A DNA stretch of 64,000 nucleotides, taken from the NCBI GenBank assembly GCA_900105225.1, contig LT629764.1:3241501-3305500 (forward strand). Reading direction: 5' to 3'. Both the position numbers and the translations under genes were made by a program. Below are positions 1 through 64,000 of the stretch, in pieces. The notes beneath the pieces were generated by a model. It saw only the letters and a program-made list of their open reading frames with translations. It did no database searches and was not told the DNA's origin. Source of the DNA: Paenibacillaceae bacterium GAS479. GTDB taxonomy: Bacteria; Bacillota; Bacilli; Paenibacillales; Paenibacillaceae. Each line of letters begins with the position of its first letter. Within the stretch, counting starts at the first letter, position 1.

Positions 1-60
1 CCATTTGTCAAACTCAAAAATATTGAACCAATCGAACTGATTAAAGGAGCGAATGGATAG
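1..60 (+). CDS. C-terminal end of an FtsX-like ABC transporter permease (partial)
   Basis: Only the last 19 codons are in the window, ending at TAG 58-60. The peptide reads PFVKLKNIEPIELIKGANG. An ending of the type I-x-P-I-E-L-I-K-G is typical of FtsX/MacB-type permease C-termini, just after the last membrane helix. The stop directly abuts the ATG of the ABC ATPase at 61, and the ATPase ribosome binding site (aaaggag) lies inside this reading frame, so the two are translationally coupled. Function is inferred from this short tail and from the partner gene; the rest of the gene is outside the window. Confidence 0.5.
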   Translation, partial: PFVKLKNIEPIELIKGANG

Positions 61-741
61 ATGAGCTTCATCAAGCTAAATGAAGTCAATAAATATTTTG
101 AGGTCGGGGACAGAAAGAGTATTTTAACAGATATATCTCTGCAAATACAAAGCGGAGAAATGGTTTCCATTATGGGACCTTCGGGATCAGGGAAGACAAC
201 ATTACTGAACATTTTAGGTCTTCTCGATCGTCCTACTAGCGGTTTCTATTATTTAGATGAATTAGATACCAATCAGTTTAATGATAAAGAGAGGGCGTTT
301 GCGAGAAATGAGAAGATAGGTTTTGTATTCCAGAGTTTTAACTTAATTAATGAATTGTCTGCGCTGGAGAATGTTAAGTTGAAATATCAATTTTATAATT
401 TACACAGTAAAAAAAGAGTGAGTCATAAAGAGGCAATAAAAAGAAGTAAAGATGCGCTGCAATTAGTAGGTTTAGAAGAGCATTTTAATAAGAGACCTTT
501 ACAACTTTCAGGAGGACAGCAACAAAGAGTGGCGATTGCTCGTGCAATCGTGAATCATCCAACGTTTATCTTGGCTGATGAACCAACCGGAGCGCTCGAC
601 TCAGAGACGGCAGAAGGAGTTATGGATATATTTAAACAATTAAATCAAGCTGGTAAGACAATCATTGTTGTTACACACAATACGGATGTTGCGAATCTTT
701 GTGATCGTATTATTCAGTTAAAGGATGGATCGATAACTTGA
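61..741 (+). CDS. ABC transporter ATP-binding protein (MacB/LolD/BceA type)
   Basis: The 226-residue protein is a complete ABC ATPase: Walker A GPSGSGKT at about residues 39-46, Q-loop near VFQSFNL, signature LSGGQQQRV near residue 150, Walker B ILADEP followed by the D-loop TGALD, and the H-loop VVTH. Length and motifs match the LolD/MacB/BceA group, which pairs with FtsX-like permeases in lipoprotein, peptide-antibiotic or peptide export and sensing. The substrate cannot be told from sequence. The coding region is A/T-rich and uses A/T-ending codons, unlike the G+C-rich genes downstream, which suggests transfer from a lower-GC donor. Its stop codon lies inside a 16-bp direct repeat (736-751). 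Confidence 0.9.
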   Translation: MSFIKLNEVNKYFEVGDRKSILTDISLQIQSGEMVSIMGPSGSGKTTLLNILGLLDRPTSGFYYLDELDTNQFNDKERAFARNEKIGFVFQSFNLINELSALENVKLKYQFYNLHSKKRVSHKEAIKRSKDALQLVGLEEHFNKRPLQLSGGQQQRVAIARAIVNHPTFILADEPTGALDSETAEGVMDIFKQLNQAGKTIIVVTHNTDVANLCDRIIQLKDGSIT

Positions 742-802
742 GAGCGCTGGAGGTAGATTCGTGAGTGAAATCAAGTAGCAAAAGCTACTTGAGAGCGCTG
801 GA
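736..802. repeat. 16-bp direct repeat pair flanking a small hairpin
   Basis: ACTTGAGAGCGCTGGA occurs at 736-751, overlapping the ABC ATPase stop codon, and again at 787-802. Between them lies a perfect 9-bp stem with an AAAA loop (TCAAGTAGC 771-779, GCTACTTGA 784-792). No T-tract follows, so it is a poor Rho-independent terminator. The repeat marks the boundary between the A/T-rich transporter genes and the G+C-rich chromosome, and could be a scar of a duplication or insertion. Confidence 0.6.
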
Positions 803-830
803 AGCAGCGGCAATGGGTAAAAGAAGTATC

Positions 831-861
831 AGCCCGGCTCCCGTCATACGAGGGCCGGGCT
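831..861 (-). terminator. Probable terminator of hemL
   Basis: AGCCCGGC (831-838) pairs perfectly with GCCGGGCT (854-861). On the minus strand it lies just past the hemL stop and is followed, after 8 nt, by CTTTT. The T-tract is weak, so efficiency is uncertain. Confidence 0.55.
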
Positions 862-894
862 GATTGACGTTTATTTGATGCGAATGGAGTAGTC

Positions 895-2244
895 TCAGCG
901 AGCCATCTCGGAAAAAGCAGATGCCGCCGCTTCCAGCGTGCGGGCGATGTCTTCCTCCGTATGGGCGGTTGTCAGGAACCAAGCTTCGTATTTTGACGGA
1001 GCTAAGCAGATTCCGCGCTCCAGCATAAGGCGGAAGAATTGGGCGAACTGTTCGCCGTCGGTGTCCTGCGCCTGCTCGTAGTCCGTGATCGGATGATCGC
1101 AGAAATGCGTGGAAAAGGCTCCGCGAATCCGGTTCACCGTCAGCGGAATGCCATGGCGGGAAGCCAGATCGGCAAGCCCGTCCGCTAAACCGGCGGCAAG
1201 TTTGTTCATACGGTCGTATATGCCTGGCTCCTGCAGAACTTCGAGGCAAGCGATGCCGCTTGCGATGGAGGCTGGGTTGCCAGCCATCGTGCCAGCTTGA
1301 TAAGCCGGGCCGAGCGGCGCGACCTGCTCCATAATTTCCTTGCGGCCGCCGTAGGCGCCGATCGGCAGGCCTCCGCCGATGATTTTGCCAAGCGCCGTGA
1401 GATCAGGCTCAATCGCTGCTTGGTCAGGGAACGCGCCGAATGTCTGGGCGGTGCCATAGTGGAAGCGGAAACCCGTGATGACTTCGTCATAAATGACGAT
1501 GGCTCCGGCTTCGCGGGTGAGACGGCATAGCTCCTCAAGGAAGCCTGGATGCGGCATAACCATGCCGAAGTTGCCGACAATCGGCTCTACCATGACGGCT
1601 GCAGTCTCGTCGCCCCAGCGTTCAAGGGCGGCTTTCAGCGCGGGAATATCGTTGAACGGAACGGTAATGACTTCGCTGGCGATGCTCTGCGGGATGCCGG
1701 CGCTGTCTGGAATGCCCAGCGTGGAAGGCCCGGAGCCTGCTGCAACGAGCACAAGATCGGAATGGCCGTGGTAACAGCCGGCGAATTTGATGATTTTATT
1801 GCGGCCCGTGTAGGCGCGCGCGACACGAATCGTCGTCATGACCGCTTCGGTGCCGGAGTTGACAAAGCGGACTTTGTCGAGCGATGGAATGGCATCTTTA
1901 AGCATGCGAGCCATATGGATTTCCAGTTCTGTCGGTGTGCCGTACAGCACGCCACTTGCGGCCGCGCGACTGATTGCTTCGGTAATATGTGGATGTGCAT
2001 GACCGGTAATGATCGGGCCGTACGCACACAAATAATCGATATATTGGTTCCCGTCGACATCCCAGAAATAGGCGCCTTGGCCGCGCTTCATGAAAACGGG
2101 CGCGCCGCCGCCGACAGCTTTGAAAGAGCGGCTCGGGCTGTTGACGCCACCGACGATATGTTGAAGAGCCTCACCGTACAGCTGTTCTGAGCGGGCGCGG
2201 GACGCGCCGGGAATGGAGAAGGATGAGTCGGATGTATAGGACAT
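895..2244 (-). CDS. hemL: Glutamate-1-semialdehyde 2,1-aminomutase
   Basis: This enzyme converts glutamate-1-semialdehyde to 5-aminolevulinate, the tetrapyrrole precursor made by the C5 pathway. The 449-residue protein has the class III aminotransferase fold signature: N-terminal [27 protein letters not shown], the YDEVITGFR region, and the PLP-lysine motif [18 protein letters not shown]. The length fits the family. The start is the ATG at 2242-2244, with AGGAGG placed about 9 nt upstream. It is monocistronic here; no other hem gene is in the window, so it may be a stand-alone second copy like gsaB of Bacillus subtilis. That cannot be decided from this window. Confidence 0.95.
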
Positions 2245-2289
2245 AGGTTGGTACCTCCTGATGCTCTAGCGGGAATTGGGAATAAAGAG

Positions 2290-2315
2290 GGGAGAGCAGG
2301 TCGTCCTGCTCTCCC
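2290..2315 (-). terminator. Terminator of the LCP gene
   Basis: GGGAGAGCAGG (2290-2300) pairs perfectly with CCTGCTCTCCC (2305-2315) around a 4-nt loop. On the minus strand it follows the LCP stop and precedes hemL; CTCTTTATT follows the stem, a modest T-tract. Confidence 0.65.
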
Positions 2316-2410
2316 GGATGGGAAATGAAATTGTTTATTTGTATTGTCGTGCGAGGGCCGAAGCGGGCCGCACTTGGTTTACTGTATGAAGGCCAGCTCG
2401 ATGCCTAACA

Positions 2411-3496
2411 TCAAGGCGAGGCGTTATTCGCGCTATTGTTCGAGCTGTTATTCTCGGCTCCAGCCGGTGCATTTTGATTTTCTGTGAGCACTTCCTGCAC
2501 GTATTCGCGCAGCTCGTCCTCGTCGGTAATGGCCAGCACCGAGGCTCCGCCAATCTTCTCGTCAGCAAGCAGCTTGCTCGGTGGAAGCTGAGCTGTGCCT
2601 GCATTTTGCAGCCCGAAACCGAGCTGGCCGAGCCGGATCATGTCATCTGCCGAAAGATTCGTTTCGATGAATGGGCTGACGCTGCGGATTATCGTGCTGA
2701 GCTGGGCGATATTGCCAAGGTTCTGCATTTTATCTGCAACGGCGCTCAGGAATTTACGTTGACGCTCTGTGCGTGTAAAGTCGCTCGTTGCGTCATGACG
2801 GAAGCGTACATATTGCAGCGCCTGATCGCCATTTAGCTCCTGATAGCCTTTTTTGAGATTAATGTCGTAACGGTTTTTGTCGGCGTTGTCGGTGTATCGC
2901 ATATCCTTCTCAACATCGATGTTAATGCCGCCAATCGCGTCGACAAGTGATTTGAAGCCCTCGAATTCCGTGTAAACATAATATTGGATCTCTAAGCCCG
3001 TAAGCTCGCTCATCATCTGCATACTCAGCTTATAGCCGCCGAGTACAATCGCTTCATTGGCGCGGCCGCTGCCTTTACCTGGGATGTCGACCCAAGTGTC
3101 GCGCAGCAGCGAGAACAGATGAGCTTTCTTGGTGACAGGATCAATCGACACGATCATCATGGAATCGGAACGAGCCGGTTCCTTGGTCGTTTTTTTGCCT
3201 CTGCCGTCTCCGCCCATGAACAGAATGTTGACCCGTTCTTTACCTTCCCATTCGGGAGGTTTCTCCAACGCCTGATTGTTCTCGAATTGGTCGAAAATGG
3301 AGTCATTCGGATTCTTTTCAAGCCCATTCAAAGCGTTGTAGTTGTCAATAATAAAAAAGGCGATCAATGCCGCCATTAGGAGCACTGTGGCGAATAGAGC
3401 CCATAGCCAGGTGCGGCGTTTTTTGCTTTTTGGCGGCTTAGTCTCGGCAGGTTTAGGCTTGCCAGACGGCTGATGCCGGTCTTTTCTGCTTTCCAT
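2411..3496 (-). CDS. LytR-CpsA-Psr (LCP) family cell-wall glycopolymer ligase
   Basis: LCP proteins transfer lipid-linked anionic polymers such as teichoic acid or capsule to peptidoglycan on the outer face of the membrane. The 361-residue protein has a basic cytoplasmic N-terminus, one membrane helix at about residues 30-50 (TWLWALFATVLLMAALIAFF), then the LCP domain: NILFMGGDGRG, the RSDSMMIVSIDP block, LLRDTWVDIPG, and the conserved arginines of QYVRFRHD and DFTRTERQRKFL. The C-terminus is an Asn/Ala/Ser tail. The start is the ATG at 3494-3496, with AAAGGAG about 13 nt upstream. Which polymer it handles is unknown; a polyprenyl-phosphate sugar transferase is encoded at 49953. Confidence 0.9.
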   Translation of the reverse strand: MESRKDRHQPSGKPKPAETKPPKSKKRRTWLWALFATVLLMAALIAFFIIDNYNALNGLEKNPNDSIFDQFENNQALEKPPEWEGKERVNILFMGGDGRGKKTTKEPARSDSMMIVSIDPVTKKAHLFSLLRDTWVDIPGKGSGRANEAIVLGGYKLSMQMMSELTGLEIQYYVYTEFEGFKSLVDAIGGINIDVEKDMRYTDNADKNRYDINLKKGYQELNGDQALQYVRFRHDATSDFTRTERQRKFLSAVADKMQNLGNIAQLSTIIRSVSPFIETNLSADDMIRLGQLGFGLQNAGTAQLPPSKLLADEKIGGASVLAITDEDELREYVQEVLTENQNAPAGAENNSSNNSANNASP

Positions 3497-3808
3497 TCGG
3501 AAGGAAAAACTCCTTTCACTAAAACCAGTCTCTGTTCAAAATCGGAATGTAACGTATAATCGTGAACCCTGTTGAGGCAAATTTCCATCTAAAAATGCTT
3601 GGTAGGCCCGTCGCAGCTGCTTAAGTTGAAGATCCGTCATGCAGCGCCATGTCGAAGCCGAATCCCGTCGCTTGCTTCCCCTAGCTGTCGTAACATATCA
3701 TAAAATTATAAATCCGGGGTCGGCAGGACGCAAGCTTTGCCGCAGGAAGCAGAAATGTAGCTGCCATTTCCCGGGAAATGTCGAGCACCAATAAGAAAGG
3801 GGCAAGTC
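3497..3808. other. Divergent intergenic region
   Basis: These 312 bases separate the minus-strand LCP gene from the plus-strand ABC operon and must carry both promoters. An A/T-rich stretch near 3690-3712 is the only promoter-like zone. I see no convincing -35/-10 pair, repeat or conserved RNA. Confidence 0.5.
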
Positions 3809-5191
3809 ATGAGCAACACGCCGGCTATAGAAGTGCGCGATCTGCGCAAGCAGTTCAGTGTACAGAAGAATAGAGAGGGGCTTTCCGGTGCCCTCAAGGA
3901 TTTATTCAAGCGCGAATATCGCGAAATTACCGCAGTCAAAGATATTTCTTTTGAAATTCCCCAAGGGGAAATTTGCGGATATATCGGAGAGAATGGAGCT
4001 GGAAAATCCACCACGATCAAAATGCTGACGGGCATTCTCGTTCCAACAGCTGGACATTTAAGGGTGAACGGCTTCATTCCCCACAAGGATCGGGAGAAAT
4101 TTGTCGGCGGCATCGGGGTCGTGTTTGGCCAACGGTCGCAGCTTTGGTGGGATATTGCCGTAACGGAATCTTTCCAACTGCTTCGTAAGATTTACCGCGT
4201 GTCGGAAGCAGATTATCGCAAAAGACTGGATGAGTTGGTCGAGCGCCTGCAATTGGGCGATCTGCTCAATCGTCCTGTGCGCAAGCTGAGTCTGGGCCAG
4301 CGCATGCGCTGTGAGGTTGTAGCCAGCCTGTTGCATAATCCATCGATTCTGTTCCTTGACGAGCCGACAATCGGCCTTGATATTGTGGTCAAAACCGAGA
4401 TCCGCGACTTCCTCAAGACGCTGAATCGTGAGCAAGGAACGACCATTTTGCTGACGACTCATGACCTGCAGGATATCGAAGCTCTTTGCACAAGAGTAAT
4501 CATGCTGGATGACGGGCGCATCATCTACGACGGAGGTCTAGATGAGCTCAAAAGCCGCTGGAGCCGCGGTCGCGAGATCACATTCCAGTTCGGCGAGCGC
4601 GTCAAGCCGCAGCAGTTGGCTGAGCTGACTGCGGGCTTGCCGGGCGTGACTTGGCGGGCGGACAGCGACGTCACTGCGGCGATGTGGCTGCCGAATGAAG
4701 TCAAAGTAGCTGACGCTTTGGCTCGTGTCGTAGGTGAATCCCGACTGGACATCCGCGATATGCAGATTATTGAGACCAATACGGACGACATTGTCCGCGA
4801 AATTTACCAGTCCGGGGATGCAGCATCACCGGGCAAGACGCGCGCAGCCGAGCTGGCTGTCGAAAGCGAGGCTGAAGCTAAAGCCGAAGAAGCGGCGACG
4901 CTCGCTAACGGTAGTGTGAAGCTGGACGAAGGCGTAGAGGCGACAACCGAAAATGAGGAAGCTGGAGCTGCCACTTCTTCAGGCAACACAGTTCAGGAGA
5001 CTGAAGCAATTACAGCTGGACCAACACAGCCAGCTGGACGCGATGCGCTGGATCTCCCTGATCTGGAGGGCAGGGACAGCTTGACCGACTCGGACGCACA
5101 AGTGCCGGACGCCGCCGACGGAGACGCTGCTCAAACTGCCGGGGAAGAAAAAGTCCGCCCGCAAGGGAAGGAGCCGATTCGCCGTGGCTAG
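3809..5191 (+). CDS. ABC-2 type transporter ATP-binding protein with acidic C-terminal extension
   Basis: This is the ATPase of a three-gene ABC-2 exporter. Motifs are Walker A GENGAGKS, the Q-loop region GVVFGQRSQLWWD typical of the COG4586/DrrA-like subgroup, signature SLGQRMR, Walker B ILFLDEPTIGLD and H-loop LLTTHD. The catalytic and accessory part ends near residue 333 (TDDIVREIYQ). About 126 further residues, rich in Ala, Glu, Thr and Asp, follow; family members usually stop near 330. The ATG at 3809 is preceded by GAAAGGGG. The stop overlaps the next gene by 8 bp, so the ribosome binding site of the permease lies in the extension. The substrate is unknown. Confidence 0.92.
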   Translation: MSNTPAIEVRDLRKQFSVQKNREGLSGALKDLFKREYREITAVKDISFEIPQGEICGYIGENGAGKSTTIKMLTGILVPTAGHLRVNGFIPHKDREKFVGGIGVVFGQRSQLWWDIAVTESFQLLRKIYRVSEADYRKRLDELVERLQLGDLLNRPVRKLSLGQRMRCEVVASLLHNPSILFLDEPTIGLDIVVKTEIRDFLKTLNREQGTTILLTTHDLQDIEALCTRVIMLDDGRIIYDGGLDELKSRWSRGREITFQFGERVKPQQLAELTAGLPGVTWRADSDVTAAMWLPNEVKVADALARVVGESRLDIRDMQIIETNTDDIVREIYQSGDAASPGKTRAAELAVESEAEAKAEEAATLANGSVKLDEGVEATTENEEAGAATSSGNTVQETEAITAGPTQPAGRDALDLPDLEGRDSLTDSDAQVPDAADGDAAQTAGEEKVRPQGKEPIRRG

Positions 5192-5978
5192 TGCTTATGT
5201 GGATCTGATCCGCATCCGCTTTTTGATGATGCTCGCTTATCGCGTTAATTATTACAGCGGCATCATTATTTATGCGATTAATATTGGAGCTTACTACTTT
5301 TTATGGGGAGCCATTTACGGAAGTCAGACCTCTCTGGCCGGTTTCACGATTGGGCAGATGACAACTTATGTCGCTGTGTCTTGGATGGCACGCGCTTTTT
5401 ATTTCAACAATCTCGACCGAGAAATCAGCAATGAGATCCGCGATGGCAGTGTGGCGATCCAAATGATTCGTCCCTACAACTATCTTGTGGTCAAAATGAT
5501 GCAGGGCTTCGGGGAAGGACTATTCCGTTTCCTCCTCTTTATGATTCCCGGCATGGCATTGGCCTGTCTGCTGTTCCCGGTGCGTCTGCCAACCGACCCC
5601 GCTACTTGGGCGGTATATCTTGTCATGCTGTTCTTTGCTTTCCTGATCAACTCGCAGATCAATATTTTGACGGGATTGGCTGCCTTTTTCGTCGAGAGCA
5701 GCGAGGGTATGATGAGGCTGAAACGCGTGGCGGTTGATTTGTTCTCCGGCGTTATCGTACCGATCAGCTTTTTCCCAGGCTGGTTGGGTGAAACGATGAA
5801 ATGGCTGCCGTTCCAGGCGATTACGTACTTGCCAAGCTCTGTGTTCACCGGACGTACCCCGTCTCATGAGATTGCCGGCGTGCTCGGAATTCAATTGCTC
5901 TGGTTTGCCATTCTGCTGATTCCGATTGCGCTGGTGTGGCGCGCGGCGCGGCGCCGGTTGTTCGTACAGGGAGGATAA
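5184..5978 (+). CDS. ABC-2 type transporter permease, first subunit
   Basis: The 264-residue hydrophobic protein has about six membrane helices (for example YYSGIIIYAINIGAYYFLWGAIYG and VLGIQLLWFAILLIPIALVW) and the ABC-2 permease layout of COG4587-type proteins that pair with the upstream ATPase. The start is GTG at 5184, inside the end of the ATPase gene, with AAGGGAAGGAG upstream; the overlap is 8 bp. The next permease begins 1 nt after its stop, so the three genes form one operon. The substrate is unknown. Such systems are often called multidrug or daunorubicin-like exporters by similarity only. Confidence 0.88.
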   Translation: MASAYVDLIRIRFLMMLAYRVNYYSGIIIYAINIGAYYFLWGAIYGSQTSLAGFTIGQMTTYVAVSWMARAFYFNNLDREISNEIRDGSVAIQMIRPYNYLVVKMMQGFGEGLFRFLLFMIPGMALACLLFPVRLPTDPATWAVYLVMLFFAFLINSQINILTGLAAFFVESSEGMMRLKRVAVDLFSGVIVPISFFPGWLGETMKWLPFQAITYLPSSVFTGRTPSHEIAGVLGIQLLWFAILLIPIALVWRAARRRLFVQGG

Positions 5979-5979
5979 C

Positions 5980-6780
5980 ATGAATATTCGTTTCTATTTG
6001 TCCCTTTTTTGGGATTATTTCAAGAACTACGCAAAAACAAAGCTGACCTATCGAGCCGATTTCTGGATCGAGGTTTTGGCAGATCTTAGCTTCCAGGCGG
6101 TCAACCTGATCTTTATCCTGATCGTCTTTCAACACACACCGACGCTCGGCGGCTGGAGCGAGGCGGAAGTCATTTTCGTTTATGGCTTTTTCATGGTGCC
6201 GTTCGGTATTTTCTCTACGTTTTTCAACCTGTGGAATTTCAGCGACCGCTACATTACAAAAGGCGAAATGGACCGCGTCCTGACGCGCCCGGCGCATAAC
6301 TGGTTCCAGGTAACGCTGGAAAATATGGACCCGCCTTCCCTAATTGGCTCCCTCGGGGGCGTCATCATTATGATCTCCTGCTGGATACAGCTCGGGCTGC
6401 CGCTGGGGTTCTGGGATATTCCGGTGATGATCTTGCTTATCCTAGGTGCCGTACTTGTGTACGGCGGCATTTATACGGCGCTGACGGCGATCGCTTTTTA
6501 TTCCGATGCTCCGACCGGTATTCTGCCACTGATGTACAACATTCAGAACTACGGTCGATATCCGATCAACATCTACAACAAGTTCATCCGTTTCGTGCTG
6601 ACCTGGCTCATTCCATTTGCCTTTGTGGGAGTTATTCCCGCGTCGTATTTCCTAGGGGATCATGGTGACGGACTGGCCGAGCTGGCACTGTTGACACCTG
6701 TAATGGGCATTGTGTTCATGACGTTCGGGATGCTTGTATGGAATCATGGTGTCAAAAGGTACCGGGGCGCTGGCTCTTAG
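5980..6780 (+). CDS. ABC-2 type transporter permease, second subunit
   Basis: A 266-residue polytopic membrane protein of the COG3694 kind, with hydrophobic segments such as LSFQAVNLIFILIVF, VIFVYGFFMVPFGIF and IPVMILLILGAVLVYGG. The open frame extends upstream to 5926, but the ATG at 5980 has GGGAGGA 6-7 nt before it and lies 1 nt after the stop of the preceding permease, so I take it as the start. Two different permeases plus one ATPase suggest a heterodimeric membrane channel. No terminator is visible before bcp, so some read-through into bcp is possible. Confidence 0.88.
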   Translation: MNIRFYLSLFWDYFKNYAKTKLTYRADFWIEVLADLSFQAVNLIFILIVFQHTPTLGGWSEAEVIFVYGFFMVPFGIFSTFFNLWNFSDRYITKGEMDRVLTRPAHNWFQVTLENMDPPSLIGSLGGVIIMISCWIQLGLPLGFWDIPVMILLILGAVLVYGGIYTALTAIAFYSDAPTGILPLMYNIQNYGRYPINIYNKFIRFVLTWLIPFAFVGVIPASYFLGDHGDGLAELALLTPVMGIVFMTFGMLVWNHGVKRYRGAGS

Positions 6781-6825
6781 AGCTTTAAGCAACTTAATAT
6801 CGTAATACTGAAGGGAAATTCCACC

Positions 6826-7293
6826 ATGTCGAATCTCGCAATGGGCGAGCCCGCTCCAGATTTTACGCTGCCCGCAGCGGGGGCGGAGGAGCCTCAAGTA
6901 TCACTCTCCGATTACCGGGGAAGCAAAGTTATTCTCTATTTTTATCCTAAAAACAACACGACTGCCTGCACGCAGGAATCCTGTGATTTCCGCGACATGG
7001 AACCGAGCTTCCGCGGCTCGGGAACGGTCGTGCTGGGGATTAGCCCTGATGGCGTCAAATCGCATGGCAACTTCCGCGCCAAGCATGAATTGCCGTTCAC
7101 ACTGCTGTCGGATCAGGAGCATGAAGTAGCTGAATTATACGGCGTCTGGCAGCTCAAAAAGCTATACGGACGGGAGTATATGGGCGTTGTCCGTTCAACC
7201 TTCCTGATTGATGAAGAGGGACGCCTTATCAAGGAGTGGCGCGGCCTCAAGGTAAAGGGGCATGTGGCTGAGGTGCTGGCAAGCCTGGGGTGA
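6826..7293 (+). CDS. bcp: Thioredoxin-dependent thiol peroxidase (peroxiredoxin, BCP/PrxQ type)
   Basis: The enzyme reduces hydrogen peroxide and organic hydroperoxides in the cytoplasm. The 155-residue length is typical. The peroxidatic cysteine is C48 in TTACTQESCDF, with the resolving cysteine C53 five residues later, the spacing used by atypical 2-Cys PrxQ enzymes. The usual T-P-G-C of the active site reads T-T-A-C here, a mild variation. Other family blocks are GEPAPDFTLP, LYFYPKNNT and RSTFLIDEEGRL. The start ATG at 6826 follows AAGGGA. A strong terminator lies 28 nt after the stop. Confidence 0.93.
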   Translation: MSNLAMGEPAPDFTLPAAGAEEPQVSLSDYRGSKVILYFYPKNNTTACTQESCDFRDMEPSFRGSGTVVLGISPDGVKSHGNFRAKHELPFTLLSDQEHEVAELYGVWQLKKLYGREYMGVVRSTFLIDEEGRLIKEWRGLKVKGHVAEVLASLG

Positions 7294-7320
7294 ATAGCAG
7301 CTGGGGCAACACATAAAATA

Positions 7321-7377
7321 AACCGTTCTTTTGTAAATGGGGGCGACAGCCATCCCATTACGAAGGAACGGTTTTTT
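7321..7377 (+). terminator. Rho-independent terminator after bcp
   Basis: AACCGTTC (7321-7328) pairs with GAACGGTT (7366-7373). The inner arms also pair (TGTAAATGGG with CCCATTACG), and a run of T at 7372-7377 follows. Confidence 0.85.
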
Positions 7378-7449
7378 GCGTTCAATAAGGATTTATTTTC
7401 AAATTTGGACATAGTAAGGATAGGACAGAATCGGAAGAGGAGACGCGAC

Positions 7450-8526
7450 ATGAGAGAAGGACGGCGAGTTAGGAGCAAACACAGCAATTCCGTGACCAAA
7501 AAATACTTTATTTTGCTGCTGGCAGGGATGCTGCTGGCCATTCCTGCTCAGGCAAGTGCGGCTGCAGCGCTGGCTCTAACCGAAAATGTGGAAAAGCCAT
7601 CCCGGTCTAAAAGCATACCCTCGCCAAAGAGCCTACCGTCAGCAGTCTCATTCATCTCCCAAAATTCCGGAGTGATCCGTGTTGCGGCGGCTCCCATCGG
7701 ACCTGCCAGGCCGCTTGTCATTGCGCATCGAGGGGCTTCAACTACAGCTCCCGAAAATACATTTGCCGCTTTTGATCACGCAGTGCAGAACGGGGCGGAC
7801 TACATTGAGCTGGATGTCCAGCTTTCGCGTGATGGGGTTCCTTTTGTGCTGCATGATTCGACGCTTGATCGGACGACGAATGGACAAGGCGTTGCGTCAC
7901 ATCGGACGATATCCGAGCTCAGAGGACTCGACGCTGGTTCCTGGCATTCGAATAAATTCAAAGGCGAGCGCATCCCGATGCTCGACGAGGTGCTTCGCCG
8001 CTATGGAGGGCAGGTCGGCTTGCTGCTGGAGCTCAAGGACCCACAGCTGCAGCCGGGCTTGGAGCGGGCAGTGGCCGATGCGTTAACACGTCATAACTTG
8101 ACCGGCGAGGAGAGGCTGGAGTCTTCCGCGTCCAACCCGGCATGGCGTAAAGCTCCCGTCATTGTGCAGTCGTTTGGCCTTCCGGCGCTGCGGCGATTCA
8201 ATGACTTACTGCCGTCTGTGCCGCTATGCGTCATTATTTCCCGGGTGGAAGAGCTGGAGGAGACGCGTCTGCATGAGATGGCCGACTTTGCGACCTATAC
8301 CAATATCCGCATGAAGCTGGCTGAGCCGCGCTATGTTCGCCGCATCCATAGCAGTGGCATGGCCGTTATGGTGTGGACGATAGACCGGAGGAGGGACGCC
8401 GTCAAGGCCGTTGCCGCAGGCGCGGATGGCATTGTGACGGATGATCCCCATCATTTTCGCGAGTGGATCAAAAAATCACCTTCCAGCACAACCTCCCCCT
8501 CGGGAACAGCTCCTCCTTCGAGATGA
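7450..8526 (+). CDS. Secreted glycerophosphodiester phosphodiesterase family protein
   Basis: GDPD enzymes hydrolyse glycerophosphodiesters to glycerol-3-phosphate and an alcohol. The N-terminus (RRVRSKHSNSVTKKYFILLLAGMLL, then AIPAQASA) is a Sec signal peptide, so the protein is exported. A Ser/Pro linker follows, then the catalytic domain with VIAHRGASTTAPENT (catalytic His, metal ligand Glu), IELDVQLSRDG, PFVLHDSTLDRTT (second His) and LLLELKD. The C-terminal VWTIDRRRD and GIVTDDP are standard for the family. The frame is open to a TTG at 7405, but the ATG at 7450 has GAGGAG 7 nt upstream. Predicted length is 358 residues. Expected role is phosphate or glycerol scavenging, or lipoteichoic-acid turnover. 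Confidence 0.9.
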   Translation: MREGRRVRSKHSNSVTKKYFILLLAGMLLAIPAQASAAAALALTENVEKPSRSKSIPSPKSLPSAVSFISQNSGVIRVAAAPIGPARPLVIAHRGASTTAPENTFAAFDHAVQNGADYIELDVQLSRDGVPFVLHDSTLDRTTNGQGVASHRTISELRGLDAGSWHSNKFKGERIPMLDEVLRRYGGQVGLLLELKDPQLQPGLERAVADALTRHNLTGEERLESSASNPAWRKAPVIVQSFGLPALRRFNDLLPSVPLCVIISRVEELEETRLHEMADFATYTNIRMKLAEPRYVRRIHSSGMAVMVWTIDRRRDAVKAVAAGADGIVTDDPHHFREWIKKSPSSTTSPSGTAPPSR

Positions 8527-8527
8527 T

Positions 8528-8616
8528 CGAATCTATTCGCCAACCAAGCGGGCCAACTTTTCTCTTATCTAGCATACAACGCCCCTCAGCTTCATAGAAT
8601 CTAGCAAATAGATTCG
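8528..8616 (+). promoter_or_regulatory. Competing inverted repeats in the leader of the deacetylase gene
   Basis: GAATCTA (8597-8603) and TAGATTC (8609-8615) form a perfect hairpin with loop GCAAA, 10-15 nt before the ribosome binding site. A second copy of the left arm, CGAATCTATT at 8528-8537, can pair instead with AATAGATTCG at 8607-8616. The two structures exclude each other. No T-tract follows. A regulatory role is only inference. Confidence 0.35.
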
Positions 8617-8639
8617 CAGAATAGAAAGGGTGACGGGAA

Positions 8640-10295
8640 ATGGCTAGAATGAACAAACTGCTGCATCTGATCGCATTAGGAGCGGCGATCTGTATCGGGT
8701 GGATCGGCATCGGAGGAGAAGGAGTGGGACGCGAAAGGCTGCATCAGTTGGCAGCCCCGCCAACAGCGCTGGCGGCCTCGGCCGCTCAGGTCCGAAGCAT
8801 CGGCGAGCCGGAACTGCTTGACGCTTTGAAGCAGGCGGCTGTTTTGGCTGCGGAAAAAAAATCGGAGAATCCGGGCTTGCAGGCTGAGGGTCTGCAAGAG
8901 GATTCCTCTGTCGGCAACGGGGATGGAGCTGTAGGAGTTAAGCCGGACATAGGCGGAGACGAGACCAAGGGGACCGGAGCGAACACGGGCGGGAATGGAG
9001 TCGCTGGAGTCTCACAGGGCAAGGACCGGAATGGAACCGCTGGAACCGTAGAGAGTAAAGCGGGAAATGCCGCCCAGCTTGTTTCAAGCAAGTCAGAGGA
9101 GAAGAAACCTTCCGCCGGGGACAAAACGGTCTATCTCACCTTTGACGACGGACCGAGTGTACATACCAGCGATGTGCTGGATATTTTGCGAAAATACGGG
9201 GTCAAGGCGACCTTTTTCATGGTGGGACAGAATGTGAAGGGACAGTCGAAACTGGTTAAACGAGTGCAGGAGGAAGGTCATGCAATCGGCAACCATTCCT
9301 ATAATCATGTTTACAAGGATATTTACAGCAGCTTCGCTGGTTATGCGCGCCAGACACTGCTCACCGAGCAAGCACTGCTAAACGCCGGAGTTGCGACGAA
9401 TCTGGTACGGGCTCCAGGAGGAACGTTCACTAACTTTGATGCTGGGTATTTTAAAGCGATGAAGGCAGCGGGCTACACGATGGTGGATTGGAATGTGGAC
9501 AGCGGGGATTCCCGGCGAGTCGGCGTACCAGCCAAGGAAATAATAGCAGGTGCAACATCGGTTCCGCTCAAGCGGGAGATGACGGTGTTGATTCATGATG
9601 GGACAGGACATGCGGAATCCGTTAAGGCTTTGCCGGCTATTATTGAATTTTATAAGGCTAGAGGGTACCGTTTCGCTGTTATAACCTCGAAGGTTGAGTC
9701 TCCTGTTTTTCCAGTCGCGAAGAAACTGAAATGGAAACGTGAAGCGCCGCAGCCTGCGGAAGTGACTGCATTTGCAGAGAAAAGCAACAAGCTGCGCAGT
9801 AGTCAGGCTTGGCTGGCGGCGGCAAGCAACGGAGTCGGGGAAGGTGCTGTCGTACCAGCCAGCGGAAAGGGCGGAGAGACGGCAAACCCGGCAAACCCGG
9901 CAAACCCGGCAAACCCGGCAAACCCGGCAAACCCGGTCAAACCCAAAACATATGGAACGCTTCAGGCGGATTTGCTGCTTCATTCCGGCTATGGAGAAGT
10001 ACGGATCGGTTACGGTGAATACTTTGTTGTGGACGGCATGCTGACGGTGCCGGTACGACGCACGGTAGAGGCGCTGGGCGGTGGGGTGATCTGGAACGCG
10101 CCGGAAGGAACAGCTTCGATCATTGGATATTCCGGAATCGGCAGCTTGAATCGGGATACGGCTTTCCTCAATAGGGAAGGTAGATTGTACGCTCCGCTTA
10201 GTGAGGTGTTGGAGCTGATGGAAGATTCTCTCACCCGGATTGAGGTTTCGCCAGGTTTGGTGGAGGCATGGCTTGGCAGTGATACTGCTGCTTAG
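8640..10295 (+). CDS. Secreted polysaccharide deacetylase with C-terminal copper-amine-oxidase-N-like domain
   Basis: The 551-residue protein has a signal peptide (residues 1-30), a low-complexity linker to about residue 158, and a NodB-type carbohydrate esterase 4 domain (about 160-345). The metal-dependent motifs are TFDDGP near 166 (catalytic Asp), HSYNH near 218, RAPGGT near 256, DWNVDSGD near 282 and LIHDG near 315. CE4 enzymes remove N-acetyl groups from peptidoglycan or chitin-like glycans outside the membrane. A proline-rich linker with an Ala-Asn-Pro tandem repeat (about 414-432) leads to a 110-residue domain (YFVVDGMLTVPVRRTVEALGG) resembling the copper-amine-oxidase N domain, a common wall-associated module in Paenibacillus. 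The ATG at 8640 follows AAAGGG. Confidence 0.9.
   Translation: MARMNKLLHLIALGAAICIGWIGIGGEGVGRERLHQLAAPPTALAASAAQVRSIGEPELLDALKQAAVLAAEKKSENPGLQAEGLQEDSSVGNGDGAVGVKPDIGGDETKGTGANTGGNGVAGVSQGKDRNGTAGTVESKAGNAAQLVSSKSEEKKPSAGDKTVYLTFDDGPSVHTSDVLDILRKYGVKATFFMVGQNVKGQSKLVKRVQEEGHAIGNHSYNHVYKDIYSSFAGYARQTLLTEQALLNAGVATNLVRAPGGTFTNFDAGYFKAMKAAGYTMVDWNVDSGDSRRVGVPAKEIIAGATSVPLKREMTVLIHDGTGHAESVKALPAIIEFYKARGYRFAVITSKVESPVFPVAKKLKWKREAPQPAEVTAFAEKSNKLRSSQAWLAAASNGVGEGAVVPASGKGGETANPANPANPANPANPANPVKPKTYGTLQADLLLHSGYGEVRIGYGEYFVVDGMLTVPVRRTVEALGGGVIWNAPEGTASIIGYSGIGSLNRDTAFLNREGRLYAPLSEVLELMEDSLTRIEVSPGLVEAWLGSDTAA
9881..9934 (+). repeat. 9-bp in-frame tandem repeat (GGCAAACCC x6)
   Basis: Six perfect copies of GGCAAACCC, read as Ala-Asn-Pro, form the linker between the deacetylase and the C-terminal domain. 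Perfect copies at DNA level indicate recent slippage, so the linker length probably varies between strains without breaking the frame. Confidence 0.95.
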
Positions 10296-10346
10296 GATGG
10301 ATAGAGAGAGTAGCTTCGTGTGTATGATTTTAAAGTAGCTTCATGC

Positions 10347-10571
10347 GTAACGGAACTGAGGAGCCTTATTTCGGCAAAATGGAGGGGTTACGAGGCGTAA
10401 CGAAACGGAGAGACGTTATTGGGGGAATTTCAAGGTAATATCACGTTTTTTGACTCAAATAACGCGGCTCAGTTTTGTTAGATAATTTGTGACCTCTTTT
10501 GAGGGGAAATAGGCTCTCTCAGTTCCGTTAGGAAGTGAATGGACAAGCTGAGGCGCTCTGAGTTTCCCTAG
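10347..10571. repeat. Dispersed nested-palindrome repeat, cluster A
   Basis: Forward copies of the TAACGRAACTGAG...TTATT motif lie at 10347-10370 and 10397-10420. Inverted copies lie at 10458-10480 and 10507-10530, with a decayed inverted copy at 10549-10571. The first copy is complementary to the fourth (both carry GCCTTATT or its complement) and the second to the third (ACGTTATT type), giving a nested palindrome. The cluster lies 51 nt after the deacetylase stop and before the terminator at 10601, so it is probably part of the 3' UTR. Confidence 0.85.
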
Positions 10572-10600
10572 TGTTGAAGCGAAGCAAGGGGAATTTTCAT

Positions 10601-10648
10601 AAAAAACAGGAGGAAGCTGAGATGGGCTCAGCCTCCTCCTGTTTTTTT
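10601..10648. terminator. Strong bidirectional-type terminator
   Basis: AAAAACAGGAGGA with AGCTGAG pairs with CTCAGCC and TCCTCCTG. The stem is followed by seven T (10642-10648) and preceded by six A (10601-10606), so it could work in both directions. It closes the deacetylase transcript downstream of repeat cluster A. Confidence 0.85.
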
Positions 10649-10808
10649 GTTATCCAAAATCGTAGACACAGCAGCCGCCAGCTTAAATACATATCGATGG
10701 ACAGTCACTTTAGCATGTTCGTAGGAATGAGTCTAAATCTCTCAACCGCTGGCCAAACTGTCTAGTAGAAGATACCGCTAGATTGGGAGCGGATGGGAGG
10801 GTATCAAC

Positions 10809-11891
10809 ATGCAAAACCAGCCGGATCAGGAGCGAGAGACGTGGGGGAATTTGCACGAATCGGGGCGTAGGTATGAGCAGGAAGGGCAAACGTTAGGGGG
10901 GGCATCTCGCTTGCAGGAGGAGTGGCCGGAGCCGCGGCAGGCGCTGCTGGCGCGAATGGCCGCTCGTTCGGAGAGCGTGCTGCTTGGAAAGGGAGAAGTC
11001 ATCGGACTGGCGATGACGGCTATGTTGGCTGGTGGGCATATTTTGCTAGAGGATGTCCCCGGAGTGGGTAAAACGCTGCTCGCACGCGCCTTGGCGCGCG
11101 TACTGGGAGGCAAGTTCCAGCGAATCCAATTTACCTCCGATTTGCTGCCAGCGGATTTGACGGGATCGGCCGTGTGGGATGCCCGAAAAGGGGAGTTCAT
11201 TTACCGTGAGGGACCGGTTATGGCCAATGTTGTGCTTGCGGACGAGATCAACCGCACCTCGCCTCGTACCCAATCCGCATTGCTGGAAGCGATGGAGGAG
11301 CGCTGCGTAACGGTGGACGGGACTACGCGGAAGCTTGCTTCTCCCTGGCTGCTTATAGCAACGCAAAACCCGCTGGACAGCGAGGGGACTTTTCCACTGC
11401 CGGAGGCGCAGATGGATCGATTCATGATGAGGCTGTCGATCGGCTATCCGGAAGCTCGCGAGGAAATTCGCATGCTGGAAATGATGGGTGCTGGCGAGCA
11501 GCAAGCACCGGAGCAGCTACGGCCGGTTGTCTCCCCCCGACAATGGGAAGTGATGGCGGAGGAAAGTCGCTCCGTACATTGCAGCCCGGAGCTGCTCGCC
11601 TATATGGTGCGCATCGTACAAGCGACGCGATCCGCTCCCGAGTTGGAGCTTGGCGCGAGCCCCCGCGCATCGCGGGATTGGCTGCGTGCTGCGCAAGCGA
11701 CAGCTTATATCGCGGGCCGGGACTATGTGCGACCGGCAGACCTGAAAGTTGTCGCCACATCGGTGCTGGCGCATCGGCTAGCCGCCAGAGGAGCTTACGG
11801 GCAGCCGGATCGTGAGCTGGCAATGCGAGCTCTTGCGCGGCTGCTGGCGGAAACGCCGTTGTCCGTAACTGGAAAGGCGGCTGCAAGATGA
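10809..11891 (+). CDS. MoxR-family AAA+ ATPase
   Basis: The 360-residue protein has a 50-residue variable N-terminus, then the MoxR AAA_3 core: Walker A GVGKTLLARALA, FTSDLLPADLTGSAVWD, Walker B VVLADEINR followed by TSPRTQSALLEAMEE, and sensor 1 LLIATQNP with LPEAQMDRFMM. The C-terminal lid carries ASPRASRDWLRAAQ. MoxR ATPases act as chaperones that mature or remodel partner proteins. The operon with a DUF58 protein and a membrane transglutaminase is the classic MoxR arrangement. The ATG at 10809 follows GGGAGGG; the stop overlaps the DUF58 start by 4 bp (ATGA). The client is not known. Confidence 0.93.
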   Translation: MQNQPDQERETWGNLHESGRRYEQEGQTLGGASRLQEEWPEPRQALLARMAARSESVLLGKGEVIGLAMTAMLAGGHILLEDVPGVGKTLLARALARVLGGKFQRIQFTSDLLPADLTGSAVWDARKGEFIYREGPVMANVVLADEINRTSPRTQSALLEAMEERCVTVDGTTRKLASPWLLIATQNPLDSEGTFPLPEAQMDRFMMRLSIGYPEAREEIRMLEMMGAGEQQAPEQLRPVVSPRQWEVMAEESRSVHCSPELLAYMVRIVQATRSAPELELGASPRASRDWLRAAQATAYIAGRDYVRPADLKVVATSVLAHRLAARGAYGQPDRELAMRALARLLAETPLSVTGKAAAR

Positions 11892-13351
11892 AGGCGGCGG
11901 GCAAGATGGGGCAAGCTGCTGGTACTGGAGGAGTCGTTGGTAGCCGAGCTTTAGGAGGAAACGGTGTCGGTGGAGCCGCTGCTGGGACTATTGCTGGAAG
12001 AGCCGCTGTCGGCGGTTCCAAAGGAAAGAGCGGCGGAAAGCTGAGGGCTGGCGATACAGCTGGGCTGCCTCGGACAAGACGGACTGCACTTATATTGCTT
12101 GCTGCGCTGCTCGGTGCGGCATTGGTCGCTGTCCTCCTGAGAGGAACAGCGCTCGATTGGTTTTTGGCCGGACTGCCGGCAGCTGTGCTGGCAATGGCGT
12201 GTTTGCCTAAGCTATGGGCGGCTGCTGGCGGGCTGAGCGTGGAGCGCGTCCTTGAGCCGGGCAGTAAGGACGGAGAGCTGTCGGTGCGGCTAATTTTTCA
12301 TGGCCGCTGGATACCGCCACTACTACTTGTCCAGGTTAGGGAACAACTGGACAACCTTTCTGCCGCAGAGCGGAAACCGCTTGTTCTGACTCGCTGGCTG
12401 CTGCCGTGGCTGAGTAAGGAATGGACGGCTCATTATCGGGTCAGCGGCTTAGGACGCGGAGTTTATCAATTCGCTCCGGCGACGATAGTTGTTACGGACC
12501 CGCTCGGACTCGCATGCGGCATGTTGAAACTTGCTGCGCCGGGAAGCTTCACCGTACTGCCTCAGCCGGAGGAGGCCGGGGTGTTCCGGGCATTGTCCGT
12601 GTCTGAAAAGAATGCTTCGGAGCCGGGTGGCTTTGCCGGTGATGGGGGCGGCAAATCGGCTGGTCGCGGCGGAGCGGGGCCGCTTAATCGTGTTTATCGC
12701 GAAGGCGATTCGCTCCGGCGGATCGACTGGCGGCTGGCGGCGAAGGGCAGAGGACTGCACACGCGGCTGGATGAACATGGGGCATCGCCGGTTATGCTGA
12801 TGCTGCTTGATTTGGATCCGCGCAGTTATAGGGAGACGGGAGCGGATGGCCTGCTGGATGCCTGCGCCGGACTTGCGGCCCGAGCACTGAAGGATGCTGG
12901 AGCCAACGGTTGTACTGTGAGATTGCAAGCTGGTGCGGAAGCAGAAGTTAAAGTTGCGCCGGGAGACAGCCGGGCTGCGCGGAATGCGGCTTTGCTGCTG
13001 GCCCGGGCAGTGCCAGCTCCCGGATCTGGTGCTGCGGAGGCACTTGAGCGATTGATGCTTGGAAAACAGTTGCCCCCTGGCAGCCGCATCGTTATTTTAA
13101 CTCCAGGATGGGACATTAAGCTGTGGGAGCAACTGGCGGAACTCTCGCGTGCAGCTCGCTGTGGATTGGAACTGCATGTTCCCATTAAGAGCACGCTGCC
13201 CCTTCAAGCAAGGCGTGAGCGTGAGCAGTGGGCTAAGGGAGCGGGGGTATCCTTGGCTTGGTTTCCTTTCGATGCCAGCAGACGCCAGGGATGGAGGGGA
13301 AGGCTAAGCGTAAGGGAGGAGGATGGACATGGCTGGCAGGCATGGAGATGA
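11888..13351 (+). CDS. DUF58 domain membrane protein
   Basis: The 487-residue protein has a Gly/Ala-rich N-terminal stretch of about 60 residues, two membrane helices (about 67-90 and 93-115), and a cytoplasmic or wall-facing region ending in the DUF58 signature NRVYREGDSLRRIDWRLAAK followed by a von Willebrand A-like fold (MLMLLDLDP). DUF58 proteins are the usual MoxR partners. It overlaps the MoxR gene by 4 bp and the transglutaminase gene by about 23 bp, so the three are translationally coupled. The Gly/Ala-rich start is unusual and matches a similar extension in the next gene. Confidence 0.88.
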   Translation: MKAAGKMGQAAGTGGVVGSRALGGNGVGGAAAGTIAGRAAVGGSKGKSGGKLRAGDTAGLPRTRRTALILLAALLGAALVAVLLRGTALDWFLAGLPAAVLAMACLPKLWAAAGGLSVERVLEPGSKDGELSVRLIFHGRWIPPLLLVQVREQLDNLSAAERKPLVLTRWLLPWLSKEWTAHYRVSGLGRGVYQFAPATIVVTDPLGLACGMLKLAAPGSFTVLPQPEEAGVFRALSVSEKNASEPGGFAGDGGGKSAGRGGAGPLNRVYREGDSLRRIDWRLAAKGRGLHTRLDEHGASPVMLMLLDLDPRSYRETGADGLLDACAGLAARALKDAGANGCTVRLQAGAEAEVKVAPGDSRAARNAALLLARAVPAPGSGAAEALERLMLGKQLPPGSRIVILTPGWDIKLWEQLAELSRAARCGLELHVPIKSTLPLQARREREQWAKGAGVSLAWFPFDASRRQGWRGRLSVREEDGHGWQAWR

Positions 13352-16300
13352 ACAAGGTGGATTACCGGGGAGCGGGCTTGTGCTGCAGGGAGCTGCGCGG
13401 AATGGGAACGTCCAGGGAGCAAGCGCTGGTTTAGGTGCTGGAATGAGCGTTAACGGGAAAGCTGGCGTGCAGCAGGCTGCCGCTGCCGTACCGACAGGCA
13501 CAGGGAAAGCAGCCAACGGGAAAACGGGCTTGAAGCAGACAGTTGGACTAACAAGCGCCGGACTAACAGGTACAAACCAGGCGAAAGCAGGCCGAGTGAA
13601 CGCCGGCCATGCCATCGTGGGAACGGCGGTTTCGGGAAGCACGGCTTCCCGAGCGCAAGATATCAAGGAGCATGTTGGCGGCTTGCTGGGCTGGCCCCTG
13701 CGTGCGGCTTCCAGCTTGCTGCTGCTTGCGCTGCTATTTGAGTGGTTACTGCCGCTCCAAGGGCTGCCACAGTGGACCCATGTATACGACCTTGGCATCC
13801 TGTTTGCGCTTGGAGCCTTTATTTTGCTAATTGGCGTGTTTCTGTTGTCGGACTGGGCGGCGTGGCTGCTCCGTTTAGTAGTCATATTGGCAGGAGCGGC
13901 GTTGCTGGGCGGCAGTGAGCCAAGTACGATGGAAAGCCTGATCGGATTGCCCGTACAGCTGCTGGATGATGCCCAAGCGCTGATTAGAGAGGGGCCTGTC
14001 GCCATGTCCGTTTCCGGGCAGGCGGTTTTTTTGCTGGGAGGATTGTCGATTCTCCTATCCGCTCTTCAAATGCTGGTGTGGATCCGCCAGTGGGGAATCG
14101 GGCTATTGGCGCTGACGGCCCTCTACCTCTGGTCTTTAAACCAGTGGTTTGGGCTGGACACACTCCCTAATCTCGCCCGGGCAGCTGCGGAAGGGTTGTT
14201 GCTGTCGGCGCTGCTGTCCTATCATCGGCTGAAAAGAAAGATCGAAGAGAACCCCGCCTCCTCGGCTGCAATGAAAAAGAGCGCGCCGCGAAGAGAGATG
14301 CCGGGCTGGCGCTGGTGGGCGGCTAGTGCGGCCGCAGCTGCGATGATTCCGCTTGGCGCAGCAGCTCTTTCCTGGGGCAAGGTCCAGACGGACGGACCGG
14401 CGGAATGGGCTTTGGGGGTGCAGCAGGCTATCCGCGACAACAACTCTGGATCATCCGGAGAGGGAAGGCCGCGCAGCGCGCCTGTATTCTCCGGCCAGCC
14501 GGGTTCCCAAGGCGCCGGAACGGGCGCGGGGGCGGCAGCTACAGGTTATAGCGAGAGCGATGCGCAGCTTGGGGCTCCGCTTTTTTTATCACAAGAACCG
14601 ATATTCTGGGCGCTCTCCCCGAAACCGCTGTACTGGCGGATGGAGACAAAATCAGCCTACACCGGCCAAGGGTGGAGAGATGACACACGCGAGCTGCTGG
14701 CCGTACAGGTTGGCGGAAGGGATGCTGAGGCAGGGGGAAGCAGTGGAACGCTGGGGAGCGGGGCAGAGAAGTCAGATGTTGGAGAGAAGACAGATGTCGG
14801 AGAAAAGGCGGATATTGGAGAGAAGACAGATGTCGGAGAAAAGGCGGAGAGTGGGGCCCGGTTTGTAGCTGGCACGGGCAGAGGGGCAGAAGAGGGCCTG
14901 GGGACAGAAGAGGGGCCGGGGACAGAAGCGAGACTAATTCGGCAGACAGTTTGGTTGCCTCAGTTGATAGATGGAATACCTTTGCCGGTATCTGGAGTGG
15001 AACCGGATTTAATCACAGCGGAATCACTATCTGGCGGATTACAAAAGAAACAGGCGAGTTACCTTCAGGAAATGGGCGGAGGCGCGATATACATGCCTAA
15101 TGCTGAGGAGGGACAGCTGACGTACACGGTAGAATCACGGCTAGACGAACCTGCTGCGGACATGCTTCGCCAGGTGGGGGAGGCAGAGCGCAGTGATGCA
15201 GGGAAGAAAGAGCGTAGTATTGATGCAGGGAAGAAAGAGCATAGTGATGCGGAGCAGGCAGAGCGCAGTGATGCAGGGAAGAAAGAGCATAGTATTGATG
15301 CAGGGAAGAAAGAGCATAGTGATGCGGAGCAGGCAGAGCGCAGTACGGTGGAGCAAGAGCAGCTTGAGCTCCAGTTGAAGGCCAACCTTCAGTTGCCGGC
15401 GGAACTGCCGGAGCGGGTCAGAGAGCTGGCCCAGAAGATTGCGAAGGATGCGGGGGAGAATCGTTATGACCGCGCGCTTGCCATGCAGGATTACTTGAAG
15501 ACGAGCTTCCGCTATACGCTCACAGATACTCAGGTTCCAGGTGCGGGAGAGGATTTGGTCGATCAGTTTCTCTTTGAGCAAAAGGCAGGTTACTGCGTGC
15601 ATTTTTCCACCGCGATGGTCGTTATGCTCAGGTCGGTCGATATTCCGGCGCGCTGGGTTAAAGGTTTTGCGCCCGGTGATGAGCTGTCGGCCGAGCAAGC
15701 TCCGGCCGCCGCGCGGAAGGCGCTGGCACGCGTTAATGCCAGCGGCAGCATGTACCAGGTGAGCGCGGCGGACGCGCATGCCTGGGTTGAGGTTTATTTT
15801 CCCGGCGCGGGCTGGGTCCCGTTCGACCCGACGCCGGGATACGCCGCAGGCGCGGAGCAGCCGGCAGCGGCAGCGCCGCCGGCTGTGGAAGGCTCCTCCG
15901 GCGGAGGCGAAGCCGCCGGAGAGGCGCCGCGCGGGGCGGAGGCTTCCAGCCCCGCGCTGGCGGAGCAGCTGCGCGCGGCCGCCGGCGACGCGGCGCGCCT
16001 GGCCGCCGCGTTAGCGCGCGCAGCCGCGCAGCCGGCCCCGCTCGCGGCCAGCGCAGCGCTGGCCGCGGCCGCGGCTGCGCTGGCGTCGCCGGCGCTGCGC
16101 GGACGGCTGCGCCTCGCGCTGGCGCTGCGGCGCTACGCGCGCCATGCCGGCGCAGCCAGCGCTGCGGCGGAGGCGCGCGCGGAACGCGCCCGCCGCGCCG
16201 CGCAGCGGGCCGCGCTGCTCGCCGCAGCGGAGGCGCTGCTGCGCGCGCTGGAGCGCCGCGGCGGCGCGGGCCCGGCGGCTGCAAGCGCCGCCGCCGGCCC

Positions 16301-16508
16301 GGCCGAGCGCGCCGCAGCGCTCGCGCCGCTGCTGGCGCCGGAGGCCGGCGCGCAGCTGCGCCGGCTCGCCGCCTGGGCCGAGGGCGCGCGCTTTGGCGCT
16401 CCGGCCGCCTGGCGCGGGCCGACGCCAGCGCAGCTCGCTAGCTGCGCGGCCGCGCTGCAGGCTCGGCGCGCCTGGCCGTCCGCCGGGCAAGCTCCGCGTC
16501 TCGGCTAA
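13329..16508 (+). CDS. Transglutaminase-like membrane protein (TgpA/YebA type) with extreme Ala-rich tail
   Basis: The third gene of the MoxR operon encodes about 1059 residues. A Gly/Ala-rich N-terminus of about 115 residues precedes five or six membrane helices (about 120-345), an extracytoplasmic part with two tandem-repeat insertions, and the transglutaminase-like core with the Cys motif QKAGYCVHFSTAM, the His motif DAHAWVEVYF and the Asp of VPFDPTPGY. After residue 840 comes a roughly 220-residue tail that is mostly Ala, Arg and Leu, placed where relatives have one membrane helix and a DUF4129 domain; RFGAPAAW near the end fits a DUF4129 remnant. Start: ATG 13329 has GGGAGG at ideal spacing; ATG 13323 is too close to it. 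A/T bases are only 9 of 60 at 16201-16260. Confidence 0.85.
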   Translation: MAGRHGDEQGGLPGSGLVLQGAARNGNVQGASAGLGAGMSVNGKAGVQQAAAAVPTGTGKAANGKTGLKQTVGLTSAGLTGTNQAKAGRVNAGHAIVGTAVSGSTASRAQDIKEHVGGLLGWPLRAASSLLLLALLFEWLLPLQGLPQWTHVYDLGILFALGAFILLIGVFLLSDWAAWLLRLVVILAGAALLGGSEPSTMESLIGLPVQLLDDAQALIREGPVAMSVSGQAVFLLGGLSILLSALQMLVWIRQWGIGLLALTALYLWSLNQWFGLDTLPNLARAAAEGLLLSALLSYHRLKRKIEENPASSAAMKKSAPRREMPGWRWWAASAAAAAMIPLGAAALSWGKVQTDGPAEWALGVQQAIRDNNSGSSGEGRPRSAPVFSGQPGSQGAGTGAGAAATGYSESDAQLGAPLFLSQEPIFWALSPKPLYWRMETKSAYTGQGWRDDTRELLAVQVGGRDAEAGGSSGTLGSGAEKSDVGEKTDVGEKADIGEKTDVGEKAESGARFVAGTGRGAEEGLGTEEGPGTEARLIRQTVWLPQLIDGIPLPVSGVEPDLITAESLSGGLQKKQASYLQEMGGGAIYMPNAEEGQLTYTVESRLDEPAADMLRQVGEAERSDAGKKERSIDAGKKEHSDAEQAERSDAGKKEHSIDAGKKEHSDAEQAERSTVEQEQLELQLKANLQLPAELPERVRELAQKIAKDAGENRYDRALAMQDYLKTSFRYTLTDTQVPGAGEDLVDQFLFEQKAGYCVHFSTAMVVMLRSVDIPARWVKGFAPGDELSAEQAPAAARKALARVNASGSMYQVSAADAHAWVEVYFPGAGWVPFDPTPGYAAGAEQPAAAAPPAVEGSSGGGEAAGEAPRGAEASSPALAEQLRAAAGDAARLAAALARAAAQPAPLAASAALAAAAAALASPALRGRLRLALALRRYARHAGAASAAAEARAERARRAAQRAALLAAAEALLRALERRGGAGPAAASAAAGPAERAAALAPLLAPEAGAQLRRLAAWAEGARFGAPAAWRGPTPAQLASCAAALQARRAWPSAGQAPRLG
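14775..14846 (+). repeat. 18-bp in-frame tandem repeat x4
   Basis: Units start at 14775, 14793, 14811 and 14829. They encode D-V-G-E-K-T, D-V-G-E-K-A, D-I-G-E-K-T and D-V-G-E-K-A, so a 36-bp pair has itself been duplicated. It lies in the extracytoplasmic part of the transglutaminase, outside the catalytic core. Confidence 0.9.
15183..15332 (+). repeat. 75-bp in-frame tandem duplication
   Basis: Two 75-bp units (15183-15257 and 15258-15332) differ at one position that I can see and are followed by the start of a third unit at 15333. Each encodes 25 charged residues built from shorter S-D-A-G-K-K-E-H type blocks. The near identity implies a recent duplication. Confidence 0.9.
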
Positions 16509-16534
16509 GCACTATAAGTGCCTATTGCTCGCAC

Positions 16535-16719
16535 GCCAACGGAACTGACACACCTTATTTCAAACAAATCAGCGCTTTTTCAAGCGTAACGAAACTCAGC
16601 GACGCTATTTCGCGGGAAAATCGCTCTAACTATGCTCTTTGGTGGGAATAACGCGTCTCAGTTCCGTTGCAAATTGAAATGCTCAATATATGGCCAAATA
16701 GCGCGTCTCAGTTCCGTTA
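16535..16719. repeat. Dispersed nested-palindrome repeat, cluster B
   Basis: Forward copies lie at 16535-16560 and 16584-16610; inverted copies at 16646-16669 and 16696-16719. Step sizes are 49, 62 and 50 bp, the same geometry as clusters A, C and E. It begins 27 nt after the transglutaminase stop. Confidence 0.85.
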
Positions 16720-16930
16720 ATCATGATGCATTCAAACTCCTCCATCCAACACAGCATGCCACCTAGCCCCATTCAACAGCACAGCATGCCAAACGGAGTC
16801 GACGCTATCCATCAGCGCTGTTGCCCAAGCATCGTAGGTTGCTCACTGCCTGCTTCCGCTCGCGCTCGCGGCTAGACAACCTCATGATCCGAAAGCCTTT
16901 TTCTCCCATGTCGACAATCCGGGACGCGCC
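16720..16930. other. Intergenic region upstream of the guaA promoter
   Basis: Between repeat cluster B and the guaA promoter I see no gene. A short direct repeat (CACAGCATGCCA, near 16750 and 16781) is the only structure. No terminator for the transglutaminase operon is evident. Confidence 0.4.
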
Positions 16931-16960
16931 TTGACTGGCCGGAAGCAGCTTGGATATAAT
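16931..16960 (+). promoter_or_regulatory. Sigma-A type promoter of guaA
   Basis: TTGACT (16931-16936) and a perfect TATAAT (16955-16960) are separated by 18 bp. Transcription would start near 16967, only about 23 nt before the GTG, so guaA has no room for a riboswitch leader. Confidence 0.8.
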
Positions 16961-16989
16961 GAGTCCAATTGATTGAGGGAGGTTCGGGC

Positions 16990-18531
16990 GTGAACAAGCC
17001 TAATGAAATGATCGTTGTTCTTGATTTTGGAGGACAGTACAACCAGCTGATTGCTCGGCGCATCCGGGATCTCGGCGTCTACAGTGAGCTGCTGCCATAC
17101 AATACACCAGCATCCAAGCTGCGTGAGCTGGCGCCAAAGGGTATCGTGTTCTCAGGAGGACCAGCCAGCGTTTATGAAGAAAATTCCCCGATGGTGGACC
17201 CAGAGATTTTCGAGCTTGGGCTGCCAATTTTCGGCATTTGCTACGGCATGCAGCTGATGAGCCACCAGCTTAAAGGCAAAGTTCAGCGCGCCGGCAAGCG
17301 CGAATACGGCCGTGCAGACGTAACGTTCGTGGAAGGCGCTGATTTGGCGCTTGGCCTGCAAAATACCCAGACGGTATGGATGAGCCACACCGATCTCGTC
17401 GTTGAAATGCCGGAAGGCTTCCGCTTGGATGCGGGAACGGAACATGCGCCGATCGCGGCCATGAGCCATCCGGAGAAGAAGTTTTACGCAGTACAGTTCC
17501 ACCCGGAAGTTCGTCACTCCGTTTACGGCAATGACATGATCCGCAACTTCCTCTTCACGATCTGTGGATGTGAAGGCAACTGGAGCATGGAAACGTTCAT
17601 CGATGACGCGATTCGCGACATTCGTGAGCAAGTAGGCGAAACTGGCCGTGTGCTTTGCGCTCTGTCCGGCGGCGTGGATTCTTCCGTTGTTGCGATGCTG
17701 GTACACAAAGCGATCGGCGATCGTCTGACCTGTATGTTCATCGACCATGGCCTGCTTCGCAAAGGCGAGGCTGAAGGCGTAATGGAAACTTTTGTCGGTA
17801 AGTTCGGCATTGAAGTGATCAAGATCGATGCCAAAGAGCGCTTCATGAGCAAGCTGAGCGGTGTGAGCGATCCTGAGCAAAAGCGCAAAATTATCGGCAA
17901 CGAATTCGTCTACCTCTTCCAGGAGGAATCCGATAAACTTGCGAGCTACGAATTCCTTGCGCAGGGAACCCTGTACACGGACATCGTAGAGAGCGGTACG
18001 GCTACCGCGCAAACGATCAAGTCCCATCATAACGTTGGCGGCTTGCCGGAGGACATCAAGTTCAAGCTTGTTGAGCCGCTCAAAACGCTGTTCAAGGACG
18101 AAGTTCGCAAAGTCGGCTCCGAATGCGGCCTGCCGGATGCAATCGTGATGCGCCAGCCGTTCCCGGGACCGGGACTGGCCATCCGTGTACTTGGCGAAGT
18201 GACCGAAGAGAAGCTGGAAATCGTCCGTGAGTCCGACGCCATTTTGCGCGATGAAATCGCCAAAGCCGGTCTGGATCGCGAAATCTGGCAGTACTTCACG
18301 GCATTGCCGGGCATGCGCAGCGTAGGCGTTATGGGCGACGCCCGTACGTACTCCTACACGGTCGGCATCCGCGCCGTAACGTCCATCGACGGCATGACCG
18401 CCGACTGGGCGCGTATTCCTTGGGATGTGCTGGAGAAAATCAGCGTACGCATCGTTAATGAGGTCGACAACGTCAACCGCATTGTGTACGACATTACCTC
18501 CAAGCCGCCTGCCACGATCGAGTGGGAGTAG
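16990..18531 (+). CDS. guaA: GMP synthase (glutamine-hydrolysing)
   Basis: GuaA aminates XMP to GMP using glutamine and ATP. The N-terminal class I glutamine amidotransferase has the oxyanion block [11 protein letters not shown], the nucleophile C84 in GICYGMQ and the His/Glu of QFHPEV. The ATP pyrophosphatase domain follows with the PP-loop [10 protein letters not shown] near residue 232, then the dimerisation domain ending [15 protein letters not shown]. The open frame reaches a TTG at 16969, but the GTG at 16990 has GAGGGAGG 7 nt upstream and gives 513 residues, the family length. It has its own promoter and terminator, separate from the pur operon 14 kb downstream. Confidence 0.97.
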
Positions 18532-18584
18532 GCACTTAGAAGCTGTAAGCTCTGAGTTGTAGCAGCTTCATTCATGCAGCGTTT

Positions 18585-18626
18585 CACCGGAATCCTGGGC
18601 AGCCAGGGTTCCGGTGTTTGTTTTTT
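18585..18626 (+). terminator. Rho-independent terminator after guaA
   Basis: CACCGGAATCCTGG (18585-18598) pairs with CCAGGGTTCCGGTG (18603-18616) around a 4-nt loop, followed by TTTGTTTTTT. Confidence 0.92.
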
Positions 18627-18809
18627 CTGGGATGTTTTGTCTGGATGACGCTTTCCCGGGGTACAGCCTTTAAAGACACGGAGCTGAAATGCCCCTGAAT
18701 CGACCATCCCCGCAGAACCGCCTCGTCCCCCAACGAACTACCTGCGGAGCTAACCCGGCTCTGGACCGTCCATCCTCCCCAAATTAGTAAAGGAGCTTCT
18801 AAATCTCAA

Positions 18810-20027
18810 ATGAACTTAAATTCGACATGGCCAGCGCCGGAGCCGGAGGAGCGGATACTTAGCTATCGCTTGCTCGTACTGCTCGCGGTCGTCATTACGG
18901 CCGGAATCAGTCAAGGGCTGCTGCTTCCGTTGCTGGCAATTTTGCTGGAACGCTCGGGCGTGCCCGATGATGTGAACGGCATCAATTCTATGGCTTTATA
19001 TATCGGTACTTTTGCCACCATGTTTTTCATTGAGCGCCCCGTGCGCCGTTTCGGCTTCAAAGCCGTCATTATTACCGGAATTATTATGATAACCGCCGCT
19101 ACATTAATGTTTCCCTTAACATCCGGCTCGCTGGTTGCCTGGTTTGTACTGCGCATCATCATCGGTATCGGTGATAGTGGTCTGCATTTCGCGACCCAGC
19201 TTTGGATGGTTAGTCGTGCGCCGGCGAGGCAACGTGGGAAATTCATCTCTCTGTACGGCATGTCCTATGGTATTGGCTTCAGCATCGGGCCGCTCGGCAT
19301 CAATTTGCTGCATTTCGGCGAATCGGCTCCATTTTTAATAAGTGCAGCTTTTTATGCGACCGTACTGCTGTTTGCGCTGCGATTGCCGCTGGATCGGCCA
19401 GAGCCAGTTAATCGAGATCAAGAGGTGCGAGGGATGGCCCGGTTCAAAATGGTCTACCGAATCGCCTGGTTCGCGTTGCTCCCGGCAGCGCTTTACGGCA
19501 TTATGGAAGCTTCCATGAACAGCAGCTTCCCGCTTTACGGCTCCAAAATTGGTTTGGATCGTGAATCGATCAGTGCCTTGCTGCCTGCGCTCGGCATTGG
19601 CGGGCTGCTGCTGCAAATTCCGCTTGGCGCGCTTAGCGACCGGCTCGGACGGCTCCCGGTGCTGATCGGCAGCGGACTTGGCGGAGGGCTTTTGTTCGCT
19701 TTTATCCCGGCCGCTGGTCCCAATGTACTCGTTATCGCCATTCTGCTTGCTGTGGCAGGCGGCCTGGTTGGCTCCTTCTTCTCACTAGGGTTGGCTTATG
19801 CAGCCGACCTGCTGCCGCGCCATCTCCTTCCGGGAGCCAATGTGCTGGCGTCTATCCATTTCTCGCTCGGCAGCATTGCCGGCCCTGTCGTAGGAGGCTT
19901 CGGCCTGCGCTACGGCGTTACCGGCAGCTTGTTCTATTTACTCGGAGGAACCTTCTTGCTGTTCGCTCTAGTTGGACTGTTGCTTAGCCGAAGAAGCTCT
20001 ACTTCTGAACAAAATCCGGCTGATTAA
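18810..20027 (+). CDS. MFS transporter
   Basis: The 405-residue protein has about 12 hydrophobic segments in two halves and Major Facilitator loop motifs: RPVRRFGFKAVIITG after helix 2 and SDRLGRLPVLIG after helix 8 (the G-x-L-x-D-R-x-G-R type A motif). The central loop (PLDRPEPVNRDQEVRGMARFK) is short, as in drug/proton antiporters. Substrate is unknown. The ATG at 18810 follows AAAGGAG with a long 12-nt spacing. Position between guaA and pbuG invites a link to purines, but nothing in the protein supports that. Confidence 0.85.
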   Translation: MNLNSTWPAPEPEERILSYRLLVLLAVVITAGISQGLLLPLLAILLERSGVPDDVNGINSMALYIGTFATMFFIERPVRRFGFKAVIITGIIMITAATLMFPLTSGSLVAWFVLRIIIGIGDSGLHFATQLWMVSRAPARQRGKFISLYGMSYGIGFSIGPLGINLLHFGESAPFLISAAFYATVLLFALRLPLDRPEPVNRDQEVRGMARFKMVYRIAWFALLPAALYGIMEASMNSSFPLYGSKIGLDRESISALLPALGIGGLLLQIPLGALSDRLGRLPVLIGSGLGGGLLFAFIPAAGPNVLVIAILLAVAGGLVGSFFSLGLAYAADLLPRHLLPGANVLASIHFSLGSIAGPVVGGFGLRYGVTGSLFYLLGGTFLLFALVGLLLSRRSSTSEQNPAD

Positions 20028-20068
20028 AGGTAATGTTCGGAAAAATGGTCGAATTTCCGAGAATCGAG

Positions 20069-20096
20069 TTGACTTTTGTCGGAAAAGATTTAAAAT
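20069..20096 (+). promoter_or_regulatory. Sigma-A type promoter of the pbuG riboswitch leader
   Basis: TTGACT (20069-20074) and TAAAAT (20091-20096) are separated by 16 bp. The start would be near 20103, about 25 nt before the riboswitch aptamer. Confidence 0.65.
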
Positions 20097-20127
20097 AAGT
20101 TACATTCTCATTAAAAATTTAATTAAC

Positions 20128-20194
20128 TTTCGTATAATTCCGGGAATTGGCCCGGAAGTCTCTACTCGGTCACCGTAATGACCAGGCTACGAAA
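20128..20194 (+). ncRNA. Purine riboswitch aptamer, guanine class, upstream of pbuG
   Basis: Stem P1 is TTTCGTA (20128-20134) with TACGAAA (20188-20194). The P2 arms CCGGG and CCCGG surround AATTGG, the J2/3 core AGTCTCTAC is present, and P3 is GGTCA with TGACC. The specificity base just before the 3' P1 strand (20187) is C, which predicts guanine/hypoxanthine rather than adenine binding. A terminator follows at 20322, so ligand should switch pbuG off. Confidence 0.93.
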
Positions 20195-20321
20195 TTTCAG
20201 GGTGCGAGCTGTCTTCTAACAGCCGTCGCGCGGCTTTTATGTCTTTCGTTCCGGTTTGCAGCCGGATTCAAAGTTCATAGAGTCCGGCGCGACGCGGACG
20301 AGCTAACCGCCCTGAAAGCCC

Positions 20322-20388
20322 AAGAGAGAGACGTTTTTGGCAGGCTGAACGACAGCCGCTGAAGAACGGTTCTCTCTTTTTGTTTTTT
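20322..20388 (+). terminator. Riboswitch-controlled terminator before pbuG
   Basis: AAGAGAGA (20322-20329) pairs with TCTCTCTT (20371-20378). A run TTTTTGTTTTTT follows. Just after the aptamer, TTTCAGGG (20195-20202) can pair with CCCTGAAA (20310-20317), a possible alternative stem next to the terminator. The exact antiterminator is less clear than in the pur leader. Confidence 0.75.
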
Positions 20389-20434
20389 GCCAGAACGATT
20401 CCAGCATTTAAATTTTCAGGGGGTACAGACAAGC

Positions 20435-21793
20435 ATGGATCGCTTCTTCAAGCTCAAGGAAAATGGCACGAACGTTCGTACAGAAATTATGGCGGGCATT
20501 ACGACATTTATGACGATGGCTTACATTTTGGCCGTCAATCCCAGCATTTTGTCGGCATCTGGTCTCAGCTGGACTGCAGTGTTTCTCGCAACCGCGCTTG
20601 CCGCAGGCATTTTTACGATTGTGATGGGATTGTTCGTCAATTTCCCTGTTGCACTTGCGCCGGGTATGGGGCTTAACGCTTACTTCGCTGCAACGATAAT
20701 CGCCTCGCAGAGCACGGATTCGCCGATTTCACCAGCAATGGGATTAACGGCAGTATTTATTTCCGGCATCATTTTCCTCATTCTTACGATTACTCAAGTA
20801 CGCCAAATGCTGATTATCGCCGTTCCCGATAGTCTCAAGCACGCCATCACGGTTGGTATCGGCCTGTTCATCGCGGCGCTAGGCTTGAAAAACAGCGGCG
20901 TAATGACCATTTCGCCGGAGACGATGGTTGTCCATATGGGTGATTTGCACACTCCGTCCGTTTATCTGACTGTCATTGGCATGCTGCTTATTGCCGTGTT
21001 AATGGTACTGCGCGTTCCTGCCGCATTTCTGTGGGGTATCCTCGGTACAACGCTGATCGCTTGGCTCACGGGCAACCTTGACGTCAAAGCGGCGATGACC
21101 GGTCAAGACTGGGTTCCTAACTTTGGCGAGCTGAACTTCTGGCATTTTGATTTTGCTGGCATTATGAATGTGGGCATCGTCACTGTTGTGCTGACATTTA
21201 CGTTTGTGGAGTTATTCGACACTTTCGGCACGCTGGTCGGTACGGCTAATCGCGCTGGATTCATGAAAAATCCCGAAGAAGGCAAAAAACGCGTCGGCAA
21301 AGCGATGTTCGTGGACGCGGTCGGCGTCAGCGGCGGAGCTATTCTCGGAACGAGCACGGTGACGGCGTTTGTAGAAAGCTCGTCCGGCATCGCGCAGGGC
21401 GGCCGCACCGGGCTTACGGCTATTACGACTGGTGTCTGCTTCCTGTTGTCGCTTTTCCTCGCTCCGCTCGTCGCACTCATTCCAGGCTCGGCCACGGCAG
21501 CCGCACTTATTCTGGTTGGCCTGCTCATGATGCAGTCGGTAAAGGATATTGATTTTAAAGATATGGTGTATGCCGTTCCTTCCTTCTTCATCATCGTGTT
21601 AATGCCGTTTACGTTCAACATCGCTAATGGCATCTCGTTCGGCGTTGTATCGTATGTCGTGCTGGCACTGATCGCCAATGTGGCGGGCAAAAGCGGCACC
21701 GGCACCGGCAAGGGCAAATATGCCATTCACCCGCTCATGTGGATTCTTGCGGTGCTGATCGTACTGCGTTATCTCATGCTGGGCGCAGGATAA
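20435..21793 (+). CDS. pbuG: NCS2-family hypoxanthine/guanine permease (AzgA/PbuG type)
   Basis: The 452-residue membrane protein has about 12-13 hydrophobic segments and AzgA-subfamily blocks: EIMAGITTFMTMAYILAVNP near the N-terminus, APGMGLNAYFA, and VELFDTFGTLVGTANRAG in the substrate region, followed by GTSTVTAFVESSSGIAQGGRTGLTA. These proteins import hypoxanthine and guanine with protons. The frame is open to 20387, but the ATG at 20435 follows CAGGGGG with 11-nt spacing and matches the family start (MDRFFKLKENGT). A guanine-class riboswitch in the leader supports a purine-base substrate. Confidence 0.95.
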   Translation: MDRFFKLKENGTNVRTEIMAGITTFMTMAYILAVNPSILSASGLSWTAVFLATALAAGIFTIVMGLFVNFPVALAPGMGLNAYFAATIIASQSTDSPISPAMGLTAVFISGIIFLILTITQVRQMLIIAVPDSLKHAITVGIGLFIAALGLKNSGVMTISPETMVVHMGDLHTPSVYLTVIGMLLIAVLMVLRVPAAFLWGILGTTLIAWLTGNLDVKAAMTGQDWVPNFGELNFWHFDFAGIMNVGIVTVVLTFTFVELFDTFGTLVGTANRAGFMKNPEEGKKRVGKAMFVDAVGVSGGAILGTSTVTAFVESSSGIAQGGRTGLTAITTGVCFLLSLFLAPLVALIPGSATAAALILVGLLMMQSVKDIDFKDMVYAVPSFFIIVLMPFTFNIANGISFGVVSYVVLALIANVAGKSGTGTGKGKYAIHPLMWILAVLIVLRYLMLGAG

Positions 21794-21841
21794 GCGGGAT
21801 ACAGTTAGGTTTTAGCGAGCTTTGCCTCAACATTAATAATT

Positions 21842-21890
21842 AAGGCCGTTTCTCATCAAGCTTCTGTGCTTGAAGGGAAACGGTCTTTTT
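21842..21890 (+). terminator. Rho-independent terminator after pbuG
   Basis: AAGGCCGTTTCTC with CAAGC pairs with GCTTG and GGGAAACGGTCTT across a short loop; five T follow. Confidence 0.85.
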
Positions 21891-22032
21891 GTGTTTAAAC
21901 GAGGCCGTCTCATCGCTAACTGGAAGCATAAGGAAGTAAACGGGGATTTGTTAATATCAAGAAGAATTAACTGCTATGTGTCGAATGTATGTAAATTGAA
22001 GGACAAAACTGCGTATGACTTGGAGGTTTGAA

Positions 22033-22386
22033 ATGAAGGTCAAACGAATCGTCGCCAATATAAATACGAAGGATATCACGGCAGCTAAAAGCTTCTACCA
22101 GGATGTGCTTGGCCTTGATCTAATGATGGATCTTGGTTGGATTAGTACTTATGGTTTAAACGAAGTGATGAGCATTCAAATTAGTTTCGCCTCACAGGGT
22201 GGTTCAGAAACGCCTACGCCTGATCTATCGATTGAAGTCGATGATGTCGACGCTACATTAGAAGGCATGAAGAGAGCTGGTTTTCCGATTGAATATGGGC
22301 CTGTTGACGAGCCTTGGGGCGTTCGACGATTCTATGTACGCGATCCGTTTGGTAAGCTTATCAACATTCTTGCTCATGAACATTGA
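22033..22386 (+). CDS. VOC-family (glyoxalase/bleomycin-resistance fold) protein
   Basis: The 117-residue protein is a single vicinal-oxygen-chelate unit: an N-terminal beta-alpha-beta with AAKSFYQDVLGLDLMMDLGW, then a second half with LSIEVDDVDATLEGMKRAG and a C-terminal VRRFYVRDPFGKLINILAHEH that includes the usual D-P-x-G-x-x-x-x-x turn. Members include glyoxalases, resistance proteins and many of unknown role; the substrate cannot be assigned. The frame opens at 22015, but the ATG at 22033 has GGAGG 7 nt upstream. Confidence 0.85.
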   Translation: MKVKRIVANINTKDITAAKSFYQDVLGLDLMMDLGWISTYGLNEVMSIQISFASQGGSETPTPDLSIEVDDVDATLEGMKRAGFPIEYGPVDEPWGVRRFYVRDPFGKLINILAHEH

Positions 22387-22486
22387 TACACCAATTGTAA
22401 AGGAACGCTGGTTTGTTCAACTAACGTGAATGACATACCAGGCTCCGGCTCCGTCTATACACAAAAAAGACGTGAAAGGAGAATGA

Positions 22487-22696
22487 ATGGGAATGGATCT
22501 ATTGAAGCTGCTGCCCGCGTTGCTTATGGCGGTTATTGCTTTGGTTCTATTTTTCTTCTTGATGTGGAGGTTAGGCGGCCTAATTTTTCGGAGAAGCAAG
22601 GCGGCGCAAGGAGTTGTGGCTACCTTGCTTACCATCTGGTTCATCTACGAATGGAACAGCCAATTTTGGCAGTCGCTGCTTGGCAGTATGCCATAG
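22487..22696 (+). CDS. Small membrane protein, function unknown
   Basis: This 69-residue protein has a long hydrophobic segment (LLPALLMAVIALVLFFFLMW), a basic turn (GGLIFRRSKAAQG), and a second amphipathic segment (VVATLLTIWFIYEW). The start ATG at 22487 has AAAGGAG about 6 nt upstream; an ATG at 22493 is also possible. The gene is followed 32 nt later by a strong terminator, which supports a real transcription unit. I do not recognise a family. Confidence 0.65.
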   Translation: MGMDLLKLLPALLMAVIALVLFFFLMWRLGGLIFRRSKAAQGVVATLLTIWFIYEWNSQFWQSLLGSMP

Positions 22697-22727
22697 GAAG
22701 AGCACATCATTAAACCCCTATAAAAGA

Positions 22728-22771
22728 AAAGAGTGTCGTTAAAGTCAATTATGACCTTCGCGACACTCTTT
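22728..22771. terminator. Bidirectional terminator between convergent genes
   Basis: AAAGAGTGTCG (22728-22738) pairs with CGACACTCTTT (22761-22771), with A-runs before and T-runs after. It serves the small membrane protein on the plus strand and the DUF11 locus on the minus strand, which ends at 22782. Confidence 0.88.
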
Positions 22772-22781
22772 TTACTGTTAT

Positions 22782-23057
22782 TTATGACTCCGCGTTTAAC
22801 GCTTCATTGCCGAGAGCACCCTCTGGGGGGATGCCGGGAACGACAGCTTGAAAAGAAACCGCAACCGTTTCTCCCGCCTGGATAGAAGAAATCTCGATTC
22901 CAGAATCCGGCCGCGATAATCCCTCATCCGTTAAAATAACGTTCTCAACGAGTGAGGCTCCAACATTAACCATTTCAAAGCTGAAGGTCACGAACTTACC
23001 GGGTACAGCAGTAGTTGGCGATATGCTCTGGACGACGTTCAAATGCTGTGCAGACAT
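22782..23057 (-). CDS. Single-module DUF11-like protein
   Basis: A 91-residue protein made of one DUF11-like beta-sandwich module (VVQSISPTTAVPGKFVTFSFEMVNVG, then VENVILTDEG and GETVAVSFQAVVPG). It is the last gene of the DUF11 locus, with its start 23 nt after the stop of the preceding gene. The frame is open to a GTG at 23069; the ATG at 23057 has AGAGGGG 11 nt upstream and is preferred. It has no signal peptide. It could be a separate small subunit or the detached final module of the giant protein encoded upstream. Confidence 0.65.
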   Translation of the reverse strand: MSAQHLNVVQSISPTTAVPGKFVTFSFEMVNVGASLVENVILTDEGLSRPDSGIEISSIQAGETVAVSFQAVVPGIPPEGALGNEALNAES

Positions 23058-23080
23058 AACAATCACCACCCCTCTAAGTT

Positions 23081-24739
23081 TTATTCCACATGCCCTTCTA
23101 CTGCGATTGTATATCTAGCTGCAAAAGACAATCCTCGATAAGTTCTGCCTTCAAGTGTATAGCGCCAGCTTAAGGCGGCCGTGCCGCTCAGTTCGTTCCC
23201 GGCATAATTCGGAGCAATTTGTCCGGCAAAGCGGATGCGCACGACAGAACCAGGAGCCAGCAGCCCGAGCGGCAGCAATCCGTCCTGGATCATTACTTGC
23301 ACGCCGTCGACGGTTAATGTGTCAGTCAGCAGCAGCATTCCTTCAGGAACGAAGCCGGAGAGGAAACCCTCTGCGGGCTGGCTGCCAACGGCCGATACCG
23401 TAATCGTAATCCATACCGTCTCACCCGGTTCGCTGACGTAGACATCCGGCGCCGCCGTAACCCGAAACGCCGCGTTAGTTACGACCGTAAGCACGGGAGC
23501 AGACTTTACGGTGACGATGACGCCTTCTTGTCCGATGAAACGAACAGCGGCGCTATTCTGAACATCGAGCAGTTGTGAAGGCGGCTGTCCCTGAGTGGGC
23601 AAAACCTCGGCCCGAAAGAAGACAGTTGCCGGGGAGTCGCCGGAGATGGAACCAAGTGGTACTCCTTCCGCCAGATTTTGAGAGAGGGAGGGCAGACCGT
23701 TAATGAGCAGGCTGTTCGGGATATAACGAAGCCCTGCTGGAAGCGAATCCACTAGGACGGCGTCTTGCGGTGGCCCCGACAGAACGCTTGCGGTAACGAC
23801 ATAGGAGAGAATATCGCCGGGAGACGCTTCCCGGGTGTCAACCGACTTGGTAACGATGGGCGGGTCTGACGTGACTTGCAGCTCCACCGCATTGGAAGAT
23901 GTTGTTTCTTCTTGCGAGCCGACGAAATAACGGACAAGAGCGATGACAGGCAGCCCCGAAGCGGCTGAGCTGATCACGCGAACCGCGAAAGATACTCCGA
24001 TTTCGGCTCCAGCTCCCAGCAGTCCCACGGGAATTCCGATTAAGGGATTGGCATCCGGCAAAAAAGAACCATTCACATTAACGCTCCCTGCAATAAACTC
24101 CAATCCAGGCGGCAAGATGAAGCTGGCGGTCATGCCGCTCAACGCTGCAGCGCCGTCGTTACTGATTAGAAGCACATATTCGGCGATGTCTCCAGGAGCC
24201 GCAACGGACTCGCTGGCTGATAACCGCGCAGAGGCTGAAGCTGTTCGCACCGGGATGCGCAGTGAAGCAGGCTCTGCATCAACGGTTAAGACGCTGCCGC
24301 TGGGAGTGCGGAATAAGGCGGAGCCATACGCTTCATTGACTAGCTCACCGCTTGGAACCGAGGCGCCGACCAGGACCTGATAGGAAAAAGAGGCACTCTT
24401 CCCCGGCTCAAGTAAGCCGAGGTATATGCCTTGACTCGGGTTGGCGCCGGGCAGCGGCACGCCGCCGATTGTAACGCTGCCGGGCACGAACGCCGAACCC
24501 GGCGGGATACTGCTGCCCGCCGTCAGCTCGCCGGCTAAATTGCCATCATTGAAGGCGGTCACGGTATAAACGACGACCGAGCCAGCTGTCGTTTCGGTCA
24601 TCGAAGCGGTCAGCGCCAAGCGGATCCGCGGCCCGGCGACAAATGTAGTCACGACATTGGAAGCGGCCGTAGCGCTGCCGGTTCCAATGTCGTACTGCAC
24701 GACGGATTGATTTTGCACATTGTCATAGGGTGGAGCCAT
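23081..24739 (-). CDS. DUF11-repeat protein, probable C-terminal part of the giant protein
   Basis: The 552-residue frame holds four DUF11 modules plus a partial one at its very start. The first 40 residues (beginning APPYDNVQNQS) align with the second half of an A-type module of the neighbouring gene (pattern PTPPTLTNTATAAF...SN/ST...P), and not with a normal protein N-terminus. Its ATG overlaps the stop of the upstream frame by one base (TGATG), in the -1 frame. The simplest reading is one long gene split by a frameshift; coupled re-initiation is the alternative. The modules here are more diverged than the 15 upstream. No signal peptide is present. Confidence 0.7.
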   Translation of the reverse strand: MAPPYDNVQNQSVVQYDIGTGSATAASNVVTTFVAGPRIRLALTASMTETTAGSVVVYTVTAFNDGNLAGELTAGSSIPPGSAFVPGSVTIGGVPLPGANPSQGIYLGLLEPGKSASFSYQVLVGASVPSGELVNEAYGSALFRTPSGSVLTVDAEPASLRIPVRTASASARLSASESVAAPGDIAEYVLLISNDGAAALSGMTASFILPPGLEFIAGSVNVNGSFLPDANPLIGIPVGLLGAGAEIGVSFAVRVISSAASGLPVIALVRYFVGSQEETTSSNAVELQVTSDPPIVTKSVDTREASPGDILSYVVTASVLSGPPQDAVLVDSLPAGLRYIPNSLLINGLPSLSQNLAEGVPLGSISGDSPATVFFRAEVLPTQGQPPSQLLDVQNSAAVRFIGQEGVIVTVKSAPVLTVVTNAAFRVTAAPDVYVSEPGETVWITITVSAVGSQPAEGFLSGFVPEGMLLLTDTLTVDGVQVMIQDGLLPLGLLAPGSVVRIRFAGQIAPNYAGNELSGTAALSWRYTLEGRTYRGLSFAARYTIAVEGHVE

Positions 24740-27700
24740 CAGGGACCTACCGCTGTGATTGTCACCTGGAACGTTACCGTAACGGAATCTCCAGCCGCGA
24801 TCGTCCCGATCGGAATGCCCGATGAAGGGCTTGCGACAGGCAATGGAATGCCGTCCAGCGTAACGCTGCCCGGCACGAAAGCTGCTCCTGTCGGCACGGG
24901 GTCGACAAGGACAACATTGCTGACCGCTGAGATGCCGCTGTTCGACACCACGATGGTATACGTCAGCGTATCTCCGACAACCGCATCGATGGATGAGGCG
25001 CTTTTGACTACAGTCACATCCGGTGAGGACACGGGGATAACAAGTGTGTTGGACAGCGCACTGCCTGTGATCGTTCTGCCGTCGGGCGGGATGAACGTAA
25101 ATGTGGCCGAAGCCTGATTGCTGAGCGACTGCGATGGCGGCAGTGAGCTTATATTCACCTGGAGAGAAATGACGATGTTCACGCTTGCTCCCGGCGCCAG
25201 CACTCCGGCAGGAATACCGGCCTGCGGATTGATTCCTGGTTGCGGAATGCCATTGATCTGCACGCTGTTAGCAACAAATACCGCTCCTGCTGGAATGGTG
25301 TCTGTCACAGTCAGGGTAGCTGGATAGTTCCCGGTATTGGTAGCGGTTAAGAAATACGTAATTGTATCCCCGACAGTTGCCTGCGTCCGGTCCGCCGACT
25401 TGACGAGTGTGATGATCGGCTGATACACCGGTGTAATGACGGGAGTCGATATGGAGGTGCCGGCGAGGACGCCGGAGGTGAACGCTGCGGTAGCCGTATT
25501 AGTCAATGTCGGCGGCGTTGGCAGTGCAGTCACGAGGACGCTGAACGTTATATTGACGTTGCTTCCTGGAGAGATGCTGCCGACCGTGATGCCTGTGGTT
25601 GGATTCGCCCCGGGTTGCGAAACTCCGCCAACCGTAACGGAGCCGGCGACAAAAGCAGCTCCTGACGGAATCGTGTCCGACACGATTGTATTGTTAACCG
25701 TTTCAATGCCGCTGTTTGCCACATTAATCGTGTAGACAAGCGTGTCACCGACAACCGCATCCGTCGCGTTTACGCTTTTAGCTACTTGCACATTTGGCGA
25801 CGAGACGGGGAAGGAAAGCACATTGCTGGGCACGGATCCGCTCAGCGTTCGGCCATCCGGGAGGGTATAAACGAAGGCGACTGTCGCCCCATTGGACAGC
25901 TGCTGTCCGACCGGCAGTGAAGTGATGACGACGGAGAACATAACGCTGACTGGAGTGCCATCCACTGAGCCTGCCGGAATGCCTATAGCTGGATCTCCTC
26001 CGGGAACAGGTGCACCTCCGACGATGACGCTGTTGGGAACCAAGCTTGTGCCGACCGGAATGAGATCGAATACGGTGGCCGTAGCCGGGTAGTTTCCAGT
26101 GTTGGTCAACGTGATCGTATACACAACCGTGTCTCCGACCGTAGCGCTTGAGGTGCTAGCCGTTTTGACTGCGGCCAAGATCGGTTGATAAATAGGTGTG
26201 ACGACCGTGTTGGAGAAAGCCGCTCCTGTGAAGGTTCCGCTCGTAAAGCTGGCCGATGCCGTGTTGGATACTTGAGGTGGACTCGGCAGCGAGGTGACCT
26301 GAAGTGAAAAAGTAACAGTGGCTGAAGCGCCCGAAGCAAGCCCGGTGACAGGAGCTCCGGCAGCTGGATTAGCGCCCGGAATGATAACGCCGTCCACGGC
26401 ATAACTGCCCGGTACGAACACCGTTCCTGGGGGCAGCGGATCGGTCAGGATGATGCTGGTCAAGGCCGCTAAGCTATTGTTAGTCAGCACGACCGTATAC
26501 GGGATAATGTCACCGACGGAAGCTGCCGTCAGCCCAGCGGCGATAGTCAGCGACAGATTCGGTGCTGATACCGGAACCACCAGCAGATTGGAGGAGGCGC
26601 TGCCGGTCAATGTGCTGCCGCTTGGCAATGTGAAGCTGAACGCTACGCTCGCCTGGTTGGTAATGACCTGAGGCGTAGGCAGTGACGTAATGTTCAGTGA
26701 AAAGGATACGGAGACCGTCGCACCTGCAGCGACGACGCCGATGGGAATTCCAGCTGACGGATCTGCTCCCGGCTGCGGTACGCCGCCGACGATAACGCTG
26801 TTCGGCACTAAAACAGTACCGGTAGGGATTAGATCGGTTACCGTTGCGGTAGCCCCGTAATTACCGGTGTTCGTCACCGCCACTGTGTAGCTGATCGTAT
26901 CACCTAGCGTAGCGCTTGCGGTGCTAGCCGTTTTGACTGCGGCCAAGCTTGGCTGGTAGATCGGAGTCGTGATCAGCCCGGACTGGACGGTAGCGGAAAG
27001 TATGCCGGAGGTGAAGCTGACGATCGCCTGATTGCCAACAAAGCCGCCCGTCGGCACGCTAGTCACCGTCACGCTAAACGCCACTGTAGCACCAGCTCCC
27101 GGCGCAAGAGTACCCAGTTGAATGCCGGCGGAAGGCACCGTTGCGACAGGCACGCCGTTCACCGTTGTGCTCCCGGCGACAAGCGCCGTCCCTGCGGGAA
27201 GTGCATCGGTCAGCACAACGTTGTTGATGGGATCGAGGTCCCCGTTGAACACAGCGATGCTATAGCTGATCGTATTGCCGACTGCAGCGTCGAGCTGAGG
27301 AGTCGTTTTCACCACGGTGACATTTGGAGGCGAGACCGCGACGCTGACCGAATTGGACAAGGCGGAGCCGCTCAGCGTCCTGCCGTCAGGCGGCGTGAAG
27401 GTATACGTAGCAGATGCCTGGTTAACAAATACTTGCGGACTTGGCAGTGTATCAGCGATTAGGGAAAAAGTTACGGTTGTGTTCGCGCCTGGCAGCACAT
27501 TACCAAGGTTGATGCCTGTTGTCAGATCGGCCCCTGGCAACGGAACTCCGTTTGCCGACACACTGTTTGGCACGAAGGACATGCCTACTGGAATCGTATC
27601 GAACAGCGTGACATTGCCTTGCAGGTTGCCGCTGTTTGCCACGACTATCGTATAGGATACCGTTTCTCCGAGTGTAACGGCGGTACGGCTGGCAGCCTTG

Positions 27701-30700
27701 GTCAGCGAGATTTGCGGCTGCGTGATCGGCGTATTCGTCACGTTGGATGCAGATGTACTGGAGAAGCTGCCGGAAGTAAAGCTGGCTGTGGACTGGTTGT
27801 TAATCTGAGATGGGATGGCCATCGTTACGTTCACCTCGAATTGGACGGTGGCTGAAGCCCCCGGAGCCAGAGTGCCAAGCGGTATGCCAGATACGGGTGT
27901 TGCGAGAGGGAGTGAAGTCCCCTGTACGATGACGCTGCCAGGTACAAAAGCAGTGTTCGGAGGCAAGATGTCCGTGAGCACGACATTGTTAACGGGAGAG
28001 ACACCATTGTTGGTGACTACAACGGTATAAATTAGCATATCGCCAACGATGGCAGAAATCTGGTTGAAGCTTCCGACCAGGCTCACGCTTGGGGAGGATA
28101 CCGGGATGATGAGCGTATTCGACGAGAGAGTGCCGATAATCTGCCTGCCTCCCGGCAATGTGTAGGAATAGGTGCCAGAGGCGGAGTTACTGACCGTCTG
28201 CGGCGATGGAAGTGACGTTACGGCAACGACAAAAGTAATCAGCACTATGGCACCGGGACTGGTGAGCGGCAGATCAATTCCAACCTGCGGGTCCAATCCC
28301 GGAGCAGGCGCTCCATTGATGGTCACGGTGTTCACGACGAACGTTAGTCCAGTCGGCAGAACATCTTTCACCGTGAGCACAGCGGCTGTATTGCCGGAAT
28401 TGCTTATACTCAGCGAGTAGGTGAAGGAGTCGCCGACAGTCAGCGCGCTTGAGCTGGCTGTTTTTACGATCGTAAATACGGGCTGCAGCACGCTCACCGA
28501 CACAACTCCCGATGCAGCGGCCCCAGCAAAAGCGCCGGAGGTGAAGGCGGCCTTGGCCTGATTCTGGACGAAGCCTGAGGCTGGTATTGCGTTGACCGCT
28601 GCCTGGAACACGATCGTGGCGCCGCCCCCTGCGGCAATGTTGCCGATGGAGATGCCGGTGTTGGGATTGGCTCCTGAAACGGAAGCTCCATTCACAGTCA
28701 CGCTGCCCGTTTGAAAGACTAGCTCCGGCGGCAACGGATCCGATACGATAACGCCGCCAATTGGAGAAGCGCCGCTGTTTAGCAGCGTTAGCGTGTAGGT
28801 CAGCACATCTCCTACGGCAGCAGCGGATGCACTGGCACTTTTGGCTATGGACACATTGGGCGACGAAGCCGGCAAGGACACGGTGTTTGACAACGCGCCG
28901 CCGCTAAGGATTCTTCCGCTAGGCAAAGTGTAGGTATAACCGGCGGCGGCCTGATTAGCCAGCACAGGTGGAGACGGCAGTGAATTCAGCAGCAGTTGGA
29001 ACGTCACGGGGACGCTGCCTCCCGGCGAGATGGTTCCAGCAACGATGCCTGTCACCGGATTAGCTCCGGGAACCGGCGTGCCGCCAACCGTTACACTCCC
29101 CGGTACAAAGCTGGCTCCGAGCGGTATCGGGTCGGTAATTGTTACGACAGCGGCGATATTGCCGCTGTTGCTTGCAATTACCGTATAGGTGACCGTGTCG
29201 CCTACCACGACGGAGGAGGCTCCGGCTGATTTGACCAGTGCAATGACAGGTTGGTAAACCGGCGTCAGAATCGTTCCGGATAAAGCCTGACCCGTTAGCG
29301 AGCCGGAGCTGTATGCGGCTTTGGACTGATTGGACAGCTGCCCGCCTGTCGGTACCGAAACGACGCTGATTCGGAACGTTACTGCGATGGAAGTTCCTGC
29401 TAAAATTGTGCCGACTGAGATGCCGGTTGAAGGCGATGCTGTCGGTTGGGCGACGCCGCCGACCGTCACGCTGCCGGACACGAAGGAAGCACCGGTTGGG
29501 ACCGGATCGGTCAAGATTACATTTGTCAGGGCGCCGATGCCGCTATTTGTGATGACGCTCGTATAGGTCATCGTATCGCCGACCGCAAGATCGGGCAGGC
29601 TGGCTGTTTTGACTACGTTGACACTTGGCAGGCTGACCGGGATCGACACCGTGTTCGATGCAGCCGATCCCGAGAGGGTTCGGCCGTCAGGCGGCTGATA
29701 CGTATAGGCGGCTGTCGCCTGGTCCGTCAGCTGTGGTGGTGTAGGCAAGGAGGTAACGTTGACCTGGAACGTAATCGTCGAGCTGCCGCCGGCCGCGACG
29801 CTGCCGATCGCAACGCCTGTGGCGGGATTCGCCCCGGGAATGACGGTGCCGTTTACCCGGAAGCTTCCCGACACATAGGTGCTGCCGACTGGAATGTTGT
29901 CCGTAAGCAAGACGGAGGCGGCGATGCTGCCGCTATTCGTAGCGAGTATTGTGTATGTGATCGTATCACCTACAGTTGCCGCCGCCGTGCTGGCTGACTT
30001 GGCGAGGACGAGCACCGGCGCGTATACCGGAGTTGACACCGTGTTGGACGGAATGACCGCCGTAATCGTGCTGCCGCCTACGATGTTGAGGAAGGAAAAG
30101 GAGGCGCTGGCCGTATTGTTGAGCTGCGGCGGACTGGGCAGGGCGGTTACGACGGCCCGGTAAGTGGATGTCACGCTGGTGCCGAAGGCCAGCGTGCCGA
30201 TTGCCACGCCGCTGCGGATGTCCGCCGTTGGTCGGGCGACTCCGGCCACCGTTACGCTGCCGCTGACGAAGCTCAGGCCCGCCGGCAGCGGGTCGGTAAG
30301 CACTACGCTCGTGACGTTGGCGGTCCCGCTGTTCGTGATCGTAACCGTATAAGTAATCGTATCTCCGATGACAGCGCCGGATACGTTTGCGCTTTTGGCC
30401 ACCGTCACATTAGGCGAGTTGATGTTAATTTGAATGCCGTTGGCATTCATGATGTACGTATCTCCAGACGTCGTTAGCGTCAGGACAGCGCTAGTCTGGC
30501 TATTAACCAGTGTGGATGAGATATCTACATTGGTGATGTCCCAGCCTTGCCGTCCCCCGGTAATATTCGTGCCCGGTGCACCATTTATCTGGTTGAGCGT
30601 TCCGAACGTTCCTGTCGTATTGAGCGCTCCGGTGTCGTTGTTGATTTGTGATGCAAAAAAATTGGCTGCAAAGTTATTTGTACCCGACAGCGCCGTAAGC

Positions 30701-31455
30701 GAAGTGGAGGTAGGACCAAATAATGCCTGGTCTCCGGTCCGGTTGGCATCCCCTTCCTGCGAGCTGAACAGCGCTCTTGCGCCCAAGGCTCCCGATATCG
30801 GCGTCGCGAAGCCTGTAATGGGAGTAGTCGTTGAGCCAGTGGTGCTGACAAAGATGGAGCCGACCCGCAGCGACATATTACGGAGCGGCAGCGAGGCGTT
30901 GCTGTAGATGACGGCCAGCGTCCAGCCGCAATGATTCACAGTTGAATCACCGGTGATGACGATGGTTCCAACGACGCTGCCGGTCGTGTAGGTGCCGGCT
31001 CCAGCTGCCTGCACGAGCGCAGTGACATTGGCCGACCGGACGTAGGCAAGGGCGCCGGATATACTGATTCCGGTCTGGGCTGTGACACTATCGGGGACAA
31101 TGGAATTCGTGCCAGCAGGCGTGATGAAGGTAACGGGGTTGTTGATTGCCGAGGTCAGATTGACGTTGCCGTTGACGTAGGTTCCGCCCCAGATCAATTC
31201 GGCGTAAAGCACCGTGCTGCCGGCGGGAAGCGTCAGAATGGCAGATGAGCTATTGGCCGTATACAGATCGGTCGTTCCAAATGGGTAGGTGCCGTACCTG
31301 ACTGCGGTATTGGTCGTGATGAACGCGCCGATGCTGTCGTTCGTGCCGGGTACTCCGGCTGTGTCGGAGCGGCTCAGGCCTAATGTATTGCCGGTAAAGG
31401 TCATCGCGCCTGCTGCATTGAATGTTGCCCGTACGATTAAAGGGATTTTAATCAC
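24739..31455 (-). CDS. Giant DUF11-repeat surface or spore-associated protein
   Basis: More than 2200 residues. The first roughly 370 form a conserved N-terminal domain (PLIVRATFNAAGAMTFTGN, AELIWGGTY, GWDITNVDIS) seen in DUF11 giants of Bacillus and Paenibacillus. It is followed by 15 DUF11 modules of about 125-130 residues, each with a V-G-D-T-x-x-Y-T core and V-L-T-D-x-x-P. Two module types alternate strictly: A-types begin after S-P-N-V, B-types after Q-P. The fifteenth module is cut off at its middle by the stop at 24739. There is no signal peptide and no sorting signal. Start is uncertain: the frame opens at GTG 31500, another GTG is at 31455, and the family start (PLIVR) falls on an ATC codon at 31446 behind a near-perfect Shine-Dalgarno. 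Function unknown; adhesion or a surface layer is inference. Confidence 0.8.
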   Translation of the reverse strand: MIKIPLIVRATFNAAGAMTFTGNTLGLSRSDTAGVPGTNDSIGAFITTNTAVRYGTYPFGTTDLYTANSSSAILTLPAGSTVLYAELIWGGTYVNGNVNLTSAINNPVTFITPAGTNSIVPDSVTAQTGISISGALAYVRSANVTALVQAAGAGTYTTGSVVGTIVITGDSTVNHCGWTLAVIYSNASLPLRNMSLRVGSIFVSTTGSTTTPITGFATPISGALGARALFSSQEGDANRTGDQALFGPTSTSLTALSGTNNFAANFFASQINNDTGALNTTGTFGTLNQINGAPGTNITGGRQGWDITNVDISSTLVNSQTSAVLTLTTSGDTYIMNANGIQININSPNVTVAKSANVSGAVIGDTITYTVTITNSGTANVTSVVLTDPLPAGLSFVSGSVTVAGVARPTADIRSGVAIGTLAFGTSVTSTYRAVVTALPSPPQLNNTASASFSFLNIVGGSTITAVIPSNTVSTPVYAPVLVLAKSASTAAATVGDTITYTILATNSGSIAASVLLTDNIPVGSTYVSGSFRVNGTVIPGANPATGVAIGSVAAGGSSTITFQVNVTSLPTPPQLTDQATAAYTYQPPDGRTLSGSAASNTVSIPVSLPSVNVVKTASLPDLAVGDTMTYTSVITNSGIGALTNVILTDPVPTGASFVSGSVTVGGVAQPTASPSTGISVGTILAGTSIAVTFRISVVSVPTGGQLSNQSKAAYSSGSLTGQALSGTILTPVYQPVIALVKSAGASSVVVGDTVTYTVIASNSGNIAAVVTITDPIPLGASFVPGSVTVGGTPVPGANPVTGIVAGTISPGGSVPVTFQLLLNSLPSPPVLANQAAAGYTYTLPSGRILSGGALSNTVSLPASSPNVSIAKSASASAAAVGDVLTYTLTLLNSGASPIGGVIVSDPLPPELVFQTGSVTVNGASVSGANPNTGISIGNIAAGGGATIVFQAAVNAIPASGFVQNQAKAAFTSGAFAGAAASGVVSVSVLQPVFTIVKTASSSALTVGDSFTYSLSISNSGNTAAVLTVKDVLPTGLTFVVNTVTINGAPAPGLDPQVGIDLPLTSPGAIVLITFVVAVTSLPSPQTVSNSASGTYSYTLPGGRQIIGTLSSNTLIIPVSSPSVSLVGSFNQISAIVGDMLIYTVVVTNNGVSPVNNVVLTDILPPNTAFVPGSVIVQGTSLPLATPVSGIPLGTLAPGASATVQFEVNVTMAIPSQINNQSTASFTSGSFSSTSASNVTNTPITQPQISLTKAASRTAVTLGETVSYTIVVANSGNLQGNVTLFDTIPVGMSFVPNSVSANGVPLPGADLTTGINLGNVLPGANTTVTFSLIADTLPSPQVFVNQASATYTFTPPDGRTLSGSALSNSVSVAVSPPNVTVVKTTPQLDAAVGNTISYSIAVFNGDLDPINNVVLTDALPAGTALVAGSTTVNGVPVATVPSAGIQLGTLAPGAGATVAFSVTVTSVPTGGFVGNQAIVSFTSGILSATVQSGLITTPIYQPSLAAVKTASTASATLGDTISYTVAVTNTGNYGATATVTDLIPTGTVLVPNSVIVGGVPQPGADPSAGIPIGVVAAGATVSVSFSLNITSLPTPQVITNQASVAFSFTLPSGSTLTGSASSNLLVVPVSAPNLSLTIAAGLTAASVGDIIPYTVVLTNNSLAALTSIILTDPLPPGTVFVPGSYAVDGVIIPGANPAAGAPVTGLASGASATVTFSLQVTSLPSPPQVSNTASASFTSGTFTGAAFSNTVVTPIYQPILAAVKTASTSSATVGDTVVYTITLTNTGNYPATATVFDLIPVGTSLVPNSVIVGGAPVPGGDPAIGIPAGSVDGTPVSVMFSVVITSLPVGQQLSNGATVAFVYTLPDGRTLSGSVPSNVLSFPVSSPNVQVAKSVNATDAVVGDTLVYTINVANSGIETVNNTIVSDTIPSGAAFVAGSVTVGGVSQPGANPTTGITVGSISPGSNVNITFSVLVTALPTPPTLTNTATAAFTSGVLAGTSISTPVITPVYQPIITLVKSADRTQATVGDTITYFLTATNTGNYPATLTVTDTIPAGAVFVANSVQINGIPQPGINPQAGIPAGVLAPGASVNIVISLQVNISSLPPSQSLSNQASATFTFIPPDGRTITGSALSNTLVIPVSSPDVTVVKSASSIDAVVGDTLTYTIVVSNSGISAVSNVVLVDPVPTGAAFVPGSVTLDGIPLPVASPSSGIPIGTIAAGDSVTVTFQVTITAVGP

Positions 31456-31500
31456 CGCCTTACTTGTAAAGTAGCGGGAGCTTGCGTATAACACCCACAC

Positions 31501-31848
31501 TTGAATTCCAAGTTTATATCTATGAACCTATGCGGCATTAATTGTCTTATTCCTGAGAGGTCAGGCCTGGAAGTGAGGCGTGAAGGTGAGGCCAATCTCG
31601 GGGGCGATCTTGAGGGAGGTTAGCGCGGAGCCCAGGCCAGAAAGCAAGGCCCCAGGATTAGGTGCTGAAGTCGGGCCCGGAGTCAGAACTGGTGGTCAGA
31701 GACCGAGTCCTGGCGTTGGTCTTTACCAATTCAGCAAAGTGCAGCTCGGGCCGTTCTCTTTTCCAGCAAGCATTTGACAGGTATAATATTAATTGAACGG
31801 ATCCGAAGAGCTCATGACCATACTTGAATCGACAAGGAGGGGAAGCAG
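31501..31848. other. Divergent intergenic region between the DUF11 locus and the nitroreductase gene
   Basis: No gene is evident. The minus-strand promoter of the DUF11 locus must lie here; I see no clear -35/-10 pair. On the plus strand, TATAAT at 31782-31787 is a possible -10 for the nitroreductase gene, but no -35 stands at the right distance (TTGACA at 31774 is only 2 bp away). Confidence 0.4.
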
Positions 31849-32418
31849 TTGGAGCTTCAACAAGCAATTCGGCAAAGGCGAAGTGTTGGCAAGGTGCTGG
31901 ACCTGCCGGTGGAGAAGGAAAAGATCGAGCGGATTCTGGAATCTGCAGTTTGGGCCCCTAATCACCATCACACGGAGCCTTGGAAGTTTTTCGTCATGAC
32001 CGGTGAAGGAAGACGTGTGCTAGGCAGTGCTTATGCTAACGCAGCGCTCGATGGACTGAACGGCCTCGACGAAGAGGAGAAGGAAAAGCGGCTCTCGCGT
32101 GAAGAAGCCAAGGCAATGCGGGCGCCTGTTGTGATCGCGGTTGGCTGCTCACCTTCGACCAATCCGCGCGTCATTCGGTCTGAGGAGTTGGCGGCTGTCC
32201 ATTGTGCGGTTCAGAACATGCTGCTCACGGCTTATGAGGAAGGGCTGGGGGCGGTTTGGCGCAGCGGCGAACCGATGCAGCATCCCTCGATGAGATCTGC
32301 TTTTGGCCTCAAGGAAGGCGAAGAGCTGGTCGGATTTATCTATATCGGTTACACGGGCATGATCGCGCCGGAAGGTAAGCGAATTGCCGCTAAGGATAAA
32401 ACTTTCTGGATCAGCTGA
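31849..32418 (+). CDS. Nitroreductase-family flavoprotein
   Basis: The 189-residue protein fits the FMN-dependent nitroreductase fold: N-terminal AIRQRRSVGKV (FMN phosphate contact RRS), ILESAVWAPNHHHTEPWKFFV, a central helical part with VHCAVQNMLLTAYEEGLGAVWRSG, and the C-terminal IYIGYTG. Relatives reduce nitroaromatics, quinones or flavins with NAD(P)H. The NHHHTEPW block is typical of the YdjA/TdcA-like subgroup. The start is TTG at 31849, chosen because AAGGAGG stands 8 nt before it. The substrate is unknown. Confidence 0.88.
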   Translation: MELQQAIRQRRSVGKVLDLPVEKEKIERILESAVWAPNHHHTEPWKFFVMTGEGRRVLGSAYANAALDGLNGLDEEEKEKRLSREEAKAMRAPVVIAVGCSPSTNPRVIRSEELAAVHCAVQNMLLTAYEEGLGAVWRSGEPMQHPSMRSAFGLKEGEELVGFIYIGYTGMIAPEGKRIAAKDKTFWIS

Positions 32419-32535
32419 GTAGTCAGAAGATAGGGATGTTCGGGTTTTGCTTGTGGAAAGCTTAGGCACACCTTGTCGATGTTAGTATTTATGACATGTA
32501 AGAGGCCGGGGAAGCACTCATTTTTTATATCATGG

Positions 32536-32574
32536 AAGCCAAACTGCCATTGTGGCGGTTTGGCTTTTCTTTTT
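32536..32574 (+). terminator. Rho-independent terminator after the nitroreductase gene
   Basis: AAGCCAAAC (32536-32544) pairs with GTTTGGCTT (32558-32566), with inner GCC/GGC pairs, followed by TTCTTTTT. It lies 118 nt after the stop. Confidence 0.8.
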
Positions 32575-32804
32575 GCCTTACGGAGGCTAAAAGGCATGGA
32601 ATGATGCGGTTTTGCGATACATGGTACTGATTGCAGCTGTTAATCGGCGGGGTGGAGATAGATTGAATAAATCATTCATTAGAAGTTGCAACAGATGTAA
32701 TCTGTCATGGGATGTGAATGAATCCTCATTGTTTCATTTTACTATTCTCTCATAAAAAGCGAACTTTAATTGTTTTAAATATAATTATCGTTCGTGTTTT
32801 GTAG

Positions 32805-32833
32805 TTGACATGCTACAGTCGGATTGGTACACT
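32805..32833 (+). promoter_or_regulatory. Sigma-A type promoter of the pur operon
   Basis: A perfect TTGACA (32805-32810), 17-bp spacer and TACACT (32828-32833). The start would be near 32840, giving a leader of about 365 nt that holds the riboswitch. The A/T-rich stretch upstream (32740-32800) could act as an UP element. I could not identify a clear PurR box pair. Confidence 0.8.
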
Positions 32834-32927
32834 AGGGAGGTAATGTTGCTCGAAACGAGTTTGGCTCGCCCGCGAGATGTCGAATCTTGTAAGTAGGCGT
32901 GGGTTGAGGCTCAATGTAACACATATA

Positions 32928-32993
32928 CCTCGTATATCTTCGGGAATCGGCCCGAACGTTTCTACCCGGCGACCGGAATCGCCGGACTACGGG
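32928..32993 (+). ncRNA. Purine riboswitch aptamer, guanine class, of the pur operon
   Basis: P1 is CTCGTA (32929-32934) with TACGGG (32988-32993), including one G-U pair. P2 arms TCGGG and CCCGA, core ACGTTTCTACC, and P3 arms GGCGA and TCGCC are all readable. The discriminator base at 32987 is C, which predicts guanine. The 3' P1 strand is shared with an antiterminator (32987-32995 with 33081-33089). Confidence 0.93.
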
Positions 32994-33079
32994 ATAGCTT
33001 GGTTCGGCCAGATTGGCCGATCCGCTAATTGGCGGCGTCTGCCTGGATGACAATCCTTGGAGCAGGTCTAAGCTGCATG

Positions 33080-33160
33080 AATCCCGTAGGCTTGGATGGC
33101 TGCGCTAGCTGCTTCTTTATTGAAGCGACGGCCGAGCTGTCTTACCGACGGGATTTTTTT
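33080..33160 (+). terminator. Riboswitch-controlled terminator of the pur operon
   Basis: AATCCCGT (33080-33087) pairs with ACGGGATT (33148-33155), with TTTTTTT at 33154-33160; inner arms GCTGC.../GGCCGAGC add further pairing. ATCCCGTAG (33081-33089) is also perfectly complementary to CTACGGGAT (32987-32995) of the aptamer, so the antiterminator and the ligand-bound aptamer exclude each other: guanine stabilises P1 and lets the terminator form. Confidence 0.9.
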
Positions 33161-33206
33161 GTCCAAATTATTTTATCCAATAATGTAGCGAAGGCGGGAT
33201 GATGAG

Positions 33207-33692
33207 ATGGGTGCAAGCGTGGGCGTCATCATGGGCAGCAAGTCCGATTGGGAGACGATGAAATTGGCCTGCGACGTTCTGGACGAGCTGGGCATTGCCT
33301 ATGAGAAGCGGGTCGTTTCGGCCCACCGAACGCCAGATCTCATGTTTGAGTACGCGGAGACAGCAGCGGAGCGTGGGCTCAAGGTTATTATAGCGGGGGC
33401 CGGCGGTGCGGCTCATCTTCCCGGAATGGTGGCGGCCAAAACCCTACTTCCGGTTATTGGCGTTCCCGTTAAGTCCTCCGCGCTGAGCGGGCTCGATTCA
33501 CTGCTCTCCATCGTACAAATGCCAGCCGGCATTCCTGTTGCCACAGTGGCAATCGGCGCTGCGGGCGGAGCCAACGCCGGTTTGCTCGCCGCGCAAATTC
33601 TCGGCGCGTTCCAGCCGGAGGTTCAGGCGCGCGTTGGGGCGCGCCGCGATGCTGTGCGCCAGCAGGTGCTGGCAAGCGGGGAAGAGCTGTGA
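33207..33692 (+). CDS. purE: 5-(carboxyamino)imidazole ribonucleotide mutase
   Basis: PurE (class I) moves the carboxyl group of N5-CAIR to give CAIR. The 161-residue protein has [14 protein letters not shown] (substrate phosphate loop), the [12 protein letters not shown] block with the catalytic-site His, and [19 protein letters not shown] with the second active-site His. The start ATG at 33207 lies behind GGCGGGATGATGAG, a modest ribosome binding site. It is the first gene of the pur operon, about 365 nt from the promoter, and overlaps purK by 4 bp. Confidence 0.96.
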
Positions 33693-35041
33693 GCGCCAGC
33701 GATAAACGCGGGGCGCTGACGAGCGGCGAAGCGGAAGGAGCGGTGACGATGGAGCGGAGCGGTGAGGCCAATCCATCGTTGCAGAGCAACGGGGATGGTG
33801 TGACGGCGATCGAGCGTAGCGCTAATGCCGATGCATCGTTGCAGGGCAGCGGAGATGGAGCGGCGGTTCCGCTGCGCGAAGCTCGGACCATTTTGCCGGG
33901 AGCAACTGTCGGCATCCTCGGCGGCGGTCAGCTTGGCCGCATGATGGCGTTGGCTGGAAGTGCGATGGGGTATCGCTTTATCGCACTTGATCCTGCCTCG
34001 GACGGGCCAAGCGCGCAGGTAGGCGGCAGCATCGAGGCGGCTTATGATGATCGTGAGGCGGCTCGTCTGCTTGCTGAGCAATGCGACGTTATCACATACG
34101 AGTTCGAGAATGTGGACGCAGGCGTCGCCGCCATGCTCATGGAGCAGTCCTATGTGCCTCAGGGCAGCCAGCTGCTGTACACGACGCAGCATCGGCTGCG
34201 AGAGAAGCGCGCAGTTGAGGCGGCCGGGGCAAAAGTTGCCCCGTACGCCGAGATCGGCAGCGAGCAAGAGCTGCGCGAAGCCGTCCAGCGACTCGGCTTG
34301 CCTGCGGTACTGAAGACGGCGACCGGCGGCTACGACGGCAAGGGTCAGTGGGTCATTCGCAGCGAGGAAGAGATTCCGGCGGCGTACGCAGAGCTTGCTA
34401 AAGCCGGTACAGAGCTGGTGCTGGAACAGTTCATTCGTTTCAGCAAGGAGTTGTCCGTCATCGCTGCACGGGGCTCGCATGGTGAAGTCCGGGTATTTCC
34501 ACCGGCGGAGAACATCCATGTAGACAACATACTGCATCTGTCGATCGTTCCCGCTCGAGTGGAACCGGCCGTCCTGGCGGAGGCTGAACGTCTGGCGCTG
34601 CGCATCGTGGAGGGCCTCGGAGCGGTAGGTCTTGTGGCGGTCGAGCTTTTCCTGACTGAGGATGGTGGGCTATACGTGAACGAACTGGCTCCGCGCCCCC
34701 ACAACAGCGGCCATTACACGATGGAGGCATGCCGCACTTCGCAGTTTGAGCAGCATGTGCGCGCTGTTTGCGGCCTGCCGCTAGGCGATACATCGCTGAT
34801 GAGTCCAGTAGTGATGGTCAATGTGCTGGGTCAACATTTGGAGCCGATCATTCAACGCATGGCTGCCCGTGACAGCGAGGCTGAGAGACTTGGCGTTGCG
34901 CCTAAGCTTCATCTATATGGCAAGGTGGAAGCCAAGTCCGGTCGCAAAATGGGTCATGTCAACGTGCTGGCGCCGAACACGGACGCTGCGCTGGCCTGGA
35001 TCGAGGGTACCGGTATTTGGCAAGCAGAGAACGAGGGCTGA
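33689..35041 (+). CDS. purK: 5-(carboxyamino)imidazole ribonucleotide synthase with N-terminal extension
   Basis: PurK carboxylates AIR with ATP and bicarbonate to N5-CAIR, the substrate of PurE. The ATP-grasp core starts near residue 70 ([19 protein letters not shown]) and includes [23 protein letters not shown] (ATP loop) and [15 protein letters not shown] (metal and substrate site). The family length is about 380; this frame has 450 because of about 68 extra N-terminal residues holding two degenerate copies of an E-R-S-x-x-A-x-x-S-L-Q block, coded by a 57-60 bp duplication. The GTG at 33689 overlaps the purE stop (GTGA). Start inside the extension (ATG 33749) is possible. Confidence 0.93.
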
Positions 35042-35044
35042 TTT

Positions 35045-35260
35045 TAGTCCGCTGCTTGGACTCGGGCATGTGAAGCTTTGCTGGAGCGTAGTCCGCTGCT
35101 TGGACTCGGGCATGTGAAGCTCTGCTGGAGCGTAGTCCGCTGCTCGGATTCAGGCATGTGAAGCTTTGCTGGAGCGTACTCCGCTGCTCGGATTCGGGCA
35201 TGTGAAAGCTCTAGAACTTAGTCTGCTGCTCGGATTCGGACACACGAAGCCCTGGAGCTT
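35045..35260. repeat. 44-bp tandem repeat array after purK
   Basis: Five units start at 35045, 35089, 35133, 35177 and 35219, with period 44, 44, 44 and 42. The first three are nearly identical (TAGTCCGCTGCTTGGACTCG..., GGCATGTGAAGCT...GCTGGAGCG); the last two are diverged. The first unit begins 4 nt after the purK stop. The period is not a multiple of three, so the array is not coding. There are no unique spacers, so it is not a CRISPR array. Confidence 0.93.
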
Positions 35261-35316
35261 CTGAATAGCGCTAGCGAAACTGCCGTGGTTTCTCAATCAG
35301 CTACAACCTCGGATCA

Positions 35317-35593
35317 AAGCGACTGAGTTTCGCTTGTCGAACAATGATCGAGCATGGCTCTTCATACGTAACGAAACTGAGAAGCCTTATTTCAGCAAAA
35401 TCCAAGGTTTTGGAGGCGTAACGAAACTGAGAGACGCTATTGAGGGGATTTTGCGTTCCTATCCTCTTTTCTGTTCTCAATAACGCTTCTCAGTTCCGTT
35501 AGAGGATTCGCAACCTATGTTTGAGGACGAATAAGCTCTCCCAGTTCCGTTAGCGTATGAATGGTTGAGCCGAGGCGCTCCGAATTTCGCTTG
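35317..35593. repeat. Dispersed nested-palindrome repeat, cluster C
   Basis: Forward copies at 35367-35392 and 35416-35441; inverted copies at 35478-35501 and 35530-35552; decayed inverted copies at 35317-35337 and 35572-35593. Steps are 49, 62 and 52 bp. The segment from 35553 to 35593 also resembles 10531-10571 of cluster A beyond the core motif (both end GAGGCGCTC...TTTC), so clusters A and C are copies of one larger element. Confidence 0.85.
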
Positions 35594-35730
35594 TGCGTTT
35601 GGAATAGCAACAAGGCGATTGCCTAATGCCATTTCTCGATATTCGATTATGTTTAGTGGGAGCCGCTTCGCATACATGTACGGGGATAGAGAGAAGATTG
35701 CTTTCACAGAAAACTAACAAGCTTTATTGT

Positions 35731-35782
35731 ATGTGAAATGTTGTGTGTGAAATGTTGCATGTGAAATGTTGTATGTGAAATC
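35731..35782. repeat. 14-bp tandem repeat
   Basis: Three units of ATGTGAAATGTTGT type (35731, 35745, 35759) and a partial fourth at 35773. It lies between repeat clusters C and D in the purK-purB spacer. It is noncoding. Confidence 0.9.
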
Positions 35783-35795
35783 AAGGTTTTGAGTT

Positions 35796-35937
35796 TTTAA
35801 CGCAACTGAGACGCGTTATATTAGTTTTTTCAGCGCTGTGCGTTGTGAGCCAATATATCGCCCAATAACGCCGTTCATTTGCGTTAGAATGAGCATAGGT
35901 ATATTTTCGATGAAATAGGGGCTCTGAGTTCCGTTAG
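35796..35937. repeat. Dispersed nested-palindrome repeat, cluster D (three copies)
   Basis: One forward copy at 35796-35820 and inverted copies at 35863-35886 and 35912-35937; steps of 67 and 49 bp. The forward copy and first inverted copy share a private variant (TAACGCAA with TTGCGTTA) that keeps the two arms complementary. The outer forward copy seems to be missing, replaced by the 14-bp repeat. Confidence 0.78.
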
Positions 35938-36001
35938 CTGGGCAGCCCCAGGCAGGTTAGTCCTGCAACCAAAAACTTTAATAAAAGGTGTGAGTCAATC
36001 C

Positions 36002-37297
36002 ATGTTGGAGCGTTACAGCAGGCCCGAGATGCGGGAGATCTGGACGGAAGAGAATAAGTTCAAAGCATGGCTGGAGGTTGAGATTTGTGCCTGCGAGGCA
36101 TGGTCGGAGCTCGGAGTTATTCCCAAGGAAGATGTAGTCGCGATTCGCGAGAACGCCGGCTTCAACATCGATCGGATTAGCGAGATCGAGCTGGAGACGC
36201 GCCATGACGTCATCGCCTTTACACGTTCGGTATCTGAAACGCTTGGAGCTGAGCGCAAATGGGTGCATTACGGCCTGACTTCCACCGACGTGGTTGATAC
36301 GGCGATGGGTTACCTGCTGCGCCAGGCCAATGAGATTCTGGAGCGCGATGTGACGAATTTCATCGAAATTCTGCGCGGCCAGGCCGTTGCCTACAAGGAT
36401 ACCGTCATGATGGGCCGCACGCATGGCGTACATGCGGAGCCGACAACTTTTGGCTTGAAGCTTGCTCTCTGGTATGAAGAAATGAAGCGCAACTTGGATC
36501 GTTTTCGCCACGCGGCGGACGGTGTTCAATTCGGTAAAATTTCCGGTGCAGTCGGTACGTACGCAAACATTGACCCGTTTGTTGAGGAATTCGTTTGCCG
36601 CAAGCTCGGCACTAAGCCGGCGCCAATCAGCACGCAGACGCTGCAACGTGACCGCCACGCTGAATACATGGCCACATTGGCGCTAATCGCCACTTCGCTG
36701 GACAAGTTCGCGACCGAGATTCGTGCGCTTCAAAAGAGTGAATTCCGCGAAGTCGAGGAGCCTTTTGCCAAGGGTCAAAAGGGTTCGTCCGCGATGCCGC
36801 ATAAACGCAATCCGATCGGCTGCGAAAACATCTCCGGTCTCGCCCGCATCATCCGCGGTCATATGATCAGCGCTTATGAGAACGTGCCGCTCTGGCATGA
36901 ACGCGACATCAGCCACTCTTCCGTGGAACGCGTCATTTTGCCGGATGCAACGATGCTGCTCAATTATATGCTGAACCGTCTCGGTAACATCATTAAGAAC
37001 CTTCAAGTATTCCCGGAAAATATGAAGCGCAACATGGGCCGCACGTTCGGTGTGCCGTTCTCCGGCCGCGTCATGACGAAGCTGATCGACAAAGGCTTCA
37101 GCCGCGAGCAAGCGTACGATACGGTGCAGCCGCGCGCCATGCAGGCATGGGAAGAACAGCGCCAGTTCCGCGACATTATCGGCTCGACGCCGGAAATTAC
37201 CGAGCATTTGAGTGCAGAAGAGATCGACGATGCGTTTAATCCGAGCTGGCATTTGAAACATGTGGATACGATTTTCCGCCGCCTGGAGCTGATCTAG
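36002..37297 (+). CDS. purB: Adenylosuccinate lyase
   Basis: PurB splits SAICAR to AICAR and fumarate in IMP synthesis and adenylosuccinate to AMP. The protein, 431 residues as in Bacillus subtilis, has the fumarase/aspartase-fold blocks [43 protein letters not shown] (general-acid His region) and the signature [12 protein letters not shown] with the catalytic Ser loop. The open frame reaches a GTG at 35990, but the ATG at 36002 gives the conserved start [10 protein letters not shown]. The ribosome binding site (AAAGGTG) is about 11 nt upstream. It follows a 960-nt repeat-rich spacer after purK. Confidence 0.96.
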
Positions 37298-37399
37298 CAG
37301 CTGAAAGCGGGATGCCGATGCGCGTCCCGTCCTTGCAAGGAACTGGGAAACCCATTTCAATAGTGATTTCATCCTAACGGAAAAAGGCGGGGAGAACCG

Positions 37400-38302
37400 A
37401 TGGCTGTTGCCTCCAAGGCGCTGTCCACGGCAGCGGACCTGATTAAGGCGCCGCTGCTGTACAAAGGAAAGGTGCGCGAGCTGTACGATCTCGGCGAGCA
37501 TTATCTGATCGTTGTCACGGATCGCATTAGCGCATTCGACTACGTGCTTGATCCGGCCGTGCCGGACAAAGGCAATGTGTTGAACCGATTGAGCGCGTTC
37601 TGGTTTGAGCAAACGGCTGCGATCCAGCCGAACCATGTCATCCATAGCGATGTGGAGCTGTTGGGCGATCTTGTCGCCGAAGCGGATAAGGAAGCTTTGC
37701 GGAACCGCATTATGGTGACTCGCAAGGCGGAGCGGATCGACATCGAATGCGTCGTACGTGGTTACATTACCGGCGGAGGCTGGAGGCAGTATGTCAAAAC
37801 GGGTGCAATCAACGGCATCCCGTTGCCGGAGGGCATGCGCAAAAATGAGCGTTTCCCGCAGCCGATTTTCACCCCTGCGGCCAAAAACGACGTTGGCCAT
37901 GACGAGGATATTCCCTTTTCGCGTATGGAAGAGATCACCGGCGCCGGGATTGCGGCCCAGCTTCGCGACCGCAGCATCCGGCTCTATGAATTCGCGCATG
38001 CATATTGCTTGGAACGCGGCATAATCCTGGCGGACTGCAAGTTCGAGTTTGGCCTGATTGATGGCGAGATTATATTGATCGATGAGATTTTCACGCCGGA
38101 CTCTTCTCGCTTCTGGGCTCAGGATAAGTATGAACTAGATACCGAGATCGACAGTATGGACAAAGAGCCGGTTCGCACCTATTTGCTAGGTTCCGATTGG
38201 GACCAGGACAGCAAGCCGGCTCCTCTACCAGACTCCGTCGTAGCGGAGACAACATCCCGCTACCGTAGTATTTACCAGTTGTTGACCGGTAAAGAACTGT
38301 AA
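37400..38302 (+). CDS. purC: SAICAR synthase (phosphoribosylaminoimidazole-succinocarboxamide synthase), long form
   Basis: PurC joins CAIR and aspartate with ATP. The 300-residue protein is the longer type found in yeast and many actinobacteria and Paenibacillus rather than the 240-residue Bacillus subtilis form. Blocks are YKGKVRELYDLGEHYLIVVTDRISAFDYVL, IECVVRGYITGGGWRQY, the PIFTPAAKNDVGHDEDIPF signature, ADCKFEFGLIDGEIILIDEIFTPDSSRFW. The ATG at 37400 follows GGGGAG. It lies 102 nt after purB. A 978-nt spacer with two repeat arrays and three hairpins separates it from purS. Confidence 0.95.
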   Translation: MAVASKALSTAADLIKAPLLYKGKVRELYDLGEHYLIVVTDRISAFDYVLDPAVPDKGNVLNRLSAFWFEQTAAIQPNHVIHSDVELLGDLVAEADKEALRNRIMVTRKAERIDIECVVRGYITGGGWRQYVKTGAINGIPLPEGMRKNERFPQPIFTPAAKNDVGHDEDIPFSRMEEITGAGIAAQLRDRSIRLYEFAHAYCLERGIILADCKFEFGLIDGEIILIDEIFTPDSSRFWAQDKYELDTEIDSMDKEPVRTYLLGSDWDQDSKPAPLPDSVVAETTSRYRSIYQLLTGKEL

Positions 38303-38473
38303 GAAGCTGAGCTTGTGTTTCTAACAGCGGAGGTCTCTCCGTGAACTTTCAATCGCGATTATAGCCAGGTTCCTTCATTTTCTTGCCAAAGCCGAGCCGC
38401 TTGCCTGCCCAACAAGGCCCCAAAAAATGGCCTGGAGACAAGGTGTGGCAGCAAGGCCACGCTTTGTGACCTC

Positions 38474-38752
38474 TTGGCAACAAGTCCTAAGGGTGTGTTG
38501 GTCTAGCAACAGCCCTAACGGTTTGCCCCGGCTTAGCAACAAGCCCTATGGTGTGCCTTGGTAGCAAGCCCTATGGTGTGTTCTGGTAGTAAGCCCTAAG
38601 GGTGTGTTCTGGTAGCAAGCGTTAGCGGCGTGCCTGGGATTGGCAACAAGCCCTAGCGGTTTGCCCCGTCCGGGCAATAGGCCCTATCGGTGTGTCCTGA
38701 CAACAGGACATAACACCGGGTTCTTGCAACAAGCCCACGAGGCGTGGGCCTG
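38474..38752. repeat. Degenerate 25-30 bp repeat array between purC and purS
   Basis: About ten adjacent units resembling TAGCAACAAGCCCTA plus GGTGTGTTCTGG, for example near 38474, 38504, 38534, 38562, 38587, 38613, 38642, 38670 and 38724. Each unit is centred on a short dyad of the form CAAGCC...GGTTTG or CCCTAAGGG, and some arm changes look compensatory (GGTGTG or GGTTTG). Units adjoin without unique spacers, so it is not a CRISPR array. No convincing reading frame runs through it. Confidence 0.75.
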
Positions 38753-38806
38753 GAAACAAGGCGGAAGTATCCTTGTTTCCCCACCCCCACAACGGAACGT
38801 TGGGGG
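38733..38806 (+). other. Three consecutive hairpins in the purC-purS spacer
   Basis: GCCCACG/CGTGGGC (38733-38739 and 38743-38749, loop AGG); GGAAACAAGG/CCTTGTTTCC (38752-38761 and 38771-38780, loop 9 nt); CCCCC-A-CAACG/CGTTGGGGG (38784-38794 and 38798-38806, one bulged A, loop GAA). None is followed by a T-tract, so they are not standard terminators; they may be mRNA processing or stability elements of the pur transcript. Confidence 0.7.
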
Positions 38807-39089
38807 AAGGTGCTTTTGAACTTGTTTTGGCTATTTTGGCTATCGGTGGCCGAATGCCGGCCCGGTGCCCAACTTGTCCGCAAGCGGAGCGGAGGGGGCT
38901 GAATCCGGAAAAGCTTTTCCTCCGTTTGATCCGGCCTGCGATAGCGGCTGGGAGCGGTGGGGAAGCGTTCGCCTTTGAAGCAAGGATGGCCACCTATGAC
39001 GGTTCTTCTACTGAAGCCATCCGGGTTCAAGAGCGATTGGAGGATCGGCCCCCTTTGTGGAGTGATATTCGGACAGTATGTGTTATGGC
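38807..39089. other. Noncoding part of the purC-purS spacer
   Basis: A 124-codon open frame covers 38773-39147, but its product is not recognisable, has no ribosome binding site and runs into the decamer repeats. I regard it as chance. I see nothing else here. Confidence 0.45.
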
Positions 39090-39230
39090 CCTTGAATTGG
39101 CTTTAACTGTCCTTGAATTGGCTTTAACTGTTTTTAACTGTTTTTAACTGTTTTTAACTGTTTTTAACTGTCCTTGACCGTCCTTGACCGTCCTTGACCG
39201 TCCTTGACTATCTTTAACTGTCCTTAATAC
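39090..39230. repeat. 10-bp tandem repeat array upstream of purS
   Basis: Two 20-21 bp units (CCTTGAATTGGCTTTAACTG) are followed by four perfect TTTTTAACTG decamers (39131-39170), three perfect TCCTTGACCG decamers (39171-39200), then three decayed decamers to 39230. The period is exactly 10 bp through 14 units, close to one helical turn, so T-tracts recur on the same face of the helix. It ends 51 nt before the purS ATG. Confidence 0.95.
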
Positions 39231-39280
39231 TTTAAATCTTTTCACAAACCAACCATTCCCCCATAAGAGGAGTTGCCACG

Positions 39281-39523
39281 ATGAAAGCAACCGTATACGT
39301 GACGATCAAGCAAAACGTGCTGGACCCGCAAGGAACGGCGGTACAGGGAGCACTGCACAGCATGGGCTTCGCGGAAGTAGACAAAGTCCGCATCGGCAAG
39401 TACCTGGAGCTGACACTGGATACGGATGACCGTGCCGAAGCCGAGCAACGCGTGCGCGCCATGTGCGAAAAGCTGCTCGCGAACACCGTCGTGGAAGACT
39501 ATCGCTTCGAGCTGGAGGGCTGA
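39281..39523 (+). CDS. purS: Phosphoribosylformylglycinamidine synthase, PurS subunit
   Basis: PurS bridges PurQ and PurL in the multi-subunit FGAM synthase and helps channel ammonia. The 80-residue protein has the family opening [29 protein letters not shown] and the later block [11 protein letters not shown]. The ATG at 39281 follows AGAGGAG. It lies 4 nt before purQ and restarts the compact SQLFMN block of the operon. Confidence 0.95.
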
Positions 39524-39527
39524 TCCG

Positions 39528-40223
39528 ATGAAGTTTGCGGTCATTGTATTCCCCGGTTCCAACTGTGATATCGATTGCTTCAAGGCGGTTGAAGAAACGA
39601 TCGGGCAATCCGTCGATTATGTCTGGCACACTGCGACTGATTTGTCCGGTTATGACGCCATTCTCGTGCCCGGCGGCTTCTCTTATGGCGACTATCTGCG
39701 CTGCGGCGCTATTGCGCGTTTTGCTCCCGTTATGAGCGAGGTCGTCAAGGCGGCCGAGGCTGGCAAATTCGTGCTTGGCATCTGCAACGGCTTCCAGATT
39801 CTGACCGAGGCGGGACTGCTGCCGGGCGCGCTGCTGCGCAACCGGGATCTGAAGTTCCTTTGCCACCAATCACCTCTTGAGGTCGTGAATGCGGCAACTC
39901 CTTTTACAAACCAATACACTCAGGGCGAGATTATCTCGATCCCGATTGCGCATGGCGAAGGCAACTATTATTGCGATGACGAGACGCTGGAGCGGCTGAA
40001 GGCGAACAATCAGATCGTATTCCGCTACGCAAATGACGAGAATCCCAACGGCTCGCTTCATGACATCGCTGGTATTTGCAATGAGCGCGGCAACGTTGTT
40101 GGCATGATGCCTCACCCCGAGCGCGCTGTGGATCAGTTGCTCGGCTCCGAGGATGGCAAGCGGATGTTTACATCGATTTTGAACGCATGGAGGGAACAGC
40201 ATGGCGCAGCAGTTAACAGCTAA
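39528..40223 (+). CDS. purQ: Phosphoribosylformylglycinamidine synthase, PurQ glutaminase subunit
   Basis: PurQ hydrolyses glutamine to feed ammonia to PurL. The 231-residue class I amidotransferase has [12 protein letters not shown], the oxyanion block [18 protein letters not shown], the nucleophile elbow [12 protein letters not shown] (Cys) and the His/Glu of [14 protein letters not shown]. The open frame starts earlier (39426) inside purS, but the ATG at 39528 is the family start and has GGAGG overlapping the end of purS. It overlaps purL by 23 bp. Confidence 0.96.
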
Positions 40224-42444
40224 GGAACCGACAGCGGAGCAAATCTCCGAGCAGAAGATTTACCAGCAGTTCGGTGTGACGGATCATGAGTATGAGCTCG
40301 TTTGCGGCTTTATGGGACGTCTGCCCAACTACACCGAGATCGGCGTGTTCAGCGTTATGTGGTCGGAGCATTGCTCCTACAAAAACTCCAAGCCAATCCT
40401 CAAGAAGTTCCCGATTACGGGACCGAAGGTGCTTATGGGGCCAGGCGAAGGCGCGGGCATCGTAGATATTGGTGACAACCAAGCCGTTGTGTTCAAAATC
40501 GAATCCCACAACCACCCGTCCGCTGTCGAGCCTTACCAAGGCGCAGCAACTGGCGTTGGCGGCATCATTCGCGATATTTTCTCGATGGGAGCCCGTCCCG
40601 TGGCGCTGCTGAACAGCTTGCGCTTTGGCAACCTTGAGAGCGACCGCGTTAAATATCTGTTCGAGCATGTTGTCAGCGGCATCGCTGGATACGGCAACTG
40701 TATCGGCATCCCGACCGTTGCGGGCGAAGTCATGTTCGACGAAAGCTACGAAGGCAATCCGCTCGTCAACGCGATGTGCGTCGGCCTCATCGACCATGAC
40801 AAAATCCAGCGCGGCGTCGCCAAAGGCGTTGGCAACCCGGTATTTTACGTCGGCCCGGCAACAGGCCGCGACGGCATTCACGGCGCGACATTTGCTTCCG
40901 TTGAGCTGTCCGAGGAATCGGAAGAGAAGCGTACAGCCGTTCAGGTCGGCGACCCGTTCATGGAAAAACTCGTTATGGAAGCGACGCTTGAGCTGATCAA
41001 TTCCGGCATCGTGCTTGGCATTCAGGACATGGGCGCGGCAGGCCTGACCTGTTCCAGCGCTGAGATGGCATCCAAGGCAGGCAACGGCCTGGAGCTTTAT
41101 CTCGACGAGGTTCCACAGCGTGAAGAGGGCATGACCCCTTACGAAATGATGCTTTCCGAGTCCCAGGAGCGGATGCTGTTCGTCATCGAGCCTCAGCACG
41201 AGGCGCAGGCGCGCGAGATTTTTGATCGTTGGGGCATCATCTGTGCCAAAGTCGGCAAAGTAACCGACGACGGCCGCCTGCGCCTGTTCCATCAAGGCGA
41301 GGAAGTTGCCGATATGCCAGTCAAAGCGCTTGTGGACGAGTGCCCGGTGTACAACAAGCCGTCCAAGGAGCCTGCTTACTTCTCTGCGAACGCTGCGATC
41401 GACACAGCTGCTTACAGCGAAGTGACCGATTTGACGGACGCACTGCAAAAAGTACTCGCATCCCCGACGGTTGCGAGCAAAGAATGGGTGTACAAGCAGT
41501 ACGACCATATGGTCCGTACGAGCACGGCGGTTCCTCCTGGCTCCGACGCCGCGGTTGTACTCGTGCCTGGCACTCGCAAGGCGCTGGCCATGACAACCGA
41601 CTGCAACAGCCGTTACGTTTACCTCGATCCAGAGGTCGGCGGTGCAATCGCGGTTGCCGAGGCTGCGCGTAATATTGTCTGTTCCGGCGCCGCGCCGCTG
41701 GCCATCACGGATAACCTCAACTTCGGCAACCCAGAGAAGCCGGAAGTGTTCTGGCAGCTAGAGAAGTCGGCAGACGGCATGAGCGAAGCTTGCCGCGTGC
41801 TGGAAACGCCAGTTATCGGCGGTAACGTCAGCTTGTATAACGAGAACGCCAAAGGCGCGATTTACCCAACGCCGGTAATCGGCATGGTCGGCTTGATCGA
41901 CGATATCGACTACATCACGACGCAGGAGTTCAAACGTGGGGGCGATGCGGTTATTCTGCTTGGCGACACACACGCAGAGCTTGGCGGCAGCGAGCTGCAA
42001 TATGTTTTGCAAGGTAAAGCTGAAGGTCGTCCTCCAGCTATCGACCTGGCGGTCGAAAAGCGCCTGCTGGATACGGTGCAGGCAGCGATTCGCGGCGGTC
42101 TCGTCGCTTCGGCGCATGATTTGTCCGAAGGCGGCCTGGCGGCTGCGCTGGCGGAATCCAGCTTCGGACGCGGCCTCGGGGCCGAGGTTAATGTGGCGAC
42201 GGAGCTGCGCGGAGATCATGCGCTGTTCAGCGAGTCGCAGTCGCGTATCCTGCTGAGCGCATCGCAGGAGAGCAAAGCGGCGCTGCTCGCACTGCTCGCG
42301 GAGAGCGGCGTTCCGCATGCGGAGATCGGTACGGTCGGTGGAGAAGAACTGGTCATCAAGGTGAACGGCAAACCGGGCGTCAAGACGCAGGTCAACGAGC
42401 TCCGGAAAGTGTGGAAGGATGCGATTCCATGTCTGATGAAGTAA
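40201..42444 (+). CDS. purL: Phosphoribosylformylglycinamidine synthase, PurL subunit
   Basis: PurL is the ATP-dependent FGAM synthase of the small type (747 residues) that needs PurS and PurQ. Blocks include [15 protein letters not shown] near the N-terminus, [30 protein letters not shown] (active-site His and ATP loop), [18 protein letters not shown] and, in the second AIRS-like half, [11 protein letters not shown]-type [19 protein letters not shown]. The ATG at 40201 has GGAGGGA 6-8 nt upstream within purQ. The end overlaps the apparent purF start. Confidence 0.96.
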
Positions 42445-44153
42445 ACATAGCGGTTCAGCTCGGCTCCCGATATGGAGCGGCCGATGTTGCGGGCATGTCA
42501 GGCGGGACGGCCGGATTTGCGGCAAAAGCGGGGGCGCAAACTGATGCGCCTGCGTTGTCTACAGCGGCATTCGCTGCTGACGCAACGGCAATTCCAGCAG
42601 GCTTAGGGGGCTCTGCGCCTGCCCACCCGGCGGCTGCGACTGGGCGTTCGTCGCATTCCGCGGCGGTGCGTCCTGGGTCTGAGGAGCTGCGCACGGTGTC
42701 GCAGGCATGGGAGCAATCCCATTACAACGAGGGCATCGGGCGGGACGATATGTTTGACAAGCTGAAGGAGGAGTGCGGCGTGTTCGGTGTGTTTGGCACA
42801 CCGAACGCCGCTTCGCTCTCTTACTATGGGTTGCACGCGCTGCAGCATCGTGGTGAGGAAAGCTCCGGTGTTTGCACCGTCGACAGTGCAAGCGGCAGCT
42901 TTGCCTATCATCGCGGCATGGGACTCGTCAAAGAGGTGTTCACGAGCGATATTCTCGCTTCCTTGCCAGGCGACCGGGCGATCGGCCATGTACGCTATTC
43001 AACTTCGGGTGCTAGCCAACTCGGCAATGCTCAGCCGCTCATCTTTAAGTATCGCGACGGCGACTTGGCGGTGGCGACGAACGGAAATATCGTCAACGCC
43101 CCGTCGATCCGCCGGGAGCTTGAGAATATGGGATCTATTTTTCAAACGACAAGCGACACGGAAGTTATCGCACATCTGATTGCCCGCTCGCCTAAAGACT
43201 TCGTGAGTGCGGCCAAAGACGCTCTGCAGCGCATCATCGGGGGCTTCGCCTTCCTGATCATGACCAATGAACGCTTGCTCGTCGCTTCCGACCCTAATGG
43301 CTTGCGTCCGCTCGTCATGGGCCGTCTCGGTGACGGTTATGTATTCGCCTCAGAAACATGCGCGTTCGAAACGATCGGCGCCCAGTATGTGCGCGACGTT
43401 CAACCGGGTGAGCTGCTTATTTTGGACAAGGATGGCTTGCAGGAAGACCGTTTTGATCAAGGGGGGCGCCGCGCCAGCTGTGCGATGGAATATATCTATT
43501 TCGCTCGTCCGGACAGCGACATCAACGAGGTCAACATTCACACTGCGCGCAAGCAGATGGGTCGCCAGCTGGCGATTGAAGCATTTGTTGACGCCGATAT
43601 CGTCGTTGGTGTGCCTGATTCCAGCATCAGCGCTGCAATCGGTTATGCCGAGCAGACGGGCATCCCGTATGAGATGGGGCTCATCAAGAACAAGTATTCC
43701 GGCCGGACGTTCATCCAGCCTTCCCAGGAGCTGCGCGAGAAGGGCGTTAAAATGAAGCTGTCCGCTGTGCGCAAAATCGTGCAGGGCAAACGCGTCGTCA
43801 TGATCGACGACTCTATCGTACGCGGCACAACGTCGCTGCGGATCGTTACTTTGCTGCGCGAGGCGGGCGCAAAAGAAGTGCATGTGCGGATCAGCTCCCC
43901 ACCGTTTGCTAATCCGTGTTACTACGGCATCGACACGCCGGATCGGCGCGAGCTGATCGCGTCCTCCAAAACGGTGGAGGAGATCCGCGAGGCAATCAAC
44001 GCCGATACACTTTATTTTTTAAGCGCCGAGGGACTGATTGATGCGGCTTCGGTGCCGGGGAATGACAAGGGCGGAGGCATGTGCCTCGCTTGTTTCACCA
44101 ACGAATACCCGACTCCGGTTGATGAGAACTCGGATAAGAGCTGCAGCTGCTAG
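42429..44153 (+). CDS. purF: Amidophosphoribosyltransferase with expanded N-terminal propeptide
   Basis: PurF makes phosphoribosylamine from PRPP and glutamine, the committed step. The N-terminal nucleophile is the Cys of [10 protein letters not shown], exposed by propeptide removal in the Bacillus type; the PRPP loop is [14 protein letters not shown]. Conserved cysteines ([23 protein letters not shown]) are the 4Fe-4S ligands of this class. If translation starts at ATG 42429 (inside the end of purL, AAGGAT upstream) the propeptide has 115 residues, largely an Ala-rich insertion, against 11 in B. subtilis. GTG 42696, with GAGGAG 9 nt upstream, would give a 26-residue propeptide and a normal length of 485. 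Both are plausible. Confidence 0.93.
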
Positions 44154-44234
44154 AATACCAATTCGATTCATATAGCGGGCTGTGCAGCCGGAGTGAGGCG
44201 GCAGTCCAATCCATTTTGCAAGGAGTGACGGTCA

Positions 44235-45278
44235 GTGGCAGAGGCTTACAAGCAAGCAGGCGTGGACATCGCAGCGGGCAATGAAGCGGTCGAGCGCATG
44301 AAAAAGCACGTCAAGAGAACGATGCGCCCCGAGGTTTTGGGCGGCTTGGGCGGCTTTGGAGGCATGTTCGGCCTCGACAAAAACAAGTACGAGGAGCCGG
44401 TGCTTGTTTCCGGCACGGACGGGGTCGGCACGAAGCTGATGCTTGCTTTTGCCATGGATAAACATGATACGATCGGCATCGACGCTGTCGCGATGTGTGT
44501 CAATGACATTATCGTACAAGGCGCGGAACCGCTGTTCTTCCTTGATTATCTGGCGACCGGTAAAGTCGAGCCGTCCAAAATCGAGGCCATCGTTGCCGGA
44601 ATCGCTGAAGGCTGCGTACAGGCAGGCTGCGCGCTCATCGGCGGCGAAACGGCTGAGATGCCGGGCATGTACACCCCTGAGGAGTATGACATCGGCGGCT
44701 TCACGGTTGGCGTTGTTGATAAAGCCAAGATCATCGACGGTACGACAATTTCACCGGGCGATGCTGTAATCGGTCTCGCTTCCAGCGGTATTCACAGCAA
44801 CGGTTATTCGCTGGTGCGCCGCCTGCTTTTGGAGCAGTCCGGCTACAGCTTGCAGGATACACTGACGGAGCTGGACGGCAAAAAGCTGGGCGACGTGCTG
44901 CTTGAGCCAACCCGCATCTACGTTAAGCCAGCGCTTGAGCTGGTGTCGCGTGTCACCGTGAAGGGCATGGCCCATATTACAGGCGGCGGTTTTATCGAGA
45001 ACATCCCTCGTGTGCTACCGGATCATGTTAATGTGGATATCCAGTACGGAAGCTGGCCAATCCAATCGATTTTCTCGCTTATGCAGGACAAAGGCTCCAT
45101 TACGAACCGCGACATGTTTACGACGTTCAACATGGGCATCGGGCTAATGGTTGTTGTGCCTGCGGATGAAGCCGAAACGGCGCTTTCCGTGCTGGCTGAG
45201 CTTGGTGAGCAGGCGTACCGGATCGGTACGGTCACGGAAGGCAGCCGTAGCGTTACCTTCACGGGAGCCGACGTTTAA
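44235..45278 (+). CDS. purM: Phosphoribosylformylglycinamidine cyclo-ligase (AIR synthetase)
   Basis: PurM closes the imidazole ring of FGAM to give AIR. The 347-residue protein has [57 protein letters not shown] and the ring-binding [15 protein letters not shown] block. The start is GTG at 44235, with AAGGAG about 10 nt upstream, and matches the family N-terminus. The stop overlaps the purN start by one base (TAATG). Confidence 0.96.
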
Positions 45279-45931
45279 TGGCTGAGGGGCTGCGCATCGC
45301 TGTGTTTGCTTCCGGTCAAGGAAGCAACTTTCAGGCGCTTGCGGACGCAGCGGTGCAGGAGAAGCTCGGAGGCTCCATCGAGCTTCTCGTCTGCGACAAA
45401 CCGGTCGCTCCGGTTGTGGAGCGGGCTCGCCGCGCGGGTATAGATGCTTGGGTGTTCAATCCCAAGGACTACGCTTCCCGCGAAGCATATGAAACGGATA
45501 TTCTCGCTGAATTGCAGCGCCGCGGCGTTGGTCTTATCGTGCTAGCCGGTTATATGCGCATTCTGACGCCGGTGTTAGTCGAGGCTTATGTCGGCCGGAT
45601 GATCAACATTCATCCGTCGCTGCTGCCCGCTTTTCCGGGGATGAATGCGATTCGCCAGGCGCTTGAGCATGGTGTCAAAGTGACTGGCGTGACGATTCAT
45701 TTTGTCGACGGCGGTTTGGACAGCGGTCCGATCATCGCACAGCGGACGTTGGATATAAGCGAGGGCGAGACGGAGGCCATGCTGGCCGATCGAATTCATG
45801 CGGCGGAAAATGTGCTGTATCCTTGGGCCGTGCGCGCCATCGCTGAAGGGCGGGTCTCGCTGAGCGGTCGAAGAGTTAGTCTTGATGCAGCAGCGGACTT
45901 TGGCGGGTATGAGGCTTCAGCGGACAAGTAG
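45278..45931 (+). CDS. purN: Phosphoribosylglycinamide formyltransferase (10-formyl-THF dependent)
   Basis: PurN formylates GAR. The 217-residue protein has AVFASGQGSNFQALADA (phosphate loop), VLAGYMRILTPVLVEAY, the signature NIHPSLLPAFPG with the active-site Asn/His, and VTIHFVDGGLDSGPIIAQR with the catalytic Asp. The ATG overlaps the purM stop by one base. The last codons (Asp-Lys-stop) lie inside the first unit of a 12-bp tandem repeat, so repeat expansion touches the gene end. Confidence 0.95.
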   Translation: MAEGLRIAVFASGQGSNFQALADAAVQEKLGGSIELLVCDKPVAPVVERARRAGIDAWVFNPKDYASREAYETDILAELQRRGVGLIVLAGYMRILTPVLVEAYVGRMINIHPSLLPAFPGMNAIRQALEHGVKVTGVTIHFVDGGLDSGPIIAQRTLDISEGETEAMLADRIHAAENVLYPWAVRAIAEGRVSLSGRRVSLDAAADFGGYEASADK

Positions 45932-45984
45932 GTCGGCAAGTTGTTAGGCAAGTCGATAAACAAGTCGGTAAACAAGTCGGAAGG
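45925..45984. repeat. 12-bp tandem repeat starting in the last codons of purN
   Basis: Five adjacent units of CAAGTCGGTAAA type start at 45925, 45937, 45949, 45961 and 45973. The first contains the purN stop codon. Confidence 0.9.
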
Positions 45985-46173
45985 CTGCAGGTCGGCAAAT
46001 GGTCCAACATTCGATCTAGTCGCCCAACAATCGAACCAATGTAGCTCAAAAACTTCTGCAAACAAGTAACTCGGCAACGTTCCAAAGGAACTCAGAAGAG
46101 CTGATTGGTTGAAGTAATGGCGGTAAACTCTAGGCTAGGTACGAGGCATCAGTCAGCGAGCAACCTGGCAACG

Positions 46174-46361
46174 TTCTAACGAAACTCAGAAGCGTTATTT
46201 GGCTCTAAATAATGGGCTTGAGATCGTAACGAAACTGAGCGGCGTTATTTGCAGCATATCGAGGCTTATTGAGAGGAAAAGGCATCAATAAGCTTTCTGA
46301 GTTTCGTTAGCTCTCGATTTCAGCCGTTTTTCCTTAAATAAGGCTTGTCAGTTTCGTTAGC
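46174..46361. repeat. Dispersed nested-palindrome repeat, cluster E
   Basis: Forward copies at 46174-46200 and 46225-46250; inverted copies at 46286-46311 and 46336-46361; steps 51, 61 and 50 bp. The first forward copy has CTCAG instead of CTGAG, and the first inverted copy carries the matching change, which keeps those arms complementary. It lies in the purN-purH spacer. Confidence 0.85.
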
Positions 46362-46468
46362 GATCAGCTAGGCCTTCTTGACCTAGTCTTTTTCGTTGGC
46401 GTATAGCCAATTAAGGTAACACCACGTATTACTACTGGCCTTGCCAGGCGTCATTATAGGCTCCACAA

Positions 46469-46610
46469 CAGATGCCATAAACAGATGCCATAGCAGATGC
46501 CACAGCAGACGCTATAGTACCTGCCACAAATGACGCAATAGCACCTGTCACAACAGGTTCCATAACAGCTCCAACAACGGCTCCGTCTCAACGGCCGCCA
46601 CAACGGCTCC
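46469..46610. repeat. Degenerate 12-bp tandem repeat in the purN-purH spacer
   Basis: About eleven units derived from CAGATGCCATAG, period 12 with one or two longer units, drift gradually to CGGCTCC-type units at the right end, which then form the left arm of the hairpin at 46603. I see no ribosome binding site for a frame through it. Confidence 0.82.
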
Positions 46611-46636
46611 CCCGTACCACGAGACGGGGGAGCCGT
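46603..46636 (+). other. Very stable hairpin upstream of purH
   Basis: ACGGCTCCCCCGT (46603-46615) pairs perfectly over 13 bp with ACGGGGGAGCCGT (46624-46636), loop ACCACGAG. AACACTCAAG follows, so there is no T-tract. It ends about 34 nt before the purH ribosome binding site. It could protect or delimit a processed purH-purD mRNA. Confidence 0.8.
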
Positions 46637-46683
46637 AACACTCAAGAACTCATACTTAAATCATAGAACCAGGAGGGGACAAC

Positions 46684-48231
46684 TTGGCCATTCGCAGGGC
46701 GCTAATCAGCGTATCGGACAAAACGGGCATTGTTGAATTCGCGAGGGAGCTGGCAGCAGCTGGTGTACAGATCATTTCCACGGGGGGCACACACAGCCTG
46801 CTGGAAAAGGAAGGCATCCCGGTCATCGGCATCTCCGAAGTAACGGGCTTCCCGGAAATTATGGACGGCCGCGTCAAAACATTGCATCCAGCTGTGCACA
46901 GCGGCCTACTGGCTGTACGCGACAATGAGGAGCACCAGAAGGCGATCCGCGAGCTGGGGCTGGACTACATCGATCTTGTAGTCGTTAACCTGTATCCTTT
47001 CGCGGCGACGATTGCGAAGCCGGATGTTACCTACGAGGACGCCATCGAGAATATCGATATCGGCGGTCCAACAATGCTGCGTTCCGCTGCCAAAAACCAC
47101 GCTTTTGTCACCGTAGTTGTGGATGCAGCCGACTACGCCGGCGTGTTGGAGGAGATCAAGCAGGACGGCGATACGACGCTGGACACCCGCAAGCGCTTGG
47201 CAGCCAAAGTGTTCCGTCATACCGGAGCCTACGACGCCTTGATCGGCGACTACTTGTCCAAGCTGGGCGGCGACCCGCTTCCGGAGCGTTACACAGTCAC
47301 CTATGAAAAGGTGCAGGACCTGCGCTACGGCGAAAATCCGCATCAACGCGCCGCATTTTACCGCCGTCCGCTGGCGGAGGCGGGCAATATTACGACTGCC
47401 GAGCAGCTGCACGGCAAAGAACTGAGCTACAACAACATCAACGATGCCAATGCTGCGCTGGCTATCGTTAAGGAATTCAGCGAACCGGCCGTTGTTGCCG
47501 TGAAGCATATGAATCCTTGCGGCGTTGGTGTCGGCAGCGACATTCACCAAGCCTATCAAAAAGCTTACGCGGCTGATCCAACGTCGATCTTCGGCGGTAT
47601 TGTAGCGGCTAACCGCACAATCGGAGCCGATACAGCAGCGCTGCTGTCGGAAATTTTCCTGGAGATCGTGCTTGCGCCTGACTTTACGCCGGAAGCGTTG
47701 GAAATTCTGAGTCGCAAAAAGAATATTCGCCTGCTGCAAACCGGGGAACTTGCAGCTGCGGAAGGCCGCAAGAGCGACTGGGTGTTGACGAGTGTGGCCG
47801 GTGGTATGGTGGTACAGGAAAGCGACGTGCACACGATCGCTGAGGCTGACTTGAAAGTCGTCACTGAGCGTCAGCCGACGGCTGAGGAGCTGAAGCAGCT
47901 GTTGTTCGGCTGGAAGGTCGTCAAACATGTGAAGTCCAATGCCATTTTACTGGCTAAAGATGATATGACGGTCGGCGTTGGCGCTGGCCAGATGAATCGC
48001 GTAGGCGCGGCGCGTATCGCCGTGGAACAAGCAGGCGAAAAGGCAAAGGGAGCCATACTTGCTTCCGATGCATTTTTCCCGATGGGTGATACGGTTGAAC
48101 TGGCTGCAGCAGCGGGCATCACAGCCATTATTCAGCCAGGCGGTTCCATCAAGGACGAGGAGTCCATCAAAGTAGCCAACGAACATGGCATCGCGATGGT
48201 GTTTACGGACGTTCGTCACTTCAAGCACTAG
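46684..48231 (+). CDS. purH: Bifunctional AICAR transformylase / IMP cyclohydrolase
   Basis: PurH formylates AICAR and closes the ring to IMP, the last two steps. The 515-residue protein has the N-terminal MGS-like cyclohydrolase domain ([52 protein letters not shown]) and the C-terminal transformylase domain with [24 protein letters not shown] (active-site Lys-His) and GMVVQESD. The start is TTG at 46684, with AGGAGG 7-8 nt upstream. It follows the 752-nt spacer with cluster E and the 13-bp hairpin. purD begins 18 nt after its stop. Confidence 0.96.
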
Positions 48232-48248
48232 GCGGGAGGAACCTTAAT

Positions 48249-49523
48249 ATGCGCATTCTAGTAATTGGCGGCGGCGGCCGTGAGCATGCCATCGTCTGGT
48301 CGCTCGCCAAGAGTGAAAAGGTAGAAGAACTGCTCTGCGCGCCTGGAAACGCAGGTATCGCTGAGCTTGCAGAGTGCGTGCCGATCGCGGTTGATCAGTT
48401 CGCCGAGCTGGTGCAGCTAGCGAAGGATCGCCGCATCGACCTCGTCGTTGTTGGCCCCGACGATCCACTGGCGGCGGGTATCGTAGACGAGTTCCAGGCT
48501 GCGGGCATTCCTGCTTTTGGCCCGGATCGCAAGGCGGCGGAGATCGAGGGCAGCAAGATTTTTATGAAAAATCTGCTCCACAAATACAACATTCCGACGG
48601 CTCGTTACGAGTCGTTCACGGATTTCGAGCAGGCGCTCGCCTACTTGCGTCAGCAGCCGGTGCCGATCGTCGTTAAGGCAGATGGCTTGGCCGCAGGGAA
48701 AGGCGTCACCGTTGCGGCGACGCTGGAGGAAGCGGAGGAGGCGCTGCGTGGCATGATGCTGGGCGGAGTGTTTGGAGCTTCCGGCAGCCAGGTCGTCATC
48801 GAGGAGTTCATGACTGGCCAGGAGATGAGTATTCTGGCCTTTGTGGACGGTGAAACGGTACGGGCGATGGTACCTGCCCAGGACCATAAAGCGATCTTCG
48901 ACGGTGACAAAGGTCCAAATACCGGCGGTATGGGTACTTACTCGCCGCTGCCGCATATTTCACAGGCGCTCGTTGACGATGCGATCGTGAACATCATTGA
49001 GCCTACGGCTCGTGCTATGGTGAGCGAAGGGCGTCCGTTCCGCGGCTTCCTGTTCGCCGGACTTATGCTGACGCCGGACGGCGTCAAAACGGTGGAATTC
49101 AACGCCCGCATGGGCGATCCGGAAACTCAGGTTGTGCTGCCGCGTCTGGAAACCGACCTCCTCGATATTATAATGGCTGCGATGGAAGGCCGATTGGCCG
49201 ATATCGAGATCAAGTGGAATGATGAGGCGGCGGTATGCGTCATTGTCGCTTCGGAAGGTTACCCGGGCTCGTATCCGAAAGGTCGCCCGATCATCGGTCT
49301 GGAAGCTGCCAAAGCGCAGGGAGCACTTGTATTCCACGCGGGTACGGCACTGAAGGATGGGGAGCTCGTCACGAACGGCGGCCGCGTGCTCGGCATCGTA
49401 GGCCTCGGCAGTGACATCTCCGAAGCTCGCTCACGGGCTTATGGGGCGGTGTCCGCCATTTCCTTTGAAGGCATGCAATGCCGTACGGATATTGCGCTCA
49501 AAGCGCTTCAGACGGCGAAGTAG
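48249..49523 (+). CDS. purD: Phosphoribosylamine-glycine ligase (GAR synthetase)
   Basis: PurD joins phosphoribosylamine and glycine with ATP. The 424-residue ATP-grasp enzyme has the N-terminal ILVIGGGGREHAIVW, the GPDDPLAAGIVDEF block, the ATP-binding VVKADGLAAGKGVTVA and the metal-binding VEFNARMGDPETQVVLPRL. The ATG at 48249 follows GCGGGAGGA. It is the last gene of the pur operon and is followed about 100 nt later by a strong terminator. Confidence 0.96.
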   Translation: MRILVIGGGGREHAIVWSLAKSEKVEELLCAPGNAGIAELAECVPIAVDQFAELVQLAKDRRIDLVVVGPDDPLAAGIVDEFQAAGIPAFGPDRKAAEIEGSKIFMKNLLHKYNIPTARYESFTDFEQALAYLRQQPVPIVVKADGLAAGKGVTVAATLEEAEEALRGMMLGGVFGASGSQVVIEEFMTGQEMSILAFVDGETVRAMVPAQDHKAIFDGDKGPNTGGMGTYSPLPHISQALVDDAIVNIIEPTARAMVSEGRPFRGFLFAGLMLTPDGVKTVEFNARMGDPETQVVLPRLETDLLDIIMAAMEGRLADIEIKWNDEAAVCVIVASEGYPGSYPKGRPIIGLEAAKAQGALVFHAGTALKDGELVTNGGRVLGIVGLGSDISEARSRAYGAVSAISFEGMQCRTDIALKALQTAK

Positions 49524-49624
49524 CAGTGGGGAAGGTAAGCATCCTGCTCTAGCGGGCGACTTACCTTATCGACAATCTGTATCCACAGCCGCCCATTCGG
49601 GCGGCAGCAGCTCCAATAATTCAA

Positions 49625-49678
49625 AACAGCCCCGAACGACCGGCAGCCGGCGTTTCGGGGCTGTTCCCTTTCCTTTTT
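49625..49678 (+). terminator. Rho-independent terminator of the pur operon
   Basis: AACAGCCCCGAA (49625-49636) pairs with TTCGGGGCTGTT (49654-49665), with inner CCGG pairs, then CCCTTTCCTTTTT. A second small hairpin, GCCGCCC/GGGCGGC, lies just upstream (near 49589-49606). Confidence 0.88.
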
Positions 49679-49726
49679 ATACCACCCGAAATTTCAGGTT
49701 GCTTTAATCTTCGCTTCATTTACTAT

Positions 49727-49936
49727 TCAGGGCATTAAGCTACTCTCTATTACAGTGAACTCAACAGGTACGGTGAAGGTTGTTGTGCTAAAATACTCGT
49801 TTCCGATCGCTGATCCTTCTAGCATAATGCTAGCAGGTCTGTCGAAAGATATCCGTAAAGAGCAATTATCAGCAAACATTGTCGTTGACTTCCTAAAATA
49901 GCCCCCGGATAATATCAGTTGAATGAGCCTATGCAA
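49727..49936 (-). pseudogene. Possible remnant of a minus-strand gene
   Basis: A 69-codon frame whose last 50 residues (for example TTMFADNCSLRISFDRP, FSTTTFTVPVEFTVIESS) read like a beta-rich secreted or spore-coat protein rather than a chance frame. The start would be a TTG without a clear ribosome binding site, and the frame runs into the upstream region of the next plus-strand gene. It could be the preserved C-terminal end of a lost gene. I do not recognise the family. Confidence 0.25.
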
Positions 49937-49952
49937 GCGAAGGGAGAGGGAA

Positions 49953-50909
49953 ATGAGTTATTTCATCGCTTTTTTAATTTCGTTCGCCATTGTTGTCGCA
50001 TTGATTCCGCCGCTTCGAACGGTTGCGCTGCGAATTGGATTCGTAGATAAACCGCGCTCGGACAGCGCACGCAAAATACATCGAGAGCCCATTCCACTTA
50101 CCGCCGGTATCGCTATCTTCGCGGGTTTTACCGCTGTTTACTTAATTTTTGTCCGCGATTCATGGATTCAGTCGTTGGCCATTCTTGGCGGGGGGTTGTT
50201 GATCCTGCTGATCGGCCTGGTGGATGACTGGTACAAAACGCATGGAAAGGAATTTCCGGCCCTTCCGAAAATGGCGGTTCAACTGTCCGCAGCCGTTCTC
50301 GTTTACCTCTCAGGCATCGTTTTTTCTGGATTTGAAAATCCGTTTAATGGTTCCTACGTGACGCTTCCGGACTGGCTTTCGTTCCTGTTTACCGTTTTGT
50401 GGATCTTTGGAGTGACCACGGTCATCAACTTTACGGACGGCATGGATGGCTTAGCCGGTGGACTATCTGCCATCTCAGCGGGCACGCTGCTCGTTGTGGC
50501 ATTGGTCATGGGACAGCAGGGCTCGGCGATGATGGCCGTCATTACGGTCGGCATCTCTGCCGGTTATCTCTTGTACAACCGCCCGCCAGCCAAAGTGTTC
50601 ATGGGCGATGCAGGAGCCACCTATCTCGGCTTTATGCTCGGTGTAATCGCACTTGACGGGGCATTCAAGCAAGCGACTATGCTCTCTCTGCTTATCCCCA
50701 TTCTGTCCCTGGGCGTTCCCATTTTGGACAATGTGCGCGTCGTCATTTCGCGGATTCGTAACGGCGTACCTTTTTACCAAGCGGATACTTCCCAGGCTCA
50801 CTACCGACTGCTGGCCGCCGGTCTGAAGCCGGTGCAGGTTGTATCATTCCTGTATTTGGTTAATATTTGCTTTGGTTTATTCTCGATCGTGCTTCTTTTG
50901 GCCCAGTGA
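49953..50909 (+). CDS. Polyprenyl-phosphate N-acetylhexosamine-1-phosphate transferase (MraY/WecA/TagO family)
   Basis: Glycosyltransferase family 4 enzymes put a sugar-1-phosphate on undecaprenyl phosphate, the first step of teichoic acid or other wall glycopolymer synthesis. The 318-residue membrane protein has about 10-11 helices and DKPRSDSARKIHREPIPLTAG, LVDDWY (Asp-Asp), NFTDGMDGLAGG, KVFMGDAGATYLGF and PILDNVRVVISRI. The loop that normally reads H-x-H-H-R-L is Q-A-H-Y-R-L here, losing two histidines. The ATG at 49953 has GGGAGAGG upstream; an ATG at 49923 is less likely. It could feed the LCP ligase encoded at 2411. Confidence 0.88.
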   Translation: MSYFIAFLISFAIVVALIPPLRTVALRIGFVDKPRSDSARKIHREPIPLTAGIAIFAGFTAVYLIFVRDSWIQSLAILGGGLLILLIGLVDDWYKTHGKEFPALPKMAVQLSAAVLVYLSGIVFSGFENPFNGSYVTLPDWLSFLFTVLWIFGVTTVINFTDGMDGLAGGLSAISAGTLLVVALVMGQQGSAMMAVITVGISAGYLLYNRPPAKVFMGDAGATYLGFMLGVIALDGAFKQATMLSLLIPILSLGVPILDNVRVVISRIRNGVPFYQADTSQAHYRLLAAGLKPVQVVSFLYLVNICFGLFSIVLLLAQ

Positions 50910-50938
50910 GACTGAAACACAATTTGATTTTGCTTGTT

Positions 50939-50968
50939 GCCTGTTCCGAATCGGGACAGGCTTTTTTA
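50939..50968 (+). terminator. Rho-independent terminator after the transferase gene
   Basis: GCCTGTTCC (50939-50947) pairs with GGGACAGGC (50953-50961), followed by TTTTTTATTTT. Confidence 0.9.
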
Positions 50969-51174
50969 TTTTGATTTAGTTCATTTCCTATATTTTAACG
51001 AGCCACCCCCTTTATCAATAGCTTAATAGAGAATATTATAGAGATATTGTATCGCTTCACTTTATGTCGAACGCCGAAGAATGCTGTAATCCTTATGTAA
51101 CCGGATTGTAACTCCTCCGCGAACTCGGTCTGGTACGATAGACTTATCTAAGAGAGTTGGGAGAGTTTACATCC

Positions 51175-52287
51175 ATGATTAACACACGAAACAAACGTAA
51201 TGAAGATTCCATTTTTGGGGAAAATAAAACGGATAGTACAACTCCATCCGCCGCCAATGCGCTGCCGAAAAGTTCTGCTCCTAACCGCCACAAATGGACC
51301 GGAAAGCTGCTTCTGCTGCCTCTGGCAGCCATGCTTGCCTTCTCCGGCGGCTGCGGACTGACGAACTCTGTCGAGGCTGGTGGATTCAAAGCAAATAATC
51401 AAAACATAACTGTTAATGAGCAGAACGGCACAGTTGCGAACACGAATGATAACGCAAATGAGAACGCAAATGAGAAAGCAAATGAAAACACGAATGCTTC
51501 CAACGTTCAGGCCAATGAATCCATTGTCGCTGTAGAAGAAGGGACTGGAATTTCGGTCATTCCCAAGGAAAACAGCGGAGGAAAAAGCAGCAATTCGGTT
51601 TCTGCCTCTTCAGGTAATAAACAAGGCAAGACTTCCACAGGCGACAAAAACGACAAAAGTGATAAAAACGACAAAAGCGATAAAAGCGTTAAAAGTGACA
51701 AAAAAGACAAAGCCAAAAAAGGCGACAAGGTCGTAGCACTAACATTTGATGACGGGCCAGACACTAAAATAACTAATGAAATCCTCGACATTCTTAAAGA
51801 GGAAAATGTAAAGGCGACCTTTTTTGTCGTCGGCACGCGAGTGAAACAAAATCCCGAAGTATTAAAGCGTATCGTTAATGAAGGTCATAAAGTCGGCAAT
51901 CATTCTTATAATCATCCTGAGCTGGGTAAAGCTAGCCGTTCCAAAATATTGGATGAGTTGAACAGAACGGATAAACTGATTGAAAAGGCCGTCGGCTTCA
52001 AGACGGATTTGATGCGTCCTCCTTACGGTTCGAGTTCGCCTTTGTTACGTTCTATTCTGAAGGAAACTGGACGCGAGCAGGTCCTCTGGAATGTGGATAC
52101 GAAAGATTGGGCAGGTACATCAGTGAAGGACATGCTCAACAACGTCAATCGGAACTTGAGGCCAGGTGGTAACATCCTAATGCACTCCGCAGGCCCTAAA
52201 CTGAAAACGCCAGAGCTGCTGCCAAGGCTTATTGACGACCTGAGAGATAAAGGCTACACCTTCGTAACCGTAGATAAACTTCCATAA
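51175..52287 (+). CDS. Membrane-anchored polysaccharide deacetylase (CE4)
   Basis: The 370-residue protein has a 40-residue hydrophilic N-terminus, one hydrophobic segment (LLLLPLAAMLAFSGGCG, possibly a lipoprotein or membrane anchor), an Asn/Glu-rich then Lys/Asp-rich repetitive linker (about 70-185), and a complete NodB domain: TFDDGP near 190, HSYNH near 242, RPPYG near 280, DTKDW near 308 and LMHSAG near 335. It should remove N-acetyl groups from wall glycans. The frame opens at TTG 51157; the ATG at 51175 has GGGAGAG upstream and is preferred. An extended -10 (TGGTACGAT, 51131-51139) is the best promoter candidate. It lacks the C-terminal domain of the deacetylase at 8640. Confidence 0.9.
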   Translation: MINTRNKRNEDSIFGENKTDSTTPSAANALPKSSAPNRHKWTGKLLLLPLAAMLAFSGGCGLTNSVEAGGFKANNQNITVNEQNGTVANTNDNANENANEKANENTNASNVQANESIVAVEEGTGISVIPKENSGGKSSNSVSASSGNKQGKTSTGDKNDKSDKNDKSDKSVKSDKKDKAKKGDKVVALTFDDGPDTKITNEILDILKEENVKATFFVVGTRVKQNPEVLKRIVNEGHKVGNHSYNHPELGKASRSKILDELNRTDKLIEKAVGFKTDLMRPPYGSSSPLLRSILKETGREQVLWNVDTKDWAGTSVKDMLNNVNRNLRPGGNILMHSAGPKLKTPELLPRLIDDLRDKGYTFVTVDKLP

Positions 52288-52399
52288 GTTCGGAATGAGG
52301 GCGCAGCCCATCAAAATAATAAATCCGAAGTTGAAGGTACGGCCGATAAGACTAACGAAGCCGTCGTCAATCGGCCGGAAGAGGAGGCGCGGAGAAGGC

Positions 52400-54166
52400 T
52401 TGAGCAATGATAATGATCATGAATTCAATAACCGATCCGGTCTCCCGGAAGTAGAAAGGCAGGCTGCCTTCGCTTCCGGTGCTGGAGACGGAGGGGATGC
52501 CTCCTGTCCAAAAACGGACAGGGAGCATCCCTCTTCCGCTACTGGGGCCCGTCGGTATCAACCTAACTGTAACCAATCAACCGCTCTTAAGAAGTGGAGC
52601 GGGATCAAACTGCTGGTGATGCTGATCGCGTTCACTTTTGTTATAGCTGGTTGCCGTTATACGGCCGCGCCTGCTGATTTGTTAGGCACGCCTGAGGCAG
52701 CCCCGCAAGCTGGCGGAGTCACTGCGAAGCTAAGAGACCTGCTTCCTACTGGAAGCTCGTTGTCTCTGCCGGCACGGGAGCGGCAGTCAGAGGCGATTCG
52801 CTCTATTGATATGGACGGCGACGGCAAACAGGAGGCCGTATTGTCCTACGTTGAGACATACGGCAGTTCGCGTTTAATGATTGCTCGTCAGGAGTCTGGT
52901 GAATGGAAGCCATGGGCTGTGCTGCGTTCTGGCGTGGGAGTAAGCCTGGAATGGCTGTCTTTTGTCGACATGAACGGGGACAAAAGACCGGAGCTGATCG
53001 CGGGCTGGGCGGTCAATCAGCCGGGCAACACCTTGAGCTGGCAGCAGTACGAGGTGCAGGTTTATTCCATGCTGAAACCTTCTTTTGAGGAATCGGAGGA
53101 AGGACGTTTGCTGAAGCCGATTGCGGAGCTCAGCTATGAGTGGGCGGATACTGGAGATGTAGATGGAGACGGCAAGCAAGAGCTGGTACTTATCCGGCGT
53201 CCAGACAGCCCGAACAAGCCCCTGCTAGAGGTTTACCGGTTAGGTGAGCAAGATCTTGTCCGTTCGGCGATGCTGCCTTTGCAGTCTGCTACTTTTTATG
53301 AAGGTCTTGCAATCGGCAAGATCGCCAAGAATAAATACGGCGTTATTGTTGAAGGAATTGCTGGCGCTCAATATTCGGTCTCGCTTATGGCCGTCTGGAT
53401 TGACGGAGGTTTACAACAGGTCTATCCACCGTCCAATAAGATGGAGCTTGGCTACAGCACGGGATCGATGGATCACACCGATATTAACGGGGACGGAATT
53501 CTGGAATGGCGCAAGCAAGTGCCTGCTCCTGGCCAGTCGGCGACTCCCGGCCCGACGGATAGCTCCACCATGCTGAACGGCCCAATGGACTCCAATCCTA
53601 TTTACTACACGGAATGGACGCAGTGGAACGGGGATCTGGCCAGCGCTGTCTACTTTGATGACGGAGCTATAGAGATGCCGCCGCAGGCACTGCCTCCCAA
53701 GACACGGCCAAATTTAAAACAAGAGCTAAGGTTAGAGCCGAAGCTTTCGGTTTACGAGGAAATGTTCCTCCCGATTTCTTTGGAGTACAATGATTATAAA
53801 AATGGCATATCGATTCAAATCCCATCTCGCTGGAGAGGTCAGTTCACATTATCTCGTCCGAGCGAAGAGAACAGCGTAATCATTCAGTTGGAGTACTACA
53901 ATGCCAAGTCAGGTCACAGAGCTCCGTTGTGGACGTTATACGGCGTACCAATCAAAGAATGGAACAGCTGGTCGGCACAGATGGAGGGCAAGGGGCGTAA
54001 GCCTGTTAGCCTTCGTACCGTTGGAGGGATTATTTTCTCGGCCGTAGAGGAGAAAAAACCGACGGAGGGGGATGGCTGGCCTAAAGAAGAGCTGGATCGT
54101 TATGTTGCCATGCGAATGACCAATGAGCAATTGGCCTCTTCCTTACGGCTGCTGCCTTCCAATTAA
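52400..54166 (+). CDS. Lipoprotein with FG-GAP/VCBS-like repeats
   Basis: A lipoprotein signal (LLVMLIAFTFVIAGC, lipobox I-A-G-C) is followed by an integrin-alpha-like region with calcium-loop motifs IDMDGDGKQEA, VDMNGDKRPEL, GDVDGDGKQEL and TDINGDGILEW, then a C-terminal domain of unknown type. Such D-x-D-G-D-G-x-x-E repeats form beta-propeller blades and suggest a surface binding protein. The start is unclear: the frame opens at ATG 52295, TTG 52400 has GGAG upstream, and the signal sequence itself begins near 52590. The region before it is unusual, holding an 18-bp inverted repeat. The gene precedes a two-component system; it might be a sensor accessory, but this is only context. Confidence 0.75.
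   Translation: MSNDNDHEFNNRSGLPEVERQAAFASGAGDGGDASCPKTDREHPSSATGARRYQPNCNQSTALKKWSGIKLLVMLIAFTFVIAGCRYTAAPADLLGTPEAAPQAGGVTAKLRDLLPTGSSLSLPARERQSEAIRSIDMDGDGKQEAVLSYVETYGSSRLMIARQESGEWKPWAVLRSGVGVSLEWLSFVDMNGDKRPELIAGWAVNQPGNTLSWQQYEVQVYSMLKPSFEESEEGRLLKPIAELSYEWADTGDVDGDGKQELVLIRRPDSPNKPLLEVYRLGEQDLVRSAMLPLQSATFYEGLAIGKIAKNKYGVIVEGIAGAQYSVSLMAVWIDGGLQQVYPPSNKMELGYSTGSMDHTDINGDGILEWRKQVPAPGQSATPGPTDSSTMLNGPMDSNPIYYTEWTQWNGDLASAVYFDDGAIEMPPQALPPKTRPNLKQELRLEPKLSVYEEMFLPISLEYNDYKNGISIQIPSRWRGQFTLSRPSEENSVIIQLEYYNAKSGHRAPLWTLYGVPIKEWNSWSAQMEGKGRKPVSLRTVGGIIFSAVEEKKPTEGDGWPKEELDRYVAMRMTNEQLASSLRLLPSN
52491..52532 (+). repeat. Long inverted repeat in the 5' part of the lipoprotein frame
   Basis: GAGGGGATGCCTCCTGTCC (52491-52509) pairs, with one bulge, with GGACAGGGAGCATCCCTC (52515-52532) across a 5-nt loop. 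No strong T-run follows. In the open frame it would be translated as a low-complexity stretch. It may instead be a transcript-end structure of the deacetylase gene, which would move the lipoprotein start downstream. Confidence 0.7.
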
Positions 54167-54244
54167 CTCTTTTCGAGGCATTTTGAGTTGCGGGATGGCG
54201 CATAGCATAGAACGATACGGATAGAAGGGAGGGGAAGGAAAGCG

Positions 54245-55267
54245 GTGAAAATTTTGCTGGTTGAGGACGAAGAAGCCATTCGTGGTTTTGTGCGGATAAA
54301 TCTGAAGCGCTCGGATATGGAACCGATGGAAGCAAGCAGCGGCGAGCAGGCGCTGCAGCTTGTTGCGCAGCATGGGCCGCCGGATATTGCCTTGCTGGAC
54401 ATCATGCTTCCTGGCATATCCGGACTAGAAGTTTGTTCGGCTTTGCGCGAGGCATACCCGACGATGGGAATCATTATGCTGACGGCGAAGTCGCAGGAAC
54501 AAGACAAGATCCAAGGGCTGGAGCTTGGAGCGGATGACTATGTTCAGAAGCCATTCAGCCCTGGCGAGCTGATGGCTCGAATCCGCTCACTAGCCAGACG
54601 GATGCGCTTGCCGGACCCGGCCGATCCCGATGCTGCCACAGCAAGTTCAGTAGAAACCAACGGCGAGTTGGAGCCCAATGTCGGAGCTGTTGCTGCAAGT
54701 CCAGTAGAAACCAACAACGAGCGGGAGTACAGTGCTGGAGCTCTTCAAGAGCCGGCCGGCCCTAACAATGGCCGCTTTATTCCTTTGCCGGAATTGTGCT
54801 CCGCTAAAGCTGCTGGCAGCCATGAATCCGCGTTACTGCCCGGTGATGAGGCTCTTCAGGTTGCGGATCAGCACCCGCAGTCTGCCGCAGTGCAGACAAG
54901 CTCAGATAGTTCTACTTCGGCAGATGATTATAAGTCTGAGCCCGTACCACCGCATGATATCCGGTATTATGGGGCGTTCAGCCTGTCCGACTCCGAGCGC
55001 AGATTTTGGAAAAATGATGGGGAGATCCTCTTGACCCCGACAGAATGGTCACTCGTGAAGCTTTTGTTAGACCGGTATGGACAAAGTGTAAGTCGCGATG
55101 AGATTTTGACCGAGGTATGGGGCCGTTATTACGCCGGAGACCTCAAAGTAGTCGACGTTAATATCCGTCGGATCCGACAGAAGGTAGAGGCTGATCCATC
55201 AGAGCCGGTCATAATTGAGACGGTATGGGGCTTCGGTTACCGATGGTATAGAGGCGCGGCGCGATGA
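54245..55267 (+). CDS. OmpR/PhoB-family response regulator with an extended linker
   Basis: The receiver domain (1-120) has the acidic pair E7-D8 (LLVEDEE), phospho-acceptor D52 (IALLDIMLPG), Thr in IIMLTAKS and Lys in VQKPFSPGEL. The C-terminal winged helix (about 245-340) has LTPTEWSLVKLLLDRYGQSVSRDEILTEVWG and VDVNIRRIRQKVE. Between them is a roughly 115-residue linker, Ala/Ser/Glu/Pro-rich and partly duplicated; normal linkers have 5-20 residues. The start is GTG at 54245 behind GGGAGGGGAAGG. It overlaps the kinase gene by 4 bp. The target genes are unknown. Confidence 0.93.
   Translation: MKILLVEDEEAIRGFVRINLKRSDMEPMEASSGEQALQLVAQHGPPDIALLDIMLPGISGLEVCSALREAYPTMGIIMLTAKSQEQDKIQGLELGADDYVQKPFSPGELMARIRSLARRMRLPDPADPDAATASSVETNGELEPNVGAVAASPVETNNEREYSAGALQEPAGPNNGRFIPLPELCSAKAAGSHESALLPGDEALQVADQHPQSAAVQTSSDSSTSADDYKSEPVPPHDIRYYGAFSLSDSERRFWKNDGEILLTPTEWSLVKLLLDRYGQSVSRDEILTEVWGRYYAGDLKVVDVNIRRIRQKVEADPSEPVIIETVWGFGYRWYRGAAR
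54641..54748 (+). repeat. 54-bp in-frame duplication in the response-regulator linker
   Basis: Units at 54641-54694 and 54695-54748 both begin GCAAGT..AGTAGAAACCAAC and encode A-S-x-V-E-T-N blocks. They account for about a third of the extra linker. Confidence 0.85.
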
Positions 55268-56673
55268 AGAGTCTCAGGACCAAGATGGTATTCAGTTATT
55301 TGCTGCTCATCATGCTGACCGTAATTGTGCTTGGAGGCATGTTTTTAACTCTGATCTTGAACTACTACTACGGAAGCGCCTCTAGCGCCATGAAGCAGCG
55401 TGTGGTGACCTCGATGTCGCTGCATGCGCGGTCGATGCAGTGGATGGGGCTTAATGAGCGAGCCAGCTACATGCTGCAAAATATGGTCGAATCGAACGCT
55501 CGCATCCAATTGCTGCAGCCGGACGGCCGCATGATTATGGATTCGGACGGCTTCAGTGACAGCCGCACGATCCGCACGCCGGATGTCGTCAACGCCGCGG
55601 AGGGCGATTCTGCTGCCTGGTACGGTAATGACGATGCTACCGGAGAGAGCATTGTAGCTGCTTCTGCCCCTCTATTTCGTGAAGGCCGTATCATTTCGAT
55701 TATTCGCTATTCAGCCTCGCTGAAGGAAGTCGACAAAATGGTAGCTTTACTGGTTCGCTTTACGCTGATCACGGCGGCCGCTGTCATCCTGCTGTTCCTA
55801 ATGCTTAGCATGTGGATGGCGAATCGAATCGTGCGGCCGCTTAGAGATCTGACCCGTCGAGCGAAGCATATGGCGGATGGGGACTGGGAGCGAGGGATGA
55901 GCGGCTCTGGCGGGCGGGACGAGATCGGACAGTTGTCCGATACGCTGCATACGCTAGCTGTGGAGCTCAATAAACGCGAGAAGCTCAAAAACGATTTTAT
56001 TTCCTCCGTGTCGCATGAGCTGCGTACTCCGCTAACTGCGATCAAGGGATGGAGCGAAACGCTTGCGTCCCCCGAATCGCGGCAGGAGGAAGTTCAAGAG
56101 GGGCTAGGCATTATTTCACGGGAAACCGAGAGGCTGACGGGGCTTGTTGAGGATCTGCTCGATTTCTCCAAGCTCAGTTCCGGTAGCATGGACCTTCATC
56201 TGGAGGAGCTGGATCTCAACTTGCCGGTGCGTGAATGCGTGACACAGCAGATGGTGCGCCAGGAAGAGACAAGCGTTCGCCTGCTGAGCTTCCTGGAGCC
56301 GGAACCGCTGCTTGTGATGGGTGACCCAAATCGGCTGCGTCAGGTGCTTATTAACTTGATTGATAATGCCTTTAAGTTCACTCCTGAGGGTGGAGCGGTG
56401 CGCGTCAGTGCTTCAAGGGAAGGAAATCATGCGGTGCTTATCGTGGCCGATAATGGCGTCGGCATCGCTCCCGAAGATTTGCCCCATGTGACGGAGAAGT
56501 TTTATAAAGGCGGCCTCTCCCGTTCAGGAAGCGGGCTTGGCCTCGCCATTTGCAAGGAGATCGTGGAGCTGCATGGAGGTTCTCTTCAGTTGGATAGCGA
56601 GCCGGGGGTAGGCACTACTGTTATGTTGCGCTTTCCCGTATTGGTCCAGCACCAAGAAGAAGCCGAGAGCTGA
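55264..56673 (+). CDS. Sensor histidine kinase (HAMP-HisKA-HATPase)
   Basis: The 469-residue protein has a first membrane helix (about 9-31), an extracytoplasmic sensor region of about 125 residues with a PAS-like RIQLLQPDGRMIMDSDG, a second helix (about 162-182), a HAMP domain, the phospho-acceptor His of SSVSHELRTPLTAIKGW near 250, and an ATPase domain with N-box NLIDNAFKF, G1 DNGVGIAPED and G2 GSGLGLAI. It is translated from an ATG that overlaps the response-regulator stop (ATGA). The signal is unknown; the layout resembles PhoR/WalK-type kinases that respond to envelope conditions. Confidence 0.94.
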   Translation: MKSLRTKMVFSYLLLIMLTVIVLGGMFLTLILNYYYGSASSAMKQRVVTSMSLHARSMQWMGLNERASYMLQNMVESNARIQLLQPDGRMIMDSDGFSDSRTIRTPDVVNAAEGDSAAWYGNDDATGESIVAASAPLFREGRIISIIRYSASLKEVDKMVALLVRFTLITAAAVILLFLMLSMWMANRIVRPLRDLTRRAKHMADGDWERGMSGSGGRDEIGQLSDTLHTLAVELNKREKLKNDFISSVSHELRTPLTAIKGWSETLASPESRQEEVQEGLGIISRETERLTGLVEDLLDFSKLSSGSMDLHLEELDLNLPVRECVTQQMVRQEETSVRLLSFLEPEPLLVMGDPNRLRQVLINLIDNAFKFTPEGGAVRVSASREGNHAVLIVADNGVGIAPEDLPHVTEKFYKGGLSRSGSGLGLAICKEIVELHGGSLQLDSEPGVGTTVMLRFPVLVQHQEEAES

Positions 56674-56684
56674 TAGGACCATTT

Positions 56685-56804
56685 TTATTCCTTGTAGAAC
56701 AAAGACTTGCGATTGACGAATACGAACAGACAGGCCGCCAGCAGGGCGGCTGACACGGACAGCGATACCCAGTGACGGGTGATCCAATCCACAATAACTG
56801 GCAT
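56685..56804 (-). CDS. Small single-pass membrane protein (39 residues), function unknown
   Basis: ATG at 56802-56804 on the minus strand is preceded by a perfect AAGGAGG 8 nt upstream. The peptide starts MPVIVDWITRHW, has one membrane helix (VSLSVSAALLAACLFVFV) and ends NRKSLFYKE. The gene converges on the kinase gene, ending 12 nt past its stop. The strong ribosome binding site and clean hydrophobic-then-basic layout support translation. I do not recognise a family. Confidence 0.6.
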   Translation of the reverse strand: MPVIVDWITRHWVSLSVSAALLAACLFVFVNRKSLFYKE

Positions 56805-56930
56805 GATGTGAACCTCCTTGCTCACTTTGATGGATTTGGTATTAGAGTAACTCAAAAGAAGCTGTTCCATTCGGAGACGATAGGAAAGCACTATAGCCGA
56901 AGCAAAAGCCAAAGCTCGATAAGAAGCGTG

Positions 56931-56975
56931 AAATCGCGAACTGTCCTTAAACTCCTAAGGCAGCTCGCGATTTTT
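56931..56975 (+). terminator. Rho-independent-type terminator between the kinase and hydrolase genes
   Basis: AAATCGCGA (56931-56939) pairs with TCGCGATTT (56965-56973), with inner CTG/CAG and CCTTA/TAAGG pairs; TTTTT ends the stem. It lies 258 nt after the kinase stop. The rest of 56805-57147 holds only an A/T-rich stretch; TTGACA at 57017-57022 is a possible -35 for the hydrolase gene, without a good -10 partner. Confidence 0.65.
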
Positions 56976-57097
56976 CATTATTGCGCTTGCCCGGCGATTA
57001 GATGGGCTGATGGAGATTGACAACAGGTTGTGGTGGATGATAAGCTGAGTTTAACTTATAACACACTAAATTGGTCGGAATAATTATATATAAAAAC

Positions 57098-57125
57098 AAC
57101 TCTTTCGCCGTATAGCAAAAGAGTT
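57098..57125 (+). other. Hairpin directly upstream of the hydrolase ribosome binding site
   Basis: AACTCTTT (57098-57105) pairs with AAAGAGTT (57118-57125), and AGGAG follows at once. It may limit or protect the ribosome binding site; this is inference from position only. Confidence 0.4.
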
Positions 57126-57147
57126 AGGAGAAAGGGATGCTGAAACT

Positions 57148-57969
57148 ATGGAAAAACAGCTGATCCTGCGTCATAAGGAACTCGAGCTCACAGCAACGCT
57201 GCATTATCCCGCTGCTTCTGCGGCAGCTTCGGAGGAGCGCCAGCCGGTCATTGTCATCTGCCACGGCTTTATCGGCAGCCGCATCGGGGTTGATCGGCTT
57301 TTCGTGAAGACGGCTCGGGCACTTGCCGCGGGAGGCTCATTTGTGCTTCGCTTTGACTATGGCGGCTGTGGCGAAAGCTCGGGCAGCTACGGCGCCCTTG
57401 GCTTCGATTCCATGATCGAACAAACGCGTACCGCCCTTGATTATGTCCTGTCGATGGATTGCGTCGATCCGCAGCGGGTAACGCTGCTCGGACATAGCCT
57501 TGGTGGAGCGGTGGCTCTGCATACTGCTGCCAAGGATAAACGGGTGAACCGGCTCATTCTCTGGTCCGCTGTCGGGTACCCTTTCAACGATATTGTGCGC
57601 ATTGTCGGCCGCGGCGGTTATGACGAGGCTGTCCTGAAAGGGTCTACCGACCATGCAGGCTACACGCTTGAGCCGACCTTTTTCCATTCCCTGCAGCAGC
57701 ATCAGCCCTTCCAGGCCGCAGTCCGTTTCAGCGGGGATGTGCTGTTGGTGCACGGCACTAGCGACGATGTGATCCCGGCTGATTACAGCTTCCTGTATCA
57801 AAAGATGTTCTGGACGCGCGGGGATGGCCTGTGCGATAAGGAAATCATTTTCCAGGCGGATCATACCTACTCCACACGCACCCATCAGGAGGAGGCAATC
57901 CGTGTAAGCGCAGATTGGCTGTCCAGATTGGAAAAGCGTCATGAGCAATGGCTAGATTGGAGCATCTGA
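57148..57969 (+). CDS. Alpha/beta hydrolase
   Basis: The 273-residue protein has the esterase/lipase-like alpha/beta hydrolase fold: VIVICHGFIGSRIG (oxyanion region), LRFDYGGCGESSG, the nucleophile elbow LLGHSLGGAVALH (Ser near residue 117), the acid VHGTSDDVIP near 205 and the catalytic His in ADHTYSTR near 238. It has no signal peptide, so it is cytoplasmic. It resembles the cinnamoyl-esterase/YtmA-like group, but the substrate cannot be told. The ATG at 57148 follows TTAGGAGAAAGGG. The gene converges with the ger operon. Confidence 0.9.
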   Translation: MEKQLILRHKELELTATLHYPAASAAASEERQPVIVICHGFIGSRIGVDRLFVKTARALAAGGSFVLRFDYGGCGESSGSYGALGFDSMIEQTRTALDYVLSMDCVDPQRVTLLGHSLGGAVALHTAAKDKRVNRLILWSAVGYPFNDIVRIVGRGGYDEAVLKGSTDHAGYTLEPTFFHSLQQHQPFQAAVRFSGDVLLVHGTSDDVIPADYSFLYQKMFWTRGDGLCDKEIIFQADHTYSTRTHQEEAIRVSADWLSRLEKRHEQWLDWSI

Positions 57970-57982
57970 TGGACAGTGGCCG

Positions 57983-59137
57983 TCAAGGTTTATACTTTCC
58001 AGGAATTTGCATATCAACCGTTACTCGGATCTGTCCAAGAGAATCCTCCTTCAGAATAAAGCGATTCCCTTTGGCAGTTCGTTTGGACCAATCCCTATAA
58101 TTTTTACGATAGTAAATTTCAGTGAACTGGTAGACATCCACTTTTTTGTCCAATGCATTTCTAAATGTGGTGCGAATCTGAGCCTCGATTATTTTAGCGG
58201 CAGCCTGTCCTGCCTCTTTTAGAGGCGTTACATCCTGGCGGAAAGACATTACGGCTTTTGTATGAATATCGACATCGAACACGGGATCGTTGCTTGCATT
58301 CATACGATATCGAACCTTCACTTTTGTACGGTTGAAAGTTGCGGTTCCGAAGTGTTTCCCTGCTTCTTGTACGTTTAAGTCCCATTTCCTCATGGTCGGA
58401 TTCATCCAAGGCCAGCCCACAAGCTGATCTCGGCTCAAGCTGCCTTTATACTCCCCATTTTGTAAAAAGTGAGCGCCCGTAATGTCCATCTTAGGACTAT
58501 CCTTGAAATCCATTTTCCAGGTCGATTTGTCAACGCTGATCTCAGGAACGTAATCAGACATTGCAGGATGGTTCATCTCTCTAATTAGCTTGAATAAGTA
58601 TACAGGCTCAATTGCCGATCGCTGCCTATAGACGTTCTCGGGGGAATGCAGCAGCGAGGATGTATTCGAACTATTAAAAAATGCTTTCGTAATGAACACT
58701 TCATTAAGCGGCAAATTCGTCCCGTATACCCAAATATTGAGACGTAGTTCGGGATATTCCGCGAGCAGCTGGGACATATCGTTGCGTGATATTTTTTTTA
58801 GCGCTCTGGGGGACATCAAGATCGACGTCACATGGGAAAAATCCAACCTCTCCTGTGAAGTATTCAATAACTGATCGGTTGCTTCATCGAGGGTTTTACC
58901 GCGACTTTCTCCTGTCCAGATGGGGGTTTTATTGTTTGCGATATTGCCGGATTCACTTTTGGCCTCGTTGGAAAAATCCAGTATCTGAACATGAATGATA
59001 TATTCCCCGTCTCGATAATCAAATCCGATTGCTTTCACATAGATTCTGTTTGTCCTTAATTCATTACAGCCGCTTAAAATCAGTACAATGAGCGCCATGG
59101 CTATTCCGCATACGCTTCGGAGGTAGAACGGCCTCAT
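57983..59137 (-). CDS. Ger(x)C-family spore germination lipoprotein (GerC subunit)
   Basis: The lipoprotein subunit of a nutrient germinant receptor in the spore inner membrane. The 384-residue protein has a lipoprotein signal with lipobox L-S-G-C (ALIVLILSGCNEL), then the Ger(x)C blocks RIYVKAIGFDYRDGEYIIHVQILDFSN, LDFSHVTSILMS and a C-terminal domain with KIIEAQIRTTFRNALDKKVDVYQF. It overlaps the gerA-like gene by 4 bp, with AGGAG 9 nt before the ATG. It is the last gene of the B-A-C operon. Confidence 0.92.
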   Translation of the reverse strand: MRPFYLRSVCGIAMALIVLILSGCNELRTNRIYVKAIGFDYRDGEYIIHVQILDFSNEAKSESGNIANNKTPIWTGESRGKTLDEATDQLLNTSQERLDFSHVTSILMSPRALKKISRNDMSQLLAEYPELRLNIWVYGTNLPLNEVFITKAFFNSSNTSSLLHSPENVYRQRSAIEPVYLFKLIREMNHPAMSDYVPEISVDKSTWKMDFKDSPKMDITGAHFLQNGEYKGSLSRDQLVGWPWMNPTMRKWDLNVQEAGKHFGTATFNRTKVKVRYRMNASNDPVFDVDIHTKAVMSFRQDVTPLKEAGQAAAKIIEAQIRTTFRNALDKKVDVYQFTEIYYRKNYRDWSKRTAKGNRFILKEDSLGQIRVTVDMQIPGKYKP

Positions 59138-60789
59138 TTCAGCGGCTCCTGTGGATGCAGAGCTTTAGGCTTTTTCGGCGTTTTCCGAAAAGTTTCGATA
59201 AACAGACCGGATAAAATATCCTTGATCTGCAGAGGTGCAATTGGCGCCAGGTATGGCACGCCAAAAGACTCGATGCGAGTGACATAGACAAGGACGCTGA
59301 TGACAGCCAGCATGAAGCCGAATATGCCAAGCTGTGAGCAGACAAAAAAGGTATAGAAGCGAACGAGTGTCACTGCGCCGATAAGACTCTGATTGACCAA
59401 AGTCGAGCCAGCGACAAAGGTCATTGCCGATATGACAATCATGGTCGGTGAGATGAGGCCGGCACGGACGGCCGCATCGCCAATGACCAGGCCGCCGACT
59501 ACGGTCAGCGTCTGGCCAATCGATCCGGGAAGCCGCGCCCCGGCTTCCCGGAAGATCTCGATCAACAGCAGCACGAGGAACATTTCCTGTTCCATGCTAA
59601 GGGGCAGTCCTTGCCGCGAATTGAGAATCGTAGCCAGCAGGCTGAATGGAATCTGATCGACATGAAAAACACTGAGAGCGATATACAAACCAGGCAAAAA
59701 GCAAGATATTATCAGGCTTATATAACGAAGTATCCGCGAAAAGTTAACGAATATATAACTCTGTTGCGCATCTTCAGCAGACTTCATCAATAAGAACAAG
59801 TTGACTGGCGCAATGATTGCTGTTGGGTTCCCATCGAGTAAAATAACAACCCTTCCGGAATTCAAGCATTGCACCGCGAAATCGGGCCTGCCGGTATAAG
59901 TGCTGCGTGGCAGCAGGGACCAAGGTTTGTTGGCGAGCAGATCCTCGAGATGACGTGTAGAAATAATGTCTTCAGCATCGATGTTTAGCAATCGATCTCG
60001 GATCCGATTCACGAGCTGAGGCTCTGCGATATCTGCATCATACATAAGAGCTACTTTCGTCGCGGAGTGGCTGCCGATGCTGTACTCCTCGCAGCATAAC
60101 CCTGGGCTGCGCAGGCGATAGCGAATTAAGGCAGCGTTGACCTGCATCTGCTCCACGAAGCCGTCCTTTGGTCCACGTACGGAAACTTCTGTCGCGGCTT
60201 CAGAGGGATTGCGTCCAGGCACCGCACCGGAGGAGATCGAACAAGCTATGTTTTGATCTACGTGAATCAGGACTGCATTTCCTTCAAAAATCAACCTGAC
60301 TATATATTGGCGCCAGGTCATCTGAGGATGATTAACAAGAGGTTTTGGGAGCCTTAATTCCTGCCAGGCTCCTGCAGTGCTCGTGCTTTGTCCTGGTGTT
60401 TCGAACGTAAGCTGAGCCGATAGACTGGAGCGAGACTGCGGCAGAATGACTTCATGCAGCAGCGTGAAGTCGGTCATTGAGCCACAAAATAGGAGGATTT
60501 TAGCTCCATCACCGGAATCGGTAGCAGGCTGTGGCTGATTTTCTTCTACACTTGTGTGGGAAGGGGCTGCATCAGCAATTTCATCACCTGCTGCGGACGG
60601 GCTTTGGTTGTCCATAGTTCCTTCGGATTTGATTTCAACCAAAGAAACATCATCGCTTTTGGCGAACCATTCCTTCAGCTGCGCAAGGCTGGGCAGCGGC
60701 TCATGGCTCGAATGCTGGGATCGGGCAGTTGAACCAGAGGCATCGGCCATGGCCGCAGAAGAATGGTTTGAATTAGGGTTAGGTTTCAT
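59134..60789 (-). CDS. GerA-family spore germination protein (GerA subunit) with low-complexity insertion
   Basis: GerA subunits form the germinant receptor core and probably an ion channel. The 551-residue protein has an N-terminal soluble domain and a C-terminal membrane domain with about five helices (LIISCFLPGLYIALSVFHVDQIP, RLPGSIGQTLTVVGGLVIGDAAV, IVISAMTFVAGST). In the N-terminal domain, about 40 Ser/Pro/Glu/Asp residues (57-95) split two conserved strands: KSDDVSLVEIK before and AKILLFCGSMTDFTLL after. The first 30 residues are also Ser/Asn-rich. The stop overlaps the GerC start and its ATG overlaps the GerB stop. Confidence 0.93.
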   Translation of the reverse strand: MKPNPNSNHSSAAMADASGSTARSQHSSHEPLPSLAQLKEWFAKSDDVSLVEIKSEGTMDNQSPSAAGDEIADAAPSHTSVEENQPQPATDSGDGAKILLFCGSMTDFTLLHEVILPQSRSSLSAQLTFETPGQSTSTAGAWQELRLPKPLVNHPQMTWRQYIVRLIFEGNAVLIHVDQNIACSISSGAVPGRNPSEAATEVSVRGPKDGFVEQMQVNAALIRYRLRSPGLCCEEYSIGSHSATKVALMYDADIAEPQLVNRIRDRLLNIDAEDIISTRHLEDLLANKPWSLLPRSTYTGRPDFAVQCLNSGRVVILLDGNPTAIIAPVNLFLLMKSAEDAQQSYIFVNFSRILRYISLIISCFLPGLYIALSVFHVDQIPFSLLATILNSRQGLPLSMEQEMFLVLLLIEIFREAGARLPGSIGQTLTVVGGLVIGDAAVRAGLISPTMIVISAMTFVAGSTLVNQSLIGAVTLVRFYTFFVCSQLGIFGFMLAVISVLVYVTRIESFGVPYLAPIAPLQIKDILSGLFIETFRKTPKKPKALHPQEPLK

Positions 60790-61889
60790 GTTTCAGCAGT
60801 CTCCTTCGAGTTTTGTGCTGGGGGTCTCCATCGGAGCATAAAAGCCAAGATTGCCGTCACTAAAGGCACCATTACAACGAATACGGGATACTGGAATTGG
60901 AAAAGAAATGCAATCAGAGTGGAGTCGGATATGGGCAAGCTGGAAATCGAGGCCACGGCCAATGCGATCAGTGCCATAAAGATACCTCTGGATTTTGGAC
61001 TTCGGAAGCCGGCTAGGCTAGTCATGATATAGAATTGGAGCGAAAGGCGGGCAAAGCTGCTAGCCGTCCTCTGTACGATAGCAAACAAGTCGATGTGTTC
61101 AATCGAATCTCCAAGAGAGGTAATTCTCCAGATTTCCAAAATAGGACCGCGCAGCTTTGTAGCTTGATCAGGTCCAAACATCGCTACGCTCAGAACGACG
61201 GGAATGAGCTCAAGCCAGGTAAGATACAGCACGAGTATGAAGGGCTGCCACCATTTAAAACTTCCCTTTACTTCTTGCTGCAGCCAAATGAGCAGCCAAA
61301 TCTCAGTCAAACCGGCTGCAGCCAATAAGGCTCCGTTAATAGCGGGCTGGTAGCCATGTTCGAGCACGGGCAGCAGCATGCGAAAATCGACATGATTTCG
61401 ATTAAGCCCCACCAGCAAAACATCGAGAATCGAACCAATCGGAATTAGGATGATAGAGGTATAAGCTATGGAGCGCAAGCCTGAATACGCGGTCCAGACG
61501 CATAGAAGAGTAGTAGCGAATATAATGACCCAGAGTGGAGTTTGGTTCATGTAGCTCCGCACTGCGATATGGCCAGTCTCCCAAGAGGCAGTAGTTGCTT
61601 GTACTAGAAGCATTAAAATGACGGGTAGGCGGATCAACCAGGAGACAGGTCGGTTGAATTGGGTACTCAGCCATTTTTGCAGGGAAGCCCCGTTCAGCTT
61701 GCGGATAACGTACCATAGTCCAATGGACCAGATTAGCACAAAGGGGAGGGCAATTAGCACCGATAGCCATGCATCGCCGTCGGCTTTTGATAGAAGATAA
61801 GGCGGAACGAGAACATTGGCGACCCCGCCGCTGGCGAGCGTAACGGATATGATGCAGGCCCAGACTCCAATGGTAGACGAGGTTCGCAT
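60786..61889 (-). CDS. GerB-family spore germination permease (GerB subunit)
   Basis: The membrane subunit that binds the germinant, related to amino-acid/polyamine/organocation transporters. The 367-residue protein has ten predicted helices, starting STIGVWACIISVTLASGGVANVLVPPYLL. The open frame extends to 62006, but the ATG at 61889 has AAAGGAG 9-10 nt upstream and matches the family start. It is the first gene of the operon, an unusual B-A-C order; Bacillus gerA operons run A-B-C. A sigma-G-like promoter lies 66-95 nt upstream. Confidence 0.9.
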   Translation of the reverse strand: MRTSSTIGVWACIISVTLASGGVANVLVPPYLLSKADGDAWLSVLIALPFVLIWSIGLWYVIRKLNGASLQKWLSTQFNRPVSWLIRLPVILMLLVQATTASWETGHIAVRSYMNQTPLWVIIFATTLLCVWTAYSGLRSIAYTSIILIPIGSILDVLLVGLNRNHVDFRMLLPVLEHGYQPAINGALLAAAGLTEIWLLIWLQQEVKGSFKWWQPFILVLYLTWLELIPVVLSVAMFGPDQATKLRGPILEIWRITSLGDSIEHIDLFAIVQRTASSFARLSLQFYIMTSLAGFRSPKSRGIFMALIALAVASISSLPISDSTLIAFLFQFQYPVFVVMVPLVTAILAFMLRWRPPAQNSKETAET

Positions 61890-61954
61890 GCCGAAAAAGC
61901 TCCTTTCTTGCCTGATTTCCAGCACAGGGATCGTTCCTGCTTTTGGCATGCACG

Positions 61955-61984
61955 TAGTATGAGCTGCTTTTGGAATCATTATCC
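61955..61984 (-). promoter_or_regulatory. Candidate sigma-G promoter of the ger operon
   Basis: On the minus strand, GGATA (61984-61980) and CATACTA (61961-61955) are separated by 18 bp. The Bacillus sigma-G consensus is G-H-A-T-R, 18 bp, C-A-T-W-H-T-A; the only mismatch is the second base of the -35. Forespore expression is what a germinant receptor needs. The site is 66-95 nt before the ATG. Confidence 0.5.
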
Positions 61985-62084
61985 GTCTGAGGAAAATTAG
62001 GGACACACTTGCGGAAGAGGCATCTCGGCAAAAATAGTTTCCATATGCTGTCCCCTAGTCTATGATGAAGTAGGGTGAGGACAA

Positions 62085-63158
62085 GTGAAAAGAAACGTCA
62101 ATAGCGTTGCTGGATTGCTTATAATGGCCATGCTGCTTTCAGCATGCAGCGAGCAGGTGGATGCTCCTGTCGAGACGGATCCGCCGCCGCTTGCAACTAC
62201 GGCTCCAAGCGCAGCGCCAAGCGCTTCGCCAACTCCGATCGTACCAGCGTTTACAGCGCCGCTAACCGGCAAGGGCGTGCAAGGGCCAATTAATACGAGG
62301 CCGTATCTCGTGATGATTAACAATCATCCCAAAGCGAGACCGCAGTCTGGACTCGGATCCGCCGACCTGTTCTATGAAGTGCTGGCGGAAGGAGAAGTCA
62401 CACGTATCCTTGCTGTGTTCCAGAGCCAGCCGCTGACGGGAGCAATCGGCCCGGTACGTAGCATCCGCCCGTATTTTATCGATTTAGGAAAAAGCCAGGA
62501 TGCCATTATGATTCATGCCGGAGGCAGTCCTGACGGATATGCCCAGCTTTCCAAAGAGAAGCTGAACCATTTGGATGAGATTACGAATGCAGGGTCCTAT
62601 TTCTGGAGGGACAAGTCAAGAAAAGCACCACATAACTTGTACACGAATTTGGAGAAGCTGGCGGCCGGTATCGACAGAAAAGGCTTCGAGACCAGCCAGC
62701 GGGGCACGGTTCGTTCGTATCCGTTCATCCAAGGAGATGGTGTAGAGCCGACTGGCAGCATGGCTACAACGCTCGATGTCACCTTTTTGCTGAAGTCGTA
62801 TAAGGTTTCTTACCGATATGACTCAGGGGCGAAGCGGTTTATGAGATTCATTAATGACGAGCCGCACAAGGATCTGAATGATAACAAGCAGCTCGCAGCT
62901 GACAACGTAGTTGTGCTGGAAGCGCCGCATCGCGTTCTGGATGACGCGGGACGCAGAGCCGTCGACCTGTCCAAGGGCGGGAAGGCGATGTTGTTCCAAC
63001 GAGGCAAAGCGCGGGAGGTTCAATGGAAGCGCAGCGCTGTGGATGATCTCATCCGGCTGTATGATGGAGCTGCAGAGGTGTCTCTTTATCCTGGGCAAAC
63101 ACATTTTTTGATTATCCCGGACAAGCCGGGACTCGGTGAGCGGCTACAATTCGGATGA
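62085..63158 (+). CDS. DUF3048-domain lipoprotein (YerB-like)
   Basis: The 357-residue protein has a lipoprotein signal ending in L-L-S-A-C (about residue 21), an Ala/Pro/Ser-rich linker, then the two halves of DUF3048: PYLVMINNHPKARPQSGLGSADLFYEVLAEGEVTRILAVF with GPVRSIRPYFIDLGKS, and, after VTFLLKSYKVSYRYD, the C-terminal VQWKRSAVDDLIRLYDGAAEVSLYPGQTHFLIIP. The family is widespread in Bacillota with no established biochemical function. The start is GTG at 62085 behind GGTGAGG. It is divergent from the ger operon and has its own terminator. Confidence 0.9.
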   Translation: MKRNVNSVAGLLIMAMLLSACSEQVDAPVETDPPPLATTAPSAAPSASPTPIVPAFTAPLTGKGVQGPINTRPYLVMINNHPKARPQSGLGSADLFYEVLAEGEVTRILAVFQSQPLTGAIGPVRSIRPYFIDLGKSQDAIMIHAGGSPDGYAQLSKEKLNHLDEITNAGSYFWRDKSRKAPHNLYTNLEKLAAGIDRKGFETSQRGTVRSYPFIQGDGVEPTGSMATTLDVTFLLKSYKVSYRYDSGAKRFMRFINDEPHKDLNDNKQLAADNVVVLEAPHRVLDDAGRRAVDLSKGGKAMLFQRGKAREVQWKRSAVDDLIRLYDGAAEVSLYPGQTHFLIIPDKPGLGERLQFG

Positions 63159-63192
63159 GGAAGGTTCCAGGCGCTTGTAATACGTTTACGTT

Positions 63193-63228
63193 AAGAAGGT
63201 ATCTCCGCTGCGAGAGCCTTCTTTTTTG
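63193..63228 (+). terminator. Rho-independent terminator after the DUF3048 gene
   Basis: AAGAAGG (63193-63199) pairs with CCTTCTT, with inner TCTC/GAGA pairs, and TTTTTT follows. Confidence 0.88.
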
Positions 63229-63359
63229 AGTTGATGGGAAATGATTACTCTTCATATACATAAATTAGAATATTTAGGTAAAAAATGAACGGACAGTCGG
63301 ACGCTGGAATGTTTCAATGAGTCAAGAAACGACAATTTTTGCACTAGGCCTATTTTGTC

Positions 63360-63376
63360 TTTACAATTCCTTTACA
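63360..63376 (+). promoter_or_regulatory. Candidate PhoP binding half-sites upstream of the DUF47 gene
   Basis: Two TTTACA hexamers start at 63360 and 63371, an 11-bp step. Bacillus PhoP recognises direct repeats of TT(A/C/T)ACA-like hexamers with about 5 bp between them. The second hexamer could also serve as a -35, with TAAGAT (63396-63401) as a -10 at 19 bp. A full Pho box needs more half-sites than I can see. Confidence 0.45.
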
Positions 63377-63456
63377 ACATGAGTATGAACTGTGATAAGA
63401 TAAGTTGGGCCTGAAAAGGCGGCAGTAACATTTTCCTGAAAGCAAAGGGGACGAAC

Positions 63457-64000
63457 ATGGCTAAGAAGAATATTTTCTTCAAAACGCTGGAAGAAATGGC
63501 GGATACGATTGTCGAGACCGTAGAGTTTTTTGCCAGAGGCGTGGATGATTTGTCGAATGTCGGCGAGTTCGCTAAGGCAATGAAAGAATACGAGAGTCAG
63601 TGTGACCGTTATACCCATACGATGATCATTGAGCTTAATCGGACCTTCATCACGCCGATCGAGCGCGATGACATTATGGCGCTGACGACTGCTCTTGACG
63701 ATGTGGTCGACGAAATCGAGGCTTGCGCTTCCCGTTTTGAGATGTACCAGGTAACGGACAAGGATGAGTACATTCGCTTGTTCGCGGACAACCTCGTCCG
63801 CAACTCCCATCAGGTCAAGAAAGCGATCTATCTGCTCACGCAGAAGAAGCTGCTTGCCATCCGCGAGCCAAACATCGCCATCAACGAGCTGGAGAATCAG
63901 GCTGACGACTTGCTGCGCGTAAGCATCAAGGCACTGTTCGCCAAAGAGAAAGATCCAATCGAGCTGATCAAGCGCAAAGAGCTTTACGAAATGCTGGAGC
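63457..64000 (+). CDS. DUF47 (PhoU-like) family protein, partial
   Basis: The gene runs off the window end after 181 codons. The helical N-terminal part (KNIFFKTLEEMADTIVETVEFFARG) and the blocks CDRYTHTMIIELNRTFITPIERDDI, LTTALDDVVDEIEA and IAINELENQADDLLRVSIKALF match the DUF47/YkaA family, four-helix PhoU-like proteins usually encoded with a Pit-type phosphate transporter, which would lie just outside. The ATG at 63457 follows AAAGGGG. The candidate Pho box upstream fits a phosphate role. Confidence 0.9.
   Translation, partial: MAKKNIFFKTLEEMADTIVETVEFFARGVDDLSNVGEFAKAMKEYESQCDRYTHTMIIELNRTFITPIERDDIMALTTALDDVVDEIEACASRFEMYQVTDKDEYIRLFADNLVRNSHQVKKAIYLLTQKKLLAIREPNIAINELENQADDLLRVSIKALFAKEKDPIELIKRKELYEMLE

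Follow-up and report, generated by a model that had tools for sequence, protein, structure and literature searches.

Dispersed four-motif repeat units with helix-phased spacing in Paenibacillus and related bacteria, probable protein-binding arrays

Introduction

Dispersed repeats in bacterial genomes are commonly explained as selfish DNA or as RNA hairpins. The BIME/REP elements of enterobacteria serve as binding sites for gyrase, IHF, and Pol I, their REP units being single hairpin motifs arranged in variable mosaics. REPIN-RAYT systems consist of multi-copy intergenic palindromic pairs whose motif variants differ by lineage, and bacterial MITEs such as Correia, bcr, and RUP are short, multi-copy, and intergenic, with inverted ends. 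The multi-site operators of Lrp, AraC, and the Lac loops employ helical phasing and DNA wrapping, and nucleosome-positioning and archaeal histone DNA carries AT-rich steps that recur roughly every 10 bp along the wrapped DNA.

The intergenic repeat units described here, about 183 bp long and dispersed in Paenibacillus and relatives, resemble BIME/REP elements as dispersed palindromes often located at gene 3′ ends and as possible nucleoprotein sites. Unlike those elements, each unit has four exactly helix-spaced motifs and phased spacers, and the genome of Paenibacillaceae bacterium GAS479 (G000) is devoid of RAYT; a motif that changes between lineages would also be unlike gyrase sites. As in the Lrp, AraC, and Lac operators, the sites lie on a single helix face and whole-turn changes are tolerated, whereas the units number dozens per genome, follow a rigid four-site plan common to several genera, and in GAS479 lie mostly away from divergent promoters. 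They share the ~10-bp AT phasing of nucleosome-positioning and archaeal histone DNA but add four strongly conserved motifs. With MITEs they have in common small size, multiple copies, inverted ends, and intergenic location, and they differ in their fixed internal geometry, with neither a convincing target-site duplication nor an autonomous relative found at the loci examined. Among the titles and abstract openings listed for Paenibacillus and Cohnella repeats, phased repeats, REPIN/RAYT, and gyrase or mosaic elements, such an element is not described, and those retrieved by the motif letters concern plants, fertiliser, and a goose virus and look unrelated.

On the basis of comparative sequence, the units are probably helically phased protein-binding, DNA-wrapping arrays for a sequence-specific multimer. 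The comparison amounts to a natural helical-phasing experiment, with 50/70/50 bp spacing in most lineages examined and 50/80/50 in one. From the phasing pattern, a protein complex that wraps DNA at set places on the chromosome is predicted for a large bacterial family with soil, plant, and industrial members; the role of gene-3′-end repeats becomes testable, and DNA pull-down offers a route to a new nucleoid protein.

Repeat units in the window

The window is the whole 64-kb stretch of GAS479 DNA that was analysed. An earlier note had reported in it clusters of a shared motif with a forward-forward-inverted-inverted (FFRR) plan, and the window does contain four complete units of this plan, plus one that has decayed (Table 1). 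The 13-mer TAACGRAACTGAG, with up to two mismatches, occurs 20 times in the window versus 1.98 expected (100 shuffles, largest count 7), and the first-base offsets of the motifs are 0/50/120/170 in three units and 0/50/120/171 in one. The fixed spacing claimed earlier stands; the step lengths given for it (50/61/49) were taken from other reference points, first-base spacing being 50/70/50. The cluster placed at 35317 is a full unit, but it starts at 35369, with a weak outer motif at 35323, and that at 35796 carries motifs as a decayed three-motif unit. The nested palindrome of tail variants described for Unit A holds roughly, but not as an exact pairing: the outer motifs end in GCCTTATT and GCCTATT, the inner motifs in ACGTTATT and GCGTTATT.

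Table 1. Positions of the repeat units and their motifs within the window
Feature	Position	Strand	Remarks
Unit A, full FFRR, 183 bp	10348..10530		between called genes 8649-10295 (+) and 10809-11891 (+)
Unit A motif F1	10348..10371	+	
Unit A motif F2	10398..10421	+	offset +50
Unit A motif R2	10457..10480	-	13-mer at +120
Unit A motif R1	10507..10530	-	13-mer at +170
Unit B, full FFRR	16537..16719		28 bp past called gene ending 16508
Unit B motif F1	16537..16560	+	
Unit B motif F2	16587..16610	+	
Unit B motif R2	16646..16669	-	
Unit B motif R1	16696..16719	-	
Unit C, full FFRR, 184 bp	35369..35552		between called genes 33689-35041 (+) and 36029-37297 (+)
Unit C motif F1	35369..35392	+	
Unit C motif F2	35419..35442	+	
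Unit C motif R2	35478..35501	-	
Unit C motif R1	35529..35552	-	
Unit D, decayed, three motifs	35798..35936		F 35798-35821, R 35863-35886, R 35913-35936 (read from sequence)
Unit E, full FFRR	46177..46359		unit at syntenic place also in P. herberti and relative G006
Unit E motif F1	46177..46200	+	
Unit E motif F2	46227..46250	+	
Unit E motif R2	46286..46309	-	
Unit E motif R1	46336..46359	-	

These units have fared differently in related genomes. Unit A has an orthologue in P. herberti, the counterpart of Unit E there has one arm deleted, and a single motif is left of Unit D. No counterpart of Unit B was found at the syntenic place of P. herberti, and the syntenic place of Unit C in three relatives is without a full unit.

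A fixed geometry within and across genera

The motif is 24 bp long and bipartite, TAACGRAAC-N7-GCSTTATT, and a unit comprises two forward and two inverted copies. The search of this genome and its relatives that the earlier note had called for yielded 60 distinct full four-motif units in the examined parts of GAS479, all with 50/70/50 bp steps (each within 1 bp), and more in related genomes. Identical units at 6507 and 5511538 were counted once, the ends of the record being 99.8% identical over 9,580 bases. Exact TAACGRAACTSAG has 80 + 79 matches in the genome record versus 0 for a reversed-pattern control, a few of these matches being counted twice because at least 9.6 kb is shared between the two ends of the record. 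Within GAS479 stretches chosen for motif matches, same-strand motif pairs up to 400 bp apart are separated by 50 ± 1 bp in 57 of 58 cases on the plus strand and 59 of 62 on the minus strand, and so are not the mostly isolated, randomly spaced copies against which the earlier note had set its reading.

The geometry recurs in related genomes, where the motif sequences are different and the spacers for the most part unrelated. In six further genomes and P. herberti, each of the 118 units whose four arms are all good is 50/70/50 within 1 bp per step (3 bp of slack allowed; 7 weak-arm units excluded; a few duplicates included). Of the 58 stretches from a scan of 84,980 species that permitted steps of 38–68 bp, 55 have a 49–51 bp step; a few genomes account for many of the stretches. 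In genus g6, searched with outer steps of 40–60 bp and a central step of 41–120 bp, 16 of 17 units are 50/80/50 within 1 bp, one helical turn longer centrally; their AT blocks stay in register with the motifs and the dyad becomes GC-rich. Steps are accordingly multiples of 10 bp (50, 70 or 80, 50), and both spacing and its change proceed by whole turns, an exception being P. herberti unit L098, with one step 8 bp longer and an arm also lost. The earlier argument that constant spacing with variable filler marks a selected architecture is strengthened by this recurrence of one geometry across genera with mostly unrelated spacers.

Helical phasing of the spacers

AT-rich blocks in the spacers are in register with the motifs, at a period of 10.0–10.1 bp, in 169 of 169 units. 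The spectral peak lies at 10.1 bp for the whole unit and 10.0–10.1 bp for the spacers alone, with power of 0.60 and 0.72 versus 0.012 and 0.047 in the flanks; the spacer-only spectrum has an additional peak near 12 bp (0.53 and 0.52). Across eight genome sets (169 units), AT content is 0.78–0.91 in phase versus 0.27–0.42 out of phase, for a mask picked from the profile of the same units, to which the 50/80/50 units of g6 provide an independent check. Sliding the mask by 5 bp inverts the contrast, 0.35 versus 0.81, in the sets other than GAS479 and P. herberti. For bacterial genomes at large, a period of about 11 bp is said to be characteristic (PMC4132750), as opposed to 10.0–10.1 bp in the units.

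Predicted static curvature, from wedge parameters, is modest in GAS479 (relative end-to-end distance 0.888 versus 0.919 for shuffles), nearly nil in G001, and absent in G028. Periodic motifs under selection need not bend DNA, to go by the title of one study (PMC7537859).

Constraint and agreement among the motifs

At 15 orthologous loci, differences amount to 54/1080 in the motifs without position 5, 112/1071 in the spacers, and 417/4152 in the flanks. Motif divergence is half the flanking-DNA rate, except at position 5, which has changed in 26 of 47 arms. Sister species thus display purifying constraint on the motifs and none on the spacer letters.

Within a unit, all four motifs tend to carry the same letter at position 5 or 7 of their first half-site. 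In G024, where position 7 is A in 74, C in 47, and T in 3 arms, the four arms are equal in 26 of 31 units, split 3:1 in 5, and never split 2:2; GGAAC units and GGAC units coexist in that genome, each unit being nearly pure for one class. The arms agree strongly in half-site 1, whichever of the six arm pairs is taken (z 5.3 to 7.8), and show no agreement in half-site 2 (z -4.8 to 1.1).

A putative wrapped protein array

The reading of the units as selected protein arrays is favoured because of their fixed geometry, phased AT blocks, one-turn insertion, and motif constraint, and the earlier suggestion that a protein multimer binds an array with steps of about 5 helical turns gains ground for the same reasons. 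A multimeric sequence-specific protein would assemble on each unit by binding its four 24-bp motifs, which would face the same side of the helix, with about 18 helical turns (183 bp) wrapped. Since position 5 or 7 of half-site 1 tends to agree in the four motifs, each unit may be occupied by one homomultimer. More speculatively, a nucleosome-like particle can be envisaged from these sequences, in which a lineage-specific multimer wraps 18 turns at dozens of fixed places by way of four phased motifs; coexisting specificity classes, as in G024, would then mean that paralogous wrapping proteins divide the chromosome among them.

Alternative explanations

The units could instead be MITE-like non-autonomous transposons having a pair of transposase sites at each end (F1 F2 ... 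R2 R1), the transposase being encoded elsewhere and phasing and length being selected for end synapsis. Dozens of copies per genome, an FFRR plan resembling doubled end sites, and loci that vary between species would suit such elements, as would the turnover of many intergenic units between species; in a syntenic comparison for clean empty sites, the flanks were too changed to separate insertion from deletion. Direct repeats of 3 bp in one flank register occur in 9 of 169 units versus 1.17 expected (nominal p 4e-6, about 0.003 corrected for 784 registers), but the register is asymmetric and weak, and a target-site duplication is not convincing. Spacing over the centre is as fixed as the other steps, and the motifs of orthologous copies are still constrained, both of which make this explanation unlikely. 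None of 264 loci (gaps up to 7 kb) has a gene between FF and RR, the one exception being a unit interrupted by an IS3-type element. Known insertion-sequence ends or MITEs were not recognized in the units, in a comparison made without a library of either, and one unit searched against plasmids and phages matched nothing; the motif-pair pattern matches 3 stretches in viral contigs.

Loci with split units were considered as autonomous copies and rejected. L029/L093 are the same unit with an IS3-type insertion at its centre, and in L030 an IS4-type element interrupts F1, accompanied by a direct repeat of 9 bp, both by our own reading of ORFs and sequence. L100, L103, and L132 are tandem arrays, and L264 and L265, with short gaps, are taken for cross-detection of the near-palindromic motif.

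A folded RNA, raised in the earlier note and here taken as a nested hairpin at gene 3′ ends that acts as terminator, stabiliser, or processed RNA, is very improbable. The strand does fold much better than shuffles (z -4.8 to -8.3, four units), RNAalifold returns nested helices with both sides changed in 10 of 18 pairs, and in GAS479 39 of 60 units are nested 2:2 at position 17. However, covariation is nearly the same for nested (0.240) and crossed (0.222) pairings, so the signal comes mainly from the likeness of the motifs, nothing in it is specific to a fold, and the RNA reading is disfavoured. In GAS479, 36 of 60 units are crossed 2:2 at position 14 and 34 at position 15, and position 17 in G024 is not nested (3 nested, 1 direct, 5 crossed; 31 units), patterns that resemble subfamily ancestry. 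Nor is nesting preferred among GAS479 2:2 units at positions 5 and 7 (3 nested, 6 direct, 4 crossed), and 10-bp AT phasing with a 10-bp insertion is unexpected for RNA. At Rfam gathering thresholds the units have no match, the sole matches in the window being two purine riboswitches away from the units.

Neutral repeat debris, kept alike through gene conversion or template switching, can be given hardly any credence. Deletions between direct repeats do occur, with P. herberti lacking exactly 50 bp at 4084058 and 46177 and, by alignment, at 3099355; the agreement at position 5 or 7 and a slight F1–F2 agreement in the motif core (z 3.7) also point that way. But a conversion tract would not give agreement in half-site 1 without half-site 2, so gene conversion is disfavoured. 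Selection is required for spacers that are mostly unrelated to share AT phasing and for a one-turn change, and neutral motif decay is not seen, the rate being half of neutral.

Mobilization as REP/REPIN elements by RAYT (Y1 transposase) can be dismissed almost outright: the units are many-copy intergenic inverted pairs of a conserved motif with lineage-specific variants, as in REPIN-RAYT systems, but Y1_Tnp (PF01797) has matches in 4 of 14 genomes (G002, G006, G007, G024) and none in the other ten (G000, G001, G003, G004, G005, G009, G018, G027, G028, G035), all with R1 matches, which refutes RAYT as a general mechanism.

Genomic placement

If the units are protein-binding arrays, as we favour, the wrapped complex might tentatively be regarded as a node that structures the chromosome at the 3′ ends of genes, and could act as a loop anchor or as a topological or transcriptional insulator, not as a promoter operator. 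The earlier note had proposed tabulating gene context and step lengths; for GAS479, with its 50/70/50 steps, this gives 22 of 58 units in convergent gaps and, seldom, in divergent-gene gaps (2 of 58), versus 43 and 39 among 196 gaps. In other genomes, where units were set against few gaps in the same small stretches, there is no clear difference in placement. No recurrent neighbour gene specific to the units was found; the one large neighbour cluster in common has 10 proteins, and three of them read by eye look like ABC-type transporters.

As a separate lead, 46 of 72 GAS479 entries fall in the origin-proximal half, with the origin set near 2.6 Mb by skew change. For other genomes, with the origin assumed at the contig start and among the best matches listed, the counts are 23/30 in G001, 12/14 in G004, 11/12 in G109, 12/13 in G123, and 13/14 in G134, but 17/46 in G002 and 5/11 in G019.

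A dispersed four-motif element

The four-motif element is real, widespread, unusually well-defined and dispersed. All the motif clusters named in the earlier note were recovered on re-scanning the window, positions 3,241,501-3,305,500 of the single 5.52-Mb contig of the GAS479 genome. A full unit spans about 183 bp and carries four 24-bp motifs, or arms, in the order F1 F2 R2 R1, two forward and two inverted, each following a bipartite plan of TAACGRAAC (half-site 1), a core of about 7 bp, and GCSTTATT (half-site 2). The GAS479 record contains 159 exact copies of the 13-mer TAACGRAACTSAG and 0 of the reversed control, and model R1, a sequence-only search model built from 21 copies, gives at least 150 matches with both strands counted, a lower bound on copy number in that scoring covered 150 of the 861-884 first-look candidates, with 150/150 matching. 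A motif scan of the stretches around these matches yielded 73 entries, namely 61 with four arms, 5 with three, and 7 with two (two of these being halves of a single unit interrupted by an insertion element); because one four-arm entry is a duplicate arising from overlapping record ends, the fetched stretches contain 60 distinct full units. Steps between successive motifs are exactly 50/70/50 bp in 40/61 four-arm entries, and each step falls within 1 bp of these values in the remaining 21. Among GAS479 units, conservation starts at the outer motif and drops to background beyond it, except for weak flank similarity inside one subfamily.

A weaker motif resembling GGCGCTYTGAGTTTCGCT lies beside one subfamily of units, at times repeating about every 40 bp. 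The two ends of the GAS479 record are near-identical (99.8% over 9,580 bases), suggesting that the assembly was not circularised.

Positions of units and associated features (L, fetched locus; G000, GAS479)
Feature	Record	Position	Strand	Remark
Unit A	window	10348
Unit B	window	16537
Unit C	window	35369
Unit D	window	35798..35936		decayed
Unit E	window	46177
Purine riboswitch aptamer RF00167	window	20110-20209	+	72.7 bits
Purine riboswitch aptamer RF00167	window	32910-33009	+	68 bits
Weaker GGCGCTYTGAGTTTCGCT-like motif	window	35320-35340 and 10555-10575		also in flanks of many G000 units
Repeated record ends	G000	about 2000-11600 and 5507030-5516600
IS3-type insertion at unit centre	L029	1800-3700		by eye
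Letters similar to IS3-type ends, unit centre	L139	about 3455		by eye
IS3-type ORF near unit	L063	about 4700-5070		by eye
Tandem array, Alicyclobacillus ferrooxydans	L103	6500-7130
Tandem array, Cohnella cholangitidis	L100	5950-6450
Unit with three forward motifs, Paenibacillus sp. LHD-117	L134	2068-2260

Constant geometry and changing motif letters

The exact pattern is present in 21/40 relatives, and a scan of 84,980 species with any step of 38-68 bp permitted yielded 58 stretches, to which a few genomes contributed many (Paenibacillus herberti R33, one MAG, Cohnella thailandensis, and others); both sets of pattern matches are free of R1 bias. A step of 49-51 bp was found in 55/58 stretches, the others being L098 (58), L101 (41), and L135 (42), the last with apparently coding repeats. 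The hosts are Paenibacillus, Cohnella, Saccharibacillus, an unclassified Paenibacillaceae MAG, Alicyclobacillus, and one clostridial MAG (L135). Model R1 matches at E <= 0.001 in 14/14 genomes searched, all picked as congeners or pattern carriers. Under strict filters, the broader model R2 at E <= 1e-6 matched 12/121 genomes of the class, nine of which, GAS479 included, belong to one family, and gave no match in the family member G013.

The motif reads TATCGGACATNNGATCCGTTATTT in genomes G003 and G004, TAACGAAAC...GCGCTATT in G001, and TAACGGAAC...GACSTTATT in G024. Across six genomes and P. herberti, the plan is 50/70/50, each step within 1 bp, in 118/118 units with four good arms (G024, 32; G001, 27; G028, 18; G004, 16; G002, 10; G003, 6; P. 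herberti, 9), a set that excludes 7 weak-arm units, retains a few duplicates, and was measured with 3 bp of slack either way at loci drawn from model R1 or the 84,980-species pattern.

In two species a related motif is repeated in tandem every 51 bp. A unit of L134 has three forward motifs at 50-bp steps; arrays are thus able to grow by whole 50-bp steps.

Helical phasing of the spacers

Spacers are mostly unrelated among units (mean in-register identity 0.32-0.41 outside GAS479), and those of G002 include near relatives (mean best match 0.78). AT-rich blocks recur in them 10 bp apart, at columns 29-32, 39-42, 79-82, 89-93, and their mirror, keeping register with the motifs. Across the unit the spectrum peaks at 10.1 bp; for spacers alone the peak lies at 10.0 in GAS479 and 10.1 in the others, with a second, lower spacer-only peak near 12 bp. 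Under an AT mask drawn from the same units on which it was scored, AT content is 0.78-0.91 inside phased columns versus 0.27-0.42 between them, the pattern recurring in 169/169 deduplicated units; a 5-bp shift of the mask reverses the signal outside GAS479 and P. herberti.

The related genus g6 (units from G012, G109, G123, G134, and G155) provides an independent test. In a search whose limits were 40-60 bp for the outer steps and 41-120 bp for the central one, 16/17 fetched units are 50/80/50 within 1 bp and one is 50/70/50. The AT blocks keep step with the motifs, and the dyad is therefore GC-rich in g6 and AT-rich elsewhere. G019, from a different genus, has 50/70/50 in 3/3 units. The sole exception to whole turns seen is the P. 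herberti unit of L098, in which a step is 8 bp longer and one arm is lost.

Predicted static curvature is modest (barely above shuffles in G001, no effect in G028), and for this reason the phasing signal is better read as probable bendability for induced wrapping. On sequence grounds, binding and wrapping of the units by a putative protein is strongly favoured.

Motif constraint and concerted change among arms

Long orthologous stretches of GAS479 and P. herberti are mostly 90-95% identical. At 15 orthologous loci, with 13/60 arms dropped as lost or unalignable, differences number 54/1080 in the motif minus position 5, 112/1071 in spacers, and 417/4152 in flanks; position 5 is changed in 26/47 arms, 22 being A in GAS479 versus G in P. 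herberti. This position is identical in all four arms of 31/57 GAS479 units versus 7.3 expected. At the unit E locus GAS479 has A in the arms that can be read, P. herberti has G, and G006 has C. Position 7 in G024 is concordant across arms in 26/31 units, with 0 units split 2:2, and the GGAAC and GGAC classes of this genome form two nearly pure kinds.

Half-site 1 agreement is alike over all six arm pairs (z 5.3-7.8), absent at half-site 2 (z -4.8 to 1.1), and limited in the core to F1 and F2 (z 3.7). Like subunits recognising half-site 1 would predict arm concordance there, and paralogous proteins could account for the GGAAC and GGAC classes. This distribution of agreement over the motif is not what base pairing or a conversion tract would give.

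Comparison with known families

Among the signs of mobility sought, target-site duplication gave a weak, asymmetric signal; no autonomous copy was found among 264 loci, and no RAYT (Y1 transposase, PF01797) in GAS479 and 9 others of 14 genomes searched. RNA pairing controls did not single out the nested fold. In GAS479, position 17 follows a mostly nested pattern and positions 14 and 15 a mostly crossed one. An Rfam search of the window returned two purine riboswitches only, and the titles and abstract openings consulted contain no account of the motif or the four-motif plan.

Genomic placement and turnover

By gene context, 58 GAS479 units (3/61 at stretch edges dropped) divide into 22 convergent, 34 co-directional, and 2 divergent, against 43, 114, and 39 for 196 background gaps of at least 220 bp in the same stretches, as drawn by a home-made gene caller and with unit gaps included in the background. 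In seven genomes, 143/170 units had a called gene on both sides (62 convergent, 73 co-directional, 8 divergent); outside GAS479 placement did not differ clearly from background, the stretches being too short for one. The origin-proximal half seems enriched for units in GAS479, G001, G004, G109, G123, and G134, and no such enrichment was seen in G002 or G019, the origin being assumed outside GAS479.

Units are lost via recombination between direct motifs: P. herberti lacks exactly 50 bp at 4084058 and at unit E, and, by alignment, at 3099355, where a recount on a slice starting within the deletion gave 39. Some units are broken at the centre, as in L093, split there by an IS3-type element (by eye), and the centre may be a target of such elements. 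At the unit C locus none of three relatives compared has a full unit, and P. herberti retains one motif of unit D there. Unit B was not found in P. herberti, whose flanks are altered at that place. Units A and E are common to GAS479 and P. herberti, and E is also present in G006.
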